NCBI GenBank assembly: GCA_002189035.1 | Contig: NEEC01000013.1 | Location: 1,922,001 to 1,986,000, forward strand | Direction of reading: 5' to 3' | DNA from: Utricularia gibba | Lineage: Eukaryota > Streptophyta > Magnoliopsida > Lamiales > Lentibulariaceae | Length of the DNA: 64,000 nt | In this document: positions 1-64,000 of the stretch, piece after piece | How the letters are laid out: each line of letters starts with the position of its first letter | Numbering within the stretch: the stretch's first letter is position 1 | The notes under the pieces: generated by a model | Told to the model about the DNA's origin: nothing | What the model saw: only the letters and a program-made list of their open reading frames with translations | Database searches by the model: none | Program-made: the position numbers and the translations under genes

Positions 1-1547
1 AGATGTGTAAATAAGATAAATAATGAAATAGTAGAAATTGATGTGGTTGGGTTAATAGCGAAGTAAGTTTGTAATGTTTGATAAATAATTTTACAAGGAT
101 AAAAAAAAAAAGAAAATGAGAATTCAGTGATTCCCACGTACCATGCAATGACACATCATCATTATTACACAATGAACAAAAGATGCTGTGTCCGCTCGTA
201 CGGTCCACATCCTATCGCTTTTATGATGTCCATACCTTAAGTTAGGTAAACACACACAACTAACCGCCCTGCTTACTTATTACTCTCATTTATTCAAAAA
301 AAATTGGATGTGTATTTTGTTTCTATCTCAGACATTAAATTCATTTTTATTACAAAATGTCATCTTTTGAAATAATTCTAAGTTTTCACCACACCCAACA
401 AACACGAGTTAATTTGAAAAATACCCACTGTAATTTAACTATATGATAAAAGTATTCATCTTATGTTAAAAAAATAGTTTTAATGTATAAGAGATACTAG
501 TACAATAGATACTTTAATAAAAGACCCAACAAACATAGCATATGAGACTACTGGAGTACATGTGGTTGGTCATCCCGACCCGACCCGACCTCGTAAACAG
601 TGGCTGAGGTTGAAGTATTTTTTGAGAGGGATCCATTTGTAGGATTATTTTGAATTAAAAAAATAAATACTTATAGCTGGTTTGCAAATGCTTTTGTACT
701 TCAATAGGATTGGAGAAGGTAAAGGGACAGCCCCATGGATATTTATATGGGGAACATGGATGGTCATTGTCTCCTTCTCCCCTCCGTACATGGGTTGGTG
801 GCTATGGTTTTAAATAAGATATATTAATTGTAAATTTGAAAAAAAATGACATCAATGGAAAAGGTTTGTGATAGAAGTATGAATCTCACGTTGGTTACAG
901 ATGAATAAAAAATATAAAATTGAATAAAATGATTACGCAAATCTTACATGATATATTTTTTTCAACATGGTAAAAATTCTTAACATGAACTCCAAAGTTA
1001 AAAAGAATGTAAAATTATTAAGGTTGTATATTCAAAACAAATAATATTGTATAAATTGTAAAGATATTTTTGTTATGTTCAAATCGAATAATATTAAAAA
1101 TTAGTGTTTGGTAGTATTAGAGTGGGCGAAGTCCAATCCAATGGGCTCAATAAAGGCCCAAATGTGAAAGGTGGGGGAATGTGGGGCTAGATGGGCTCCG
1201 CCACGTGGTAGTTTTTTAATGGTAAAATATTTTAATAAAATAGTAATTGATACATTGATGGTTGGGAATTCATAAATTTGATAACATTTTAATAAAATTG
1301 ATTATCTTTAATATTAATTTTCTGTATTGATATTTAAATAAATTGAGTATCGATAAATTTATAAATCATCCAATGATATTTTACAATGTTGGAGGTGATA
1401 TCTGGTGCGGTAAACTCCAGCGAAGAACGGGTGCACCGTCGCTGTGACTGGAAACTGGAAGCATTTCGGTTACCGAGTCCCATCATTATTCTTCATTCTG
1501 CATGTATTCAAAGTGTCTGACTGTGCAAAGGCTGGACAGATTCATTC
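1..1547. other. AT-rich intergenic stretch
   Basis: No coding exon was recognised here. The stretch is mostly AT-rich, with a short CCCGA direct repeat near 575-592. GC content rises after about 1,130, where promoter-like motifs occur (see the separate entry at 1,142-1,207). Confidence 0.6.
1142..1207. promoter_or_regulatory. Cluster of site II motifs and a G-box
   Basis: TGGGCT occurs at 1142-1147, GGCCCA at 1155-1160, TGGGCT at 1192-1197 and a CACGTG G-box at 1202-1207. Site II (TGGGCC/T) motifs are TCP targets in promoters of growth-related plant genes, and G-boxes bind bZIP/bHLH factors. The cluster lies 340-400 bp before a small plus-strand ORF at 1548, which is the only nearby candidate target. 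The promoter role is inferred from motif clustering alone. Confidence 0.4.
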
Positions 1548-1697
1548 ATGTCTCCGTACGATTCTGAATCCGGTGATCTTGTTTTTTCAGAGTTTCCCGT
1601 TCCGAGCGCACTCTTCGATCTCCGAGAAATCCAGGAATTCATCGAAACCGCTGCCCAGCAGAAACCTGTGAAAACACCGACAGTTTACAGCTTCTGA
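1548..1697 (+). CDS. Candidate small protein, 49 aa, unknown
   Basis: This is an ATG-to-TGA frame of 50 codons with protein-like composition: it starts MSPYDSESG and has an acidic/hydrophobic middle (FDLREIQEFIE). I do not recognise the family. It ends 31 bp from the stop of the opposing phosphohexomutase gene, so the two would be convergent. Site II and G-box motifs lie 340-400 bp upstream. An alternative reading is that the sequence from about 1592 is a terminal exon, because a pyrimidine-rich tract ending in CAG precedes it. It could also be chance. No transcript evidence is available from sequence. Confidence 0.3.
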   Translation: MSPYDSESGDLVFSEFPVPSALFDLREIQEFIETAAQQKPVKTPTVYSF

Positions 1698-1727
1698 TTT
1701 GAGGCGACGAAGAGTTCGAATCTGAAT

Positions 1728-3899
1728 TCAACGCCGGGAGTTCAGTCGATCATACTTGTCTAAGAGAGATGAAGCCATGGCTTGGCAGCCGCCTCGGATC
1801 GTTGACTGCATGTTCACAGCAATATTCGGGTTGTGGATGCTCTGCCGGAGATGGATCCACCCGTACTCCCCATGCTCTGCATCTGAAACCTTGGCCCTGA
1901 ATTTCAAAACATGGGAATGCATACGCTGTGAACTTGAAAATCCATGAAACCCTCTTCACAAAACCCCAACTTGAATGGCTTACCTGTACATGTAGGCGTC
2001 GATGGGGGCGGGGGAGTCACCGGTGTCCACCAAGCAGCCTTCACTCACCCGACAGTCTCCGCAGGAGTCCATTTCCCATCCTTTCAGTGATCCTCCCTGC
2101 CGACAGCAATGCCTGAATAACGATGAATTTGCAATGAAATGTCTGTGATCATTGCTTTTACCTCCAAGAACAGCCTGAATCCTTCTATTATCTCCACTGC
2201 CCTGGTTTTGCTGAACTGGGGCTCGCAGACAATGTTCATCCTCAGTTCCGTAGACTCCAGAGGCTCCTCAAAGTCTTTTATCAAGCTTCCAATACCTTCC
2301 TCGATTCCTTGGAGCTTCATTCTTACCATTTCAATGATGATCTTCACCACTGTATATGCACCTGCAAGTTCCTCCCATTTCAGTAACGAGATTACAGATG
2401 CACATACAGTGTTCTATAGATTTACCATCATCGAGAAAGTGATTCTCCTTCAAGGCACCATGGCCAGAAGTTTCCATCATGAGATGTGTCTCAATTCCTT
2501 GCTCATTTAGCCTCACTCCTTTATCAATCACATTCCTGTATCCAACTCTGTACAAGCAGTGAGCTCCTCCTCTCTGTGTGATAAACTTTGTCAACCCAAC
2601 ACTTGTTCTAGCATCAGTCACTACACAGGTATTTGGATGCTCCTTCAAAACAATGGCTGCTACTAGAGCTATCAGTCTGTCGCCATTAATGGGGTTTCCC
2701 TCTTTATCCACCACACCACTCCGATCGACATCCGTGTCGAAAACAATGCCTAGACTAGCGTTGTGTTGAAGCACAGCCGATCGGGTAACGGCCATCGCCG
2801 TTTTGTCCTCCGGATTCGGCATATGGTTCGGAAACATCCCATCCGGGTTGAGATGGAGTGATCCAAATGTGTCGGCTCCTAGCCTGTCCAGTACGTCCCA
2901 AGTGAAGAACCCCCCTGATCCATTCCCAGCATTCACAATTATCTGCAGTTTTTGAGTTGAAATATCATATGAAAGCAACAAAAAATGAGATCTTTTCCTT
3001 GGTTTTTCGCAAAGTGAACCTGGAATCCCTGAAGAGGGGTGTCGTAGTGCTGGGGATGGTTCACTCCTTGCTTGATCACTTCTCGGAGATGCCTACTGTA
3101 GGCGCTCATGAAGTCGACCTTCAATGGCGGAATCCGAAGAGCAGTCGACACACTCGCGAAACGGTTCGCATATTTCAGTGCGGCTCTGTTACATATCTCC
3201 TCCACCTCCGGCGATGTCAGGCCGCCTTTCTTTGTAAAGAATTTCAAACCGTTGCGTGTGTACGGCAGGTGTGATGCGGTCATCTGTCACCAAGTTCTCT
3301 GTTTTTATAAGTTCTGTGCTTGGTACTCTACCTTATAAATGCTTTTGGTTTGTTTCTTTTGTTATACTCACCATGATCGAGGCATCGTACTCAAATGGCG
3401 ACAAAATGGTGCTCATGAAGCACGCCGGCGTAGTAGCCAGTCCCATATCGTAGACTTGGCAGCCGGCGCGGCCGAGTCCGGCGAACACCGCGGCGCTCAA
3501 CACGGCACCGGAAATCCTGGGATCCTTTCCGAAGGACACCCTCGGCACGGCATCTTTCGCCAATCCTGAACCCACCCACTCGCCGAAGCTCTCTGCGATG
3601 GCTTCCACGGCAGGTGGCGTCAGGTTCACCGACCGCCCTTTCTCCCCTTCCAGAGCCACCCCACGAACGTCGGATCCGTTCTGCAGCCGTCTGATCTTAT
3701 CCATCTCCTCATCTTCCACAAGTACAGCTTCATCTTGCCGGGCGGTTGTGGAATGAGACACCAAACGTACTGCAAGTTTAGTTGAAGAAAATGGAAGGAA
3801 TACAGCATTGTGAGGAGATGGCTTTGCGTTCGCAAAAAATGAAACTCTTGGTTTAAACTGCAGAAACTGGGCTGCCGTTGAAGACGAAGCAGCAGCCAT
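1728..3899 (-). CDS. Phosphoglucomutase/phosphomannomutase-family protein, plastid-type
   Basis: Six exons on the minus strand: 3899-3372, 3283-3020, 2942-2426, 2361-2162, 2096-1984 and 1896-1728 (1,791 nt, 596 aa), all with GT-AG borders and consistent phases. The protein belongs to the alpha-D-phosphohexomutase superfamily and resembles the Arabidopsis At1g70820-type proteins. The catalytic-serine loop TASHLPYTRNG lies at about 178-188, the metal-binding loop DTDVDRSG at 333-340 and the sugar-binding motif METSGHGA at 420-427. These are the three landmark loops of enzymes that move phosphate between C1 and C6 of hexoses. The Ser/Ala-rich first 40 residues look like a plastid transit peptide, so stromal location is inferred. 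The exact hexose substrate cannot be read from sequence. No defect was seen. Confidence 0.93.
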
Positions 3900-5281
3900 T
3901 GGAATTGTGAATGGTCTCTGAACATCTTCCGCTCTTCTTCAGCCAAGCGATTAAGTAGATAAGATGGTGATATCAGTGGACGAGAATCCATAACTTGTTA
4001 CATGCAAATCAGACAGATATAACACATGTGGCAACCAAGTTCCCCATTTGCACGAAGATATTTTTGTCCCATTTCATCATCAAAACACTAACCTTCAGGT
4101 AACCCCGCTGCGCAAAATAACCTGCGCTCTCACCAAAATCTTACATGCTCCAAGTAGCATGTCGCTCTTCTTGCAGAATCAGGACAGCATTGTCCAAATA
4201 TCGCAAGAACAGGCCAAGAAAAGGAACAACAGTTGCACCAACAGTCACCCTTCTCATCTGAATCTGAATACAAAGCAGCATCAGGATGAATCAGCAAATG
4301 CGATCTGATGATGAAAACATCAAGATCGCTAGTTGATGCTTAATGGGCCACACAATAACAGTTCATGGGCCGTAAACTGCAGATTCGGATAGCCCAATCC
4401 AGCCGTAACCCAAATATCTTTATTGGGCTTTCTCCAAATCCGTAAACCTTTCCAATGTGAATATTTCTCACAATTAAAAAAATTTCATAAAATCAAATAA
4501 TCATAATTTACCTATTAAACACACAATCACAAATTAAGCTCTATGTTATAATTTATTTAAATTTCAAATAATTTACCAAATGTAATGACCTACTCTAAAA
4601 AAAAAATTGCTCATACAAAATTAAAGAATATATTTCTATATAAATTGTTTAATTATCCCATTTTTAATTGATAAGATTCGTCTAAAATCCTTAAACTTAT
4701 TTTTAGTTTGGTCTTTCCACTCCCTTTGGAAATTATGCATCCTCTATGAGGTTTGCCCCATCATTGATTATAAATTCGGGTTTAATTCTGATATAAAATA
4801 TATCAAAATAAATGATTTTTTTTTCAAGTATTTTTTTGATAAAAAATGTTAATAAACTATAAAATAAAAATTTTAAAAAATGAATTTCTCTTTCATCCTA
4901 AAAAAATATTTTTAAAAGAATAAAACCAAATATATCCTAATTTAATCAATTTTTAAGGTACGAGGGATGAAATTGCTAGCTTGAACATGATCTGCATCTG
5001 GAATATGACTAATTAGGATATGGCCCCCACAGTTTTGCAGGTTTAGGTAAATGGTCCCCTACTAATGATAAATTACTCAGTGGAACCCCAAATGTGAATC
5101 ATTTTCAAGTATGCAAAAACGAGAGCCTCTTATTGCTGTAAAATTAAAAAACACATCCACAAAGAAATAGAAATTCGAAATTTCACCCACTCCCCTATCA
5201 GGAATTCACCGCAGATCCAATCTGTATCAAGGACCTTCAGATTCCGGCGCCCGGCGCGCGTCGGGGCTGTGCAAATTTCGG
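3900..5281. other. Spacer between phosphohexomutase and DELLA genes
   Basis: It holds the 5' leader and promoter of the phosphohexomutase gene on the left and the 3' flank of the DELLA gene on the right. Bases 4,440-4,980 are very AT-rich. No coding exon was recognised. Confidence 0.6.
4344..4429. promoter_or_regulatory. Four site II (TGGGCC/T) motifs upstream of the phosphohexomutase gene
   Basis: TGGGCC occurs at 4344-4349 and 4366-4371, AGCCCA at 4391-4396 and TGGGCT at 4424-4429, all 445-530 bp before the start codon at 3899. Clustered site II elements are typical of plant promoters for organelle-directed and growth-related genes. That fits the predicted plastid protein, but the function is inferred from motifs only. 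Confidence 0.5.
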
Positions 5282-7005
5282 TCAGTTCCTCGCGGAAGAG
5301 GCGTCGCTCATTGCCCAGGCGGTGGTGGAGATCAGTGGCCGAGAATGCCAACCCAACATCAAGCACCCGTTGTTCTCCTCTACACTGTATCCGTCGCCGC
5401 CGAAGACGGCGAGGAGCATAATCGCTTGTTTGTAGACATTGGAGCCCAGATGAACGGGTTGGAATCCGGCGGAATTGAAGCGGTTTCTCCATTGTATCAA
5501 CGACTCGTGTCTCTCAATTCGATCGGCGCCTTCACAAGCGACGACATTGAAAATCTGCTGCCCTAAATACGCCTCGCTCATCATCTTATTCTTACGGCTG
5601 AGCGCCACATCGGGGCCGCCGCCACCGTCGCAGGTTTCAAGAGAATCGAAGAGGGTGGAGTAGTAGTGCAGAGCTTCGGTGAAGCGGTCCAAGAAACAGC
5701 TACTGTTGTGGTTGGCCTCCTGCTCAACAACCGTCAAAATCTCCGGCTTCACTTCCCGGATGACTCGCAGAACCTTGTCGATCGCTCCAGGCTTCGCAAG
5801 CAATTGATGCAACTCGAAAATGGAGTTTACAGCTACAGTTTCATCTTCTCTGATATCCAACAGAAGGGCATCCAGATCAGCTAATGAATTCGCTACAAAA
5901 CCTCTGTATTCGAACTGAACATTGATGGTTTTGGCGAACTGGGCTAATCTGAATCCAACTTCGTGCAAATAATCGTTGTCATCCGGCGAGGGAGGACCGA
6001 TTCCGGTGAGACGGAAAGTGGGGGACCGCCCTGTCTGAAAGCTAGCGCTTGAAGAAGCGCTGGCCATTGCATCCCCTGCTTCATACTGAAATCAATGACA
6101 CGGACATGGCTTTTGCCTGCAAAAGCTTCAAGAATTGCTTGATTCGCAGTGAAATGAGCAAATTTGAGATATGGGCAAGTTTCGTAGAAGTGCATCTGCA
6201 ACATATCGGTGAAATGATAGTCCTGAGGCTGATGGTTCATGGGGTAGATTCTGTAAATTCTTCTAGCCAAAGCTTCTGCGAAATATGTGGCCACTTTTCG
6301 CATAGCTCCAGTTTGAGAAACGGCAAAGAAAGCGATGTTCTTCACCAACGCTTCTGCTAATTTGAAATTCTCCTCCTGCACAGCTTCTGCACACGCCATT
6401 AAAGTATGGACGAGCCTGATTCCATTTTCCTGAGAATCAATCAGGATCGACCGCCGGGGCGGCGAGGGCTCACCCCGCAACGTTTTCGCTTTCTTCGCCG
6501 GCGGCTGATGCTGATTCCTGCTCTCCGGCGAAGGTTGGTGAAACTGGGTATTAGCAAAAACAGCTTTTCCGGGTATAGCGATGAGATCCGACCCAAAATC
6601 AAGGTCAGCCGCTGCCAACCCCCGGTTGCTATCAGCGGCGGAAGATTCAAGAAAAAGATCCAGAGAGGAGTCGAAGTCGAGTTCCGGCAAAGGGCCGAGC
6701 CCAGAAAGCATATACTCAAGCCAGGAAGATAGATCCGAGGGATTACAATGAAGAGTATCATCCATAGAACCGAGCTGCGAATACCCACCAGCCGCGGCGT
6801 CCCCCATGGCCGCTTCAATCTGATGAATCTTCTGAGCCACATCCGCCATGTCCGATGCCCTGACCTTATACCCCAACACCCCGAAAAGCTCATCATCAAT
6901 CCCTCCCTCCTCCAACCCCCGCTGCCTCATCCTACCTTCATCCATGAAAGAAGAACTCCCAGAACCAGAAAAATTATCCTCGGAAACCAGATTCTCCCTC
7001 TTCAT
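5282..7005 (-). CDS. DELLA-type GRAS transcriptional regulator, apparent 1-bp frameshift
   Basis: Single-exon gene, as usual for DELLA proteins, of about 574 aa. The N-terminal part holds a DELLA-like motif ([11 protein letters not shown], residues 38-48) and a second gibberellin-perception motif (TLHCNPSDL, about 84-92). The GRAS domain follows: leucine-rich region, VHIID-type motif ([14 protein letters not shown]), PFYRE-like region ([11 protein letters not shown]), RVER ([11 protein letters not shown]) and terminal SAW-like TTAWAM. DELLA proteins repress gibberellin responses in the nucleus until the GID1 receptor triggers their destruction. Reading from 7005 fails at 6024-6020, a run of five G on the plus strand; the rest is open in the next frame to 5282. 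One missing base explains this, probably an assembly error (see findings). Both GID1-contact motifs differ from the usual DELLA and TVHYNP, which could weaken hormone sensing. Confidence 0.9.
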
Positions 7006-10000
7006 CGCCCCTCCTCGGAACCAATAAAAAACGAAAACAGGATGAAATGGAATCAGAGCATTGGGTTAACGTGCTTAGGTATTCACAAAGTTACCCTCCG
7101 TCTCCGGGATTCCTCTGTTTGAGAAAGTGAGAGAAGATGGGGCACCGAGGGGTCAGTGCGTGGGCATCGCAGAGAAGAGTGTGCTGTTGGCGGGGCGGGG
7201 AAAGAGGTAATAATTACTAATGGTGGTACGAATCTATACAAAGAAAATTATCCACACCAAATTCAAGAACACAATATATTTATTTAATAAATAAACATGA
7301 AAAATAATATAAAATCATTGTACTTCTTGGTATTTTAAATACCATTATCTCACACAAATTATTAATTAATAATAAATTGCGCTATCAACAGTTTTATAAA
7401 GGTGAATAAGGAGTTTTTTGGTATTTTAGAGTTTATGGGGCGTGGAGGGAGGACACTTGCCAAAGCGCACAGATCGATGATAACGAGATTTCAGTTTCGG
7501 AACTGCCCCAGCAACAGGGGACAAATTGACCAAAGGACCCCCGCCAACCGCCGTCAACATCCCTCCGCTACCTCCGTTATTGATACTGCCCAACAGTTAA
7601 CGCCGTTGCACTCCCCGTCCGTTAGTGTGACGACTACCCTTTTTTATTAGAAATAAGAAATAAATAAATTATCCTTAAGTTAAATTATTAAATATATTAA
7701 TTAATTATATAAATCATATTCATTGATATCTCATAAATTATAATTTATCATATACTGAATATTCAATTCATCTTAATAGTTTATTATTTTATTTATTCCA
7801 AAAAATCCCACTTATTTCATGTTATTTAATATCAAAATAAGGGAAAAAAACTAAAATCACCATAAAGACTTTCCTAAACCTATTTAGAAAAATGACCAAA
7901 CTGCATTTATCTCTAATATACTATAGGAGTGTTCTGAAAAATTTTTAAAATCTATTTCTACTTTTCAAAAGTAAAACTAATATTGTTCTAAAATATTTTT
8001 AATTGTAAAAATAATTCTATCAAAAATATTTTTAAAATTATAACTACAAAAGTTATTTTTAAAAAAGTAAGGAGTTGATTAATTTTACTTTTTATTTCTA
8101 TTTTTCAAAAGTAATTTTGAAAAGTATAAACAGGTTTAAAAAATTTTCCAAAACACTGCTTACGACTATTTTTTATATATACAATAGATATTAATTCTTG
8201 ACCCTTTTTTGTAATAAACCCATTTTTTCTCCATAATATTTACTATTTTTAAAAATATTATACCATGATAGGCTATGTTCTCCACATGAAGGCCGCTACA
8301 TGTCAAGTTGGGTAGACTATGTTCTAGTGTACCGAATGTGGTCTCGTGCGAGACTGTCACACGATGGACATTGATGTGAATCTTGATTAAACTGTAACTT
8401 AATTTAAAAAAACATTAGTGGCAAAGGATGATTGTCTCATCTAGTGTTAATCAGCCACTATAATTGAGCATGAGTCCCATCAGCCTATCAGGTGACATGA
8501 CCACTTGAGTAATATCAACTTTTTTGTTGATAATGATGTATATTAATGACACACAATTATCTCCTACAGTCTCTAAACATGATTTAATGATCTCAAGATT
8601 CACTTTGATTTCTTTTTTTTTTCTAGAAGTTATTTTAATAAAACAGAATTTGAATGTATAACATTTAAACTACCCTTTGGAGAATTAATTTTTGAGAATT
8701 ATTTATGAAAAATTAGAAACTATAGTTATGGAGATTATTAAATTTTTTAAAAAATTATTTTTATGTTTAATGATAAAATTATTTTTAAAATATGATTTAA
8801 TTATATTTGATAATAAAATTATTCTTGAAGTTTTTTTTTCCAATATTCATTATAAACATATACTATATCATTAAAACCTTTTTTTCTTTTATGAACTATT
8901 ATTTTTTACTTTTTTTAATAAATAAATTTTTTAAATAATCGATTACCGATAATTTTTAATAAATCAAATTTTAAAAAAATGGGATTAGCAAAAGCAGGGT
9001 AATGAAATCGATGAGCGAGATGGAAGAGGAGTTGGGATGGGGACCAGTCAATACAGTGGTGGAGGTGGATAAGGAAGGAGAAGAAAGCGGATGGAGGAGA
9101 AGAGTGGGGCTCAACTCAGAAAGGGATGCGTCAGTTCATCCAAACCCTACCTTTCGCTCAACAGTAATTCCAGAGAGATGAAAAAAGGGGGGAAATGGAA
9201 CAGAACCCGTAAGTTCAATTTTCTTTTTCTTTTTCTTTTAATGAAATCATGGATGCGGTGTCATCTCCTCCCGCTTTAATAAAATATATATATGCGCGGC
9301 ATATGTTCGACGTAATGCCTCAGAGAGATGCAGCCGTACGAGGAAATTGAGGATCATGATTGCAATTATGCCTTTCTTTTTATCTACAAAATAATTCATT
9401 GGTGGAGCACAAGAGCTGTTCGGCGTAATGGTTAACAGGGGAAAAGCCAGCCAGGGGTGGCGAGTAAAATGGTGGATCATGCATTTTATGAGAGTGTCAG
9501 ATTATTTCCATGGCGGGGAGAATGCAGCAGCAGCAGCATTGAAGAAGTCAGGGTTAAAAGCAGGGCCTTGATAAATCTACAGACTCGGCAGCAAAATCAG
9601 TGAATTTGGTGGAAAAGAGATATGTGAGCATAAAAATTGGGTAAGAAAAGTAAGAGCAGTAGAGCGTGTTAGCAGAAGAGAATTGAGGGGTCACTGAAAA
9701 CCACCTTTCCAAATAGGGAAATCTAAGCATCGATGATGTTGTCACGTGAAACGTGGGCCATCACCTTTGCAGGGGGAGACATGAAAATGATGGACATGAG
9801 AAAGAATTTATGGCGTTGAGAGGAACCACTGTGGTTTTTGGCTTAGGAAATTGAGGTGAAGAGCCAGGGAATACTGAAGCGTCTTGAAAATGGGTAAAGA
9901 AAAAATCTGAATGGGAAACTGTGGGTGGAAGGCGCTGCTGCTGCATCATTCAATACGTTGGTCAGCTCACTGTGTGTTTGGCCTGAAACATCTGCCACGA

Positions 10001-10290
10001 AATAGACATGTAGTGCAGTCAGTACTTAGCATGGAAATGGAAGGGTATTTGTGTTCATTGGGTTTCAATGGTGGATCAGTCAAAGCATTGTTGCATGTTC
10101 AATTGCCTAAAAGCTCTAGAAGAGACAGAGGAGCTGGGAAACCGTAGATTGCCACGGAACAAGGATCGTATTCAATCGAGCATTGCCTGGATATTGGGTC
10201 ACTCTGTGTTCAATATGTTCAGGAACTCCGGCCAAAAATGAGGCCTGTTCATGAAATACTACCAACAAGGCCGTTGAAATAATCTTAAAT
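7006..10290. other. Long spacer upstream of the DELLA gene, no gene recognised
   Basis: The first 200 bp are the DELLA 5' leader/promoter side. Bases 7,640-8,990 are extremely AT-rich. Bases 9,000-10,290 have higher GC and look unlike the neighbouring spacer, with several short frames on both strands (for example 9,911-10,147 plus and 9,761-9,949 minus), but none shows a known domain or a plausible splice chain. This part may be 3' flank of the JAZ remnant or an untranslated transcript. Confidence 0.5.
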
Positions 10291-10429
10291 CTGGTATTTG
10301 TAGAAGACCATCAGGCAATCCTGGTCGTTGATCATGGACTAAACGTCGCCGGTGTTCTCCTTGCCGGAGCTGGTTCCAGCACCTTAGACTGTAGCCGCAG
10401 CGACTTCCGGGCCGTCCCAGTCAGCAGCA

Positions 10430-11388
10430 GACTTCTTCTCCATCATCATATGGCGTAGCACTCAGTAAGTACCCTGGATTCAATACCAGTTTATAAAATC
10501 AAGTAGATGATCCCTGAATGATCATAGCAGACGAGGGATGGTAGCTCTCCTTGCGTTTCTCCAGGAATCGGGCCATGAAAGCTTCACGGCCCCTGAGAGA
10601 AACGGCTGGCGGAACATTCGTGGAATCAATGGAGACGGGCTCGGTGGCCGGAGTTTGGAACACGGACACGGCACGACTTTTAGAGCTTCATTTCCAAGCC
10701 TTACATATGATCGGGCGTGACTTAAACTCCATGAAATTTGAAAAACTACAGAGAGACGAATGCTTGTGAAAAAATTAAGCTCACGGTGGAGAGAGATCTG
10801 TCTATCTGACTTATCCGGCGTGATTTCATCGTAAACGGTCATGGCTCCACCGTAGAATATGGTTAATTAAACATCTACTTTATATTCGTTCCCTTATTCT
10901 TCTTCAGGCAGTAACATATCGGAAGAAATCAGATTCATCCTCTTTGAAAAGTTTTATTTTTACACTTCACGCTTGTTCTGTTCCTCAGATTCCACAGATG
11001 AAAACCGGAGGGCCAAAGGTTGTTCTGAAACAGAGGCGGAGCTCCGGCCAAATCCTGCTGCGAACGGAGCAAACAGAAAATTGTCAACAAAACCCCATTT
11101 CCTCTACTACCCATCACACAAGATCGGTTTTTCTCAACTGGGCTTTAGCCAGACACACAGAATCAGAACAAATGAATTCTCAAGTTCAACAAAAAAAACC
11201 CACAACAGAAATCGCTGAAGTTAGCAGAATCGAAACCAGACGAGAAAAAGAAACCTCATTACATTGTGAAGTCAAGACAAACTTTCATTTCGAAAGCTTA
11301 CTAGAATCTTGAGAAGGTCCTTCGACGATCTCCTCATTGACTCTTCAACAGGCTTCTTGGAACTCAGACCCAAAAAGTCCCTCTCCGT
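10430..11388 (-). pseudogene. Degenerate JAZ/TIFY jasmonate repressor gene (JAZ3-like)
   Basis: Several fragments lie in the correct order on the minus strand. At 11388-11302 a 29-codon block reads ERDFLGLSSKKPVEES..., the JAZ3/4/9-type N-terminus, with a GTAAGC donor after it; the expected ATG is ACG. A weak second block lies at about 11054-10972. At 10867-10810 the TIFY core TIFYGGAMTVYDEITPDK appears with an in-frame stop just before it and no acceptor. At 10609-10546 a Jas-type motif ends in MARFLEKRKE. The roughly 150-residue centre of a JAZ3 protein has no room between blocks two and three. JAZ proteins bind COI1 and MYC factors through Jas and bind NINJA through TIFY. With a lost start, lost splice sites and missing exons this copy is probably dead. 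Confidence 0.75.
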
Positions 11389-11985
11389 GTATCAGAAAAC
11401 CCGAAGGGGTGGTAGCTGGCGGAAATAAAAATAAAATATTATAAAAAATCATAAATTATTAATAATTGATTAAAACCAATATTTTTGAATATGATGTATA
11501 ATTATGTTTAACTTATGTATGTCCATCCGACTCATCGTTTCCTTAATTTCAATACTTAGAAAAACGATGCATAAAATAACACAGAATGAAGAAGAAACGC
11601 TTGTCTCATGTGTTATTAGAAAAAAAAAGTAGGTTTTACGGAACTACTTTTTTTAATTTTTTTTAAAAATGATGATATATGCATTATTTTACTATAAAAT
11701 ACGTCAGAATACAAATCATTCACATGGTGATGGTGCTTCACGCACAACGAGACAACGAGTGGAGCTTAGAGAGAGGGAACCAAAGAGGAAGAAAAAGAGA
11801 AGTTCCATCAATTTTGAACTGGAAACAGCTTCTCTGGCAGAACACCGATTCTGAAAATCGTCTTCAGTTTCGTTGATTCTTGGTGCTGATAGTCGTTGAT
11901 ACAGATTCCTTGTTCCTTACAATGGCGCCGGTTTTGGGAGGATTTTTATGCGAGTTATAACGGCAACTGAGCAGATCGGGCGGGG
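11389..11985. other. Spacer and MAP70 upstream region
   Basis: An AT-rich stretch between the JAZ remnant and MAP70. It should hold the MAP70 promoter and 5' leader. No other feature was recognised. Confidence 0.5.
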
Positions 11986-14897
11986 ATGACGGAGACTTCC
12001 GGAGACGGAAGCGTTGATGCGCCAGCGGAGGTTGTTTCTCGTGACACTGGCGGGAATGCAGTGGGTTTGGGACCGACGCTCACGGTGTCGGCGTCGTTCA
12101 AGGGCTCCGCATCACGGCGGAGGTCGTTAGCGCGACCTACCGTTGATGCGGATGAGTTTTTAAGCTCGCTCCATGGCTCGGATCCGGTGAGGCTGGAGCT
12201 TAATCGACTGGAGAACGAAGTAAGAGGTGAGTATCTCTGGTTCTGGATCCACGGGATTTGTTTTCTGATTTGAATTTGAGACGGCGCCGTTCGGATTCTT
12301 GGCTTGAACTTGTGTATTTCGTCGAACGCACAGCACAATGAGAATGAATTGAGTGTTTTCTCTGTAGATAAGGAGCGGGAATTGGGAGAAGCTTATTCAC
12401 AGATCAAGGCGCTGAAGCTCTCTGAGAGGCTTCGAGAAAAAGCCGTTGAAGAGGTTCTTATTTAGATTACTTAGTATATTTATGATGAGTGTATCAGGAG
12501 AAGTTTGTCATAGCAGATGAAAGAATTGCCGGAATCTATTACAAAATCTGCGTTGGTGTTAGTGCATTCAGATAATCTTAAACGCCGCTGAGCCCTGAGA
12601 CCTTTCATTTTGTTTTAGTTGACTGATGAGTTGTCGAAGGTGGATGAGAAACATAAATTAACGGAGTCTGTTCTTCAGAGCAAGGTACTGTGTATTCTTT
12701 TTCCATTATGATCTCCGTATCATTATTTTGTACATTCTGTAGATCTACTTGCCCTATAATTTTGTTTTTTTTTTCAGAATCTTGAGATTAAAAAACTTAA
12801 TGATGAAAAGAAGGCCTCAATGGCAGCCCAGTTTGCTGCCGAGGCTACACTTCGGCGCGTTCATGCTGCCCAAAAGGATGATGATATGCCCCAATTGAAG
12901 CCATTCTGGCTCCATTGGAAGCCGAACTTAAACTCTCTCGACAGGAGGTTTGTGCATTTAGCAACTCGCTCTGATGTTAATCCGCTTCATTTATGATAAT
13001 GTTACTGAACCTATCTGTATTTTCCACTTAGATTTCAAAGCTACAAGAGGACAACAAAGCATTGGATCGGTTGACAAAATCAAAGGAAGCTGCTCTACTT
13101 GATGCGGAGAGAACTGTACAAATAGCAATGGCAAAAGCATCAATGGTGGATGATCTGCAAAACAAGAACCAAGAATTAATGAAGCAGATTGAAATTTGCC
13201 AGGTATAATGGACACCTGTGGCTGCAAGTTTTTGTGACACTATTCAACACAGTTAATATTTTTTTCTTTGCCATTTGGATGTTTTCCTATTGTATCAGGA
13301 AGAAAATAAGATAATGGATAAAATGCATAGACAAAAGGTGGCTGATATTGAAAAGCTTACCCAAACTGTGCGTGAACTTGAAGAGGCCGTGCTCGCTGGT
13401 GGGGCAGCTGCGAATGCAGTCCGTGACTATCAGAGAAAAGTTCAGGAGATGAACGTATTAATACATTACCCAATGATTTCACACGTAACTTCTGATGTTA
13501 ATCTTAAGTTGATTGCCTTCACTCATTATGTTTTCAGGAAGAAAGGAAAACTCTTGACAGGGAGCTGGCTCGAGCTAAGGTGACTGCAAATAGGGTTGCA
13601 ACTGTTGTAGCTAATGAATGGAAAGATGCTAATGACAAAGTAATGCCCGTGAAACAGTGGCTGGAAGAGAGAAGGTTCTTGCAGGTGTAGTGAATCCCTT
13701 TCACTTGCCAATGAATATTTGTAGTTGTTAAATATTGGCGAGTTGGATAATCCCAGCTTATCTTTATTTCTACTTCACAGGGCGAAATGCAGCAACTCAA
13801 GGATAAGCTTTCTGTAGCAGAGAGAACTGCTAAATCAGAAGCCCAGTTAAAAGTAAATGGCTTCAACATATTGATTCTGGGTAATTTTTTAGAAACATGT
13901 CATTGGGATCACATTACAATTTCTCATCTTTCAGGAAAAGTTTCAGTTACGTCTGAAGGTTCTTGAGGAAACGTTGAGATCGCCAAATGTGGCACCCCGT
14001 GGTGCTTCGGAACCTAGGAGCTCAAGTAATGGTTTAGCACGCCGCCAGTCACTTGGTGGAGCTGAAAATATCACCAAATTAGCCTCCAGTTTCATTCTGC
14101 CTAAAAGACCCCCATCGTTTCAGAGTAAATCTTATGGAAGCAGTTCAGTTTTGAAACATGCAAAGGGAGCATCGAAGTCCTTTGATGGTGGATCACGACC
14201 TGTGGACAGGAATAAAGTTCTCTTGAATGGGTTAGGTCCAAGTTTCAAGCAAGTTCAGTCATCTGAAGATGCTAAGCAAATTGACGAGCCTACTAGTACC
14301 ACATGTGGAAAAGCTCCAGCAGAAAACACGAGCGACATACAAATTGAAGCTGTTACTGAGGACACAGTGCCTGGTGTATTGTATGATCTATTGCAGAAAG
14401 AGGTGGTTACGTTGAGAAAAGCTGGCCAGGAAAAGGATCAAAGTCTCAAGGACAAGGATGATGCAATTGAGGTTAGATCATTATGCCCTCGAATTTTTTG
14501 TTGAACATGAGTCAAGTGTTTCCTGTCCACTACTTTGATCAGATATTAGCAAAAAAAGTGGACACTTTGACCCGGGCAATGGAAACTGAAGCCAAGAAGA
14601 TGAGAAGAGAGGTAGCTGCCATGGAGAAGGAGGTTGCAGCGATGCGTGTGGAGAAGGAGCATGACACCAAAGCCAAGAGACTGGTGCATTCGAGGAGCTC
14701 TAACAGTTCACAGTTTCTCTCTGCAAGGTATGGTTCCCTATTCTCATACATCTCAACACAAAAATATATATATTGCTGACATTTTATCGATGCACAACTG
14801 TATGGCCTTTCCTTACGCACAAGCATGCGTTCACAGTAATGCAATGTTGCCCTGCAGGATCTTATCAAGAAGTGGGATGACCCGCAGCACACAATAA
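11986..14897 (+). CDS. MAP70: Microtubule-associated protein 70 (MAP70), apparent 1-bp frameshift
   Basis: Eleven exons: 11986-12226, 12368-12453, 12619-12684, 12778-12947, 13032-13202, 13299-13454, 13538-13684, 13781-13852, 13935-14471, 14543-14727 and 14858-14897 (about 623 aa). MAP70 proteins are plant-specific coiled-coil proteins that decorate cortical microtubules and shape secondary walls. The family's long coiled coil is clear: FAAEATLRRVHAAQKDDDMP in exon 4, RLTKSKEAALLDAERTVQIA in exon 5, MHRQKVADIEKLTQTVRELE in exon 6 and VKQWLEERRFLQ in exon 7. The conserved RRQSLGGAEN and LKHAKG(A)SKSFDGG blocks follow in exon 9, and the C-terminus is SGMTRSTQ. Exon 4 is one base short: the C run at 12889-12892 needs a fifth C for the family frame to continue. 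It looks like a base-calling error, not decay, because every other exon is intact. Confidence 0.92.
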
Positions 14898-15524
14898 CAG
14901 AACATTTGTATCCGGGTTCCTTTTCATCTAATCCAGGTTTCATTATCCACCGTATGTCTGCTGGCATGCCCATGCCAATATCTCTTTGGTGGGATGAAAG
15001 TATACGGTGGAAACGATCAATCATCATGTGTGTTTATTTTACCCTGAAATCAAGCTGCTCATTCAGTAGATTTGTATTGCTGTGGGTAGCAATTAAATTC
15101 CCTCTATGTATAGGTAACTTGGTAGCTTTTGGTATGACTCGTTTGGGATTGTTGTACGGGTCTTCATTGTTAACGTCGTTTTCATGTTCCTTGGTTTCAT
15201 CTTCTGCCACTTGAATTTATTGGATGAAGATGTTTGTCTCTCTCCGTGTAGTGTCTCTTGGACTGGAGTCTTTATGCCTGAATGCTGCTTTCAACTTTGT
15301 CTCCATTAGTGTTGTTAGTGCTATTGTTTTGTAATTGGAGAAAGGGATTTTTCAACTAGCATATGAATGCAAGGATCCGTCATGTCGTTTAGGTCATCTT
15401 CTGCAGGATTCAGATTCGCACGGCGCATTTCACCCAGTGTAACTGTGAGTATTCACAGAGAGGCATATGGGAGCAGAAAAGATTTACGAAATGATGGTAC
15501 CATATGAATTTGTACAAGGAAATC
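14898..15524. other. 3' flanks of two converging genes
   Basis: A spacer between the ends of MAP70 (+) and the MS1-like gene (-). It presumably holds both 3' untranslated regions and polyadenylation sites. Nothing else was recognised. Confidence 0.55.
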
Positions 15525-17527
15525 TCAAGGCAGAGGGAAGCTCAAAATGTTGTTCTCGCAGCTACTGCATAAAAAAATGGCTGGAATCTCTTCAGTCTGA
15601 GGAATATTTACACACCTTGTGTGCTGCTGAACTTGGCAGATATCACACGACACCATTCTCTCCCCATCATTGTCTCTAGTTCCACAAACACAGTCCACTG
15701 TCATCAGGAGCTCGCCTTCGCACACAGGCTGCCCAGTTGCTTTCACCTCAAACACAACTCTGCTTCCCGGTTTCAGTGCTTTGAACACCAAGTCTGATCC
15801 TTTACACCTTATGTTCCTCGGTGAATCTGCCTTGAAGCCCTTCAGCCCCATGTAAGTCTCTCTGAACACCCTCTCTGCTTCAGTTTTCAACTCATCAAAA
15901 ACAGAGGAGTTCCTCAGGATCAAGCAATGGTATGGAGTTGCAACCTCCTCCTGCTCTGATCCATCATCCTTCTTCACCACAATGGAGCAATACATCTTCC
16001 ATTTGTCAGATTTGTTCCCAGGTACCTCCTCCCCACCGTAGTCTTTATACAGATGCTTCGAATCAAGGATGATCCTAGATGCCAGGGGGAGAGTGGCTAA
16101 GGCTCCAGCTTTGGTGTCTCTGAAAACGTGTGTATACACATGGTTAATGTCCCTCATGAGCTGAGCCCAAGAGACCTTCAGCTGATGAGGCCTCAGTGCT
16201 GGTTCATAGTTCGTGGATGGCTCTTCCAGTGACAGTGTTTGGGAGATATCTTCCACACAATACTCCAGCACTTTGGTCACAGGATTCACACATCTACGGA
16301 TGAAATACTTGCCAACCAAGTGGTTTCCCAAGGACTTGAGCACAAAGTCGAGCAGACCCGTGTCTCCAATGTATGCCCGTGCCTGGTCTCGTATATGCTG
16401 CCTAGAAACCCAATGTGTTTCAGCTGTTTTCAGTGATTCAACTATCACATGAATCGCCATTTCGACGCGCTTCGAAGACCATCTGCAGGATGAATCAGAC
16501 ATGATCCCTGGATAGGGAGAAGAGATTTTGGACTCCTTTGGAATCCTGGACTTGAGTTCCAGCATGAACAGGAAGAGTTGGCCTATGGTTACCAGAGAAT
16601 GCCCAGATAAAAGCTGGAGTTTCTTCAGTATCACTTGTGTCATTTCATTTGGACTGCTCGTGTGTGCAATCAGGCTGATAGGAATGCTCTGTATTGCTCT
16701 CACTGCATTCCCATATGACTCTTCATCCACGCCGTAGCTCCCCCGGCCGAGCGTGTAGCTCCACTGCGAGAACCATGGCTTGCCATAGGCTACACCATGA
16801 AGCAGCCTGAGTTCCATGCCTCTCTTCCTAGAGACGTCTCTCAAGCTCACCTTCCTGGAGTTCTCATTGCATTAAAACACTGGACTCAGGATGATTCATT
16901 TCAAGTTTTATGATATTCGAACCTCGCTCCGAGCCCGACGCAGAGACGATCCCAGAACTCCATGATCTCGTAGCCTGCCAAGAGTGAGCCAGTCTCTAAA
17001 CCTCCAATGTAGAGCAAATGACCATAGCCATTGGAATGGAACACACCATGGAGGCTATGCTTCTCCCTCTGCAACTCAACCAGTGCACAGTATTCCTCCG
17101 AGTCTGCTCTCAATGGCAGCAGAAAATGGTACCTCTTGTTGCAGACCAAGTGATGCCCCCAGCCTGAACTACATTTCAACATCACCAAGAAGAGAAAACA
17201 CAACACACAGAATCAAAGTGCCATGTTACTATTACCTATATATTGACAGTACTTGCACCGGAGTTCCATCGAAAACTCCTCCACCGGCTCCTCCACCACA
17301 AACAGAAGCAGATGCAGCAGCGGTTGGCGATGAACTTCCAGGTGAAATGACCAACTTGGCATGGTTCCACTGCGATCCTCTTGGCCAAACTCCAAAAGGG
17401 CTCTCACGTTTTCCTGAAAAGAACCACAGAAATCAACAGGGTACCCCTTCTCCCCAAAGAGCTTGAATTTGTACACCCTTTCGCCCCTTCTCCTCTTCCT
17501 GCACCCATTCACTTCCATATGGGGCAT
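15525..17527 (-). CDS. MS1: MALE STERILITY 1-like PHD-finger protein
   Basis: Three exons on the minus strand: 17527-17236, 17163-16923 and 16854-15525 (1,863 nt, 620 aa), the three-exon layout of MS1. The N-terminal block KRRRGERVYKFKLFGEKGYP and the motifs CQYCQYIGWGHHLVCNKRYH (lightly varied here as CKYCQYIG...), GYEIMEFWDRLC and SMELRLLHGVA (here GMELRLLHGVA) match the MS1/PTC1 family. The C-terminal PHD finger begins VDCVCGTRDNDGERMVSCD and ends FLCSSC, with Cys4-His-Cys3 zinc ligands. MS1 acts in tapetum nuclei late in anther development and is needed for pollen-wall formation. The related MMD1 and At1g33420-type proteins match the N-terminus less well. At 620 aa it is somewhat shorter than Arabidopsis MS1 (about 670). 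No disruption was seen. Confidence 0.9.
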
Positions 17528-20500
17528 TGCTTGTTTCCCTTCCTTGGAACTTAGAAGAAGGTGTTTGCAACACAGAAAGAGAGTTAAATTTGGAGATGGC
17601 TTTGCTTATAATAGGGTAATTCACACACATGTTGCTGGAACACAGAATAATGAGAAGAGCATTAGCAGCTCCAAGATCATCGTGTTTGTCCGAAAGTATC
17701 GCGCTCTCTTACCATGCATGACTTCCTTTTCAAGTAATTTAATGAACACATACCTTCTATCCTCCTCCATTTTTTTGTTACCTATCCATACCTACACCTT
17801 ACTTACATCCATGCTCTAGATGCTAGAATCTAAACAGTATGTTTGGAGGTGTTTTCCACCTACTCGTTGCTAGAAAAACAAAATAAGCATGGTCATTTTT
17901 TGCATTTGAAGGAAAACCCTATTTCCTTGTGAGAAAAATTTAGGGTTTGGGGTTAGGGTTTTTGTGTCTTTCTGAATAATCCTAATCCTATTACATAAAT
18001 AGCATCTTGCATGATTCACATGACATCCATTTCATGAATCATGTTTTCATTTTACAATATTATGTGTTTTGGATATCTAGTTTTCATAGTTCTATGTTCT
18101 CTATTTTTGATAAAAAAAATTATCTAAGATTAAGATAGTAACTCTATTTAATCAGATACCAATCATATGGAATACATAAACTCTATAAACAGGATGTTAC
18201 ACATCAATGCATCAATTATTTCCAAATGAATGTGTAGTCTTCTAGTCTCAGAATTAAAAACAAAAAAAAAGTTTCTCTTTTTCTTTTTTTTTCATAGATA
18301 TTTGTAAATATTGTAAATATCAAAGAGTAGGCAACATGTGTAGTTGCATAGGGCTTTAAAGCAAATGAAAAGATTTCAAAATTGGCAAATATACTACCGC
18401 AATAGATATTGAAAACCACTTGATGCCGATACTTCTATTGGTCGACTGTGTGCCTTTTAGATCATAACAACATGTTTCACTATGCAGAGACGCAACACTC
18501 CTCCCATGGAAGAGTCTGGATTTTCAATCACCTAATGTTGAAAATAAGGACTCAATAGATCCCTCCTGCTCGATCCTTGTTATGGTCTACCTGATGGAAA
18601 CGTGAAAGAAATGGTAAGGTGATCTACTCTTTATGCGTAGATTACACGCTCTCTCTTTGTATGATATTGTTAGAAGCTCGTAATTCAGATCATGAAATCG
18701 ATACTTGGCCAAGGCATCCTTCAAATCTTGATGAGGCCGCAGTGAATAAAATGTCTTGCAGTAAAATCATCCAAGTAAAATTAGGGTTTATCCTTGGGAG
18801 TAAAATTAAACCAATGCTCCTCTTTGTGATAGTTACAACATGTTTTTAAATAAAATTATCTTATCCATTACATTTACGTAAATCTAATCTTGAGTAAGAT
18901 ACGACAAAATCGTAGTCTTTGTCTAATTATTTTTGAAAAATGATTCTAATAAAATGAGTTTTTGCAACTTTTTTTTAAAAAATATTTTAAAAACATAAAT
19001 CACTTGTATTTAATAATAAAATTATTTTTAAAAAAATAAAAAAATAATTCCAAATAGAAACAAATCCAACTTCTTCCTCCTCCTCCCTAACAAAAAACAA
19101 AACAAAAGAAGAAGAAGAGGAAGTGTAGTGAGATAAGGTAACTGAAAGTCAACGCCATAATGCCTGGGGGGTGATGTTGCGGGGGCCTCCCACTAAACGA
19201 CCAAAGTCAACACTCGTGACAACGTATTGGTGGATTTTTTAATTGTACACACCAAAGTCAATGCACACGTGTCGTATTAGTACATATATTATATGCACCA
19301 TGTGAGGGATATGCCGCGGGCACATACTAATTGCATGATCCCCGATTAATGCGCTAATCTTATCATCACTAATCATCCTCGGGTTTAATGTACATTGCCT
19401 TTGCATTCGTTTGTATTTTGTAACAAAAATATTTTTAGATCACATGTTCAAAAGTATAAATTATCATAATTTGAATTCTGTATCTTGAAAAATAGTTTTC
19501 GAAAAGTGATTTTAATAAAATAGAAATTGGATCTCTATATCTTTTTGAAAGAGAAAATTACAAGAACAAAATTTCAAATTTAAGTCAATATAAAGAACAT
19601 AATCATCAAGTTTCAAAATTACAAAAAAAAAAACATATCAAGTTGTCAAAATCATGCAATGAAAATCCAAAGTATTTTCAAAATTTTTAAAAATTGAATC
19701 TATTTATGACAGTTTTGGTTTTAAATCTAACTAAATTTCATACTAAAGCTTTTCACATTTGTGTGTGAAGTTCAACAAATCGAAGTATACCTCTATTAGA
19801 ATTATATCGTATTTATATATTCTATTATTTGAAGTGATAATGTTTATATTATATTCATATCTTATATAATTTAAAGTGATAATATTTATATCGTATCTCA
19901 TATTATGCATTATTATAACGATGTTAAAATCAAAATCAATTAGTTTTGATTACATAAGAGGTTAAATATGCAATTTTATAAATTCGAGAGCAAATTTTAT
20001 AAAAAAATAAGTTGAGAATTATATGAATTAATTTTGAAATTTGAGGTTAAACTTATTATACTGATTGTAAATTAGAGCGACACTAGCAAACTCCACCCCT
20101 TTTTAAAAAGTGTGTTTTTAGAATTATGTTGTTTTTGAAGTATAATTTGTTTGTATTTTGTAATAAAATTGATTTTGAAACCTATTTTTTTAGAAGGATA
20201 AGGTGTTACAAGTGGAACCTAATTTATACGTATTCCTATACACATAATTGCGTCGTATTTGTATTCCACGAGTATTAAGGTTTTTTTGATCATGTTTATG
20301 TAAGATAATTATGATTAGTTGGCGACTAAACAAAAAAAAGTCTAAAGTGGGATTTTCCTGCAAAGGCAGTTGAAATCTTGCACGCACAAGACCTGCCCCC
20401 TACACCGCTCCTCTTTTTCCAGTGCAGACCAAGACTTCCAAACTAATGATATGTTTGAATCACCCCTATTCTGGAATTTCATTCCTGTTGTTGTAGATAG

Positions 20501-21408
20501 AGCACATAACAATTTCTTCTGTAGTTTTGGCGCTCAAAACTGGAGGTTTCAGAAACTTGTTGCTTGAACAAGACTCAGAGGTGGCATATGTAGGAGTATG
20601 TTCCTAAGCATAGAATTTTTCACTCATCATTGGCTTCCTTGAAACTTATCAACTACGCGCGCATATCCGTCGATCGCCACGGTGGTCGCCGGAAGGTCGG
20701 AGGCGGAGGAGGAGGCCTCGGCGGTTACCGTACTATGATCGAATTATGGAAACTTAGACCCGAGTGTGGTATTGAAAAACCAGGCTGGATTCTATGCAAC
20801 AGCGCCAACTTGGTGTTAAGCTCTTCTACTCTTACCCTAAAGTCGAGTGCCACCTTTTAAATTACAAGGTTAGAGTCGCGTATCCTACTAGGACAAAAAG
20901 GGTCGCGGTCAGGGAGGGCGTTTGGTCTTTTCATGGCGGCTTTCTTCATTGTTTCCTCGTTGTCTCCTGTTGCAATACTACATTGTAATAAAAATAAAAC
21001 GTGAAGTCAACGAAATAATGAATGTGATTTTTAGCATTTTTTTTTGTGCAGTTGATGATAAGAATAAAAAGAAATACAGAATGTAGATGTCGACCATGAT
21101 CATCCAAGTAATTTGCACGGAGAAGACAATTCTCACGTGGAATACTCATCTCTTGTCTGGTTAGTTCCCGGAGTGTTCAAGTCAGAGTGGGTGAATACAG
21201 ATGAAAAGTTTCAATGGTCTACGGTTTCAAGGGGCAAACTGTTTCTTCAGGTGTATTCATGGAAACAGGAGCACAAAAGTCAAACCAGTGCATGTTGTCA
21301 ATATTCTGGAAGATACCCATAACTCTGCGCACCCCACACACATAATATATATATACATTAGTATGTACGAGCACTTGGGTTGAAAGTTCTCTCCCTAAGA
21401 AGCTTTAT
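17528..21408. other. Gene-poor AT-rich region
   Basis: It contains the MS1-like upstream region, a telomere-like TTAGGG stretch near 17,938-17,962, several stretches with repeated TTTTAATAAAAT-type wording and a copy of a dispersed repeat at 19,560-20,060 (separate entry). Short frames at 18,619-18,849 and 20,630-20,860 show no known domain. The last 300 bp should carry the SOS1 promoter and leader. Confidence 0.55.
19560..20060 (+). repeat. Dispersed AT-rich repeat, copy 1
   Basis: This stretch shares ordered blocks of similarity with 61,690-62,110 in the same orientation. Examples are CAAAATCAT...AATGAAAATC..A followed by ATTTTCAAAATTTTTAAAA, and later GTGATAATATTTATATCGT followed by CTCATATTATGCATT, then TTTTATAAATTCGA. 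There are no obvious terminal repeats or coding capacity. Its class is unknown; it may be a degenerate non-autonomous element. Confidence 0.6.
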
Positions 21409-24400
21409 TTGCATGAGAATACAACGCTTGGCCTAATTTTGAGGAGTGGGATGGAGTGGGGAATGCACAGAATCCTGCAAGATGGGGTTGCTGCTGTGGG
21501 AGAGGACTCAGTAAACGCAGTGATATTTTTTGGTGTTAGTATGGTATTAGGGATTGCAAGTCGGCACTTGCTCAGTGGGACGCGTGTACCTTATACTGTT
21601 GCTCTTCTTCTTCTTGGCATTGGCCTTGGGGCCTTAGGTAACACATGATCTTATCGATTGTATGAATTGGGCTCATGATTCTAGAGTAAAGATTTGATTT
21701 TTCTTTTTTTTTTTTTTTTTGTAGAACATGGAACAAGAGAAGGCTTAGGAAGGTTTGGGAATGGAATTCGGATATGTAAGTGTGCATCACTGTTTGTGGG
21801 AGCTTTTAAAATTGGATGGACAGAGAGAGAGTTGATTTTCTGTACTTGTTATTTTACAGGGTCTCAAATTGATCCTGATCTTCTGTTGGCTGTCTTTCTT
21901 CCTGCTCTCTTGTTTGAGAGCTCATTTTTGATGGAAGTACATCAAATAAAGGTGTTGTAACATCTCCCTGCTGTGCCCCAGAGTGGTTTCTCTGTTGCGA
22001 TGCTAAATCTGCTACTTGTTTTTTCGTTGCAGAGGTGTCTCATGCAAATGTTTTTACTTGCTGGTCCGGGAGTGGCGATTTCGACCTTCTGTCTTGGAGC
22101 CGTTTTGAAGGTCTAGTGGATAGATGCCACATAGTTTTCTCTAAGAACTCCTTTTCCGAAACCTTAAACTTTAAGTGCAGCTTGTTTTCCCATATAACTG
22201 GAACTGGACAACTTCTTTGCTGCTTGGAGGGCTTCTCAGTGCCACTGACCCTGTTGCAGTCATAGCCCTTCTGAAAGAGCTGGGAGCAAGCAAAAAACTC
22301 AGCACTATCATTGAAGGAGAGTCCTTGATGAATGACGGGTACATTAGATACTGCAGTTACTCAATACTTATGGATGCAGTAACTGTACCATGACAATTCT
22401 TCGAGGTTTCAGGACTGCTATCGTGGTTTATCAGCTTTTCAACCGCATGATCCTCGGTTGGCGCTTTAATTTGGGAGGCTTGATCGAGTTCTTGTGCAAA
22501 GTTTCTCTGGGGGCGTAAGTTATTCACTCTTTCTAATCAGAGTTTGGATACTGTAGTTGTCCTAACTCTTCATGTAACAGCGTTGGTCTTGGAATTGCTC
22601 TCGGAATAGCATCTGTATTCTGGCTGGGATTCATCTTCAACGATACAGTTATTGAAATATCGTTGACAGTTGCAGTGAGCTACGTAGCCTTCTTTGTGGT
22701 ATGCATGTATTTCGTCTTCTGCTGCTTCTTAAGTATGACTCTCAATGGATCAATAACACGCATTTTTTTGAATGATAGTCTCAAGAAACGCTAGGCATCT
22801 CTGGAGTGCTGACTGTCATGACCTTAGGAATGTAAGAAGCTTCATCATCTCTTATTTTCTTGAAGAAGATGATCAGACTGTTTGAGTGAAAGGTGCTCCC
22901 TGAAACAGGTTCTATTCCGCCTTCGCTCGGACAGCATTTAAGGGCGAAAGCCAACGGAGTTTGCATCACTTCTGGTACTTGTCTTTGTTCAAGTTATACA
23001 GTTTTCTTCAAGAGGGGATAGTTGGAATAACTTGTGTGAGTTCACAGGGAAATGGTTGCTTACATTGCAAACACTCTGATCTTCATCCTAAGGTAAGAAA
23101 GAAAGACTCTGCAAGTGCTCTTTTCCACTTAAATACTTCTGCTTGTAGTAACTCTGCACCTTTTCATGGCTGCAGTGGAGTAGTCATAGCCGAAAGCATA
23201 TTCAGCGATGACAAGCTATTCAAAACCCATGGTGAAATGAGACCTTGAAACCTTCTTCTTGTATTGCCATTCTGCAGTGAATCTTACCATCAACTGTTCG
23301 CCATCCTGCAGTGAATTCATGGGGTTGGCTGTTTCTGCTCTACGTTTTCGTTCAGCTTTCCAGAGTGATCGTTGTTGCTGCACTGTTTCCACTCCTGCAG
23401 TACTTCGGGTACGGCATGGACTGGCGAGAAGCCATTGTTCTCATCTGGTCAGGTCTCCGTGGTGCCGTGGCGTTGTCACTCTCCCTCTCCGTCAAGGTAT
23501 TTTATTCTTACAAGATCTCCCATTGTTCTGCAACAAGTAACTTACATTTCCGTTCTCGCTGCCGCCTCCAGCGTACCAGCGACACTTCTCCGCTCATCAG
23601 TCCGGACACCGGATATCTGGTATGGATTCACCATCTCTTATTTGAAACTCTGCACTTTCTTGTTCTCTTCATCACAGTCTCCTGCTGCTTTTCCAGTTCG
23701 TGTTTTTAACTGGAGGGATTGTCTTGCTGACACTCATCGTGAATGGATCAACAGCACAGTTTGTGCTGCATGCTCTCAAGCTGGATCTCTTAACATCTGC
23801 AAAGGTTACACCAGAGCAGCCCCGGTAGTCTTTTCTAGCCACCACAAGAAGCTAATGCCATGGCTTATTTTTCTGCAGAAGCGAATAATGAAGTACACCA
23901 AGTACGAAATGCTGAACGAAGCATTGCAGGCTTTTGGGAATCTTGGGGAAGACGAGGAGCTGGGGCCTGTTGATTGGCCTACAGTGAAGCAGTACATCAA
24001 GTGCTTGGATAATGTAGAAGGCGATCGAACGCATCCCCATTCAGCATCCGAGACTGATAATGATTTCGAGCATTTGAATCTGGAGGATACAAGAATCCGT
24101 TTCTTGAATGGTGAGTGTGGTTTCATTCACTGATGCAAGCAAACAGAGGGCTGTATTTTGCTGAAAGAAGTGGATTTGCAGGTGTTCAGGCAGCTTACTG
24201 GATGATGCTTGATGAGGGAAGGATCACACAAACTACAGCAAGCTTTTTGATGCAATCTATAGATGAAGCCATGGATCAGATATCCAATGAACCTTTATGT
24301 GATTGGAGAGGTCTGAAATCTCATGTCAGCATCCCAAATCACTACAAGTTTCTTCAGTACAGATTCATCCCTCGGAAGATAGCAACTTATCTTACGGTGG

Positions 24401-26540
24401 AGCGATTAGACACGGCTTGCTATATCTGTGCTGCCTTCCTGCGTGGCCATAGAATTGCCAGGGAGCAACTAAGAGATTTCATTGGTAAGCATTCTTTCAC
24501 TGGAACAAGCACCTTCTGTTTCAAGCTTCTTAACTCACGCACTGGTACTGCAGGTGACAGTGAAGTTGCCAACATGGTGATCATTGAAAGTGAGTTGGAA
24601 GCAGAGGAACCAAGAAGATTTCTGGAAGATGTTCGAATGACATTTCCCCAGGTACATACATAAATAACAAACCTTGTAACATGAGCTCAGGGTGAAGTGC
24701 TTATTACTAGACAAACCTTTTCAGGTTCTTCGTGTTGTCAAAACCAGACAAGTCACATACTCTGTACTGAATCATTTGATTGAATATGTTCATAATCTGC
24801 AAAAGATTGGTTTGTTAGAGGAGAAGGAGATGACCCAGCTTGATGATGCTGTCCAGGTAAAGAAAATTGATCTGATATCTTCCTCAATGGCCTTGTTTCC
24901 ACTGAATAAACTTTACCTCTGATACACAGACTGATTTGAAAATGTTATTGAGGAAACGCCCCATGGTGACAACTCCAAAAGTACAAGATCTGATAGCTGT
25001 GAATCCTTTTCTGGGAGCTCTTCCTCTCAATGTGCGCAAATCCCTAGTTGGATCTACAAAAGAAATAATAAAACTATCAGGAACCACATTGTATAAAGAG
25101 GGATCAAAGCCTTCTGGAATCTGGTTGATCTCTAGTGGGGTGGTCAAGGTATGCAGCTTTAAAGTCTTAACCCAAAATTGCAATTGAAAACAGTATTTAT
25201 GTTCCATTGAACTGTATGCTGGCAGTGGTCAAGTAAGAGCATAAGGCATAACCAGTCCCTGCACCCAACTTTTACCCATGGAAGCACTCTTGGTTTGTAT
25301 GAAGTGATGGCTGGGAAGTCGTATATCTGTGATGTTACTGCAGACTCTGTGGTTCTCTGCTTCTTCCTGGAGACTGAAAAAATACATTCTGCATGTAAAT
25401 CTGACCCTGCTGTGGAGGATTTCTTTTGGCAGGTAGTTTTTTTTGTCAGCAGTCCAAATTATGCTACACTACATCATCAAGCAGAGCAACCTAACTTTAT
25501 GTGTTCTGCAGGAAAGTGTCATTGCTCCTTCTAGACTCATATTGCCTCATATATTTGAGAAGATGTCAATGCAAGAATTGAGAACTCTCATTGCTGAGCG
25601 ATCCACGATGAACATATACATAACAGGAGAGGTTTACGAGTTACCTCAGCATTCCATTGGTTTCCTATTGGAAGGTTTCATTAAACATCAAGGTGGCCAA
25701 GAGGAGGTTCTTACAGCTCCTGCTGCTCTGTTGCCGCGCTCCGATCAAAGCTTCCGCGTTCAAGGGACACCAGGTATACAACTGATTGATCTGATCTATC
25801 TGCTGGAAGACAAAATATAAGCAATGTTGTTCTGGGATTCTTGTGATCCATAGGTCCTAGGCTTGGAGGCTTATCCCATCAGGGATCAACATATCAAGCT
25901 ATGACAAGATCAAGGATCATTACATTTGATCTTGCTGGATTTGATACTGGGCGAGCACTTCAGAGAAGGCAATCTTCTATAATTTTCAACATGGGAGATC
26001 GCCCTTCTGGATCTTTCCTTAGACGAGAGCGCAGCAGCTTGATGAGCTGGTCTGAACAAGCCGCTAAGCCTAAAATACAGGACTTGGAAACAGGGAATCA
26101 ACATGAAAATAATATGTCCACAAGAGCGATGCAGCTAAGCATCTACGGGAGTATGGTAAGCATGAGTTTTTTCATGGCCATACGGGAATGTTAAAAATAA
26201 AATCTTTACTCCATTGATTCATCAGGTGGACATTGGAGAACACCCAGCGCGGTTATCTCCAGGTGGGAATGTAAAGCCACGATTGTACTCCGAAGAAAAC
26301 TGGGCTCAAGGGAAACCGCGCCCCATGGTGTCTGTCAAATCAGAAGGGTCAAGTACCCTGCGCAGGAAAATCTTTAAGCGTGGAAGTGAGCCAAATGTCG
26401 TAGCAATAACTGGGTCTGCTCGACCAAATGAAACCACTGATGCCAACAAAGATGATTTGAGCGATGATTCAGGCGGTGAAGATGGGCATGTCGTGCGGAT
26501 AGATTCTCCCAGCAGACTCTCCTTTCGCCAAGCCCCATGA
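21409..26540 (+). CDS. SOS1: Plasma-membrane Na+/H+ antiporter SOS1
   Basis: Twenty-three exons: 21409-21637, 21725-21775, 21860-21951, 22033-22110, 22181-22338, 22413-22514, 22581-22698, 22779-22831, 22909-22974, 23048-23092, 23176-23231, 23312-23496, 23572-23619, 23697-23804, 23879-24110, 24182-24484, 24554-24651, 24725-24856, 24930-25148, 25226-25432, 25512-25773, 25854-26155 and 26226-26540 (1,152 aa). A second in-frame ATG at 21451 gives 1,138 aa and is equally likely as start. The protein exports Na+ in exchange for H+ at the plasma membrane. The N-terminal third is the NhaP-type membrane domain with the LLSATDPVAVIALLKELGAS segment. A cyclic-nucleotide-binding-like domain follows (TLYKEGSKPSGIWLISSG). 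The C-terminal tail ends with VRIDSPSRLSFRQAP, whose DSPS motif is the SOS2 kinase target that relieves autoinhibition. All junctions are in phase, and 23 exons is the known SOS1 structure. Confidence 0.96.
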
Positions 26541-27422
26541 AGTTACCGCCATTTCCCGTAACAGCAACAAGTTGCTGTACTCATCGTTCTTTGCACGTAG
26601 ATAGGTGCTTGACGGGGGACTCGAGGCTTCTTCCCTGCCCCATCCCACGCAAAATAAGAGCACTCACATGTGTATGTAGACTAGAAGGTAGACAGGAAAT
26701 CAATAGTATATGACCAACATAAATTTTCACAGCGCCCGGACTCCAAAGCTATCATCTTTAGCTCTCCATGATTCCACCCATCCCCACCCCTCCATGACCC
26801 TTTCGATTTGAATAACTGGTTTCTGAGTTTATCGAAGCGATAGGTGCTTGAGGGGACTCAAGGCTTCTTCCCTGCGCCATCCCACGCTAAATAAGAGCAC
26901 TCAGAAGTGTATGTAGACTAGAAGGTAGACAGGAAGTCAATAGTATATGATCAACATAAATTTTCACAGCGCCCACAGTCCAAAGCTATCATCTTTAGCT
27001 CCCCATGATTCCACCCATCCCCACCCCTCCATGACCCTTTCGATTTGAATAATTGGTTTCTGCGTTCATCGAAGCATCAAACCATGCTGCTTCAGGGATA
27101 GGGTAGTCCAAAATTATAAAGACCAATGATGAAATCAAGATACTTTCGGGAATTTTTTTATATACAGCAATAAAAGGAGTACACGCCACAAGCATCTCGA
27201 TACACAGAATCTGTAATAAATTGGGTTGACAAGGATTCCGTTCGCCCGGAATCCAATCATCAGTATTGTGGGCTAATCCCAAGAGGATGTTATAAATCGA
27301 AGGGACTCTCTCAGTTGTCAGCACTCTCCGAGGAGCCTGGGAAGCGGTTGAACGGATTTTCGTTGTGATCTGAACGGCCTAAGGAGCTGCAGACGCAAAT
27401 CACAAAGAGGGGTTTGATTTTA
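26541..27422. other. Spacer between SOS1 and the NPF8-like gene
   Basis: Most of it is the direct tandem duplication described separately. The remainder (27,076-27,422) is probably the NPF8-like promoter and 5' leader. Confidence 0.6.
26600..27075 (+). repeat. Tandem direct duplication of a 237-239 bp unit
   Basis: Unit 1 (26600-26838) and unit 2 (26839-27075) both begin ATAGGTGCTTGA(C/G)GGG. Both contain CCATCCCACGC, GTATGTAGACTAGAAGGTAG, ATAAATTTTCACAGCGCCC and CCACCCATCCCCACCCCTCC, and both end near ATCGAAGC. The units differ at a modest number of sites and small indels, so the duplication is recent but not brand new. It starts 60 bp after the SOS1 stop codon, so unit 1 is probably 3' UTR, and unit 2 lies about 350 bp before the next gene's start. 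Confidence 0.95.
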
Positions 27423-29869
27423 ATGGGTACCCAAGAGGAAGAGAGGTTGCTTCTAGAAGAGGGTGTTCGTGAGGCGCGTCTCCTTTTTCATCTGCTTTTC
27501 GCGTTATTGCTGATTTTTTTAGAATAAAAGCTTTTTGATTTGAGTTTACTCTAACATAAGAGCCAAGCAAGATTAAAAGTTGTAGTTTAGGATTGGGAAT
27601 TTCAGTTGCCTGATTACTAAAAAAATTCGGTATGCATACTCTTTTGTTAGAGATCTCATAATCTGGGATTGTTTTTATGTGAGCTGCACAGATGCTGTAT
27701 CATCTGTGAGTTATTCTTAGTTGGTTCTCTTAACACTACCTCTCCTTTGATAACAGGATAGGATTGATGCTCTTTTTACTGGTGATGGTTCTGTTGATAT
27801 TAAGGGGAACCCTGTTTTGAAGAGCAATACTGGGACTTGGCGAGCATGCCCCTTCATTCTGGGTACTGAGAAGTTACTGATAATTTTCATTCTCTAGTTT
27901 CTCATCCCCCTAACATGTAAAGTAATGCAGGAACTGAATGTTGTGAGCGTTTGGCTTACTATGGGATTGCAACTAATCTTGTAACCTATCTTATAAAAAA
28001 GCTACACCAAGGAAATGTGCCGGCTGCAAGAAATGTGACTACTTGGTCAGGCACCTGTTACCTTACTCCCCTTATTGGGGCAATCCTGGCAGATTCTTAC
28101 TTTGGGAGATATTGGACGATTGCTGCCTTTTCCAGTCTTTACTTCATTGTAAGTGCCTAACTTCATCTATTAATTTTCTTCTGAGTCGACACTTCACTAT
28201 TTTTTTTTTTTTTTTTTTTGTCTTTTGGAAGTGTTGATTTTTATGAGGAGAATTTTGTTTGGTTTAGGGGTTCTTCACATGGACTTACTTGTTATAGCTT
28301 ACATGATTTAGTGGCTTTTATGCTCATACTCTGGTAATGCTATCATCCTTATATGATACAGTTTCTGGTCATCTGATTCATCTGTCATGAACTTTTTTAA
28401 GGGAATGTGCACCTTGACTCTGTCTGCATCTATACCTTCCCTTAAGCCCTCTGAATGTATCGTCACTCGACTGGATACCGTATGCCCTTCTGCTACTCCA
28501 GCTCAGTATGCTGTATTCTTTATTGGACTATATCTTATAGCCCTTGGAACAGGAGGAATAAAACCATGTGTTTCTGCCTTCGGAGCTGATCAGTTTGATG
28601 ATACTGACTCCGTGGAGAGAATTAAGAAGGGCTCCTTCTTCAACTGGTTTTACTTTTCCATCAATATTGGTGCCTTGATATCTAGTAGTTTGATAGTGTG
28701 GATTCAAGATAATGCAGGCTGGGGCCTTGGCTTTGGCATCCCTGCTTTGTTCATGGGAATTGCTATAGTTAGCTTCTTTTCCGGCACCACAATATATAGA
28801 TTTCAGAAACCAGGAGGAAGCCCCATTAACAGAATCTGCCAAGTTGTGGTTGCATCATGCCGCAAGTTGAATTTGGTGCTCCCTGAAGATTCTGCCCTTC
28901 TGTATGAAACACCGGATAAAAATTCTGTGATTGAAGGAAGCCGAAAGCTGGTGCACACTGATGAATTCAGGCAAAGATTTTCTTTTTGTATGCTCTTCTG
29001 AAGTTTCTGTTTTCCCATCTGATGTGTTCCAACGTTTCCTCTGAAGGTTCCTTGATAGAGCTGCCATAGTTGCTGACAATGAGAGGGAAACCGGATATTT
29101 TTCAAGCCCGTGGAGGCTGTGCACAGTAACACAAATTGAGGAACTGAAGATCTTGATCCGCATGTTCCCCATCTGGGCTTCTGGTATTGTCTTCTCTGCT
29201 GTTTATGCTCAAATGTCAACAATGTTCGTGGAGCAGGGCACGGTGATGGATACTTCCATCGGCTCATTCAAGATCCCAGCAGCCTCTCTGTCAACTTTCG
29301 ATACCATAAGCGTCATCTTTTGGGTCCCCATCTACGACAAGTTTCTCGTCCCCGTAGCCAGAAGAATAACAGGCAAAGAGAGAGGCTTCTCAGAGCTGCA
29401 GAGGATGGGGATCGGCCTTTTCCTCTCCGTCCTCTGCATGTCCGCCGCCGCCGTCATCGAAGTCCGCCGCCTCTCCCTTGCACAAGAGCTCGCCCTCGTC
29501 GACACGCCAGCTGCTGTCCCAATGAGCATTTTCTGGCAAATCCCACAGTACGCCCTGCTGGGAGCTGCTGAAGTTTTCACATTCATCGGACAACTGGAGT
29601 TCTTCTACGATCAGTCCCCGGACGCCATGCGCAGCTTATGCAATGCATTCGCCCTGCTGACAACTGCTTTAGGTAACTACTTGAGCTCCCTCATACTCAC
29701 ACTGGTTACATACTTCACCACCCGCGGAGGAGCAACCGGATGGATACCTGATAACCTGAACGAGGGGCATCTGGACTACTTCTTCTGGCTCCTTACCGCG
29801 CTGAGCATGATCAACTTGGTGGTCTACATCTTCTGCGCCAAGGTTTACAGACCCAAGAAGTCCTCCTGA
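27423..29869 (+). CDS. NPF8/PTR2-like proton-coupled peptide transporter
   Basis: Five exons: 27423-27473, 27757-27862, 27931-28148, 28402-28970 and 29047-29869 (1,767 nt, 588 aa). It is a twelve-span MFS transporter of the NRT1/PTR family, closest in wording to subfamily 8 (Arabidopsis PTR1/PTR2/PTR5). Those proteins import di- and tripeptides with protons across plasma or vacuolar membranes. The [10 protein letters not shown] segment carries the ExxER proton-coupling motif. Other signatures are [37 protein letters not shown] and [14 protein letters not shown]. The long central loop before [12 protein letters not shown] is typical. Intron 4 uses a GC donor (AG|GCAAAG), and intron 1 seems to as well (GAG|GCGCGT), which is less certain, so the first 17 residues are tentative. 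The exact subcellular membrane cannot be told. Confidence 0.93.
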
Positions 29870-30073
29870 GGGAGCTCACTCCATGCTCTCAATGTAAAAA
29901 CTACGCCATTGAAGGCAGGCCCTTCTACCTCTGCACAGGGTTCACAGGATGCAGCTTGCTCCCTTTCCTCCCCTTTGATTCTACTGCAACTGTATCACAG
30001 CACACGAGTGCCTTGTAAGATGTGAAAACATAGCAACTGGGAAAGCTTCTATAATAGCAATGAAGTGGTTGCG

Positions 30074-30248
30074 TGCTAGAATACAAAATATCATATAGAA
30101 AAATGAAAATAAAATAATTAAGTATATAAGAAATTACAGATCATAATTAATCAGTTGTGTCTAATTTTTTCTATTATGATTTACATTTTTTGTGTACTTG
30201 GGCTTCATGTGTGTGTTCGTCCGACCCGTCGGATCCTGAATTTGAACA
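30074..30248 (+). repeat. Left LTR of TRIM
   Basis: 175 bp, TG...CA ends, containing AAGTATATAAGAAATTACAG and TTGTGTACTTGGGCTTCATG. Confidence 0.85.
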
Positions 30249-30464
30249 TAGTATCAGAGCGTTTGTCTTGCGGCATGTCTTGGGTGGCCAAGATGGGTTT
30301 CGTATTAGTCTGATATCCGGTTAAAAAAAAAAAACAAGAAGATGCATTGGATTTAGGTGACAAAAAAAAAATAAATCGACCTATAACTTGAACACTACTT
30401 ACAATCATAAAAAAAAAGGAGCAAGTCATCACCGGATCGCATACCAATTCAACTTGAGGGTGTG

Positions 30465-30639
30465 TGTTAGAATACAAAATCTCATATCGGAAAATGAAAG
30501 TGAAATAGTTAAATATATAAGAAATTATAGATCACAATTAATCGATTAGGTTTAATCTTTTATATTATAATCCATATTTCTTGTGTATTTGGGGTTCACA
30601 TGTGCGTTCACCCAACTCATCTCATCCTGAATTTCAACA
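30465..30639 (+). repeat. Right LTR of TRIM
   Basis: 175 bp, same length as the left LTR, with TG...CA ends; it contains AAATATATAAGAAATTATAG. Confidence 0.85.
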
Positions 30640-31334
30640 TTACACAGGTCATATGTCGTTTACTGCGTAACTGTGGAAGCATTCGCCCATTTCATATGAT
30701 GCAAGGAAATGCACTCCTGTTTCCTTCTACCAGTTTTGCTCCATTTTCGCTTCCCACCAAACGCACCGCGTCGCCCCATGACTCAAATGAAGTCACTGTT
30801 CCCACACACACACACCCGTCTGTGTATCTGTGTCTACGTATTTTCAACTCCGAAGCAGCTCCGTTGACTACGCCATGGATGGACACGGCTTCTGAGTTCC
30901 GTGGGGTCGTTTTTGGAAGACGAAGCCTTGGAAACTTAGGGTTTGCATTATTAATTTAATATGATTTGATAAATTCCGTGGGGTCCACATTCTAGAAGTG
31001 CATCTCGATGGATTAGTCATAAGTATTATTTTAATTTATTTGAAATTGTGATACATCTTCCCCATTAAAATTAAAATTAAATTTATACCAAACACTAATG
31101 CACAAGATCTCGTATGAGCTCTTAACTAATGTTTGGTTAATTGATAATTGTTAAAAATAAAACTATATTATAAACCTTAATAATTTTTTTTTATTTCTTC
31201 ATTAATTTTATGAAAATGATGAACTAAGAATAATGAGGTTTTGATATACAAAACTCATATAGAAGGTGGATTTTCATAAATCTACTTAATTAATGTTTAA
31301 AAAATCAGATGTATTTATTTTTTTATTAAATTCA

Positions 31335-31361
31335 ATATATATATATATATATATATATATA
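31335..31361. repeat. (TA)n microsatellite
   Basis: About 13 uninterrupted TA units followed by AGATAGATAA. Confidence 0.95.
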
Positions 31362-31689
31362 GATAGATAACAACGGCAACGCGTTGGAGACTCCTCGGGT
31401 GGGTCGGGTGGCACAATCCGAGTGGGTCCCACGCGGGGCGCTAACGGACACCGTACGGGTCAGCTTATGCTGGCTGGCCATTTCCTGGCCTTCTTCTCCA
31501 ACCCTACTGCGCTCTGTGTCTATTATTTTGTGGGAACCGGACTCTCAGTCTCATCTCATCCGCACATGTCAGCCTCCTTATATGAAGCTGGAGGGCATCA
31601 AAAGAAGCTGATGTGTTTCGCATTTTTCAGCAAGATATTACTATCAAAATGGATCGAATACACGTAAAGTTTAAGTATATAAGAAATAT

Positions 31690-31805
31690 GAATTATATTA
31701 AAAATATTAGCTACAATCAATTTCTAATGCTCTGAAATATCTTATATATTTGACTACTTCATTCTCATATTCGATGTGAGATTTTTTGTTCTAATATTCT
31801 AGTAG
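31690..31805 (-). mobile_element. Fragment of a TRIM-like LTR, reverse orientation
   Basis: The reverse complement reads TAGAATATTAGAACAAAAAA, then TCTCACATCGAATATGAGAA and GTCAAATATATAAG, which parallels the start of the TRIM LTR (TTAGAATACAAAATCTCATA...GTTAAATATATAAG). No second LTR or primer-binding site is present, so it is a solo LTR or a fragment. Confidence 0.55.
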
Positions 31806-31967
31806 CTTTTGAAAACCCTAACTTATGAAATGGGTGAGTAGCTTAGCTAGACTGTTATGAGGAAAGGTTGGAGCATTGGCAATATGAATGGACATGCACT
31901 TTTTTGGTTGTCGCATTTCAGTAACAAACAAGGAGTTACCATGCAAGCGAAAAGTGAAAACATCTAC

Positions 31968-32087
31968 ATGAAAAAAGAGGGCCTTTTTGTTTTGTTTCTT
32001 TTTCTTTTGTGGGGTTTCGAGATATGCGTCTGCTCCCTCTCTGTGGACGACATCAGGAACATAAGAAAAGCATCTTTTTCGAAATAG
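31968..32087 (+). CDS. Candidate 39-aa secreted peptide or upstream ORF
   Basis: A 40-codon frame starts MKKEGLFVLFLFLLWGFEIC: a basic start, then a strongly hydrophobic core that looks like a signal peptide, then a polar tail ending RKASFSK. It ends 222 bp before the IDD start codon, so it could sit in the IDD leader as an upstream ORF or be a separate peptide gene. In-frame upstream ATGs begin at 31857. I recognise no peptide family. AT-rich DNA can mimic a hydrophobic core by chance. Confidence 0.25.
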   Translation: MKKEGLFVLFLFLLWGFEICVCSLSVDDIRNIRKASFSK

Positions 32088-32309
32088 CTGATTTCACTGA
32101 AAGTAAGAAGAGGAAGAAGAACAGGGAGAAAAAGCACCCCCATCAGTGACGATAAATACTTTATTGTGTGTGTCCTGTCTGCACCTCTTCTTCTGCGTGT
32201 GTACCTTTTTTTTTTGTTTCTCTAGTTTCTTATGGTTATAGACTGCATGTGCGAATTGATTCTTGATCTGTGTAGCTGAAGCTCGAAACGGACAATTGAG
32301 ATTGGATCC

Positions 32310-34336
32310 ATGGCGGCTTCTTCATCATCATCATCTGCTATGAAGAGAAAAAGAAACCAGCCTGGAAATCCAAGCAAGTTTCAACTTTTTTATTCGAAAT
32401 CTACATGAAATAACAATGAAATCTTTACCTTAAATTCTTTCGTTTGTTCATCAGATCCAGATGCAGAGGTCATTGCTCTATCTCCCAAGACCTTAATGGC
32501 CACAAACAGATTCATCTGCGAGGTTTGCAGTAAAGGGTTTCAGAGAGAACAAAATCTGCAGCTTCACAGGAGAGGCCACAACCTTCCATGGAAGTTGAAG
32601 CAGAAGACCGCAAAGGATGTGGTCAGGAAGAAAGTGTACTTGTGCCCCGACCCGACATGCGCCCACCACGACCCGTCTCGGGCTCTCGGAGACCTCACCG
32701 GAATAAAGAAGCACTTCTCCAGAAAGCACGGCGAGAAGAAGTACAAATGCGACAAGTGTTCGAAGAAGTACGCCGTCGTTTCCGATTGGAAGGCTCACTC
32801 CAAAACGTGCGGTACTCGGGAATATCGATGCGATTGCGGCACCCTCTTCTCTAGGTACACTCCATTAAACTCCGGCAACCTTGATAACTTTCCAGTTTGG
32901 ATGAGATTAGTATTTAGTAGATTATAAGAGATTCAGATTCCCATCACGGGCATGGAAAATCATGTGGGTGTTTTGGAAGTTTGCCTGCAGAGGCAGAGAT
33001 AAAGGCTACACGTGAAGTGTCACAACCAAAGATGTGATTTTTTTTTGTTGGTTGCCGGAGACTTGGGTTTTTTTCCAATCCATTATGTTTCTCCTTCACT
33101 CAACTGTGGAATGTTGAAGCAAGGTTTCAGACCCAGCTGAAAGCTGTTTTCTTGTGAACTTGGTTTCGTGTTGTTTAGTTGCAGTTTCTGCATACAAGAT
33201 TCGGTTTTTTCTTCGTATTCTTCCAGAACCCAGAAAAATATTCCATCTGACAGATACTCCTCTTGTACTTCTTAATACTGTTAGTGCCATTCTAATGTGT
33301 ATTGATTGTTTTGCAGAAGGGATAGTTTCATCACCCACCGGGCGTTCTGCGACGCCCTGGTGCAGGAAATAGACGGGGGAGTATACTGAATCACGCGCCG
33401 TTGGGCGGCCACCTTCTTACAGGTTTTCCGAGGAACTCGGCGGCGGCGCATGACCAGATCGACGTGGGTCTACTTTTCGCGAATCATGAATTACTCCGAT
33501 ATGGGTCTGGACCAAGCGTCTGTCAGCTCAGCAGCCTCGTCGCCCCCGCTGGGCCGCCCTTCTTCCCGCCGCCTTTGTCTCTGCAGCAACAGCCGTACAG
33601 CAGTAACGAGGAATGCCAGTTGCTTAACAAACCCTCTTTTCATAGTCTCATGCAACAGCAGCAGCTTCCTCTGGAGAACGGCGGCGGTTCGTCTCTAGGT
33701 CTCGTCAACCTAAGCTTCTTCCCTGGAAACAGTAATTCCTCCCCACAACACTCCGCCATCTTCTCATCTGGTAAGTTTCTGATGCCCAAAATAATTACTT
33801 TTTTTTTTTTTTTTTGCGAAGTTTACAGTAAATATATGTTTCTTTTTGTCTCCTCAGGCCACCAGCACCGCCACCTCACGAGTATGATGATGACTATCCC
33901 TTCCTTTTACAGCGGCAGCACGGCCCTGCAAAGCCCCGGCGCCGACCATACCTCATCGGCATCCATCTACGGCTCCGCTGCCACCACCTCGCCGTTCAAG
34001 CCAATGCCGCCATCTTTCGGGGTTTTCGAGGGGAACAACAACCACCTCCAAGACGTGGTGAACTCCGTCACCGGCGGGGGCGGCGGTTCATCGTCCTCCC
34101 TTTTTGATCCCGGCCCCTTCGTAGGGAAACCCGCGTTAGAGACGATCAACAGCGACAAGGGCGTATTCGTAAGCCATGGATTGGATATGGAGATGGAGCA
34201 AGGGAGACTGAAACTCACCCGCGACTTCATGGGCGTAGGGGAGATTTTGGGAGAGCAGCACCGGAGTAGAATCTCGATGGATCGTCTCAGCTCAGCCTCA
34301 GAACTAAGTTCGCTTACATGGAAGCCAGCTCCATGA
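32310..34336 (+). CDS. INDETERMINATE DOMAIN (IDD) C2H2 zinc-finger transcription factor, apparent 1-bp frameshift
   Basis: Four exons: 32310-32373, 32455-32854, 33317-33770 and 33858-34336 (about 465 aa). The family core is clear: basic KRKRN stretch, NPDAEVIALSPKTLMATNRF, then four zinc fingers (FICEVCSKGFQREQNLQLH; YLCPDPTCAHHDPSRALGD; YKCDKCSKKYAVVSDWKAH; YRCDCGTLFSRRDSFITH). The C-terminus has LTRDFMGVGE, the conserved IDD T/LRDFLGVG box that contacts TOPLESS/SCARECROW-type partners, and it ends SSLTWKPAP. IDD proteins bind DNA in the nucleus and also serve as scaffolds for DELLA proteins. Intron 1 has a GC donor (A|GCAAGT). In exon 3 the AAA run at 33367-33369 needs one more A to join the zinc-finger part to the frame RRGSILNHAPLGGHLLTGFP. 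This is probably an assembly error. Confidence 0.92.
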
Positions 34337-34884
34337 CTGAAACTCAGAAAATTCCCATCAAAATAGGAGTATCTGTGTGTGTTATATAGCAGCTATTGCT
34401 AACTCCATTCAAGACTATATATATAGCCTTTGAAATTTGTGCACATGCTTTTTTTGGAAGAATTTCACGGTAACTGTGTGACATCAAGTTTGTAAGAATT
34501 CTTATCAGAAAACGAAATAACATAAAGAATAGTACTTTACTATTCAAACAACTTAAAATGGCACCCAAGAAGCCACTGACACAGAGGGGAAAGCAGGGCA
34601 ATGAACGAACACTGTTGAACTAAGAAGCCAAATTTGGCATGGGCTGTTGTTACAATTTTGGAAAACTACAGCGTTTGCAAGCATCAGCATAAACATGCAA
34701 AAGGTAACAAAGGCACCATGGCTCTGCGCAAGCAGGCCAGTCCACACTTGTGGCAGCGGCAGATCACGTTATGCGTCAGCAAGTAAATTAAGATCAAGAA
34801 ATGGTTAGCAGATGTAGCAGCTGGGCAAGAATTTACACTCGTTGCCTTTCTTTTGCGGGATGATCTCGGCAAGTGCTAGTTTTT
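34337..34884. other. 3' flanks of converging IDD and katanin genes
   Basis: An AT-rich spacer with no recognised gene; both genes terminate here. Confidence 0.6.
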
Positions 34885-37800
34885 TCACGAAATGCCCTGA
34901 AGGGCAAGATTCAGTTCATTGGCAGACTTTGCCACAGAACCGCCCCGTCTGTAAAAAAAGCAATAGCAGGCAGTTGTTCATGCTATGTGCCCGGAGGAAG
35001 GTGACCTACTTGCTACTACCCTTGGTAAAAGGACGTACCTTGAAAGGATGGGGAGGAAGTTCTTCACTTTTTCGAGTTCCATGTGGCAAAGACTGTATCG
35101 TTCCAGCCTTGTGGTGGAAAAAAATTATAGAACCTCCAGTCAGATTGTTCAAAAATGTAGCAGGAGTGCTAAAGAAAGAAGTAAGCTGTTTTTTTTATGA
35201 CAGGAAACCACACCTTTGCTCTGCCTCAATGTCAACGCCAACGGATGGTGGTGCGGATAATGAGGAGTATATCATAGAGCCAAAGACCCTCACAAGCTTC
35301 AGAAGCAGAGAAAGTGCAATATCTTGATGCCTAAAATAAATTCCAGTTAAGAAGGTATAGTTGTGGTTGTTACAGCCATCGAAAGAACACGAAACATTAA
35401 AAAGAAGCATGATTGTCAACAATGGGTTCATATACCTATCCGTATCACTTCCAATGAGTTGTGTCAACAATGGCATGAGAGATGCACAAATATCGAGTGT
35501 AACAGCATCAATCCTATCATCCAAAACGGTTATCACATCAGCGAGCACCTGAAAGATTGGTAAAACTGAACAGAGTTAGCAAGCCTCTTCTGCCTCATAA
35601 GAATTTAAAGAAACGAGCTCACATTGCAATCACCCATTTTGCTAATGGTGGTGAGTGCACTCTTGATATCATGCCTCCGCCAGTAATCAAGAGCGATCTG
35701 CAGGTGAGCAGGGGTCATATTGTTTGTAATATATAGTAATCAGAATATCCCATAGAGTTTAAGCTCAACAGATACAGAGAAATGAACCATTTAAGACATG
35801 CATGCTGCCAACTAGAAAACTCAATCACAGTAGTATACATAGTCGTAGCATTATTTAGCCTGCATAACTAATCAAAAACTTAGAAATTAAAAATTCTTGA
35901 AATATTGGATCAGCAGGTTTTGCTCTCGGAGAAGATTATGGATTAACTGGAACATGTGAAGCAGAGAATAATAATGAATCTTCACTTGAACATGTTGAAC
36001 GAATTCAGGGAAATGATCACATTAGAACAGCGTTATATACCTGCAGTTTGCCTAAACGCGATTTTAATGAACCAACAAATTGATCATGCCGTTCCATCAG
36101 GTCAGCAATAATGTCCTCATCACAAGCAGAGGTGGACTCGCTCTCGCCAGGAAAAGGGAGATTCCTTTCCTAGATGCAATGTAAACGGGAGTCAGAGTAA
36201 GCTCGAACAGCTGATCTACATGTATGGCGCATGACAACAACTTGAGTATCGGCTGCACAGCCAACGTTATACTACAGGAACTAAAATGGATGACAAACAA
36301 GAGAACGTTCTACAAAATCAATTAGCAGGAGGTGCTTACAGTTACTGATTCCCTAGGGGCAATACTTGAAGAAAAACCTGCATGATAATTGCTTCTGTTC
36401 TTTCGATTCCAATGAGATGGAAGCTGTTTAGCTAGCCTGTTGGGCATACTTCCATTCTGATTTTCTACAGAAGGCGTGTCCAGAGTCTGATTACTCTGGG
36501 AAATTCATCTGGAGTGGGGAAAAAAAAAGAAGAAAAACTCATTTTTAAAACCTCATGTTCAAACACAGAATGCTGCAGACTGTAAGAATAATTTACGGAA
36601 TCAGAAAACTGAATATGAGCTTCAACACAAAGTTAGAGCTTCTAGAAAAGAAAAATGGAATTCCAACCAAATCCAACACTCATGTTCTGGTTTTATCAAT
36701 ATATCCATGGTAGTATGTTATGAGCAACTTACTTTTCAGGATGTCAGATAACAGTATTAAAAAAATACACTTGGAAGAGTATCAATCTGTTTCCTCCTCT
36801 CAAAAACCATTATTTCAGAGCATGCACTCTTTCCATGAAGGTTTAACAAATCTTGGAGGCAAGACCATTAAGTGAACACGAGATCGAAAAAATAACCATA
36901 TTCAAGAATCACATACATCTTTCTGGCTGATATCTCCTCAGGGAATCAGACCCATTTACTTCAGATTTTCTTGAAAACATGAGGCTATCATCCTTGGGTT
37001 TCGTCTCAGGAGCAGAAAGTACACTCTTAACCGTCCTATCAGACAGACTGAAGTTCATGACCTTAGAGAGCTCATCACCAGGAAGATTAGAGGCATTTGA
37101 CCTATCCAATTCAGGATTAATACTGGTATTTTTGCAAACATCATCTGATTTAGACTGAAAAGGTAGCATTGCAGTCTTCAACGGGACCTCTTTCTTCTGA
37201 TCAACTACTGGTTCAATCATTGGACTATTTCGTGGAACAATGACTGGAATAACTTCACATCTGTTTACTGTGGGAGCTCCCCCAGAACTAATTACCTTCC
37301 CAACTGGTCTCTTGAAGTGTGCAGCGCTACCTAAACTTGACACATTGGGCTCAGTCGTTTTTGCAATGACGTTGAAATTGGATCTTTGAGGACTTGGAGT
37401 GCTTGCAGTAGCTTCAGTCAACATAAAAAAAAAAAAAATGTAAGCAGCCTTAAGGTTAAGCTGTAAAAGGATATAAGACAACTGATACTGCAAGAAACGG
37501 AACATGAAAATTCTCACTCACATGACAGAGATTTAGAAACCTTATTCGGATCTGGATTCTGGACGGATAGCCTTGCAAAAGATCTTGTTTCCTTCAGAGA
37601 ATCAGAATTATTTGATACAGACAATTTGGCAGGATTCACCTTCATGTTTTGTTCAGTTAATACAGATGAACTTGATTTTGATTCAGAATCACCATTAAGT
37701 CGAACGGTACTGCCCATTGCATAAGGTTCAATACGCTACCAAAAAATAAAAGCAAGTTCATGAGCAACAATGCCTTTGAAACACTGCAATTTCTCTATCT

Positions 37801-39978
37801 GAAAAAATTTAAAAAAAAACACTACAACTATCCATACCGAAATATCAACAACCCAAACTCCAACACAGCTTTGATTATAAGAACATCCTAGAAGCTTCCC
37901 TTCATGAACGGTCATATCTGATAATCTTGACCACCCCACATCCACTGTATCATGACTCCTGATTGGTTCCCATGAGAAAACCTGAAAGCAAAAATTGAGG
38001 TCAAGCAGTGTTACCTGAAAGACAAAACCAAAAAAAAAAAAAAGAAAGACATTGTATTAGTAACGTACATACTTTCAAATTCTCATGCAGACCACAGAGT
38101 AGGGTTCTCCCATCAGGGTTAAAGGTCATACAACGAACTCCTGTGGACTGATTTTGAGATAACGAGAAATTATTATAAAGATATGAATCCCAGGTTCAAC
38201 AACAAGAGAACCGTAAGTGAAAACAAGTAACCTCGGGCCCAGCAGAACCAATTAGTTCAAAAGTTTCAAGATCCCAGAATTTTACAGTTCGGTCAGATGA
38301 GCCTAACAAGGAATAGATGAGAAGCCATTGAACTGAGGGAATCACTAGAGACGATTATAATCAACGTAAGCACATCATGAAATTCCACCTGTTGCCAGCA
38401 AGAATTCATGAGGATGAAAATCAATGCACTGTATTTGGCCTTCATGACATTTGAAATCATGCAAAAGCTTGCCTGCAGTTAAATCCCATAGCTGTATTTT
38501 CAGGGATAGAAATAGAGTTAGAGACAACTGAATGTATATAGCCTTTTAAAAAATTAAATTACACATGCAAATTTTAAATTTGTAAATCTGACTGAAAACA
38601 TCGGCATGAGTTTGAAATTGCCAAAATAAGAGAGAATTCTAAGAATTACAGTGATTCGTGATTCATGTTGGTTTTCTTGAAACTTAGGATGAGAAAATGT
38701 CATAACACCAGTTCTGAATCAAAAGTGATTTAAAAAAAAGGAATACCAGACCTTTACAGTGTTATCCTCTCCACCGGACACTACCCACCTCCCATCAGGA
38801 GTAAATCTGATTGAATTAACACCCCGAGTATGCCCTTTGTAAGTGTGTATACATCCCTTCCGCCGAATGTCCCATATTTTGAGGTTGGTGTCCAGAGAAC
38901 CAGAAGCAAAAAACTCCCCAAAAGGGTGAAAGTCCAAAGATATGCAGTTGGAACGATGGCCAGTGAGTGTGCGAATGACTGTAGAAGGGAAAAAATATAT
39001 GAAAAAGGGTGCAGTAGCTCCTCATGTATTCATAAATATGCAATGAAAAAATATTACCTTTAGCCTCCTCCAAATCCCATAGCTTAATAGTACCACTTGC
39101 AGCTCCTGCAGCTACCAAGACCTCTGAAGAATCAAAGCTTACTGAATCGATCCCACTTGAGTGGCCGGACAAACTCTATGAGTTGAACATGAGTGGACCA
39201 CACATCAGCTTTAATTCGAGGTTTATGCAAATGCTCACAAGTTGTTTGTCAAGAGGAAATGGAAGCATCGCACACATGTAGAATGAAATCTTTACAGCAA
39301 TGGAGCCTGGGGGCAAAGAGAATAACAAGAAAGTACCAATAACATACCAATATGGCATTAGGCTTGCCAATAGCCCAGAGATTGACCTTGTGATCTTCTC
39401 CTCCTGTAACAAGAACCCTTGAAGATTTCCTTCCAATCTTCAAGCAGTTCACACTTAAAGAATGGGCCACAAATTCCTCTATAATGAAGGGTCGTTAAGG
39501 TGTGCAAGAATCGCAAACACCATGTCAAGAACATATAATGCGAAATAATCGAGTTACGGCACTAATTTCTCTGTTATTAAACAGAGCTCATCCTCATGCG
39601 CGCATCATGCAGTAAAATTTTCGGCTTGGTGTGCGGAATGCGAAAAGAGATTTAAATCACAGAAGCATCCAGCAAATGCCACAGAAAATAAAAGATCAAA
39701 TTTTCGTTATCTTCCACACTCATCCATATGCTCAACATCTTTGGCACCTGAAAGCGTATACAGTTAAAAGAAACAAGATTCGGGATATAATTCTACATGC
39801 TTACCATGCCAAAGAACACGTTTTCCAATCAAAGAGAAATCAGATAAACATCAGACAGGCGGCTCTCTATTCACCTCCAAAACGAGATTCCAAATTCTTG
39901 AGTTCATAGGACGATAAGGAAAGAATGCATTTATGAAAGGATACGGAGCTTATATGCACGTTTAGTGGGGGCCGTCAT
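34885..39978 (-). CDS. Katanin p80 WD40 regulatory subunit (KTN80/KATNB1-like)
   Basis: Exons on the minus strand: 39978-39945, 39478-39348, 39175-39058, 38978-38752, 38491-38389, 38302-38232, 38147-38073, 37981-37838, 37735-37522, 37411-36913, 36493-36340, 36169-36041, 35697-35623, 35548-35436, 35330-35214, 35107-35039 and 34948-34885 (2,337 nt, 778 aa). The N-terminal half is a WD40 propeller with near-identical family wording ([34 protein letters not shown]). The C-terminal half has a low-complexity Ser-rich linker, then the con80 domain ([36 protein letters not shown]). p80 recruits and activates the p60 AAA-ATPase that severs microtubules. The junction 36913/36493 was chosen only to keep phase and is the weakest. 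No disruption was seen. Confidence 0.93.
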
Positions 39979-41046
39979 TTCACCGCTCCCAGATAAATTC
40001 CTGCCAAAAAACCAGCACAAACCGTAGCCCAGAAACAAAAATTAGAATAATCTCGCAGATCCCAAGAAATAGGCGCCAACCGCGTTCGCATTCCTTCAAG
40101 TACCTCGGACCGTCAATTGATCACGTCAAGTTTGAAGAAATGCCTGAAAAACTCCCCATTGTCATTTACGTGCTCCTGGGTTCACGAATCAGAATCAGCA
40201 GAGCCCAACACCATGCGAGCTGTCCGGGAAATTTGGTTCCTTTCAAGAAAATAACCAGCGTCGGCAAGAAAAGCACAGAACAGAGAAGAGGCGAGATGTC
40301 GCTTTCCAGATCCAAGCTTCACACTTCGTTGGATTGCAACTTCGCAACTTCGAAAATTGACAGGCGTTGCAGTCAAAGTTTGATATACATTTTTTTCTGC
40401 AGCCACAAGGATGCAAACCCAAGATTCTGTTAAATAGGAATTTTTGAGGTTTGGGGTCAATTTCTGTTTGAACTTTTGAGTTCGATGGATTTCTGCATTC
40501 ATTATTTTGTCGCAGGGCCCAACAGTTTGTGATTTCTCATTTTAACCCCTCATTTCTTCGAAATCTCCCATCAGTTCCAATTTCCTAAAGATTAGGGCGA
40601 ATTTTTGTCTTTTCCAAATTGGTGTGATGGTTTCCAAGACTCCGCCGCCGGAGGTCCGCCGGCCAACGGGAAGCCAGGGGAATGAACGGTGCGCTAGGCG
40701 GGAAGGGTCGATTCTGATTTGCCATTCCATCGACATTACTAATTCCCGTTCCACCGGTGAGTAAAAATGTGGATCCAAGTTCTCAACAAGATGACAGGGC
40801 GGCACAAGAAGGCAAGCTACTATTACATGGATACTGCTAATCTAGATGCCAACCAGCCGTCCGTAGAAAATGAAAACTGATAGAGGGGCATGCTATTTTT
40901 ATTGATCTGCTTCAGCAGTGAGCTCATGCTGCAAAAATGGCTACGCCATTCTCTTTCTGAAGAGATGGATTGAAGCCCTGCCTGGCGATGCAGCTTTCAA
41001 GGAGGAGGCTGGCGAGTCACCATCCGTGGCTCATGCTTAGGCGACG
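39979..41046. other. Upstream region of katanin p80 gene
   Basis: The stretch includes the katanin leader and promoter and the 3' flank of the DUF3755 gene. A moderately GC-rich part at 40,540-40,810 is open on the minus strand for 87 codons, but it has no recognisable domain and no join to either neighbour. Confidence 0.5.
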
Positions 41047-42576
41047 TCACCATTTCCAGTGAGCGGAGTTGGAGAGCTGAAAAGCGATGGCCGATTATTA
41101 CTAGAGACCAGTAAGCTAACAAAAAGGATTAAGTTCTTGGACAAGTTGAAGGGCATGCACCTGCGACATGGGTGGGAAAATGCGACTGGCGAGTTCCTCA
41201 TTTAGGACGATAGGGAGAGGAGGCATTTGGCTCATGATTCCAGGTGCGGTTCTCATGCTGCATTTAGGAACTTGAGAATGTTTTGAAGAAGATGCAACTC
41301 CAAAGCTAGCAAGATGAAACTCACTTGTTCAATATTTTAGTTAAGTTGCTCTTCGTTTGAGAGAAGAGATCGATATTCTGCTGCAACTGCATAGAGAAAA
41401 CAGATTATAGGTGCAGTGCTGGAGGACTTTGGGTTCATTAGCAATGACTTCTGGACACTTAGTAATGTAAACTGTGCTGATCCGTAACTTGTAGCAAGGA
41501 GGATACTATACCTTGAGTGATGAAAGATTCACAAAAATTAGATGGAAAGCCCGGTTATTTTCTTCTAAAAGGTGCCTGGAGGCTCCAAAGATGGCTGCAA
41601 CAGCAGACAAAAGGGATCAAGAAATTAAGGAGACTCCCAACAAGGAATTCAACTTGCACAGTAGAATGGGAAACAGAGGATGAGTTCAACAGTGAAACAG
41701 ACCTTCAGAAAGCATGGAATGGCTCCGATCCTTGTCATTTGTAGTTAAAGAGAAGGCGTTCACTGAAGAAAAGCTGTCCTTGAATGATGACCCGGCGAAA
41801 TGTTCCTAAGAAACCAGTTGGTCCAATCCTCAGAATGCCATGCTTGAGTCTATAGTGTAATATCCTACTTATTCAAAAGAAAAATGATACCTTGGTGTCT
41901 GAAACTTTCTGCACGAAGTCTTGGTCCCCTGGTTTCCTCCTCTTTCTCTAACAAAAGAAATCGTGCCCATCAGGTGAAACGTGGATTCAACACACCAGAG
42001 GTATTAGAAAGGGAAATGGCCTTACCCCCATCCATTTACACCGAAGGGCAACATCCCGTACAGACTTGTTTCTCAGAGAAGCTGCAACCTTCACATAACG
42101 CATAATATTGGGTTCATTTGCATACCTGTGGGTGAAAAAAATCAACAAGTGAGAAACTACTTCTCAAGTTCAAAGGATGAGAAACCAGGAGTAAACGGCA
42201 ACGCGAGCCTTCAGATCTCTGGTTTTACATAATGGGAACTGAGTTGTCGGAAAAAGGAGGGACCTTTAGAACACAAGAAGCAGCAGCATTACATTTCACC
42301 GTGGAACCGAGTAACCCAGAAAAAGAAAAGCTCATTCCTGAAAACAACGAACAAGTATAAAAAAACTAACATCGAAAGTCCGCCCTCCAACTTGTACTGC
42401 TCATCAGCCGACCACTCAACGGCGAGCCCGGTGTCATGCTTCAACCCAGTCGAGTCAAGAAGAAGAAGGGATGGTGAGGAAGAAGAAGCGATCATTCCTA
42501 GTCCTCCCCCAACTGGGTTTCCGTAGTAACCGCCAACGGAGGTAAAATCACCCGGCGCTGCGGATTTGAACAGCAT
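41047..42576 (-). CDS. SANT/MYB-like DUF3755 family protein (At3g07565-like)
   Basis: Eight exons on the minus strand: 42576-42371, 42125-42026, 41947-41891, 41805-41703, 41594-41512, 41386-41325, 41257-41161 and 41076-41047 (738 nt, 245 aa). The conserved block GLKHDTGLAVEWSADEQYKL continues into GLSMYANEPNIMRYVKVAAS, then SVRDVALRCKWMGRKRRKP, a SANT-like helix-turn-helix with a basic tail. Later blocks GASRHLLEENNRAFH, LQQNIDLFSQTKSNLTKIL and PGIMSQMPPLPIVLNEELAS are also family-typical. The function is not firmly known; a nuclear, DNA- or chromatin-associated role is inferred from the SANT-like domain. The start is uncertain. An upstream ATG at about 42636 would join the frame if the G run at 42591-42595 were one base longer. 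Confidence 0.88.
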
Positions 42577-44827
42577 CTCCTGGTGCTGTTGGGGGAACCT
42601 GGAGGAAGGGGTCGCTCCCTAGCCATTTTTTCTCAAGGAGAAGGCAAAGGAATTCAGGTGAGCTTTTGGGGTCGCATTACTTGACTGCGGAGGAGGCAGC
42701 AGCAGGAGCAGGTAGATGCACAAATTGGGAGAAAGAATCCAAAAGCTAATTTCCGAAATTGGAACAGAATAATTGACAACTGATCTGTAGTTGTACTTGG
42801 ATGTCTCAACCAAAGAAAAAGGTATAGAATAGAGTAGAGTAGCTTATCCCCCATTAATGTACCCCTCCCCTACTTCTCCTTCTTCTTCTTCTTCAATACC
42901 CCATTTTTTCACACTTTTCCTTCACATCTAAAAACTGGGAATAATTCAAAACCATGGGAAGCCGAAGGAGTTTCTATGGTTCTGAAGAAATGGTGAAACA
43001 TAACCCGCACACAGTCCAGGCCCGGACCCACCCAACTGCATGAGCAACACTACAAGATTAGAAAGTGAAGAGACAGAAGATGCATTGACAACTTCACAGA
43101 GCATCGGCAGTTCTTCCCACAACTTTTTACATTGAACCTTTTTCAAAACTACTTTACAAAAAAATCATCTTCATTGCACACAACGGTCAAGAAGAAGCAT
43201 CTCTTCCATTCCATGGGGTTGCAGCAAAGTACACAGAGATGCTTCAAAGCATACTTGTCTGGATTGCATTTCCCCATCTCTCAGTATGATGATGGCATTC
43301 ATGCCTTGTGGTCCTCCATGAACAGAAGTTTGAGAGCCACTGGGGTACTCCAGAAACCGGGTTTCCGACCCGTTTCAATCACACGCCCATTCTTTTTACC
43401 ATGCTTTCACCGCAGTCATTTTGGTAGCGAAAGGTTATCGGACCAGATTACCACTTCTAGCCCATTAATTAAGGTCTGGTGTGTATTAATAATTTTTTAA
43501 AATTATTGAATTTTTTTCAACTTTTATTTTAATAATTACATAAAAAATTAGAAAAATTATAATATTTTTATAATAATTTAATATTATATTTTTTAAACCA
43601 AAATGCATACCATGGGGTTAAATTCATTCGGCGCGGAGCGCGTTCTACGAAGGAGACAGTTGCAGGGTGTGTAAACAGTAAAAGGTGAAAGCGACTGATG
43701 AGGAAAATATGTAATTTGTGTGTTATAATATAAAAATATAGAAAAAATATCCAATTGAATATGATTTTATTATTAAATATGATTGATTTTTATTTCAAAA
43801 AATGAAAATTTCAAAATTCTCAACAAAAAAAATGAAAGATGTACGGCCTCCATTCTATTGGATCGGCTATCAAAACTCATAACTGGTTTTGATGGTATGG
43901 AACGAAACGGAAATTGTTGGTGGTTGTTGTCGGTTTTCTTTGACAGGAAGTAATAAATGACTGAAAAGCTGGGATTTTTTTGTCCATTGCCTTTTACGTT
44001 TTTTATATTTAATTCCAATACTTAAAACTAAAAATATGTTAAAAACATTCCGTTGTTTTGTGAATTATCAATCAAGAGATTAAACACAATAAATTAAACC
44101 AAATGAAAAGTGGTATTGGTCACAACAAAATCAAACAGAAATCCGATAAACTAAATAATTGCGAGTCATCAAACAAAGATAATTCCTTGATTAACACGAT
44201 GGTTTCTATGTATGATAATGGGGATTTTCTATTATAGATTAAAACGAAAAATTATATTGAAATTGATTATTTTTTTAATTTTTTAACAAATCATTTCATT
44301 TTGTATAATATTATTCGTTTTAGATACTCAAATTTAACGATTCGATATTTTTCCAATCTTTGGCTTGTCTTCTCAAAAAATCATCCATCCTCACATTATT
44401 CTAAGCTAATTATGTTTAATTTTGAAATTACTATTAATTACTCTTTGTCGTGCTTGAAAAAATATTTAGTTTAATAGTTATATGATTATTTTATTCAATT
44501 TCATCATTTCCTTCCATCTATAACTAACGTGAATGAATTTGACTAGAATCATTACCACCTTTGGGCAAATCATCATAAATATACATATCAAAAGATTATC
44601 AGATTTCTAAATTATGGGATGATAAATATGCTTTTTTGTTGCTTTGCACGATAGGTGGTCTTCCTTTCATCTTAGCTATTTTTGATCACATGCGAACACA
44701 GTGATTAAAATGTTACACCAGGTGGTCTCAAGCACGTGTTTCATCTTGCTGGATGTTGCCTCCAGGAGCTCTTACCGACTTCACACATCTCACTTGCCTG
44801 GGCTTTATAGATCTCTGGAATCCAAAG

Positions 44828-44945
44828 TATTAGAATACATAATTACACAACGAAACATAAAAATAAAATAGTTAAATAGATCACAAATAATTGATTAAAT
44901 TTAATCTTTTCTATTATAATCTAAGTTTATTGTGTACTTGTATTT
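44828..44945 (+). mobile_element. Truncated TRIM-like LTR
   Basis: It begins TATTAGAATACATAATTACA and continues AAAATAAAATAGTTAAATAG, TAATTGATTAAATTTAATCT and TTATTGTGTACTTG, matching the LTR at 30,465 block by block apart from a small deletion where AAGAAATTATA should be. There is no 3' third and no second LTR, so it is a solo or truncated copy. Confidence 0.72.
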
Positions 44946-45306
44946 AAAGAATGAGGTGGTCCTATCCATGGCATCTTTAATTTCAAAACTAATAAACTAG
45001 TTCACAACTTGGGTTTGTTTTTTGTTGCAGGAGATGACCACCTTGGAGACGCCAAAGATTTCTAACAGCCTGCTTCATTCCGACATCTCCGACCAGATAT
45101 CATTCCTCGGTCTCCACTCAAACCGTCTCTTCGGATCCTTATCAGGCATATTATGCAATAACAAGACAAGAATCCATCGCAGAATCAAGTAGCATCCCAT
45201 CCCAGAGTTGGGTGCCAGCAAGAAATGAGATCCCAGTTCCATATAAAATCTGGGGAAAAAAACATCAGGGAACAAACATCTGGAACAATTCCTACCAACG
45301 AGCCTT

Positions 45307-45396
45307 TGGGCTAGGGCATTAGATGATCCCGACATTAATTGATTTGGGCGACCCGTTCTAATACCGGGTCAAATGGATCTCAACTCGGACGGCCCA
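45307..45396 (+). promoter_or_regulatory. Site II motifs upstream of the large PHD gene
   Basis: TGGGCT at 45307-45312 and GGCCCA at 45391-45396, 290-380 bp before the ATG at 45687. Their role is inferred from the motifs only. Confidence 0.35.
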
Positions 45397-45686
45397 ATAT
45401 CAGAAACTCGGTCATACCCAGGATATAATAATAATTCTGGTTTTTGTATGCTTTCCGATTTCCGAAGCCGGATCTCCTTCGTCTCCGTGTCTCCAGCCAC
45501 GCGCACTTCATCAACTCTGCCGCCGCTTCAATTGCCACTTCCGGGGGCGTGGTGCAGTGAGTATGTTTGGTATCTTTCTGGCTCGGTGGTTTACGTTTTC
45601 GATCGAGAGGATGTCGGTTGTAATTTGAGAGCTAGGTTTTTGTTGTTGTCACACACGTATTTGATTTTTGGTTTTAAGTCGAAACA

Positions 45687-48600
45687 ATGAAAAGCCGATC
45701 ACACCGACCTCCGATGTTGGAACCGCGCCACGACGACTGGGTCGATGGATCCTGGACCGTGGATTGTATTTGCGGGGTGAATTTCGATGACGGTGAGGAA
45801 ATGGTGGACTGTGATGAGTGCGGGGTCTGGGTGCACACTCGTTGTTCTCGCTATGTCAAGAGTGAGAAATCTTTTTCTTGTGACAAGTGCAAGAGCAAGA
45901 ACGGTGTCGGTGGTAATAGGAATGATAGTGAAGAAACGGAGGTAGCCGAGTTTCTTCTTGAGTTGCCTACCAAAACGATGCTGGACGCGCCTAATCCTGC
46001 CTCCATCGCTTCGCGTAAAACTTTTAAGCTTTGGACTGATATCCCCATGGAGAAAAGGGTTCATGTGCAAGGGGTCCCTGGGGGGAACCTGGGTTTTTTG
46101 AGCGGAGTAAAATGTCCTCTATTTTTGGTCCTCGATTGTGGAATTGTGCTGGCTATGTTCCTAAGCAGTTTACTTTTCAGTATACCGAGTTCCCATGTTT
46201 GGTTGAGGAAAAGTCTGAGGATGAGATGGACAAGGAAAGTGGTGAAGGAAATGGGGATCAAGTGAATGATGGTGCGGGGGCTCTCATTTCATTTTTAAGG
46301 GTTGCCAAAAGTCCCTTTCCCACTTCAAATGGAAACCCCGTGCTAAACTGCCCTTCTGATGTTCCTGTTTCTGGTCAACTACTATCGCCCACCCAGAACA
46401 AGAAGTCTGATGTTGAAAACCCTGAAATGCCCTGCACTGGGCAAAGCTTATGCGAGGAGGCCACCTCAGAGCCTGTTGTGCTAGACTCCACAAAGCGTGA
46501 GGTGAAACAAAATATTATGCTTAATGACCAACAAGTGAAGAAGTTGAGGACCGCGGAAAAAGATGGAGACTTTGACAATCAAGTCTCTAGAGATTCCGAA
46601 GCAGGTAAGGGTGAGTCATCTTTCTATTATTCCATTTTTTGATGGAATTTCTTGTTGTTTTTGGCCTGTTTTCTATTCAAAATGTAAATCTTCTGCGCTT
46701 GAAATGTGATTGTTCAGGGCACATAACTCACACCTCTCCTCGGATACCACTAGATTCAAGTGATGTGAAGCACTTTGATTCTTCTCAAGAAAGAGGCTCC
46801 AAAGCTTCCAACCACCATCCAGGAGAATGTGCTACTAACTTGGCTTTGAAGGGACATAATCTTAACCATGGTGACTCATCCATAGTCGAGAATAAGGAAG
46901 CTGAAAGAAGACCAGGAAGCTCCATCAAAACGTGCAGCGATGTAAAATCATCAACCAAATTTGCTGAAAGTCGGTATATGCCTCTGAAAGAAAAGGTTTT
47001 TTTCTCATCTCCTGATTATGCGTTAACACAATGCAACTTCTTTGAGCATATCTGTTCATATTTAAAAATCGTTCATGTACTTTTGACCTACGTCAAAATA
47101 GTGTATATCAAGCAAGTTTCTTAAAACAAGAGCAACTCTTCTATCTTCGATTCCTCAATTTTAGGACACTTGTTACTCCAGTTTTCCATATGAGGTGATT
47201 ATGTCATTTGACTTCAGAATAAATTAAAAACAGGTTCCCAATGTTTCTTCTCAAAGTACTGATGTTGTGGCTGGAAGTACTGGAAGATCGGGAACTGAGT
47301 TTCTAGCCAATAATCCAGTGGCAGAGTATTCGATTACTGGAGGTTCAGAGGCTGAAAAGGCTGAGGATGATCAGAAACTAGCGACTGATATGGCTAATGA
47401 GCGACCTATGAAGAAACAAAAACGTGAGTCAGTTGATGAATATAGTGAGATCAATTTGAAGAATGGAAAAGCCACCATTGAATATTCCGATGTTTTTGCT
47501 GAAGGAGTTAAGTTGCCAAAGACGTTGGCAATGGGTCCTGAATCCAATGATTCTCAGTTGCACTATGCAGGGGAGAACCAGAATCTAAATATTGATGATT
47601 GCAAAGCAGATAATCCTGATTACTCGTCTCCTGATTTGTATGATGCAAAGATAGAATCTAAAACTTCAGAAGTCGATCTGGGACCTAGAAAAAAGTCTTT
47701 AAACATTAGAAATTCTTCAGAGGTTCCAGATGGGATACTCAAGTTGAATGGAGATTCCCAGATGCACTTCGTCGGTGCTACTTCAGTGAAATCAAGTTCA
47801 AATTCTGGCGGTATGGCATATAGTTCCACAGGTGATCATGTGGCACTGGATTCGAGAAGTCTTTCCACTCATAATGGGCTGAAAGATTTATCTGAGCGCA
47901 TTGTTGGGAACATGAGAGGCCATGCTTCGGCTGATATGCTTGAGCAAAATCCAAAATGTGGGAGGCCGAAGAAAATTGCTAAAGAATCTTCTGGATCAGG
48001 TTTTGTATCAAAAATTCCAGATTCAACCAAAATTTCTCACACGTCCAATTCCAGGGGAACGTGCTCTGATTCAAAGGATTTCAGCTTCTCATCCTCTAAT
48101 GTACCTCACTTGCGAAGTGTTTCTTGCACTCGTTTTTCGGATAATGGTGTCAACCAGTCACCCGGTCTCCAGGATAAAGTATCAGCTGCATCTGTTCCAA
48201 GCAAAGGAGAGAAAGTTCGCCAGTCTATCTGTCAGACCTTGTCCAAAGGAAATATAGCTTCTGCGTCTGCATCATCAAATGTTCCTGCAGCACTAAGTGA
48301 TGAAGAGGTACAATGAAATAATTTCAAGTCCATGTTTTGCTTTAAGAACACATTTTACCTTTAGAAATTATGTGCTGGCAGCTTGCTTTGCTCTTACATC
48401 AAGAGCTTAATAGTTCCCCAAGAGTCCCCAGAGTCTCACGGATGCGTAATGCTGGCAGTTTACCTCAGATAACTAGTTCAAGTGGAGGAAAAGAGCAAAT
48501 TCTGGTACCCCCCTTGGGTTAACTCAAGCTTCTAGCAGTTTTTTTTTCTTCACCTAAATGATGAATCTTCTCATAATATTTTTTTTGTAATGTGATAAAT

Positions 48601-50140
48601 CTTGTTTTCAACAATTCTTAGAGTTACAGAAAGAAAAGCAAGGATTTGTCGGGGGAAGCCTCACATGGCTACCTTAGGTCAAACGTTGAAGTTAAGAAAG
48701 TCGAGAGAAAGCCTTCTTCCCCTGACAATACAAGGCAAGATTCTGCTTCCAGCATAGATCAGCATTCCCAAAAGGAAGCTGATTGTGGTTCAATTAAACA
48801 TGTGCAGTCTATGAACAAAGTGTATGTGGGCGGCCTTTCTTCTCATACCTGCGGAAATGGGTCCTTGCGTAATTGTCCCTCAGCCCGGAATACTGCAGAA
48901 GATGGCTCACAAATGGTCACGCCGCATCTAACCTTACCTGGTTTGTATCTCAGAAAAGCTAGAAGTTCGAAAACTGTTCATTCTCGTGATTTTCCCTTCA
49001 CTTGCAATCTTTAAAGGTTTGATCGCTGAGATTATGAGTGGGGGAAACCGTATGACATACGAAGATCTTTGCAATGCTGTCCTTCCGGTATTCTCACTCT
49101 TGCCTGGAAATATGTGTTTACCTTCCGTGAGAGATATTTTCTGGTATACGTCCCCTAGGGTTAAGTTTTAATTTGCATTTTGCAGCATTGGCCTCATCTA
49201 AGGAAGCACAATGGGGAGAGTTATGCATACTCAAGTCACTCGCAAGCTGTTCTTGACTGTCTAAGGAACCGTAGTGAATGGGCTCGTTTAGTTGATCGGG
49301 GCCCCAAGGTACAATCTCAATGCTATCTCCTGCCTGCACCTGAGACACATTTGTGCACGCATGCAGTGACCCCCGTTCACTGTTATACCTTCTCTTAGAT
49401 CTTATAAAACACGTAGCAATGAACAAAGATATTGTTATGGATATTCCATCTTCTGGTACTTGATTGTTCACTAGATGTAATAAAACTGTAACTTGTGCTA
49501 TTATCTAGATTAGGGCTGATGCTAAGATCATCGGTCCTATCAGATAATTTGTTTCACCTATAGTCCTGGGTTACTCCTTGGTGGACTCACCACACAAATT
49601 CACGAAAAATGTTCCATGCACTTGCCTTACCATTGGCATCCCATGGGATCTAGGGGATGCTTATTTTTCTTCCCTGATTGGGGCTTTTTACAGTTGCAAA
49701 CTTGTGAAACATATGTCTCTAATGTGGACTTTTTTTTTTCATGGGTGCTCGTATCCCAGACTAATGCAGGAAGAAAGAAGCGGAAAAATGATGCAGATTC
49801 TTTTAGTATGGAGTTAGAGGAAAGTGAAGAGACTAGAGTGAAAGTTGCAAGGAGCGAAGGGAGTAACAAGAGTCTGGAGTCCCACCAAGAAGACGTTCCC
49901 AAAGGTAGAAGACAAGCTAGGAAACGAAGGGGCCTTGCTTCACAGGAAAGAGGTGGCATTATGACAAGGCAGCGAAGGGCTGATATGGAAAGTGATTACG
50001 AGAGCGAATCCTCCAAGGAATCCACTGAAGATGATGAATCCAGCGAAGAAGAGGAAGAGGATGAAGACGAGGACAATGATGACGATGGAATATCAACAGT
50101 TAGGAGCGAGGCTTCTTCTGGTTCCGAGGCTACCCATTAG
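45687..50140 (+). CDS. Large PHD-finger protein (At3g20280-like), apparent 1-bp frameshift
   Basis: Eight exons: 45687-46604, 46718-46995, 47234-48307, 48382-48504, 48622-48940, 49017-49087, 49186-49308 and 49760-50140 (about 1,095 aa). The N-terminus has a PHD finger (VDCICGVNFDDGEEMVDCDE...VHTRCSRYVKSEKSFSCDKC), then the block KLWTDIPMEKRVHVQG and LWNCAGYVPKQFTFQYTEFP, which resembles part of a BAH-like module. A long Ser/Asn-rich region follows. Near the C-terminus MSGGNRMTYEDLCNAVLPHW begins a winged-helix-like segment, followed by a basic stretch (KGRRQARKRRG) and an acidic tail. A chromatin-reader role in the nucleus is inferred. The G run at 46080-46085 needs one more G to link the PHD part to SKMSSIFGPRLWNCAG; the other exons are intact. 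The gene is longer than the Arabidopsis relative. Confidence 0.88.
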
Positions 50141-50538
50141 TGTCTTCAACTCCCAGTAAAGCATCATCTTTTGGTTGAACATCCCTAGGCTGGGTAATAC
50201 AGATTACTTCCAGTGGAGAAGGGGAATCAAATGCTCTCTCTCTCTCTCTTGAAGAATCTCCTTTCCTTCCGAGCGTGAACGCAGATGCGCCGTGTCTACA
50301 CTTTGGACCGAGGTAAAATCATAGAAATCCCTCTTGTCGATGCTACTGCCTTGAGATTTGTACAGGATGGGGCCCTCCCTGCCCTCAAGTTTGAAATGTA
50401 CGGTACGCACATGCATATATCATATATGCTTTACAATTTACAATGGTTGAGAATATTAAAAAGTAGGAAGTTGGTTACATCAAAAAGGGGGGTTTCTATG
50501 CCTTCTCTTTTAGTCAGTGTTACTTTTGATGTAACATT
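50141..50538. other. 3' flanks of PHD gene and WAT1 gene
   Basis: A short spacer between converging genes. It contains a CT microsatellite at 50234-50249. Confidence 0.6.
50234..50249. repeat. (CT)8 microsatellite
   Basis: About eight CT units in the probable 3' UTR of the large PHD gene. Confidence 0.9.
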
Positions 50539-52073
50539 CTAAGCCTGTTGGCGTAGTGAAGTTTGTGGTTCGATACATATGTTGATGATTTGTGATTCCT
50601 TATCTTCTTCTCCTTGATGCCGTTCTTTTATCTGTTCACCTGAGTTGTTATCCGTTTCCTGACTCTTCTTCATGTCTCTGTCTTTCCCCATAACAAAAAG
50701 TACAGCCCCACAATCACGGTGCCTGATCCCAGTACACTGCACAAAAAGGGTAACTGCAGAGTTAGGTAGCTAGAGGTGGGAGCATGGGAATTGTTACAGA
50801 GCGAGGGATCCATGTAACCAACCTTCCAAGATGCAGCTGCTCTCTAAACACTGGGACCTCATAAGCAGCCGCCATGATCTGTACCAGTGGACTGAACGCC
50901 GCTGTGAAGACTGCGCCGCGCTTTTTGACGCACCACGACATTCCCGCGAAGCACAATCCTGATGCTACGATTCCCTGCAAGGTTCTTCCTTGTCATAATA
51001 CCACTCATCCACTTCAGAAAGTGGTGATCGTATCCCCAGCAGTACACTCGACTCAGTGGGTTGTTGTACTTGGAAACAAGTTGGGTAGAGTTCTTACCGT
51101 GAAGAGAATGATGAGTATGTCGGAATGCCTTTTGATGAACCAGACGGAGGCCTCCCTGTTTGTAGACAGACACAGAATGGCTGATTGCAGAGCACTGAAC
51201 AAGGACATGAAGGCCGTGCTGGAGTATGGGAAGGGATATGCTTTGCCTAATCTTGTCTGCAGGAGGAACCACGACGACCAGCACAAAGTTCCTCCAACCA
51301 GCGCCATTGAACCAAACAGCCATTTCCTTGAGTTGGAATCGACCCTCTCTTCCTTGGTGAAGTGAATCGATGGTGTTTGTCTGGAGCAGGTCAAGAGGAT
51401 CACGCCTGCAATGCACACCAGCGCACCCACAAGCTTTGCGATCCCACTCTTCTCCCTCACATTCACCACTTCTTGGCTGCATGCATACACACCAAAGGTC
51501 TTTGGTTCTTGTGAGACACCTGTTTTGGTACTGTAAGGACGAAAGGGGAGAATGGTGCGTGCATCTTACCCCAGGAGCAGAGCCATCACGAACGTGAAGA
51601 CGGGCACCATGTTCAGGAAAGCGCATGCAAATGTGGCAGATGTGCTTTCTATCCCTATAAGGAAGAGATATTGGGACACCGTTGCCCTGCAGATCGATCA
51701 AACAGTTTTCGATGTACACAGAAAATATGCTGTTCATGAACTGGGATTGTGAACTCACCCCAGTATTGCACTGAGGAACAGTTGACACATGATTCCGAAA
51801 GTGAGTCCAGGATGGTTCTTCCTGCAAGGACACCGCCACCACATTTAATCTAAGATCAAATACACAAGGAATAAGAAGAAGAAGTAGCAACCCCTCGAGG
51901 AAGAAGGCCACTGGAGCTAGAAACAGAGTGGCAACAAGTTGCCGGTATGTTACGAAGACCAGGCGATCAAATCCTTCATCAACAAGCTCTTTCACAAGTA
52001 CGTTACTAACAGCGAAACCCATATCAACAACTATCATCACAATTACAGGATACCATCTGACCATCATCTTCAT
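50539..52073 (-). CDS. WAT1-related (MtN21/UMAMIT, EamA-type) transporter, apparent 1-bp frameshift
   Basis: Six exons on the minus strand: 52073-51892, 51821-51759, 51686-51570, 51476-51098, 50974-50823 and 50736-50539 (about 363 aa). It has ten hydrophobic segments in two EamA halves. Family signatures include LVFVTYRQLVATLFLAPVAF, ATFACAFLNMVPVFTFVMAL, GIVASGLCFAGMSWCVKKRG, VFTAAFSPLVQIMAA and VLGSGTVIVGLYFLLWGK. Relatives export amino acids or move auxin at plasma or vacuolar membranes; the substrate cannot be told here. In the last exon the AAA run on the coding strand (plus 50683-50685) needs one more A. Without it the protein ends a few residues after LLWGK; with it a polar tail of about 40 residues follows. 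That makes the change mild even if real. Confidence 0.9.
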
Positions 52074-53598
52074 TCTTTGCCTTGAGACGGAGGAGTTACA
52101 GTCTTATGATCTCTATATATAAGAAGAAGGTGGTGATGGAGGGAGGAGGAAACAAGAAAGGGAATAAAAGGGAGAAGGTAGAGAGAGAAAGCTTCAACAA
52201 TTGCTTCTCTCCAAGTTGCAAAGAGCATCTGGGACTGTGTAATGGGCGTAAATGGCTTGGGATATCGGCATCCAATTCCAAGGTGAAATGGAATCTTTCC
52301 AACCATGGGGACATCAAATCCTATTTCTTAAAAACGTGCGAAATTCAAAGCAACACAGTCAAAAAGGGTGTTGCCTTCAATGAACGGAGCAGAGAGTAGT
52401 GGAGTTCGCAGTCCCTTCCTTCCTAAAGAACAAAGGCTAGCAGCCCCTTGGTTCCAGTAAATGTGTTCAGCATCCATACATCTTGTTAGTCCAGTTGCTC
52501 AGAAATACAAACATGTATATGTTGAACCGAGCTCTGAAACTACAACATAGAACTGGCAGAATGATCTTCAAGAAGCCGAGACTAGGAGATTGTAGAACCT
52601 TGTAGATCTTCAATGAACAGAGGATGATATTGGTCTGTATAACAAAGCTGATGAACCAGCGCTGGGTCGCCAAACCCATTCATCTAGCCTTACAAATAAA
52701 ACAAGTATTGGCGGCTTGTCATCTCACCTTCATTTCAGAAACCGTGGCTCACAACGAGATCACCAAAGACTTGATCTTGCTAACAGCAAGCGTGAGGCTG
52801 CTTGAATATCCACTCATCTGCACATCCACCCGTTTCATAGATGTCAATGAAAATGCTCACTGCCTGCGGATTCAGGAAAACTGGCTGGCTGTTTTTAGCT
52901 ACCTACCTTTCCTATACGAGGATGTTCTTTAAACTTCTGGAGAGTGTTTCTCACATGCGACATAGCTCCCAAGCATATTAAAGCATCAGCCACATCATCA
53001 ATCCCAAATCATACTCATTTTCACTAAGAACCAGCTGAAAACTATTCATTCCTGCGTACGCAGCAGTTGATCTCTAAGTGCAAGCTTTCAGCTAACCCGC
53101 TACCTGCACTTCCACATAACATTCATGGCAAGGATATTCAAGTTGTGGCTGTTAACCCGTTTAAAGAACAAACGGATTAGAGTGGCTGAATTGAATTGAA
53201 GGAATCATGTATATAAATACAACTCACATCCCCTATCGGTTCAAATCGCCTTCAATTGGTTTCTCTGCGACAAAAAGCGGCGAAGAATGTCGGGAGCAGG
53301 GCCGATGAAACGCGCCGAGAATCCGATGCCTGAAGCAGGGATTTCGATGGTCACGGCGTCGCGCCGGAGTATGACCACCAAGAATACCCGCCATTGCCGG
53401 CAACCGGAGGCAGCTTGGGAAGAAAACATGCATACATTACAAAATTTTAGAGAAATCAGAATAATAATAATAAATAATAAATAATAAATCACTTCTTTTC
53501 TAATTAAATATTTGTTTTATTCGTCTTCTGTTTGTGAGTTGTGGAGTGGTGCCAGCCACAGGGAAAGGCCACCAGGATAAGGCAGGTCTCCGGGCGAG
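52074..53598. other. Shared upstream region of WAT1 and YCED genes
   Basis: A divergent spacer of 1.5 kb. A GC-richer patch at 53,230-53,440 is open on both strands for 60-80 codons but shows no known domain. No other feature was recognised. Confidence 0.5.
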
Positions 53599-54765
53599 AT
53601 GGCCGCCGGAGTTGGGCACTGGTTTCCATCTTCAGTCTATCGCTGCACCAAAGACCTGAGACTCAGTAGCCATGGAATGTCAGCTACCTGTTCAAAGAAA
53701 AACGAATCTCCACCTCCCATGGTAACACACTAACCTGAACTCTTCTGTTGGATTGCTTACTCATGATGTATCTGTTGATTCAAGGTGGCCAAGAACAGGC
53801 CTAAACCACGGCTGGTCACGATATCGACATCCGACGGCCGGTGGAACGGGAAATGGGACACTGAATACTTGTTCTCCCTCAGGGATCTTGGATTGAGTGA
53901 TGACCTGCTAGATGGAGCTGATAGGAACACCCGAGTTCATGTTACTCTCAGTATCCACAAGGTGAGCTGCACTGCAGCAATAGCAGTTACCACAACATAG
54001 ACTCTGCCATGTTATGATATGCATATAAACAGTGAAGAGTGAAATAGTCTTCACCTTTCAGCATACTGGTCTTGGGCTTTCAGTAGAAGGAAGGCTAAGA
54101 ACGAGCTTCGCAACGACATGTTGCAGCTGTTGTGCCCCTTTTGTAAGAGAGGTGTGCACATCACCAGATTTAGATGTTCTGCAACGGTTGGATACATAGA
54201 ACTGATGCAAGGATAGTGTATGATGAATATCTATCAGATTGATGCCCCATTCAAGGTTTGGATTCTGGCGTCCACTAGGCAGATAAAAGACCCTCATCAA
54301 CAGCTCCCTACAATAGGAGAAGATGATCCCTGTGTAAGAAAGCATTTCACTGCCAATTCAAACTATGTAATCCATCACAAATTTGATGATAAAACTGCAG
54401 GTGATTTTGGTGAAACCTGGATGCGATGCAGACCTTGACTCCGTGATACAGGACACCACCCGGCTTGCCATGAGTGTTCAAGTATTTAAGCAAACGAGCA
54501 TATGACTGCTGTTGCATATCATTCAGAGCTGATGATGCATTCTTCACTGGGTTGCAGGAGACTTGCTCGGAGTCCTGTGAAAAGGCGGAGCCTCGCCTAC
54601 AGTGTAAGTGATAGTAAACAAACAACAGAATCTCCTTATGTCCAAGCCGCTAAAGGTTTCAAGAGGGTTGTTTCAGATTTCGGACCAAAAAATACGGCTT
54701 CAATTCATAGAAGGTGGTCTAAACTACTGGAGCTGAAGAACAACGGCTTCACCTCGGATAAATGA
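53599..54765 (+). CDS. YCED/DUF177-family protein, probably plastid rRNA accumulation
   Basis: Seven exons: 53599-53721, 53785-53961, 54062-54151, 54238-54333, 54401-54481, 54558-54603 and 54677-54765 (702 nt, 233 aa), all in phase. The DUF177 wording is clear: WDTEYLFSLRDLGL, HTGLGLSVEGRLRTSFATTC, CCAPFVRE, IDAPFKVWIL, IGEDDPC, VILVKPGCDADLDSVIQDTT, and ETCSESCEK followed by the plant-typical end ASIHRRWSKLLELKN. Bacterial YceD influences 23S rRNA accumulation, and plant DUF177 proteins have been linked to chloroplast 23S rRNA processing. The first 40 residues resemble a transit peptide. The cysteine pairs CCSCC and CSESC could bind metal (inference). No transcript support is available; the start is the only ATG that fits. 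Confidence 0.9.
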
Positions 54766-55178
54766 CCAGCCTTGTGGTGCTGGTTCCGATTGGCGTAAGC
54801 TACAGGAACTTTGAATCAGCTAGAAATATACATCAATTCCTAGAGAAACAACGTTACAGACGATGGCTTGCATGGTTGCTGATTTCAAGTATCATATACA
54901 ATTACTAGATGCAAAGAACGCATGGATCTTATTACCATCTATTAAACCAAGTGTTTTCACATGATTTGGTAATTAGGCTATCGCAGAACAAGGAATTATT
55001 GCACATTGAATCAAAAAAAAACTGAGTAAAGCCCTGGATTGTGATGAATTATTCATAAGCACGCACAATCAGTGACCTGAGATCCTACCAAATAAATTAG
55101 AAAAGAACAACACAAGTTTCGTCTTCAGCTGAGAACAACAGCTACAGGATCTCAAGTGACCTGATATTTGTAAGCATA
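54766..55178. other. 3' flanks of converging YCED and RING genes
   Basis: An AT-rich spacer with no recognised gene. Confidence 0.6.
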
Positions 55179-57091
55179 CTAGGTCCTTTCAGAAGTAGAA
55201 ACTTCAGTGCTGCATACAGGACATACCTACACAAACAATCAACCAAACATTGTCTCAACGGAATGCCAAAGAAATTTCAAGATTCGAGTTTATGTGCTCA
55301 TGTATGCTAACGGTTGAGTATTGATAGTTTTTTTATTTTATCAGTAACTGAGTAGAGATAATATTCAACATTTATATACATGCTACTCAACATTATTTAA
55401 CAAAAATATACCTTGTTTATCCTCAACCAATTATTTATACATTCTGGATGGTACAAATGTTTGCATGACAGAGACGTCAAGGTGTCGCCATCTTCATACT
55501 CTAACCTACATATAACACAGCTGAAACGCCACAATGGATTTTCTTAGCATTACACAACAGACAAGGGAATCTAATAGGTTGCACATTATTAACATGTAAG
55601 AGAGCACGTCTAATGACACTCACGAATCACAGCCTCCCTCATCTGCGCCTTCTGACTTATATTTGATAGAAGGCAATGAAGCAATTGTATCAGAAGATAA
55701 GCCTCTACTTTCAGTTCCAACAACATCACCAAGGGCAAGCAACTCCTAAAAACGTGAATTTAAATTAAAGGGATCCACAGTACATATAATTATGATTCCA
55801 TAATACTTGCCTCATATGACAGTTGGTCAGGATCAATATCCTCCCAGGTATCCTGATGTTACACAAGTTCACCAGAAAATAAGCAAGGCATGGGAAAATG
55901 TTGTTTTTATTAAAAAATGCTTCCGGAAAAGAAAGGGCCAAAAAGCTCAATCATACTTACCTGAGAAGTACCACCAAGCAGATCCTCATCCTCATCTTCA
56001 TCTTCATCCTCATCTGCAGCCTCTTCCTCTTCTTCATCATCTTCACCCAACCCAATGACTACTATAGATTAATTGAATCCCATCAGAAAACATTTTGACT
56101 TTTGAGATACAAGTGGTGGGCATGGATAAAAATAAAAAATAAAACAAGAAAACGAAAGTGACTAACTCGTATTTTCATTTATCCCAGCCATAGCCAGCAA
56201 CCTAGCTGCCATTTCCCGATCTTCCGCATCCTGCAAGGCTCTTGCATAGGCCTCATCACTAGAGTAAGCAGAAGGATCCAAATCACCGCTAATGTGTTCG
56301 TTTTCAACTGCTTGTGCATGAGCATTCACATCAAATGCATCTTCCGCCTCTTCATCCAACTCCACGTCCGAGCCATCGTAATCTCCTTCACTAGCATCAT
56401 CATAAGCATTAACATCAATCTCATACTCAAGCGCATAACTGTCGGCATCCCAACTCCCATAGTCACTGTCCTCCCCAGCATCCATCCTCAGCAGCATATA
56501 CGCTCTCTCCTACATGAGAAAGGCATACATATAGATCAAACCAGTGTTTTCCATGACAAGCCGAATACATACCAGGCCAAATTGAAAAGGGAAGGCCTTT
56601 ACAATGCTCTAGCACAAATCACGGGTTTCATGATGGAGCGAGTAAAAACAGTGAAACAAAACAAATGCCATCATCACAAACAATTGAATTTTCAACATAC
56701 GAATTATTCATTTTTTCAACACGCGTTTAAAAGTTATTAAATGAGTCATAACAAAAGAAAGTAGACTGAAACTGTCAAGACTAACAAGGAGCCCCAGGAT
56801 CGCAAGTCGAATCAATTAAGGCATTCAAGTCAAACCATGAATAGCAACAAACAAGCTAAAATCCACGAAATAGCAATTGAAGTCATCGAAGAAGAACAAA
56901 AGTCGATGAAGAAAATTTTCAGGAACCTGCTCTTGAAGAGTGCGGGCAAGGACGAGATCGGCGTCAACTTGACTGAGGTCTGTAAAAGGCGTCCTCCCGC
57001 GGGCGCGACCCGCGTCAGCGTTTTCACCGGGTTGATTAGCGGTAGGGTTTTGTTCTGGCGCAAGGTCGGCGTCGGGATTGCGGTTATCCAT
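55179..57091 (-). CDS. RING-H2 E3 ubiquitin ligase, BIG BROTHER-related
   Basis: Seven exons on the minus strand: 57091-56927, 56509-56167, 56061-55961, 55852-55811, 55745-55624, 55520-55412 and 55226-55179 (930 nt, 309 aa). The C-terminal RING-H2 domain is complete: CVICRLEYEDGD...SLSCKHLYHPECINNWL...CPVC, with Cys3-His2-Cys3 ligands. Before it lies ELLALGDVVGTESRGLSSDT, typical of BIG BROTHER-like ligases, and a very acidic region with DE repeats near residues 175-200. The EDREMAARLLAMAG block and acidic centre suggest a substrate-recognition region. The protein would transfer ubiquitin from an E2 to unknown targets, as BIG BROTHER relatives do in organ-size control. Intron 4 has a good GC donor (GAG|GCAAGT). 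A GA-rich microsatellite at 57116-57146 lies just upstream of the ATG, probably in the leader. Confidence 0.93.
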
Positions 57092-57612
57092 GCTCAGAAT
57101 CTGTAGGGAGGCGGAGACAGAGAGAGAGAGAGGGAGAGAGAGAGGAAACGACGATTGAGAGGAGGGAAGGGGGATTCGAATATCACCGCGTGAAAAGGAA
57201 CATTCCGACTCCGGTCACCGACTTGGGTTCTGATTTATACTTAACGAAGGAGGATGATTATCACTGCATAGGGCTAGCTGGGCTGCTTCCAATCACTTCC
57301 GAAAGATAGTAGACGACCCGCCCCGACCCGAAAAATGACATTCGTCTCCCCTTTCAGAGGAAGAAGCATGTTTTTCGAACCATGGAAGTTTTTCTTAAAT
57401 TAAGAAACAGTGGCAATGGTTGATGAACCGCATCAAATGAACTAGTTTTCTTGCTGTTTGCCAGGCAATAAGGGATAAAAAAGCGATGTTTGCTGAAAGA
57501 AAAGCTTACCTTAACAGCTAAACAAACGCACAAATCTATCAAATGCTACTGCACATTCCATTAAAGACACAGCTGCAGTTCCCCACACAACAGCTCCTCA
57601 ATCTGTCATCAT
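57092..57612. other. RING-gene leader/promoter and prefoldin 3' flank
   Basis: A spacer between the RING gene start (57091) and the prefoldin stop (57613). It contains the GA microsatellite. No other feature was recognised. Confidence 0.55.
57116..57146. repeat. GA-rich microsatellite
   Basis: An interrupted GA tract of about 31 bp on the plus strand, 25 bp from the RING gene start, so it is CT-rich in that transcript's leader. Such tracts are common near plant transcription starts. Confidence 0.9.
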
Positions 57613-58499
57613 CTACTGTGAGCTTGAACTGGTTATGTGCTTCAGCTTTCCCTGCAAAACTGCACCAGCCTCATCTGCAATGCCTTTCTTTTTAGTAGCC
57701 ATCTGCATTTCATGTAGTTGTCAGTGAGATGGATGGCTATGGGGCATGACAAAAACACCACTTGTAAACAGATAAGACACCTCGAGAAGTTGATCGTGAT
57801 TCGATTTAAGCAGACTGATCTTACGCGAACAGTAGTCTCTACCCTCCTCCATTGTTTTCTGGTAAGATATGGAGAAGGATCAGGGGAATGCGACCTGCTT
57901 TTCCACATTCTAGGAAGTACATAGCCTTATGAAAGGCCTGATGATATCCTCTAGTAGCACATACATCACCAGTATAAAATTTAAAAGATTTGTTTCAAAG
58001 TAACCGATGCCCTGAGGAGCAAACCCGATTCCTATGCAGGAAGACCACATCATCTCACGAATCATCTAAAAAGCATGTTCTCCCGGAATCCAAATATAAC
58101 ACAACTGAATTCCATTTTAGCAAATTGGAGATTAACGGAGTACAAGCTAGCCCACCTCAATGAAATAGCCGGTTCCTACATCGATCAACACTTTCTCGGG
58201 ATCATCCAGCGTCCCCGGTACGTAGAGCGACGCCGTCAACGGAACCAACATTTTCTTCCCTGATAAAACTGACGAATCTGAGCCCGCAAAAGAGTGAAAT
58301 AGAAACAAGGTGAGCCCTATAAAAATATTAATAGACCTTGGGGACGGAGGGCGAGATCGCTGAGGGCGGTGGAAGCAAGCTCAAGGCGGACCGTGGCGGT
58401 GCGGATATTGTTTAGACTCTCCTGGAGCAAATTCACCTCTAAATCTGCCTGCTCTTTCAATGCCCTTAGCTGCTCAATGCTCATCTTCTGTATTTCCAT
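57613..58499 (-). CDS. PFD5: Prefoldin subunit 5
   Basis: Four exons on the minus strand: 58499-58337, 58259-58156, 57858-57781 and 57702-57613 (435 nt, 144 aa), close to the usual length. The alpha-type prefoldin layout is clear: an N-terminal coiled coil ([20 protein letters not shown]), the beta-hairpin core ([20 protein letters not shown]...[12 protein letters not shown]), then the C-terminal coiled coil ([20 protein letters not shown]). Prefoldin is a six-subunit co-chaperone that captures new actin and tubulin chains and hands them to the CCT chaperonin. An in-frame ATG at 58553 would add 18 residues; the start at 58499 (MEIQKM) fits family alignments better. No defect was seen. Confidence 0.95.
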
Positions 58500-59018
58500 T
58501 CTTGATGACGCCGTCGCCGTTCCCAGGAATCTTCTCCGCTCACAAATTCTCAAGTGAGTTAAGAACCCTAATCAGGATCCGCCCTAGTGCACAATAGTCA
58601 GTGTGAAGGGATTTGTTTGATCTTTTTTCTTTTCTTTTTTTTTTTGCGGGTGAAAAACATTTTTTAAAAAAAATATGCCGATGAAAAATTTAAAGTGAAT
58701 TTCCTAATTATCAATTTATCTTCTTTCATCTTTATTATATATTGGGCTAAGTTTCATATGCTGGCCCAAGGCGCGGCGGAGAGACCTTCGACTGCGGCGG
58801 CAATCGTTGCTACAATTTTGTCTTCATATCTGTCACATAGTCCGAGGTTCGATGATTATTGTGTTATCGAAGATTCAAGTTTTTGGAATTTCTTCTTCCA
58901 AGTGTTAATGCATACAGCAATCGATCGCTGGACGTCGTGAGAACAGAAAAGTCTGAAGTTTTTTTTTTTTTTTTTTCGTTAGAACCAGGGTTGGGTAGTA
59001 CTTGGCTGGTGTTTCAAG
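58500..59018. promoter_or_regulatory. Divergent promoter of PFD5 and GRWD1-like genes
   Basis: Only 519 bp separate the two start codons, which point away from each other. TGGGCT at 58743-58748 and GGCCCA at 58763-58768 are site II motifs in opposite orientation near the middle. Both products serve growth (protein folding and ribosome assembly), and site II motifs are typical of such promoters. Co-regulation is an inference. Confidence 0.55.
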
Positions 59019-61550
59019 ATGGGCAGGAAGGTGAAGCCCAAAAAAGCGAAACTGAAAAAAAAGGTTAAGCAGTTGGCGTTGTTGTTGTTGTTTTTTTTTT
59101 CTCTTACGCGGGGTTCTGCCAAGTAAATGGCGAATGAACTACTGATTTATTTGAAAAGTATTGGTTTTGAGTCCAGGGTGCGAAGAAGGCCGGTGGTTCT
59201 TCGGTGCCTGCTCCGCAATTGGAGCCCAGGGTATGGCGACCGGACGTAGACCGGTTGGAGGAGGGTGAGGAGCTGCAGTGCGATCCTTCTGCATACAATT
59301 CACTCCATGCTTTTGATATTGGATGGCCTTGCTTGAGGTAAAATTACCTTTTGTGTCTTATTCCTGGATACATTCATTTTCTAGAAGCCGTTCATCAAGA
59401 AATTTGGAGCTCCACGGCGCTTATGAGATAATGAGAGTTTGGTTGATGTAGAGTATGATTTGTGCGTGACAGTTTATTTCATGGGGTGCAGTTTTGATAT
59501 AATGCGCGATTCACTTGGCCTGAAGCGCACCAACTTCCCACATACTGTGTATTGTGTTGCTGGAACCCAGGTCAGTAAGTAGCATCTGCTAGCATGATCT
59601 ACCGGACACTTTTTCTGACCTTTTTGGGTCCCGTTTTGGTTTCAAGATAAGTGATCGCACTTTCTTTTCTATGATTTTAGGCGGAGAATGCTTCCTCGAA
59701 CTCCATTGCAGTATTTAAGGTGCTCAATATTTCCGGAAAGAAGCGCAGTTTAGTTCCTGACAAGATGAATGCGGATGGCTCTGGCACGGATAGTGAGAGT
59801 AGCGACAGTGATGACGATGACGAAGAGGATGGTACTGGATCTGGTGTCCCTGTTTTGCAGGTTTCCATCTGGAGCTTTAGGTTCATTGACTTGTTTTTTC
59901 TGTTGTGGTCAATTGTTGAGTTATATTGAATCACAGATTCGAAGAGTTTCTCACCAAGGATGTGTTAACCGGATACGTGCTATGCAACAGAACCCCCATA
60001 TTTGTGCTTCTTGGGCAGACACTGGCCATGTTCAGGTAAGAATTTCTTGCACCAGCACTCGGAAAAAATGCAATATTATCCACCTGGATGCACTTTCATC
60101 ACTTTTTTCAATGATAAGGCAAGCTTATGCCTTTCCAACTTGATCCTTGGCAGGTTTGGGACCTCAGTGCTCAGTTAAACTCGCTTGCAAATGATGCTGA
60201 GGCCGCAAATGGAGGAAACCTTGCTGGCAAGCAGCCTCCATTAGTTAAGTTCGGCGGACACAAGGATGAAGGCTATGCGCTTGATTGGAGCCCTTTAGTG
60301 GCTGGAAAGTTTGTTTCTGGTACATCTCTTTGAGCCATTTGAATGGTGTATCTTGGTGGTTATCATTATCCACGGATTTCAACTAGATTATCGTTTTATA
60401 GGGGATTGCAAAAGCTATATTCATCTTTGGGAGCCATCTTCTGGCTCGACCTGGAATATTGATGCTAAACCTTTTGTTGGTCATCGTGCAAGTGTGGAAG
60501 ATTTACAGGTACAGTGCTGCACTTTCCATTTGTATTGCGGTTTCAGGCATATGAGTTTTATTTGCACTAGTTGAAAATCGAATCTTTCTGCATATTCCCA
60601 TTGTCACTCGCAGTGGAGTCCCACAGAACCTGATGTATTTGCGTCGTGCTCGGTTGATGGTACTATTGCAATATGGGATATTCGTGTTGGGAAGTCGCCC
60701 GTGCTTTCCATGGAAGCTCACAAAGCTGATGTCAATGTTATATCATGGAACAGGTACCTAGAAGCCTATGTCTTTTTAGCAGCAACCTTGTGCATGCGTT
60801 TTCTCAGCTTCTGCTTATTACTTCCTCTAGCCTGGCAAGTTGTATGCTAGCATCCGGCTGTGACGATGGAACATTCTCAATTCACGACCTTCGGTTGCTC
60901 AAGGTATCATGTCTTTACTGCATCCTCGGTCAAACTCCCTCTGGTTCAAGCCCACATTCTCACATCTTTTTCCCTTCCACAGACTGCAAATCCCGTGGTT
61001 GCAAGCTTTGATTACCACAAGCATCCCATTACATCCATCGAGTGGGATCCAAACGAGTCCATGTTGGCCGTATCCTCCGCAGACAACCAGCTAACGTAAG
61101 AAATATAGTGCATTGCAGTTTCCATCACCATAACCATTGCCTTCTTCTTCTTCTCCCCCTTATGTGTCTGAATTTCCTGTCACTTTTTCTCCGTTCCCAG
61201 AATATGGGATTTTTCCCTAGAAAGAGATCAAGAAGAGGAAGCCGAATTCAAAGCCACAGTGAAAGGACAGGCAAACGCCCCAGAGGATTTACCACCACAA
61301 CTCCTCTTTGTCCACCAGGTGATACGATACACATTGCGCCCTTTGGCCCTGGTTTCTTCGCTTCCGATGTTGTCAACTCCGCTTGTTTCTGCAGGGGCAA
61401 AAGGACTTGAAGGAACTTCACTGGCATAAGCAGATTCCTGGTATGATCATGTCAACTGCTGCTGACGGCTTCAATGTGCTCGTCCCTCCAACATCGACAC
61501 ATCCCTCCCTGGAAACGCTCCTCCACCCTAACGCAGCAGACGCTGTCTGA
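59019..61550 (+). CDS. Glutamate-rich WD-repeat protein (GRWD1/At2g19540-like)
   Basis: Twelve exons: 59019-59063, 59177-59337, 59492-59570, 59681-59860, 59937-60035, 60154-60319, 60402-60508, 60614-60753, 60831-60903, 60983-61095, 61201-61318 and 61395-61550 (1,437 nt, 478 aa), all in phase. A lysine-rich start ([15 protein letters not shown]) precedes a histone-binding-type N-terminal segment ([20 protein letters not shown]). An acidic Ser/Asp stretch ([14 protein letters not shown]) and WD40 repeats follow, for example [36 protein letters not shown] and [20 protein letters not shown]. Animal and yeast homologues bind histones and act in 60S ribosome assembly (yeast Rrb1), so a nucleolar role is likely here. 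The C-terminal [10 protein letters not shown] is typical. No defect was seen. Confidence 0.95.
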
Positions 61551-61689
61551 TTCTCCTTCACGAAATGATCGCTGGAAATTTTATTATTATAATTTTATTT
61601 CCATGTATTTTCCATCGACTTTTGGTTTCAGTTAGATTTGATTTAATTTAATATAAACTTGTAATAACAATATCTGTTTCAATCGGTAT

Positions 61690-62110
61690 AAAGAAGCCAA
61701 CTTTTAAAGTTTAAAATTATAAAAAAAAAAGATATCACAAATTATCAAAATCATAATGAAAATCTAAACGATTTTCAAAATTTTTTAAAATTAAATCTGT
61801 TCATAACATCTTGAATCAACTCTAATTTTAAATGCAACAAAATATCATGTTAGGATTTTTAGTATATGCATATGAAATTTGATAAATTAAATGATATTCA
61901 TGTTAAAGTTATATCACGTTTTTATATCATATGGTTCAAAATGATGATAATTATATCGTATTCATATCTCATGTGAAGTGATATCTATATCACGTCTCAT
62001 ATAATGCATTGACTTAATGATTTAAAGATCAAAATCAGTTAGTTATAATAACATGTTGAATTAAATAAGTAATTTTATAAATTCGATAGATAATTATTTA
62101 TAATAAAAAT
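61690..62110 (+). repeat. Dispersed AT-rich repeat, copy 2
   Basis: It shares ordered blocks with 19,560-20,060: CAAAATCATAATGAAAATCT, then ATTTTCAAAATTTTTTAAAA, then ATCGTATTCATATCTCATGT, CACGTCTCATATAATGCATT and TTTTATAAATTCGATAGATA. No coding capacity and no clear ends were found. Confidence 0.6.
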
Positions 62111-62347
62111 TAAATTAAAGTATTTATGATATAATTTTAATATTTAAGGATATATTTAATTAAAATTAAAATTCCAATTTTTAAAATATTCGGTTGAATA
62201 TATTATGAAATAATTTAAATCTCAATTTAAAAATCATTCACGCGTCTCTGCCAATAAAATAAACAACGCTATTCTTTTCACCATTTTTACAAAGTTAAAA
62301 AGGAAAAAGGTTGTTGGAAATCCTACGGCAGGGGACCAGTGCTCCTC

Positions 62348-62456
62348 CACGTGTCGCCCGGTGACCGCTCTTTCTCCGGATCCAACGGCGGGAACCCTCG
62401 CGTTGCCCGCCACCACCAGCCTTTTACCTCTTTGACGGACACAGACAAGACACGTG
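62348..62456. promoter_or_regulatory. Pair of G-boxes upstream of the AAA-ATPase gene
   Basis: CACGTG occurs at 62348-62353 (context CCACGTGTCG) and at 62451-62456 (context ACACGTGGGG), 457-565 bp before the ATG. ACGTGTC/ACGTGG contexts match ABA-response (ABRE) elements. Relatives of the downstream gene are stress-inducible, which fits, but regulation here is inferred. Confidence 0.5.
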
Positions 62457-62912
62457 GGGCGATTCCTTTCTTAACTTTTTCTATTTTATTTTTGTCTTTA
62501 AATTTAAAAATTAAAATAATAATATTTTTTTGCAAAAATTAAATTTAATAAATATAATATTATTCGAAATTGGAAAACGGGAATTGTCCCAAATCGGGCA
62601 TCACTAAAATTCTATTCTTTTTAGATGAAATTTGGTACAATAAAAGTTGTACTTCTATACCACTTGGATGTTGTACGATAAACTGTACGTTTTATGAGTC
62701 CATGGAATCAGTAATTAGTATCCATGTTGATTGAAAATTGTAATATAATGAGTTGCTTATGTCTTGGGGGATATATATTTTATTTTATTTTATTTTTTAA
62801 TATATAATTAATCATTAACTTAGTATAAAAGGAAAGAAAGAGAGCCGTTTGGTTCGTCCTGAAAGGTCAAAACCAGAGTGCCCCTGAAGAAGCTCAGCCT
62901 GCTCCCACAACC

Positions 62913-64000
62913 ATGGCAGTTTCGATTCCGAGCATCCCGCCGCCGTCGTCTGTTTTCTCGGCCTACGCCTCCATCTCCGCCTTCTTCTTCCTCTTACAAA
63001 CCATAATAAACCAGTTTTTTCCAAGTTGGCTTCAAGAATACCTCCGGAGCCTCATTCTCCGATGGTTCTCTCCGACGTCCCGCACCGCTGCCGTCGTCAT
63101 CGAAAGATGGGATGGAATGTCGAGGAACGAAGTGTACGATGCCGCGGAAATCTACCTCTGCGCTAAAAACCGTCTCAACGTCGGGCGCCTCAAAGTCAGT
63201 AAGCGCTCCGCAGACTCTGAAATCTCCGTGAAGTTCGCCAGATCGGAGAAGATGGGCGATTTCTTCGAGGGCGTCAGCGTTGAATGGGAGTATTTCAAGG
63301 AAGAGTCCAAAGGCGGCGCTAGATCCATGGACGAGGACGCAGATGGGTCGTCTCCTGACTCGTGCAATCACTTCTTCGAGCTCTCGTTCGACAGAGCCCA
63401 CAAGCAGAAAATCATAGATTCCTACATTCCTTTTGTGATGGAGAGGGCGAAGCTGATCACAGAAGGGAAGCGCCTCATCAAGATCCATACTTTATCTTAC
63501 TCCTACTCTATGGGCGCAAACGGTGCCTGGGATTCGACCAATCTAGACCACCCATCCACCTTCACCACCCTCGCCATGGATCCCTTTCTCAAGAAATTCA
63601 TAATCGACGATTTGGACAGGTTCCTTCATCCCTTTTTCTGGAAAGTTTGATGTCCCTGCCATGAATAGCCAGATCAGGGTTCAATATCTGGAAATATGTG
63701 TTGCAACTTTTTTCATTTTAAAGCATCTGTAGCATCTGCAGTTGAATTTTGTGTCTGCATGCTCGTGTTTTCACAATGCGCATATGCAGATTTGTTGGGA
63801 GGAAGGAGCTGTATAAGAAAGTGGGGAAGGCCTGGAAGCGGGGGTACTTGCTGTACGGCCCGCCGGGCACCGGCAAGTCGAGCTTGATCGCGGCGATCGC
63901 CAACTACCTCAAGTTCGACATCTACGACTTGGAGCTTGGGAGCGTGAGGCGCGACTCTGATCTGAGGAAGGTGCTACTAAGGACCGCCAATCGGTCCATT
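62913..64000 (+). CDS. AAA-ATPase, AATP1/OM66 (BCS1-like) family, partial at window end
   Basis: Two exons are seen: 62913-63619 and 63790 onward, cut by the window edge. The N-terminal membrane segment (AYASISAFFFLLQTIINQFF) is followed by the AAA-associated domain found in plant AATP1 proteins (NEVYDAAEIYLCA, LSFDRAHKQKIIDSYIPFVM, FTTLAMDPFLKKFIIDDLDR). In exon 2 the AAA+ core starts with FVGRKELYKKVGKAWKRGYL and the Walker A motif LLYGPPGTGKSSLIAAIANY. The remaining ATPase core, including Walker B, lies beyond 64,000. Related Arabidopsis proteins sit in the outer mitochondrial membrane or ER and are induced by salt, ABA and pathogens. Many family members lack introns; one at this position is worth noting. 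The length of the missing part cannot be judged. Confidence 0.92.

Follow-up and report, generated by a model that had tools for sequence, protein, structure and literature searches.

The window, meaning the whole 64,000-nucleotide stretch of DNA analysed here (G000:C375:1922001-1986000), belongs to an assembly of Utricularia gibba that comprises 100,091,633 bases in 516 contigs. Its gene content is of the flowering-plant type, and its approximately 21.7 kb of coding sequence contain five frame breaks, all of the same sign. The affected genes and the sites at which their frames break are as follows.

5282..7005, minus strand: DELLA gene (GRAS family, DELLA N-terminal domain; Pfam DELLA PF12041 and GRAS PF03514), present as two open frames
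6020..6024: G5 (C5 on the coding strand) in the DELLA gene, within its Gly-Gly-Pro-Pro codons; the family frame calls for one base more
11986..14900 (3' end approximate), plus strand: MAP70 gene (Pfam MAP70 PF07058), with paralogs on contigs C451 and C2
12889..12892, plus strand: CCCC in the MAP70 gene, against CCTCC in both paralogs; the lost base is T or C
32310..34336, plus strand: IDD gene (BIRD-IDD zinc finger; Pfam BIRD-IDD finger families), with a copy on contig C142 (L057)
33367..33379, plus strand: interval of the IDD lesion from the comparison with C142, either AAA at 33367-33369 or G5 at 33375-33379
45687..50140, plus strand: large PHD-finger gene (Pfam PHD PF00628 near the N terminus)
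46080..46085, plus strand: G6 in the large PHD gene, one base short
50533..52076, minus strand: WAT1-like transporter gene, aligned along its whole length with a copy on C142 (L075)
50683..50685: TTT (AAA on the coding strand) in the WAT1-like gene, against AAAA in the C142 copy

The first-pass annotation had held that each of these five genes lacks one base, that all five changes are losses and that the surrounding exons are intact. These statements are borne out: the frame shifts at or adjoining every named site, the signs agree at all five, and no other gap breaks the frame in the exons that could be aligned with C142. In the DELLA gene, positions 1-140 of the GRAS profile fall in the upstream frame and positions 136-373 in the downstream frame (the same split is given by Pfam and by the genome search), and the frame arithmetic yields exactly one base lost between the two GRAS halves. 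In the large PHD gene, codon usage switches by -1, out of frame 0 and into frame 2, within the interval of about 46080-46140, which amounts to one lost base; DNA and protein searches of the genome found no full paralog of this gene and none that covers the site. Pfam gave no score on the WAT1-like frames, and the family name stands without Pfam confirmation.

The further proposal, that every loss lies inside a homopolymer and is repaired by a base of the same type, is firm at three of the sites and ambiguous at MAP70 and IDD. Both MAP70 paralogs read CCTCC in frame, and what the window lacks may therefore be a T flanked by CC on either side rather than a member of a C run. The C142 copy of IDD runs in a single frame across the site at which the window shifts by one lost base; a lesion in the G5 at 33375-33379 appears at least as likely as one in the AAA at 33367-33369, since it fits the C142 codons (GAA ACC GAT CGG) slightly better and offers the more error-prone context.

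Positions 2000-57100 of the window have a largely syntenic, partly inverted duplicate at G000:C142:1758649-1867365, with DNA identities of 70-88%. The C142 block carries genes for DELLA, NPF, SOS1, IDD, katanin p80 and WAT1 as well as a MAP70 remnant, an arrangement that fits a whole-genome duplication. Inspection by eye, aided by C142 where possible, found no further breaks in the SOS1, NPF, katanin p80, At1g33420-like PHD, phosphoglucomutase-like and AATP1-like genes, and an apparent frameshift at 63618 in the AATP1-like gene was rejected as an intron. The five window genes, and the C142 exons set against them, contain no nonsense changes, no gains and no larger frame-breaking deletions.

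Other features of the window include what is likely a small non-autonomous transposon, an approximately 240-base repeat at 7923-8163 with more than 25 copies elsewhere in the genome at 84-90% identity. Two dispersed repeat families of approximately 500-570 bases, one at 30073-30640 and the other at 19538-20109 and 61655-62150, are 66-84% identical to many copies. A tandem repeat lies downstream of SOS1 at 26580-27060 (units at about 26600-26810 and 26840-27050), and the NPF gene has an apparent GC-AG intron at 28971-29046 (AG|gcaaag ... ctgaag|G), as judged by eye.

The C142 duplicate of the DELLA gene, 79% identical in DNA, likewise lacks one base in the corresponding C run, there a C6. Between the two copies dN/dS is 0.236 before the break and 0.211 after it, at a dS of about 0.5, and this comparison found no relaxed selection beyond the disabling change in the pair. 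The ratio being equal on either side of the break, selection has maintained the part behind it in both copies ever since they diverged, which excludes an old null shared by both; that the same mutation arose recently in each copy is unlikely. A context-dependent miscall would account for the recurrence, as the conserved codons give rise to this long C run in both genes. On C451 and C375 the DELLA copies are intact and lack the slippery site, and the DELLA gene on C2 has two losses and breaks at another C run. Katanin p80 provides the mirror image of the window's lesions: it is whole in the window (37279), and its C142 copy (L055, near 2735) is one G short in a G5 run. A literature search on Utricularia DELLA or GRAS genes found no paper.

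The five-gene pattern is thus real, but it is not special to the window, since lesions of this kind are spread over the whole assembly. Base-by-base reading covered 26 lesions in all, in window genes, duplicated copies and GRAS, Exo70 and PPR genes: five in the window, one each in the DELLA and katanin genes of C142, two in the C2 DELLA gene, 13 in ten other GRAS genes, two in Exo70 and two in PPR genes. All 26 are losses and none is a gain. If gains were as frequent as losses, the chance of such an outcome would be about 1 in 60 million, a figure that serves only as a guide as the lesions are not fully independent. Approximately 20 of the 26 lie in or beside G/C, many of them in runs of four to six, and some adjoin single bases outside runs. 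The ten further GRAS genes, each of which has lost a single base once or twice within the conserved domain, are located as follows.

C1:4158, C244:1855, C375:2186, C255:3202 and C412:1826
C480:454, C328:2492, C213:2030, C414:3444 and C416:300

The first of these, C1:4158, is the third gene whose frame breaks where the Gly-Gly-Pro-Pro codons form a C run, and two of the breaks (C414, C416) are at contig ends. Within the GRAS family about 13 of approximately 45 genes have at least one break when the conserved domain alone is considered, including both members of the DELLA pair and a third DELLA gene; eight whole GRAS genes were also read. Coordinate arithmetic had suggested gains in two GRAS cases, each of which resolves into two losses, and two other GRAS splits were rejected as frame breaks because they are introns. 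Both Exo70 losses lie in a single gene, and the approximately 46 kb of PPR coding sequence contain two breaks, both of them losses. Among BAHD genes, six more splits are losses by coordinate arithmetic only, and two other cases were left without an assigned sign. In a few GRAS and BAHD fragments elsewhere there are stops, and these fragments may be true pseudogenes.

The length of a run does not by itself determine whether it is broken. In the coding sequence of the window two of 16 G/C5 runs are broken, together with the sole G/C6 run. None of the 21 G/C5 runs in 46 kb of PPR genes is broken (0 of 22 when G/C6 is counted as well), and the density of breaks is higher in the window and in the GRAS genes than in the PPR genes. 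Intact C6 and G6 runs exist, and the GRAS counts at length six are biased by the way in which the cases were found. Run length as the sole cause is rejected as a complete explanation, given the unbroken G/C5 runs of the PPR genes; an additional factor, perhaps local coverage or G+C content, appears to be involved. Across the genome, exact G/C runs number 14,854 at length six, 2,706 at seven and 214 at eight, counts for which there is no corrected assembly as a control. The ratio of successive counts drops from 0.18 to 0.08, the fall lying between seven and eight; G/C run-length counts usually have a heavier tail. The fall at eight is suggestive. A pile-up of G/C runs at length six, seen in a first sample, was rejected by the genome-wide counts.

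A direct view of the assembly's errors is provided by a locus that was assembled twice. The 38 kb contig C316 (L122, G000:C316:31400-34900) repeats a segment of C412 near 854 kb (L123, G000:C412:853773-857273). Over 3.5 kb the two differ by one substitution and 11 gaps, all of the gaps being in C316 and most of them one base long. A C4 that is read as C3 in C316 splits a GRAS frame, open over 615 codons in C412, into frames of 229 and 412 codons. In real sequence variants substitutions usually outnumber gaps. The same DNA, assembled twice, differs by far more gaps than substitutions, and hence the assembly does make errors of the proposed type, at any rate in a contig of small size. C316 seems to be redundant and poorly called, and it is probably thinly covered as well as small, whereas the contig of the window measures 3.2 Mb; on a large contig, a duplicated stretch of 2.1 kb shows only one substitution and one gap.

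Judging from the sequence, the five missing bases are very probably errors of a long-read consensus and not mutations of the plant. The averaging of noisy single-molecule reads would call a run of identical bases one too short, with G/C runs of four to seven most prone and a single base occasionally affected; the reads themselves would carry the longer runs, and presumably no short-read polishing removed the errors. U. gibba is listed as HGAP-assembled in a review, from approximately 703,000 subreads with a mean of 10.4 kb and with a contig N50 of 3.4 Mb (PMC5793159), and the assembly behind the window is probably this PacBio/HGAP/Quiver assembly. Homopolymers are a known weak point at which the Quiver consensus fails, and frameshifts in a G9 run have been described in finished assemblies (PMC4853030). 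In an HGAP assembly of P. falciparum, 25,352 indels against 1,798 substitutions were counted relative to the reference before short-read correction (PMC5964635), and long-read errors in general are mostly homopolymer indels (PMC12007338). The systematic undercalling proposed in the first-pass annotation is therefore supported by the one-sided lesions across the assembly, the recurrence of the DELLA break at low dN/dS, the twice-assembled locus and the Quiver/HGAP literature. The systematic part of that proposal stands; homopolymers are not the whole story, as some losses fall in runs of very few bases or next to a single base.

Were the frameshifts real, the genes would have been lost by the plant, aided by a genome-wide bias towards small deletions in a shrinking genome. 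Deletion-driven shrinkage has indeed been proposed for the small genomes of bladderworts, a plant that has no roots might manage without GRAS genes, duplicates exist for most of the affected window genes, and two losses in a single gene, as seen in some cases, are in keeping with decay. However, the breaks in the window are accompanied by neither a nonsense substitution nor a larger frame-breaking deletion, the DELLA dN/dS is the same on both sides of the break, and the identical DELLA break would need two recent origins. The 11 gaps to one substitution that separate C316 from C412 are, moreover, the opposite of the ratio usual for variants, and gene loss by the plant is very improbable. A mixture of alleles, with the assembler picking the broken one, is the least probable reading of all: consensus builders do choose one allele, but the broken allele would have to be chosen in 26 of 26 cases, and an allele with an inserted base never, while the twice-assembled locus is almost devoid of substitutions.

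A different kind of explanation invokes recoding: in the DELLA genes, if not in the others, the missing base would be genuinely absent, and the ribosome would make a programmed -1 frameshift at the C run. The candidate slip sites are U CCC CCA in the window and C CCC CCA on C142, the latter matching the X XXX XXZ slippery pattern; the break falls at identical codons in both duplicates, a -1 slip would restore the family frame, and the downstream half of the gene is under selection. Against this, the remaining breaks lie in unrelated genes and have no slippery heptamer in common, and the DELLA pair alone shares the site, the C451 and C375 copies being whole without it and the C2 gene breaking at a different C run. 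Assembly error accounts for all of the cases together, and such recoding is even less probable than gene loss. Overall, there is only a slight chance that a strong and real bias of this lineage towards single-base deletions at G/C runs is at present silencing GRAS and other genes, or that the DELLA genes are truly short and depend on ribosomal frameshifting.

Consensus undercalling is ordinary as far as biology is concerned, and is not a biological feature, but it matters for users of the assembly. A recurring error makes many healthy genes look dead, and counts of gene losses or pseudogenes taken from this assembly would overstate loss, chiefly for G/C-rich genes with conserved Gly-Gly-Pro-Pro stretches.

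The lesions share with the true pseudogenes that follow whole-genome duplication the occurrence of frameshifts in one member of a pair. Unlike such pseudogenes they come without nonsense changes and without relaxed selection behind the break, and in the DELLA pair both members share the break. The resemblance to the residual indels of PacBio CLR/Quiver (HGAP) assemblies is much closer: there, as here, single-base homopolymer indels break genes with intact flanks (PMC4853030), and indels outnumber substitutions before short-read correction (PMC5964635). What sets the present case apart is that runs of only two to six bases are affected and that every case read is a loss. Gene-fragmenting long-read errors have likewise produced apparent pseudogenes from uncorrected indels, which came to light when relatives were compared (Kastor, PMC12007338; Watson and Warr cited there). 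Here, duplicates within the one genome and a twice-assembled locus serve for the comparison.
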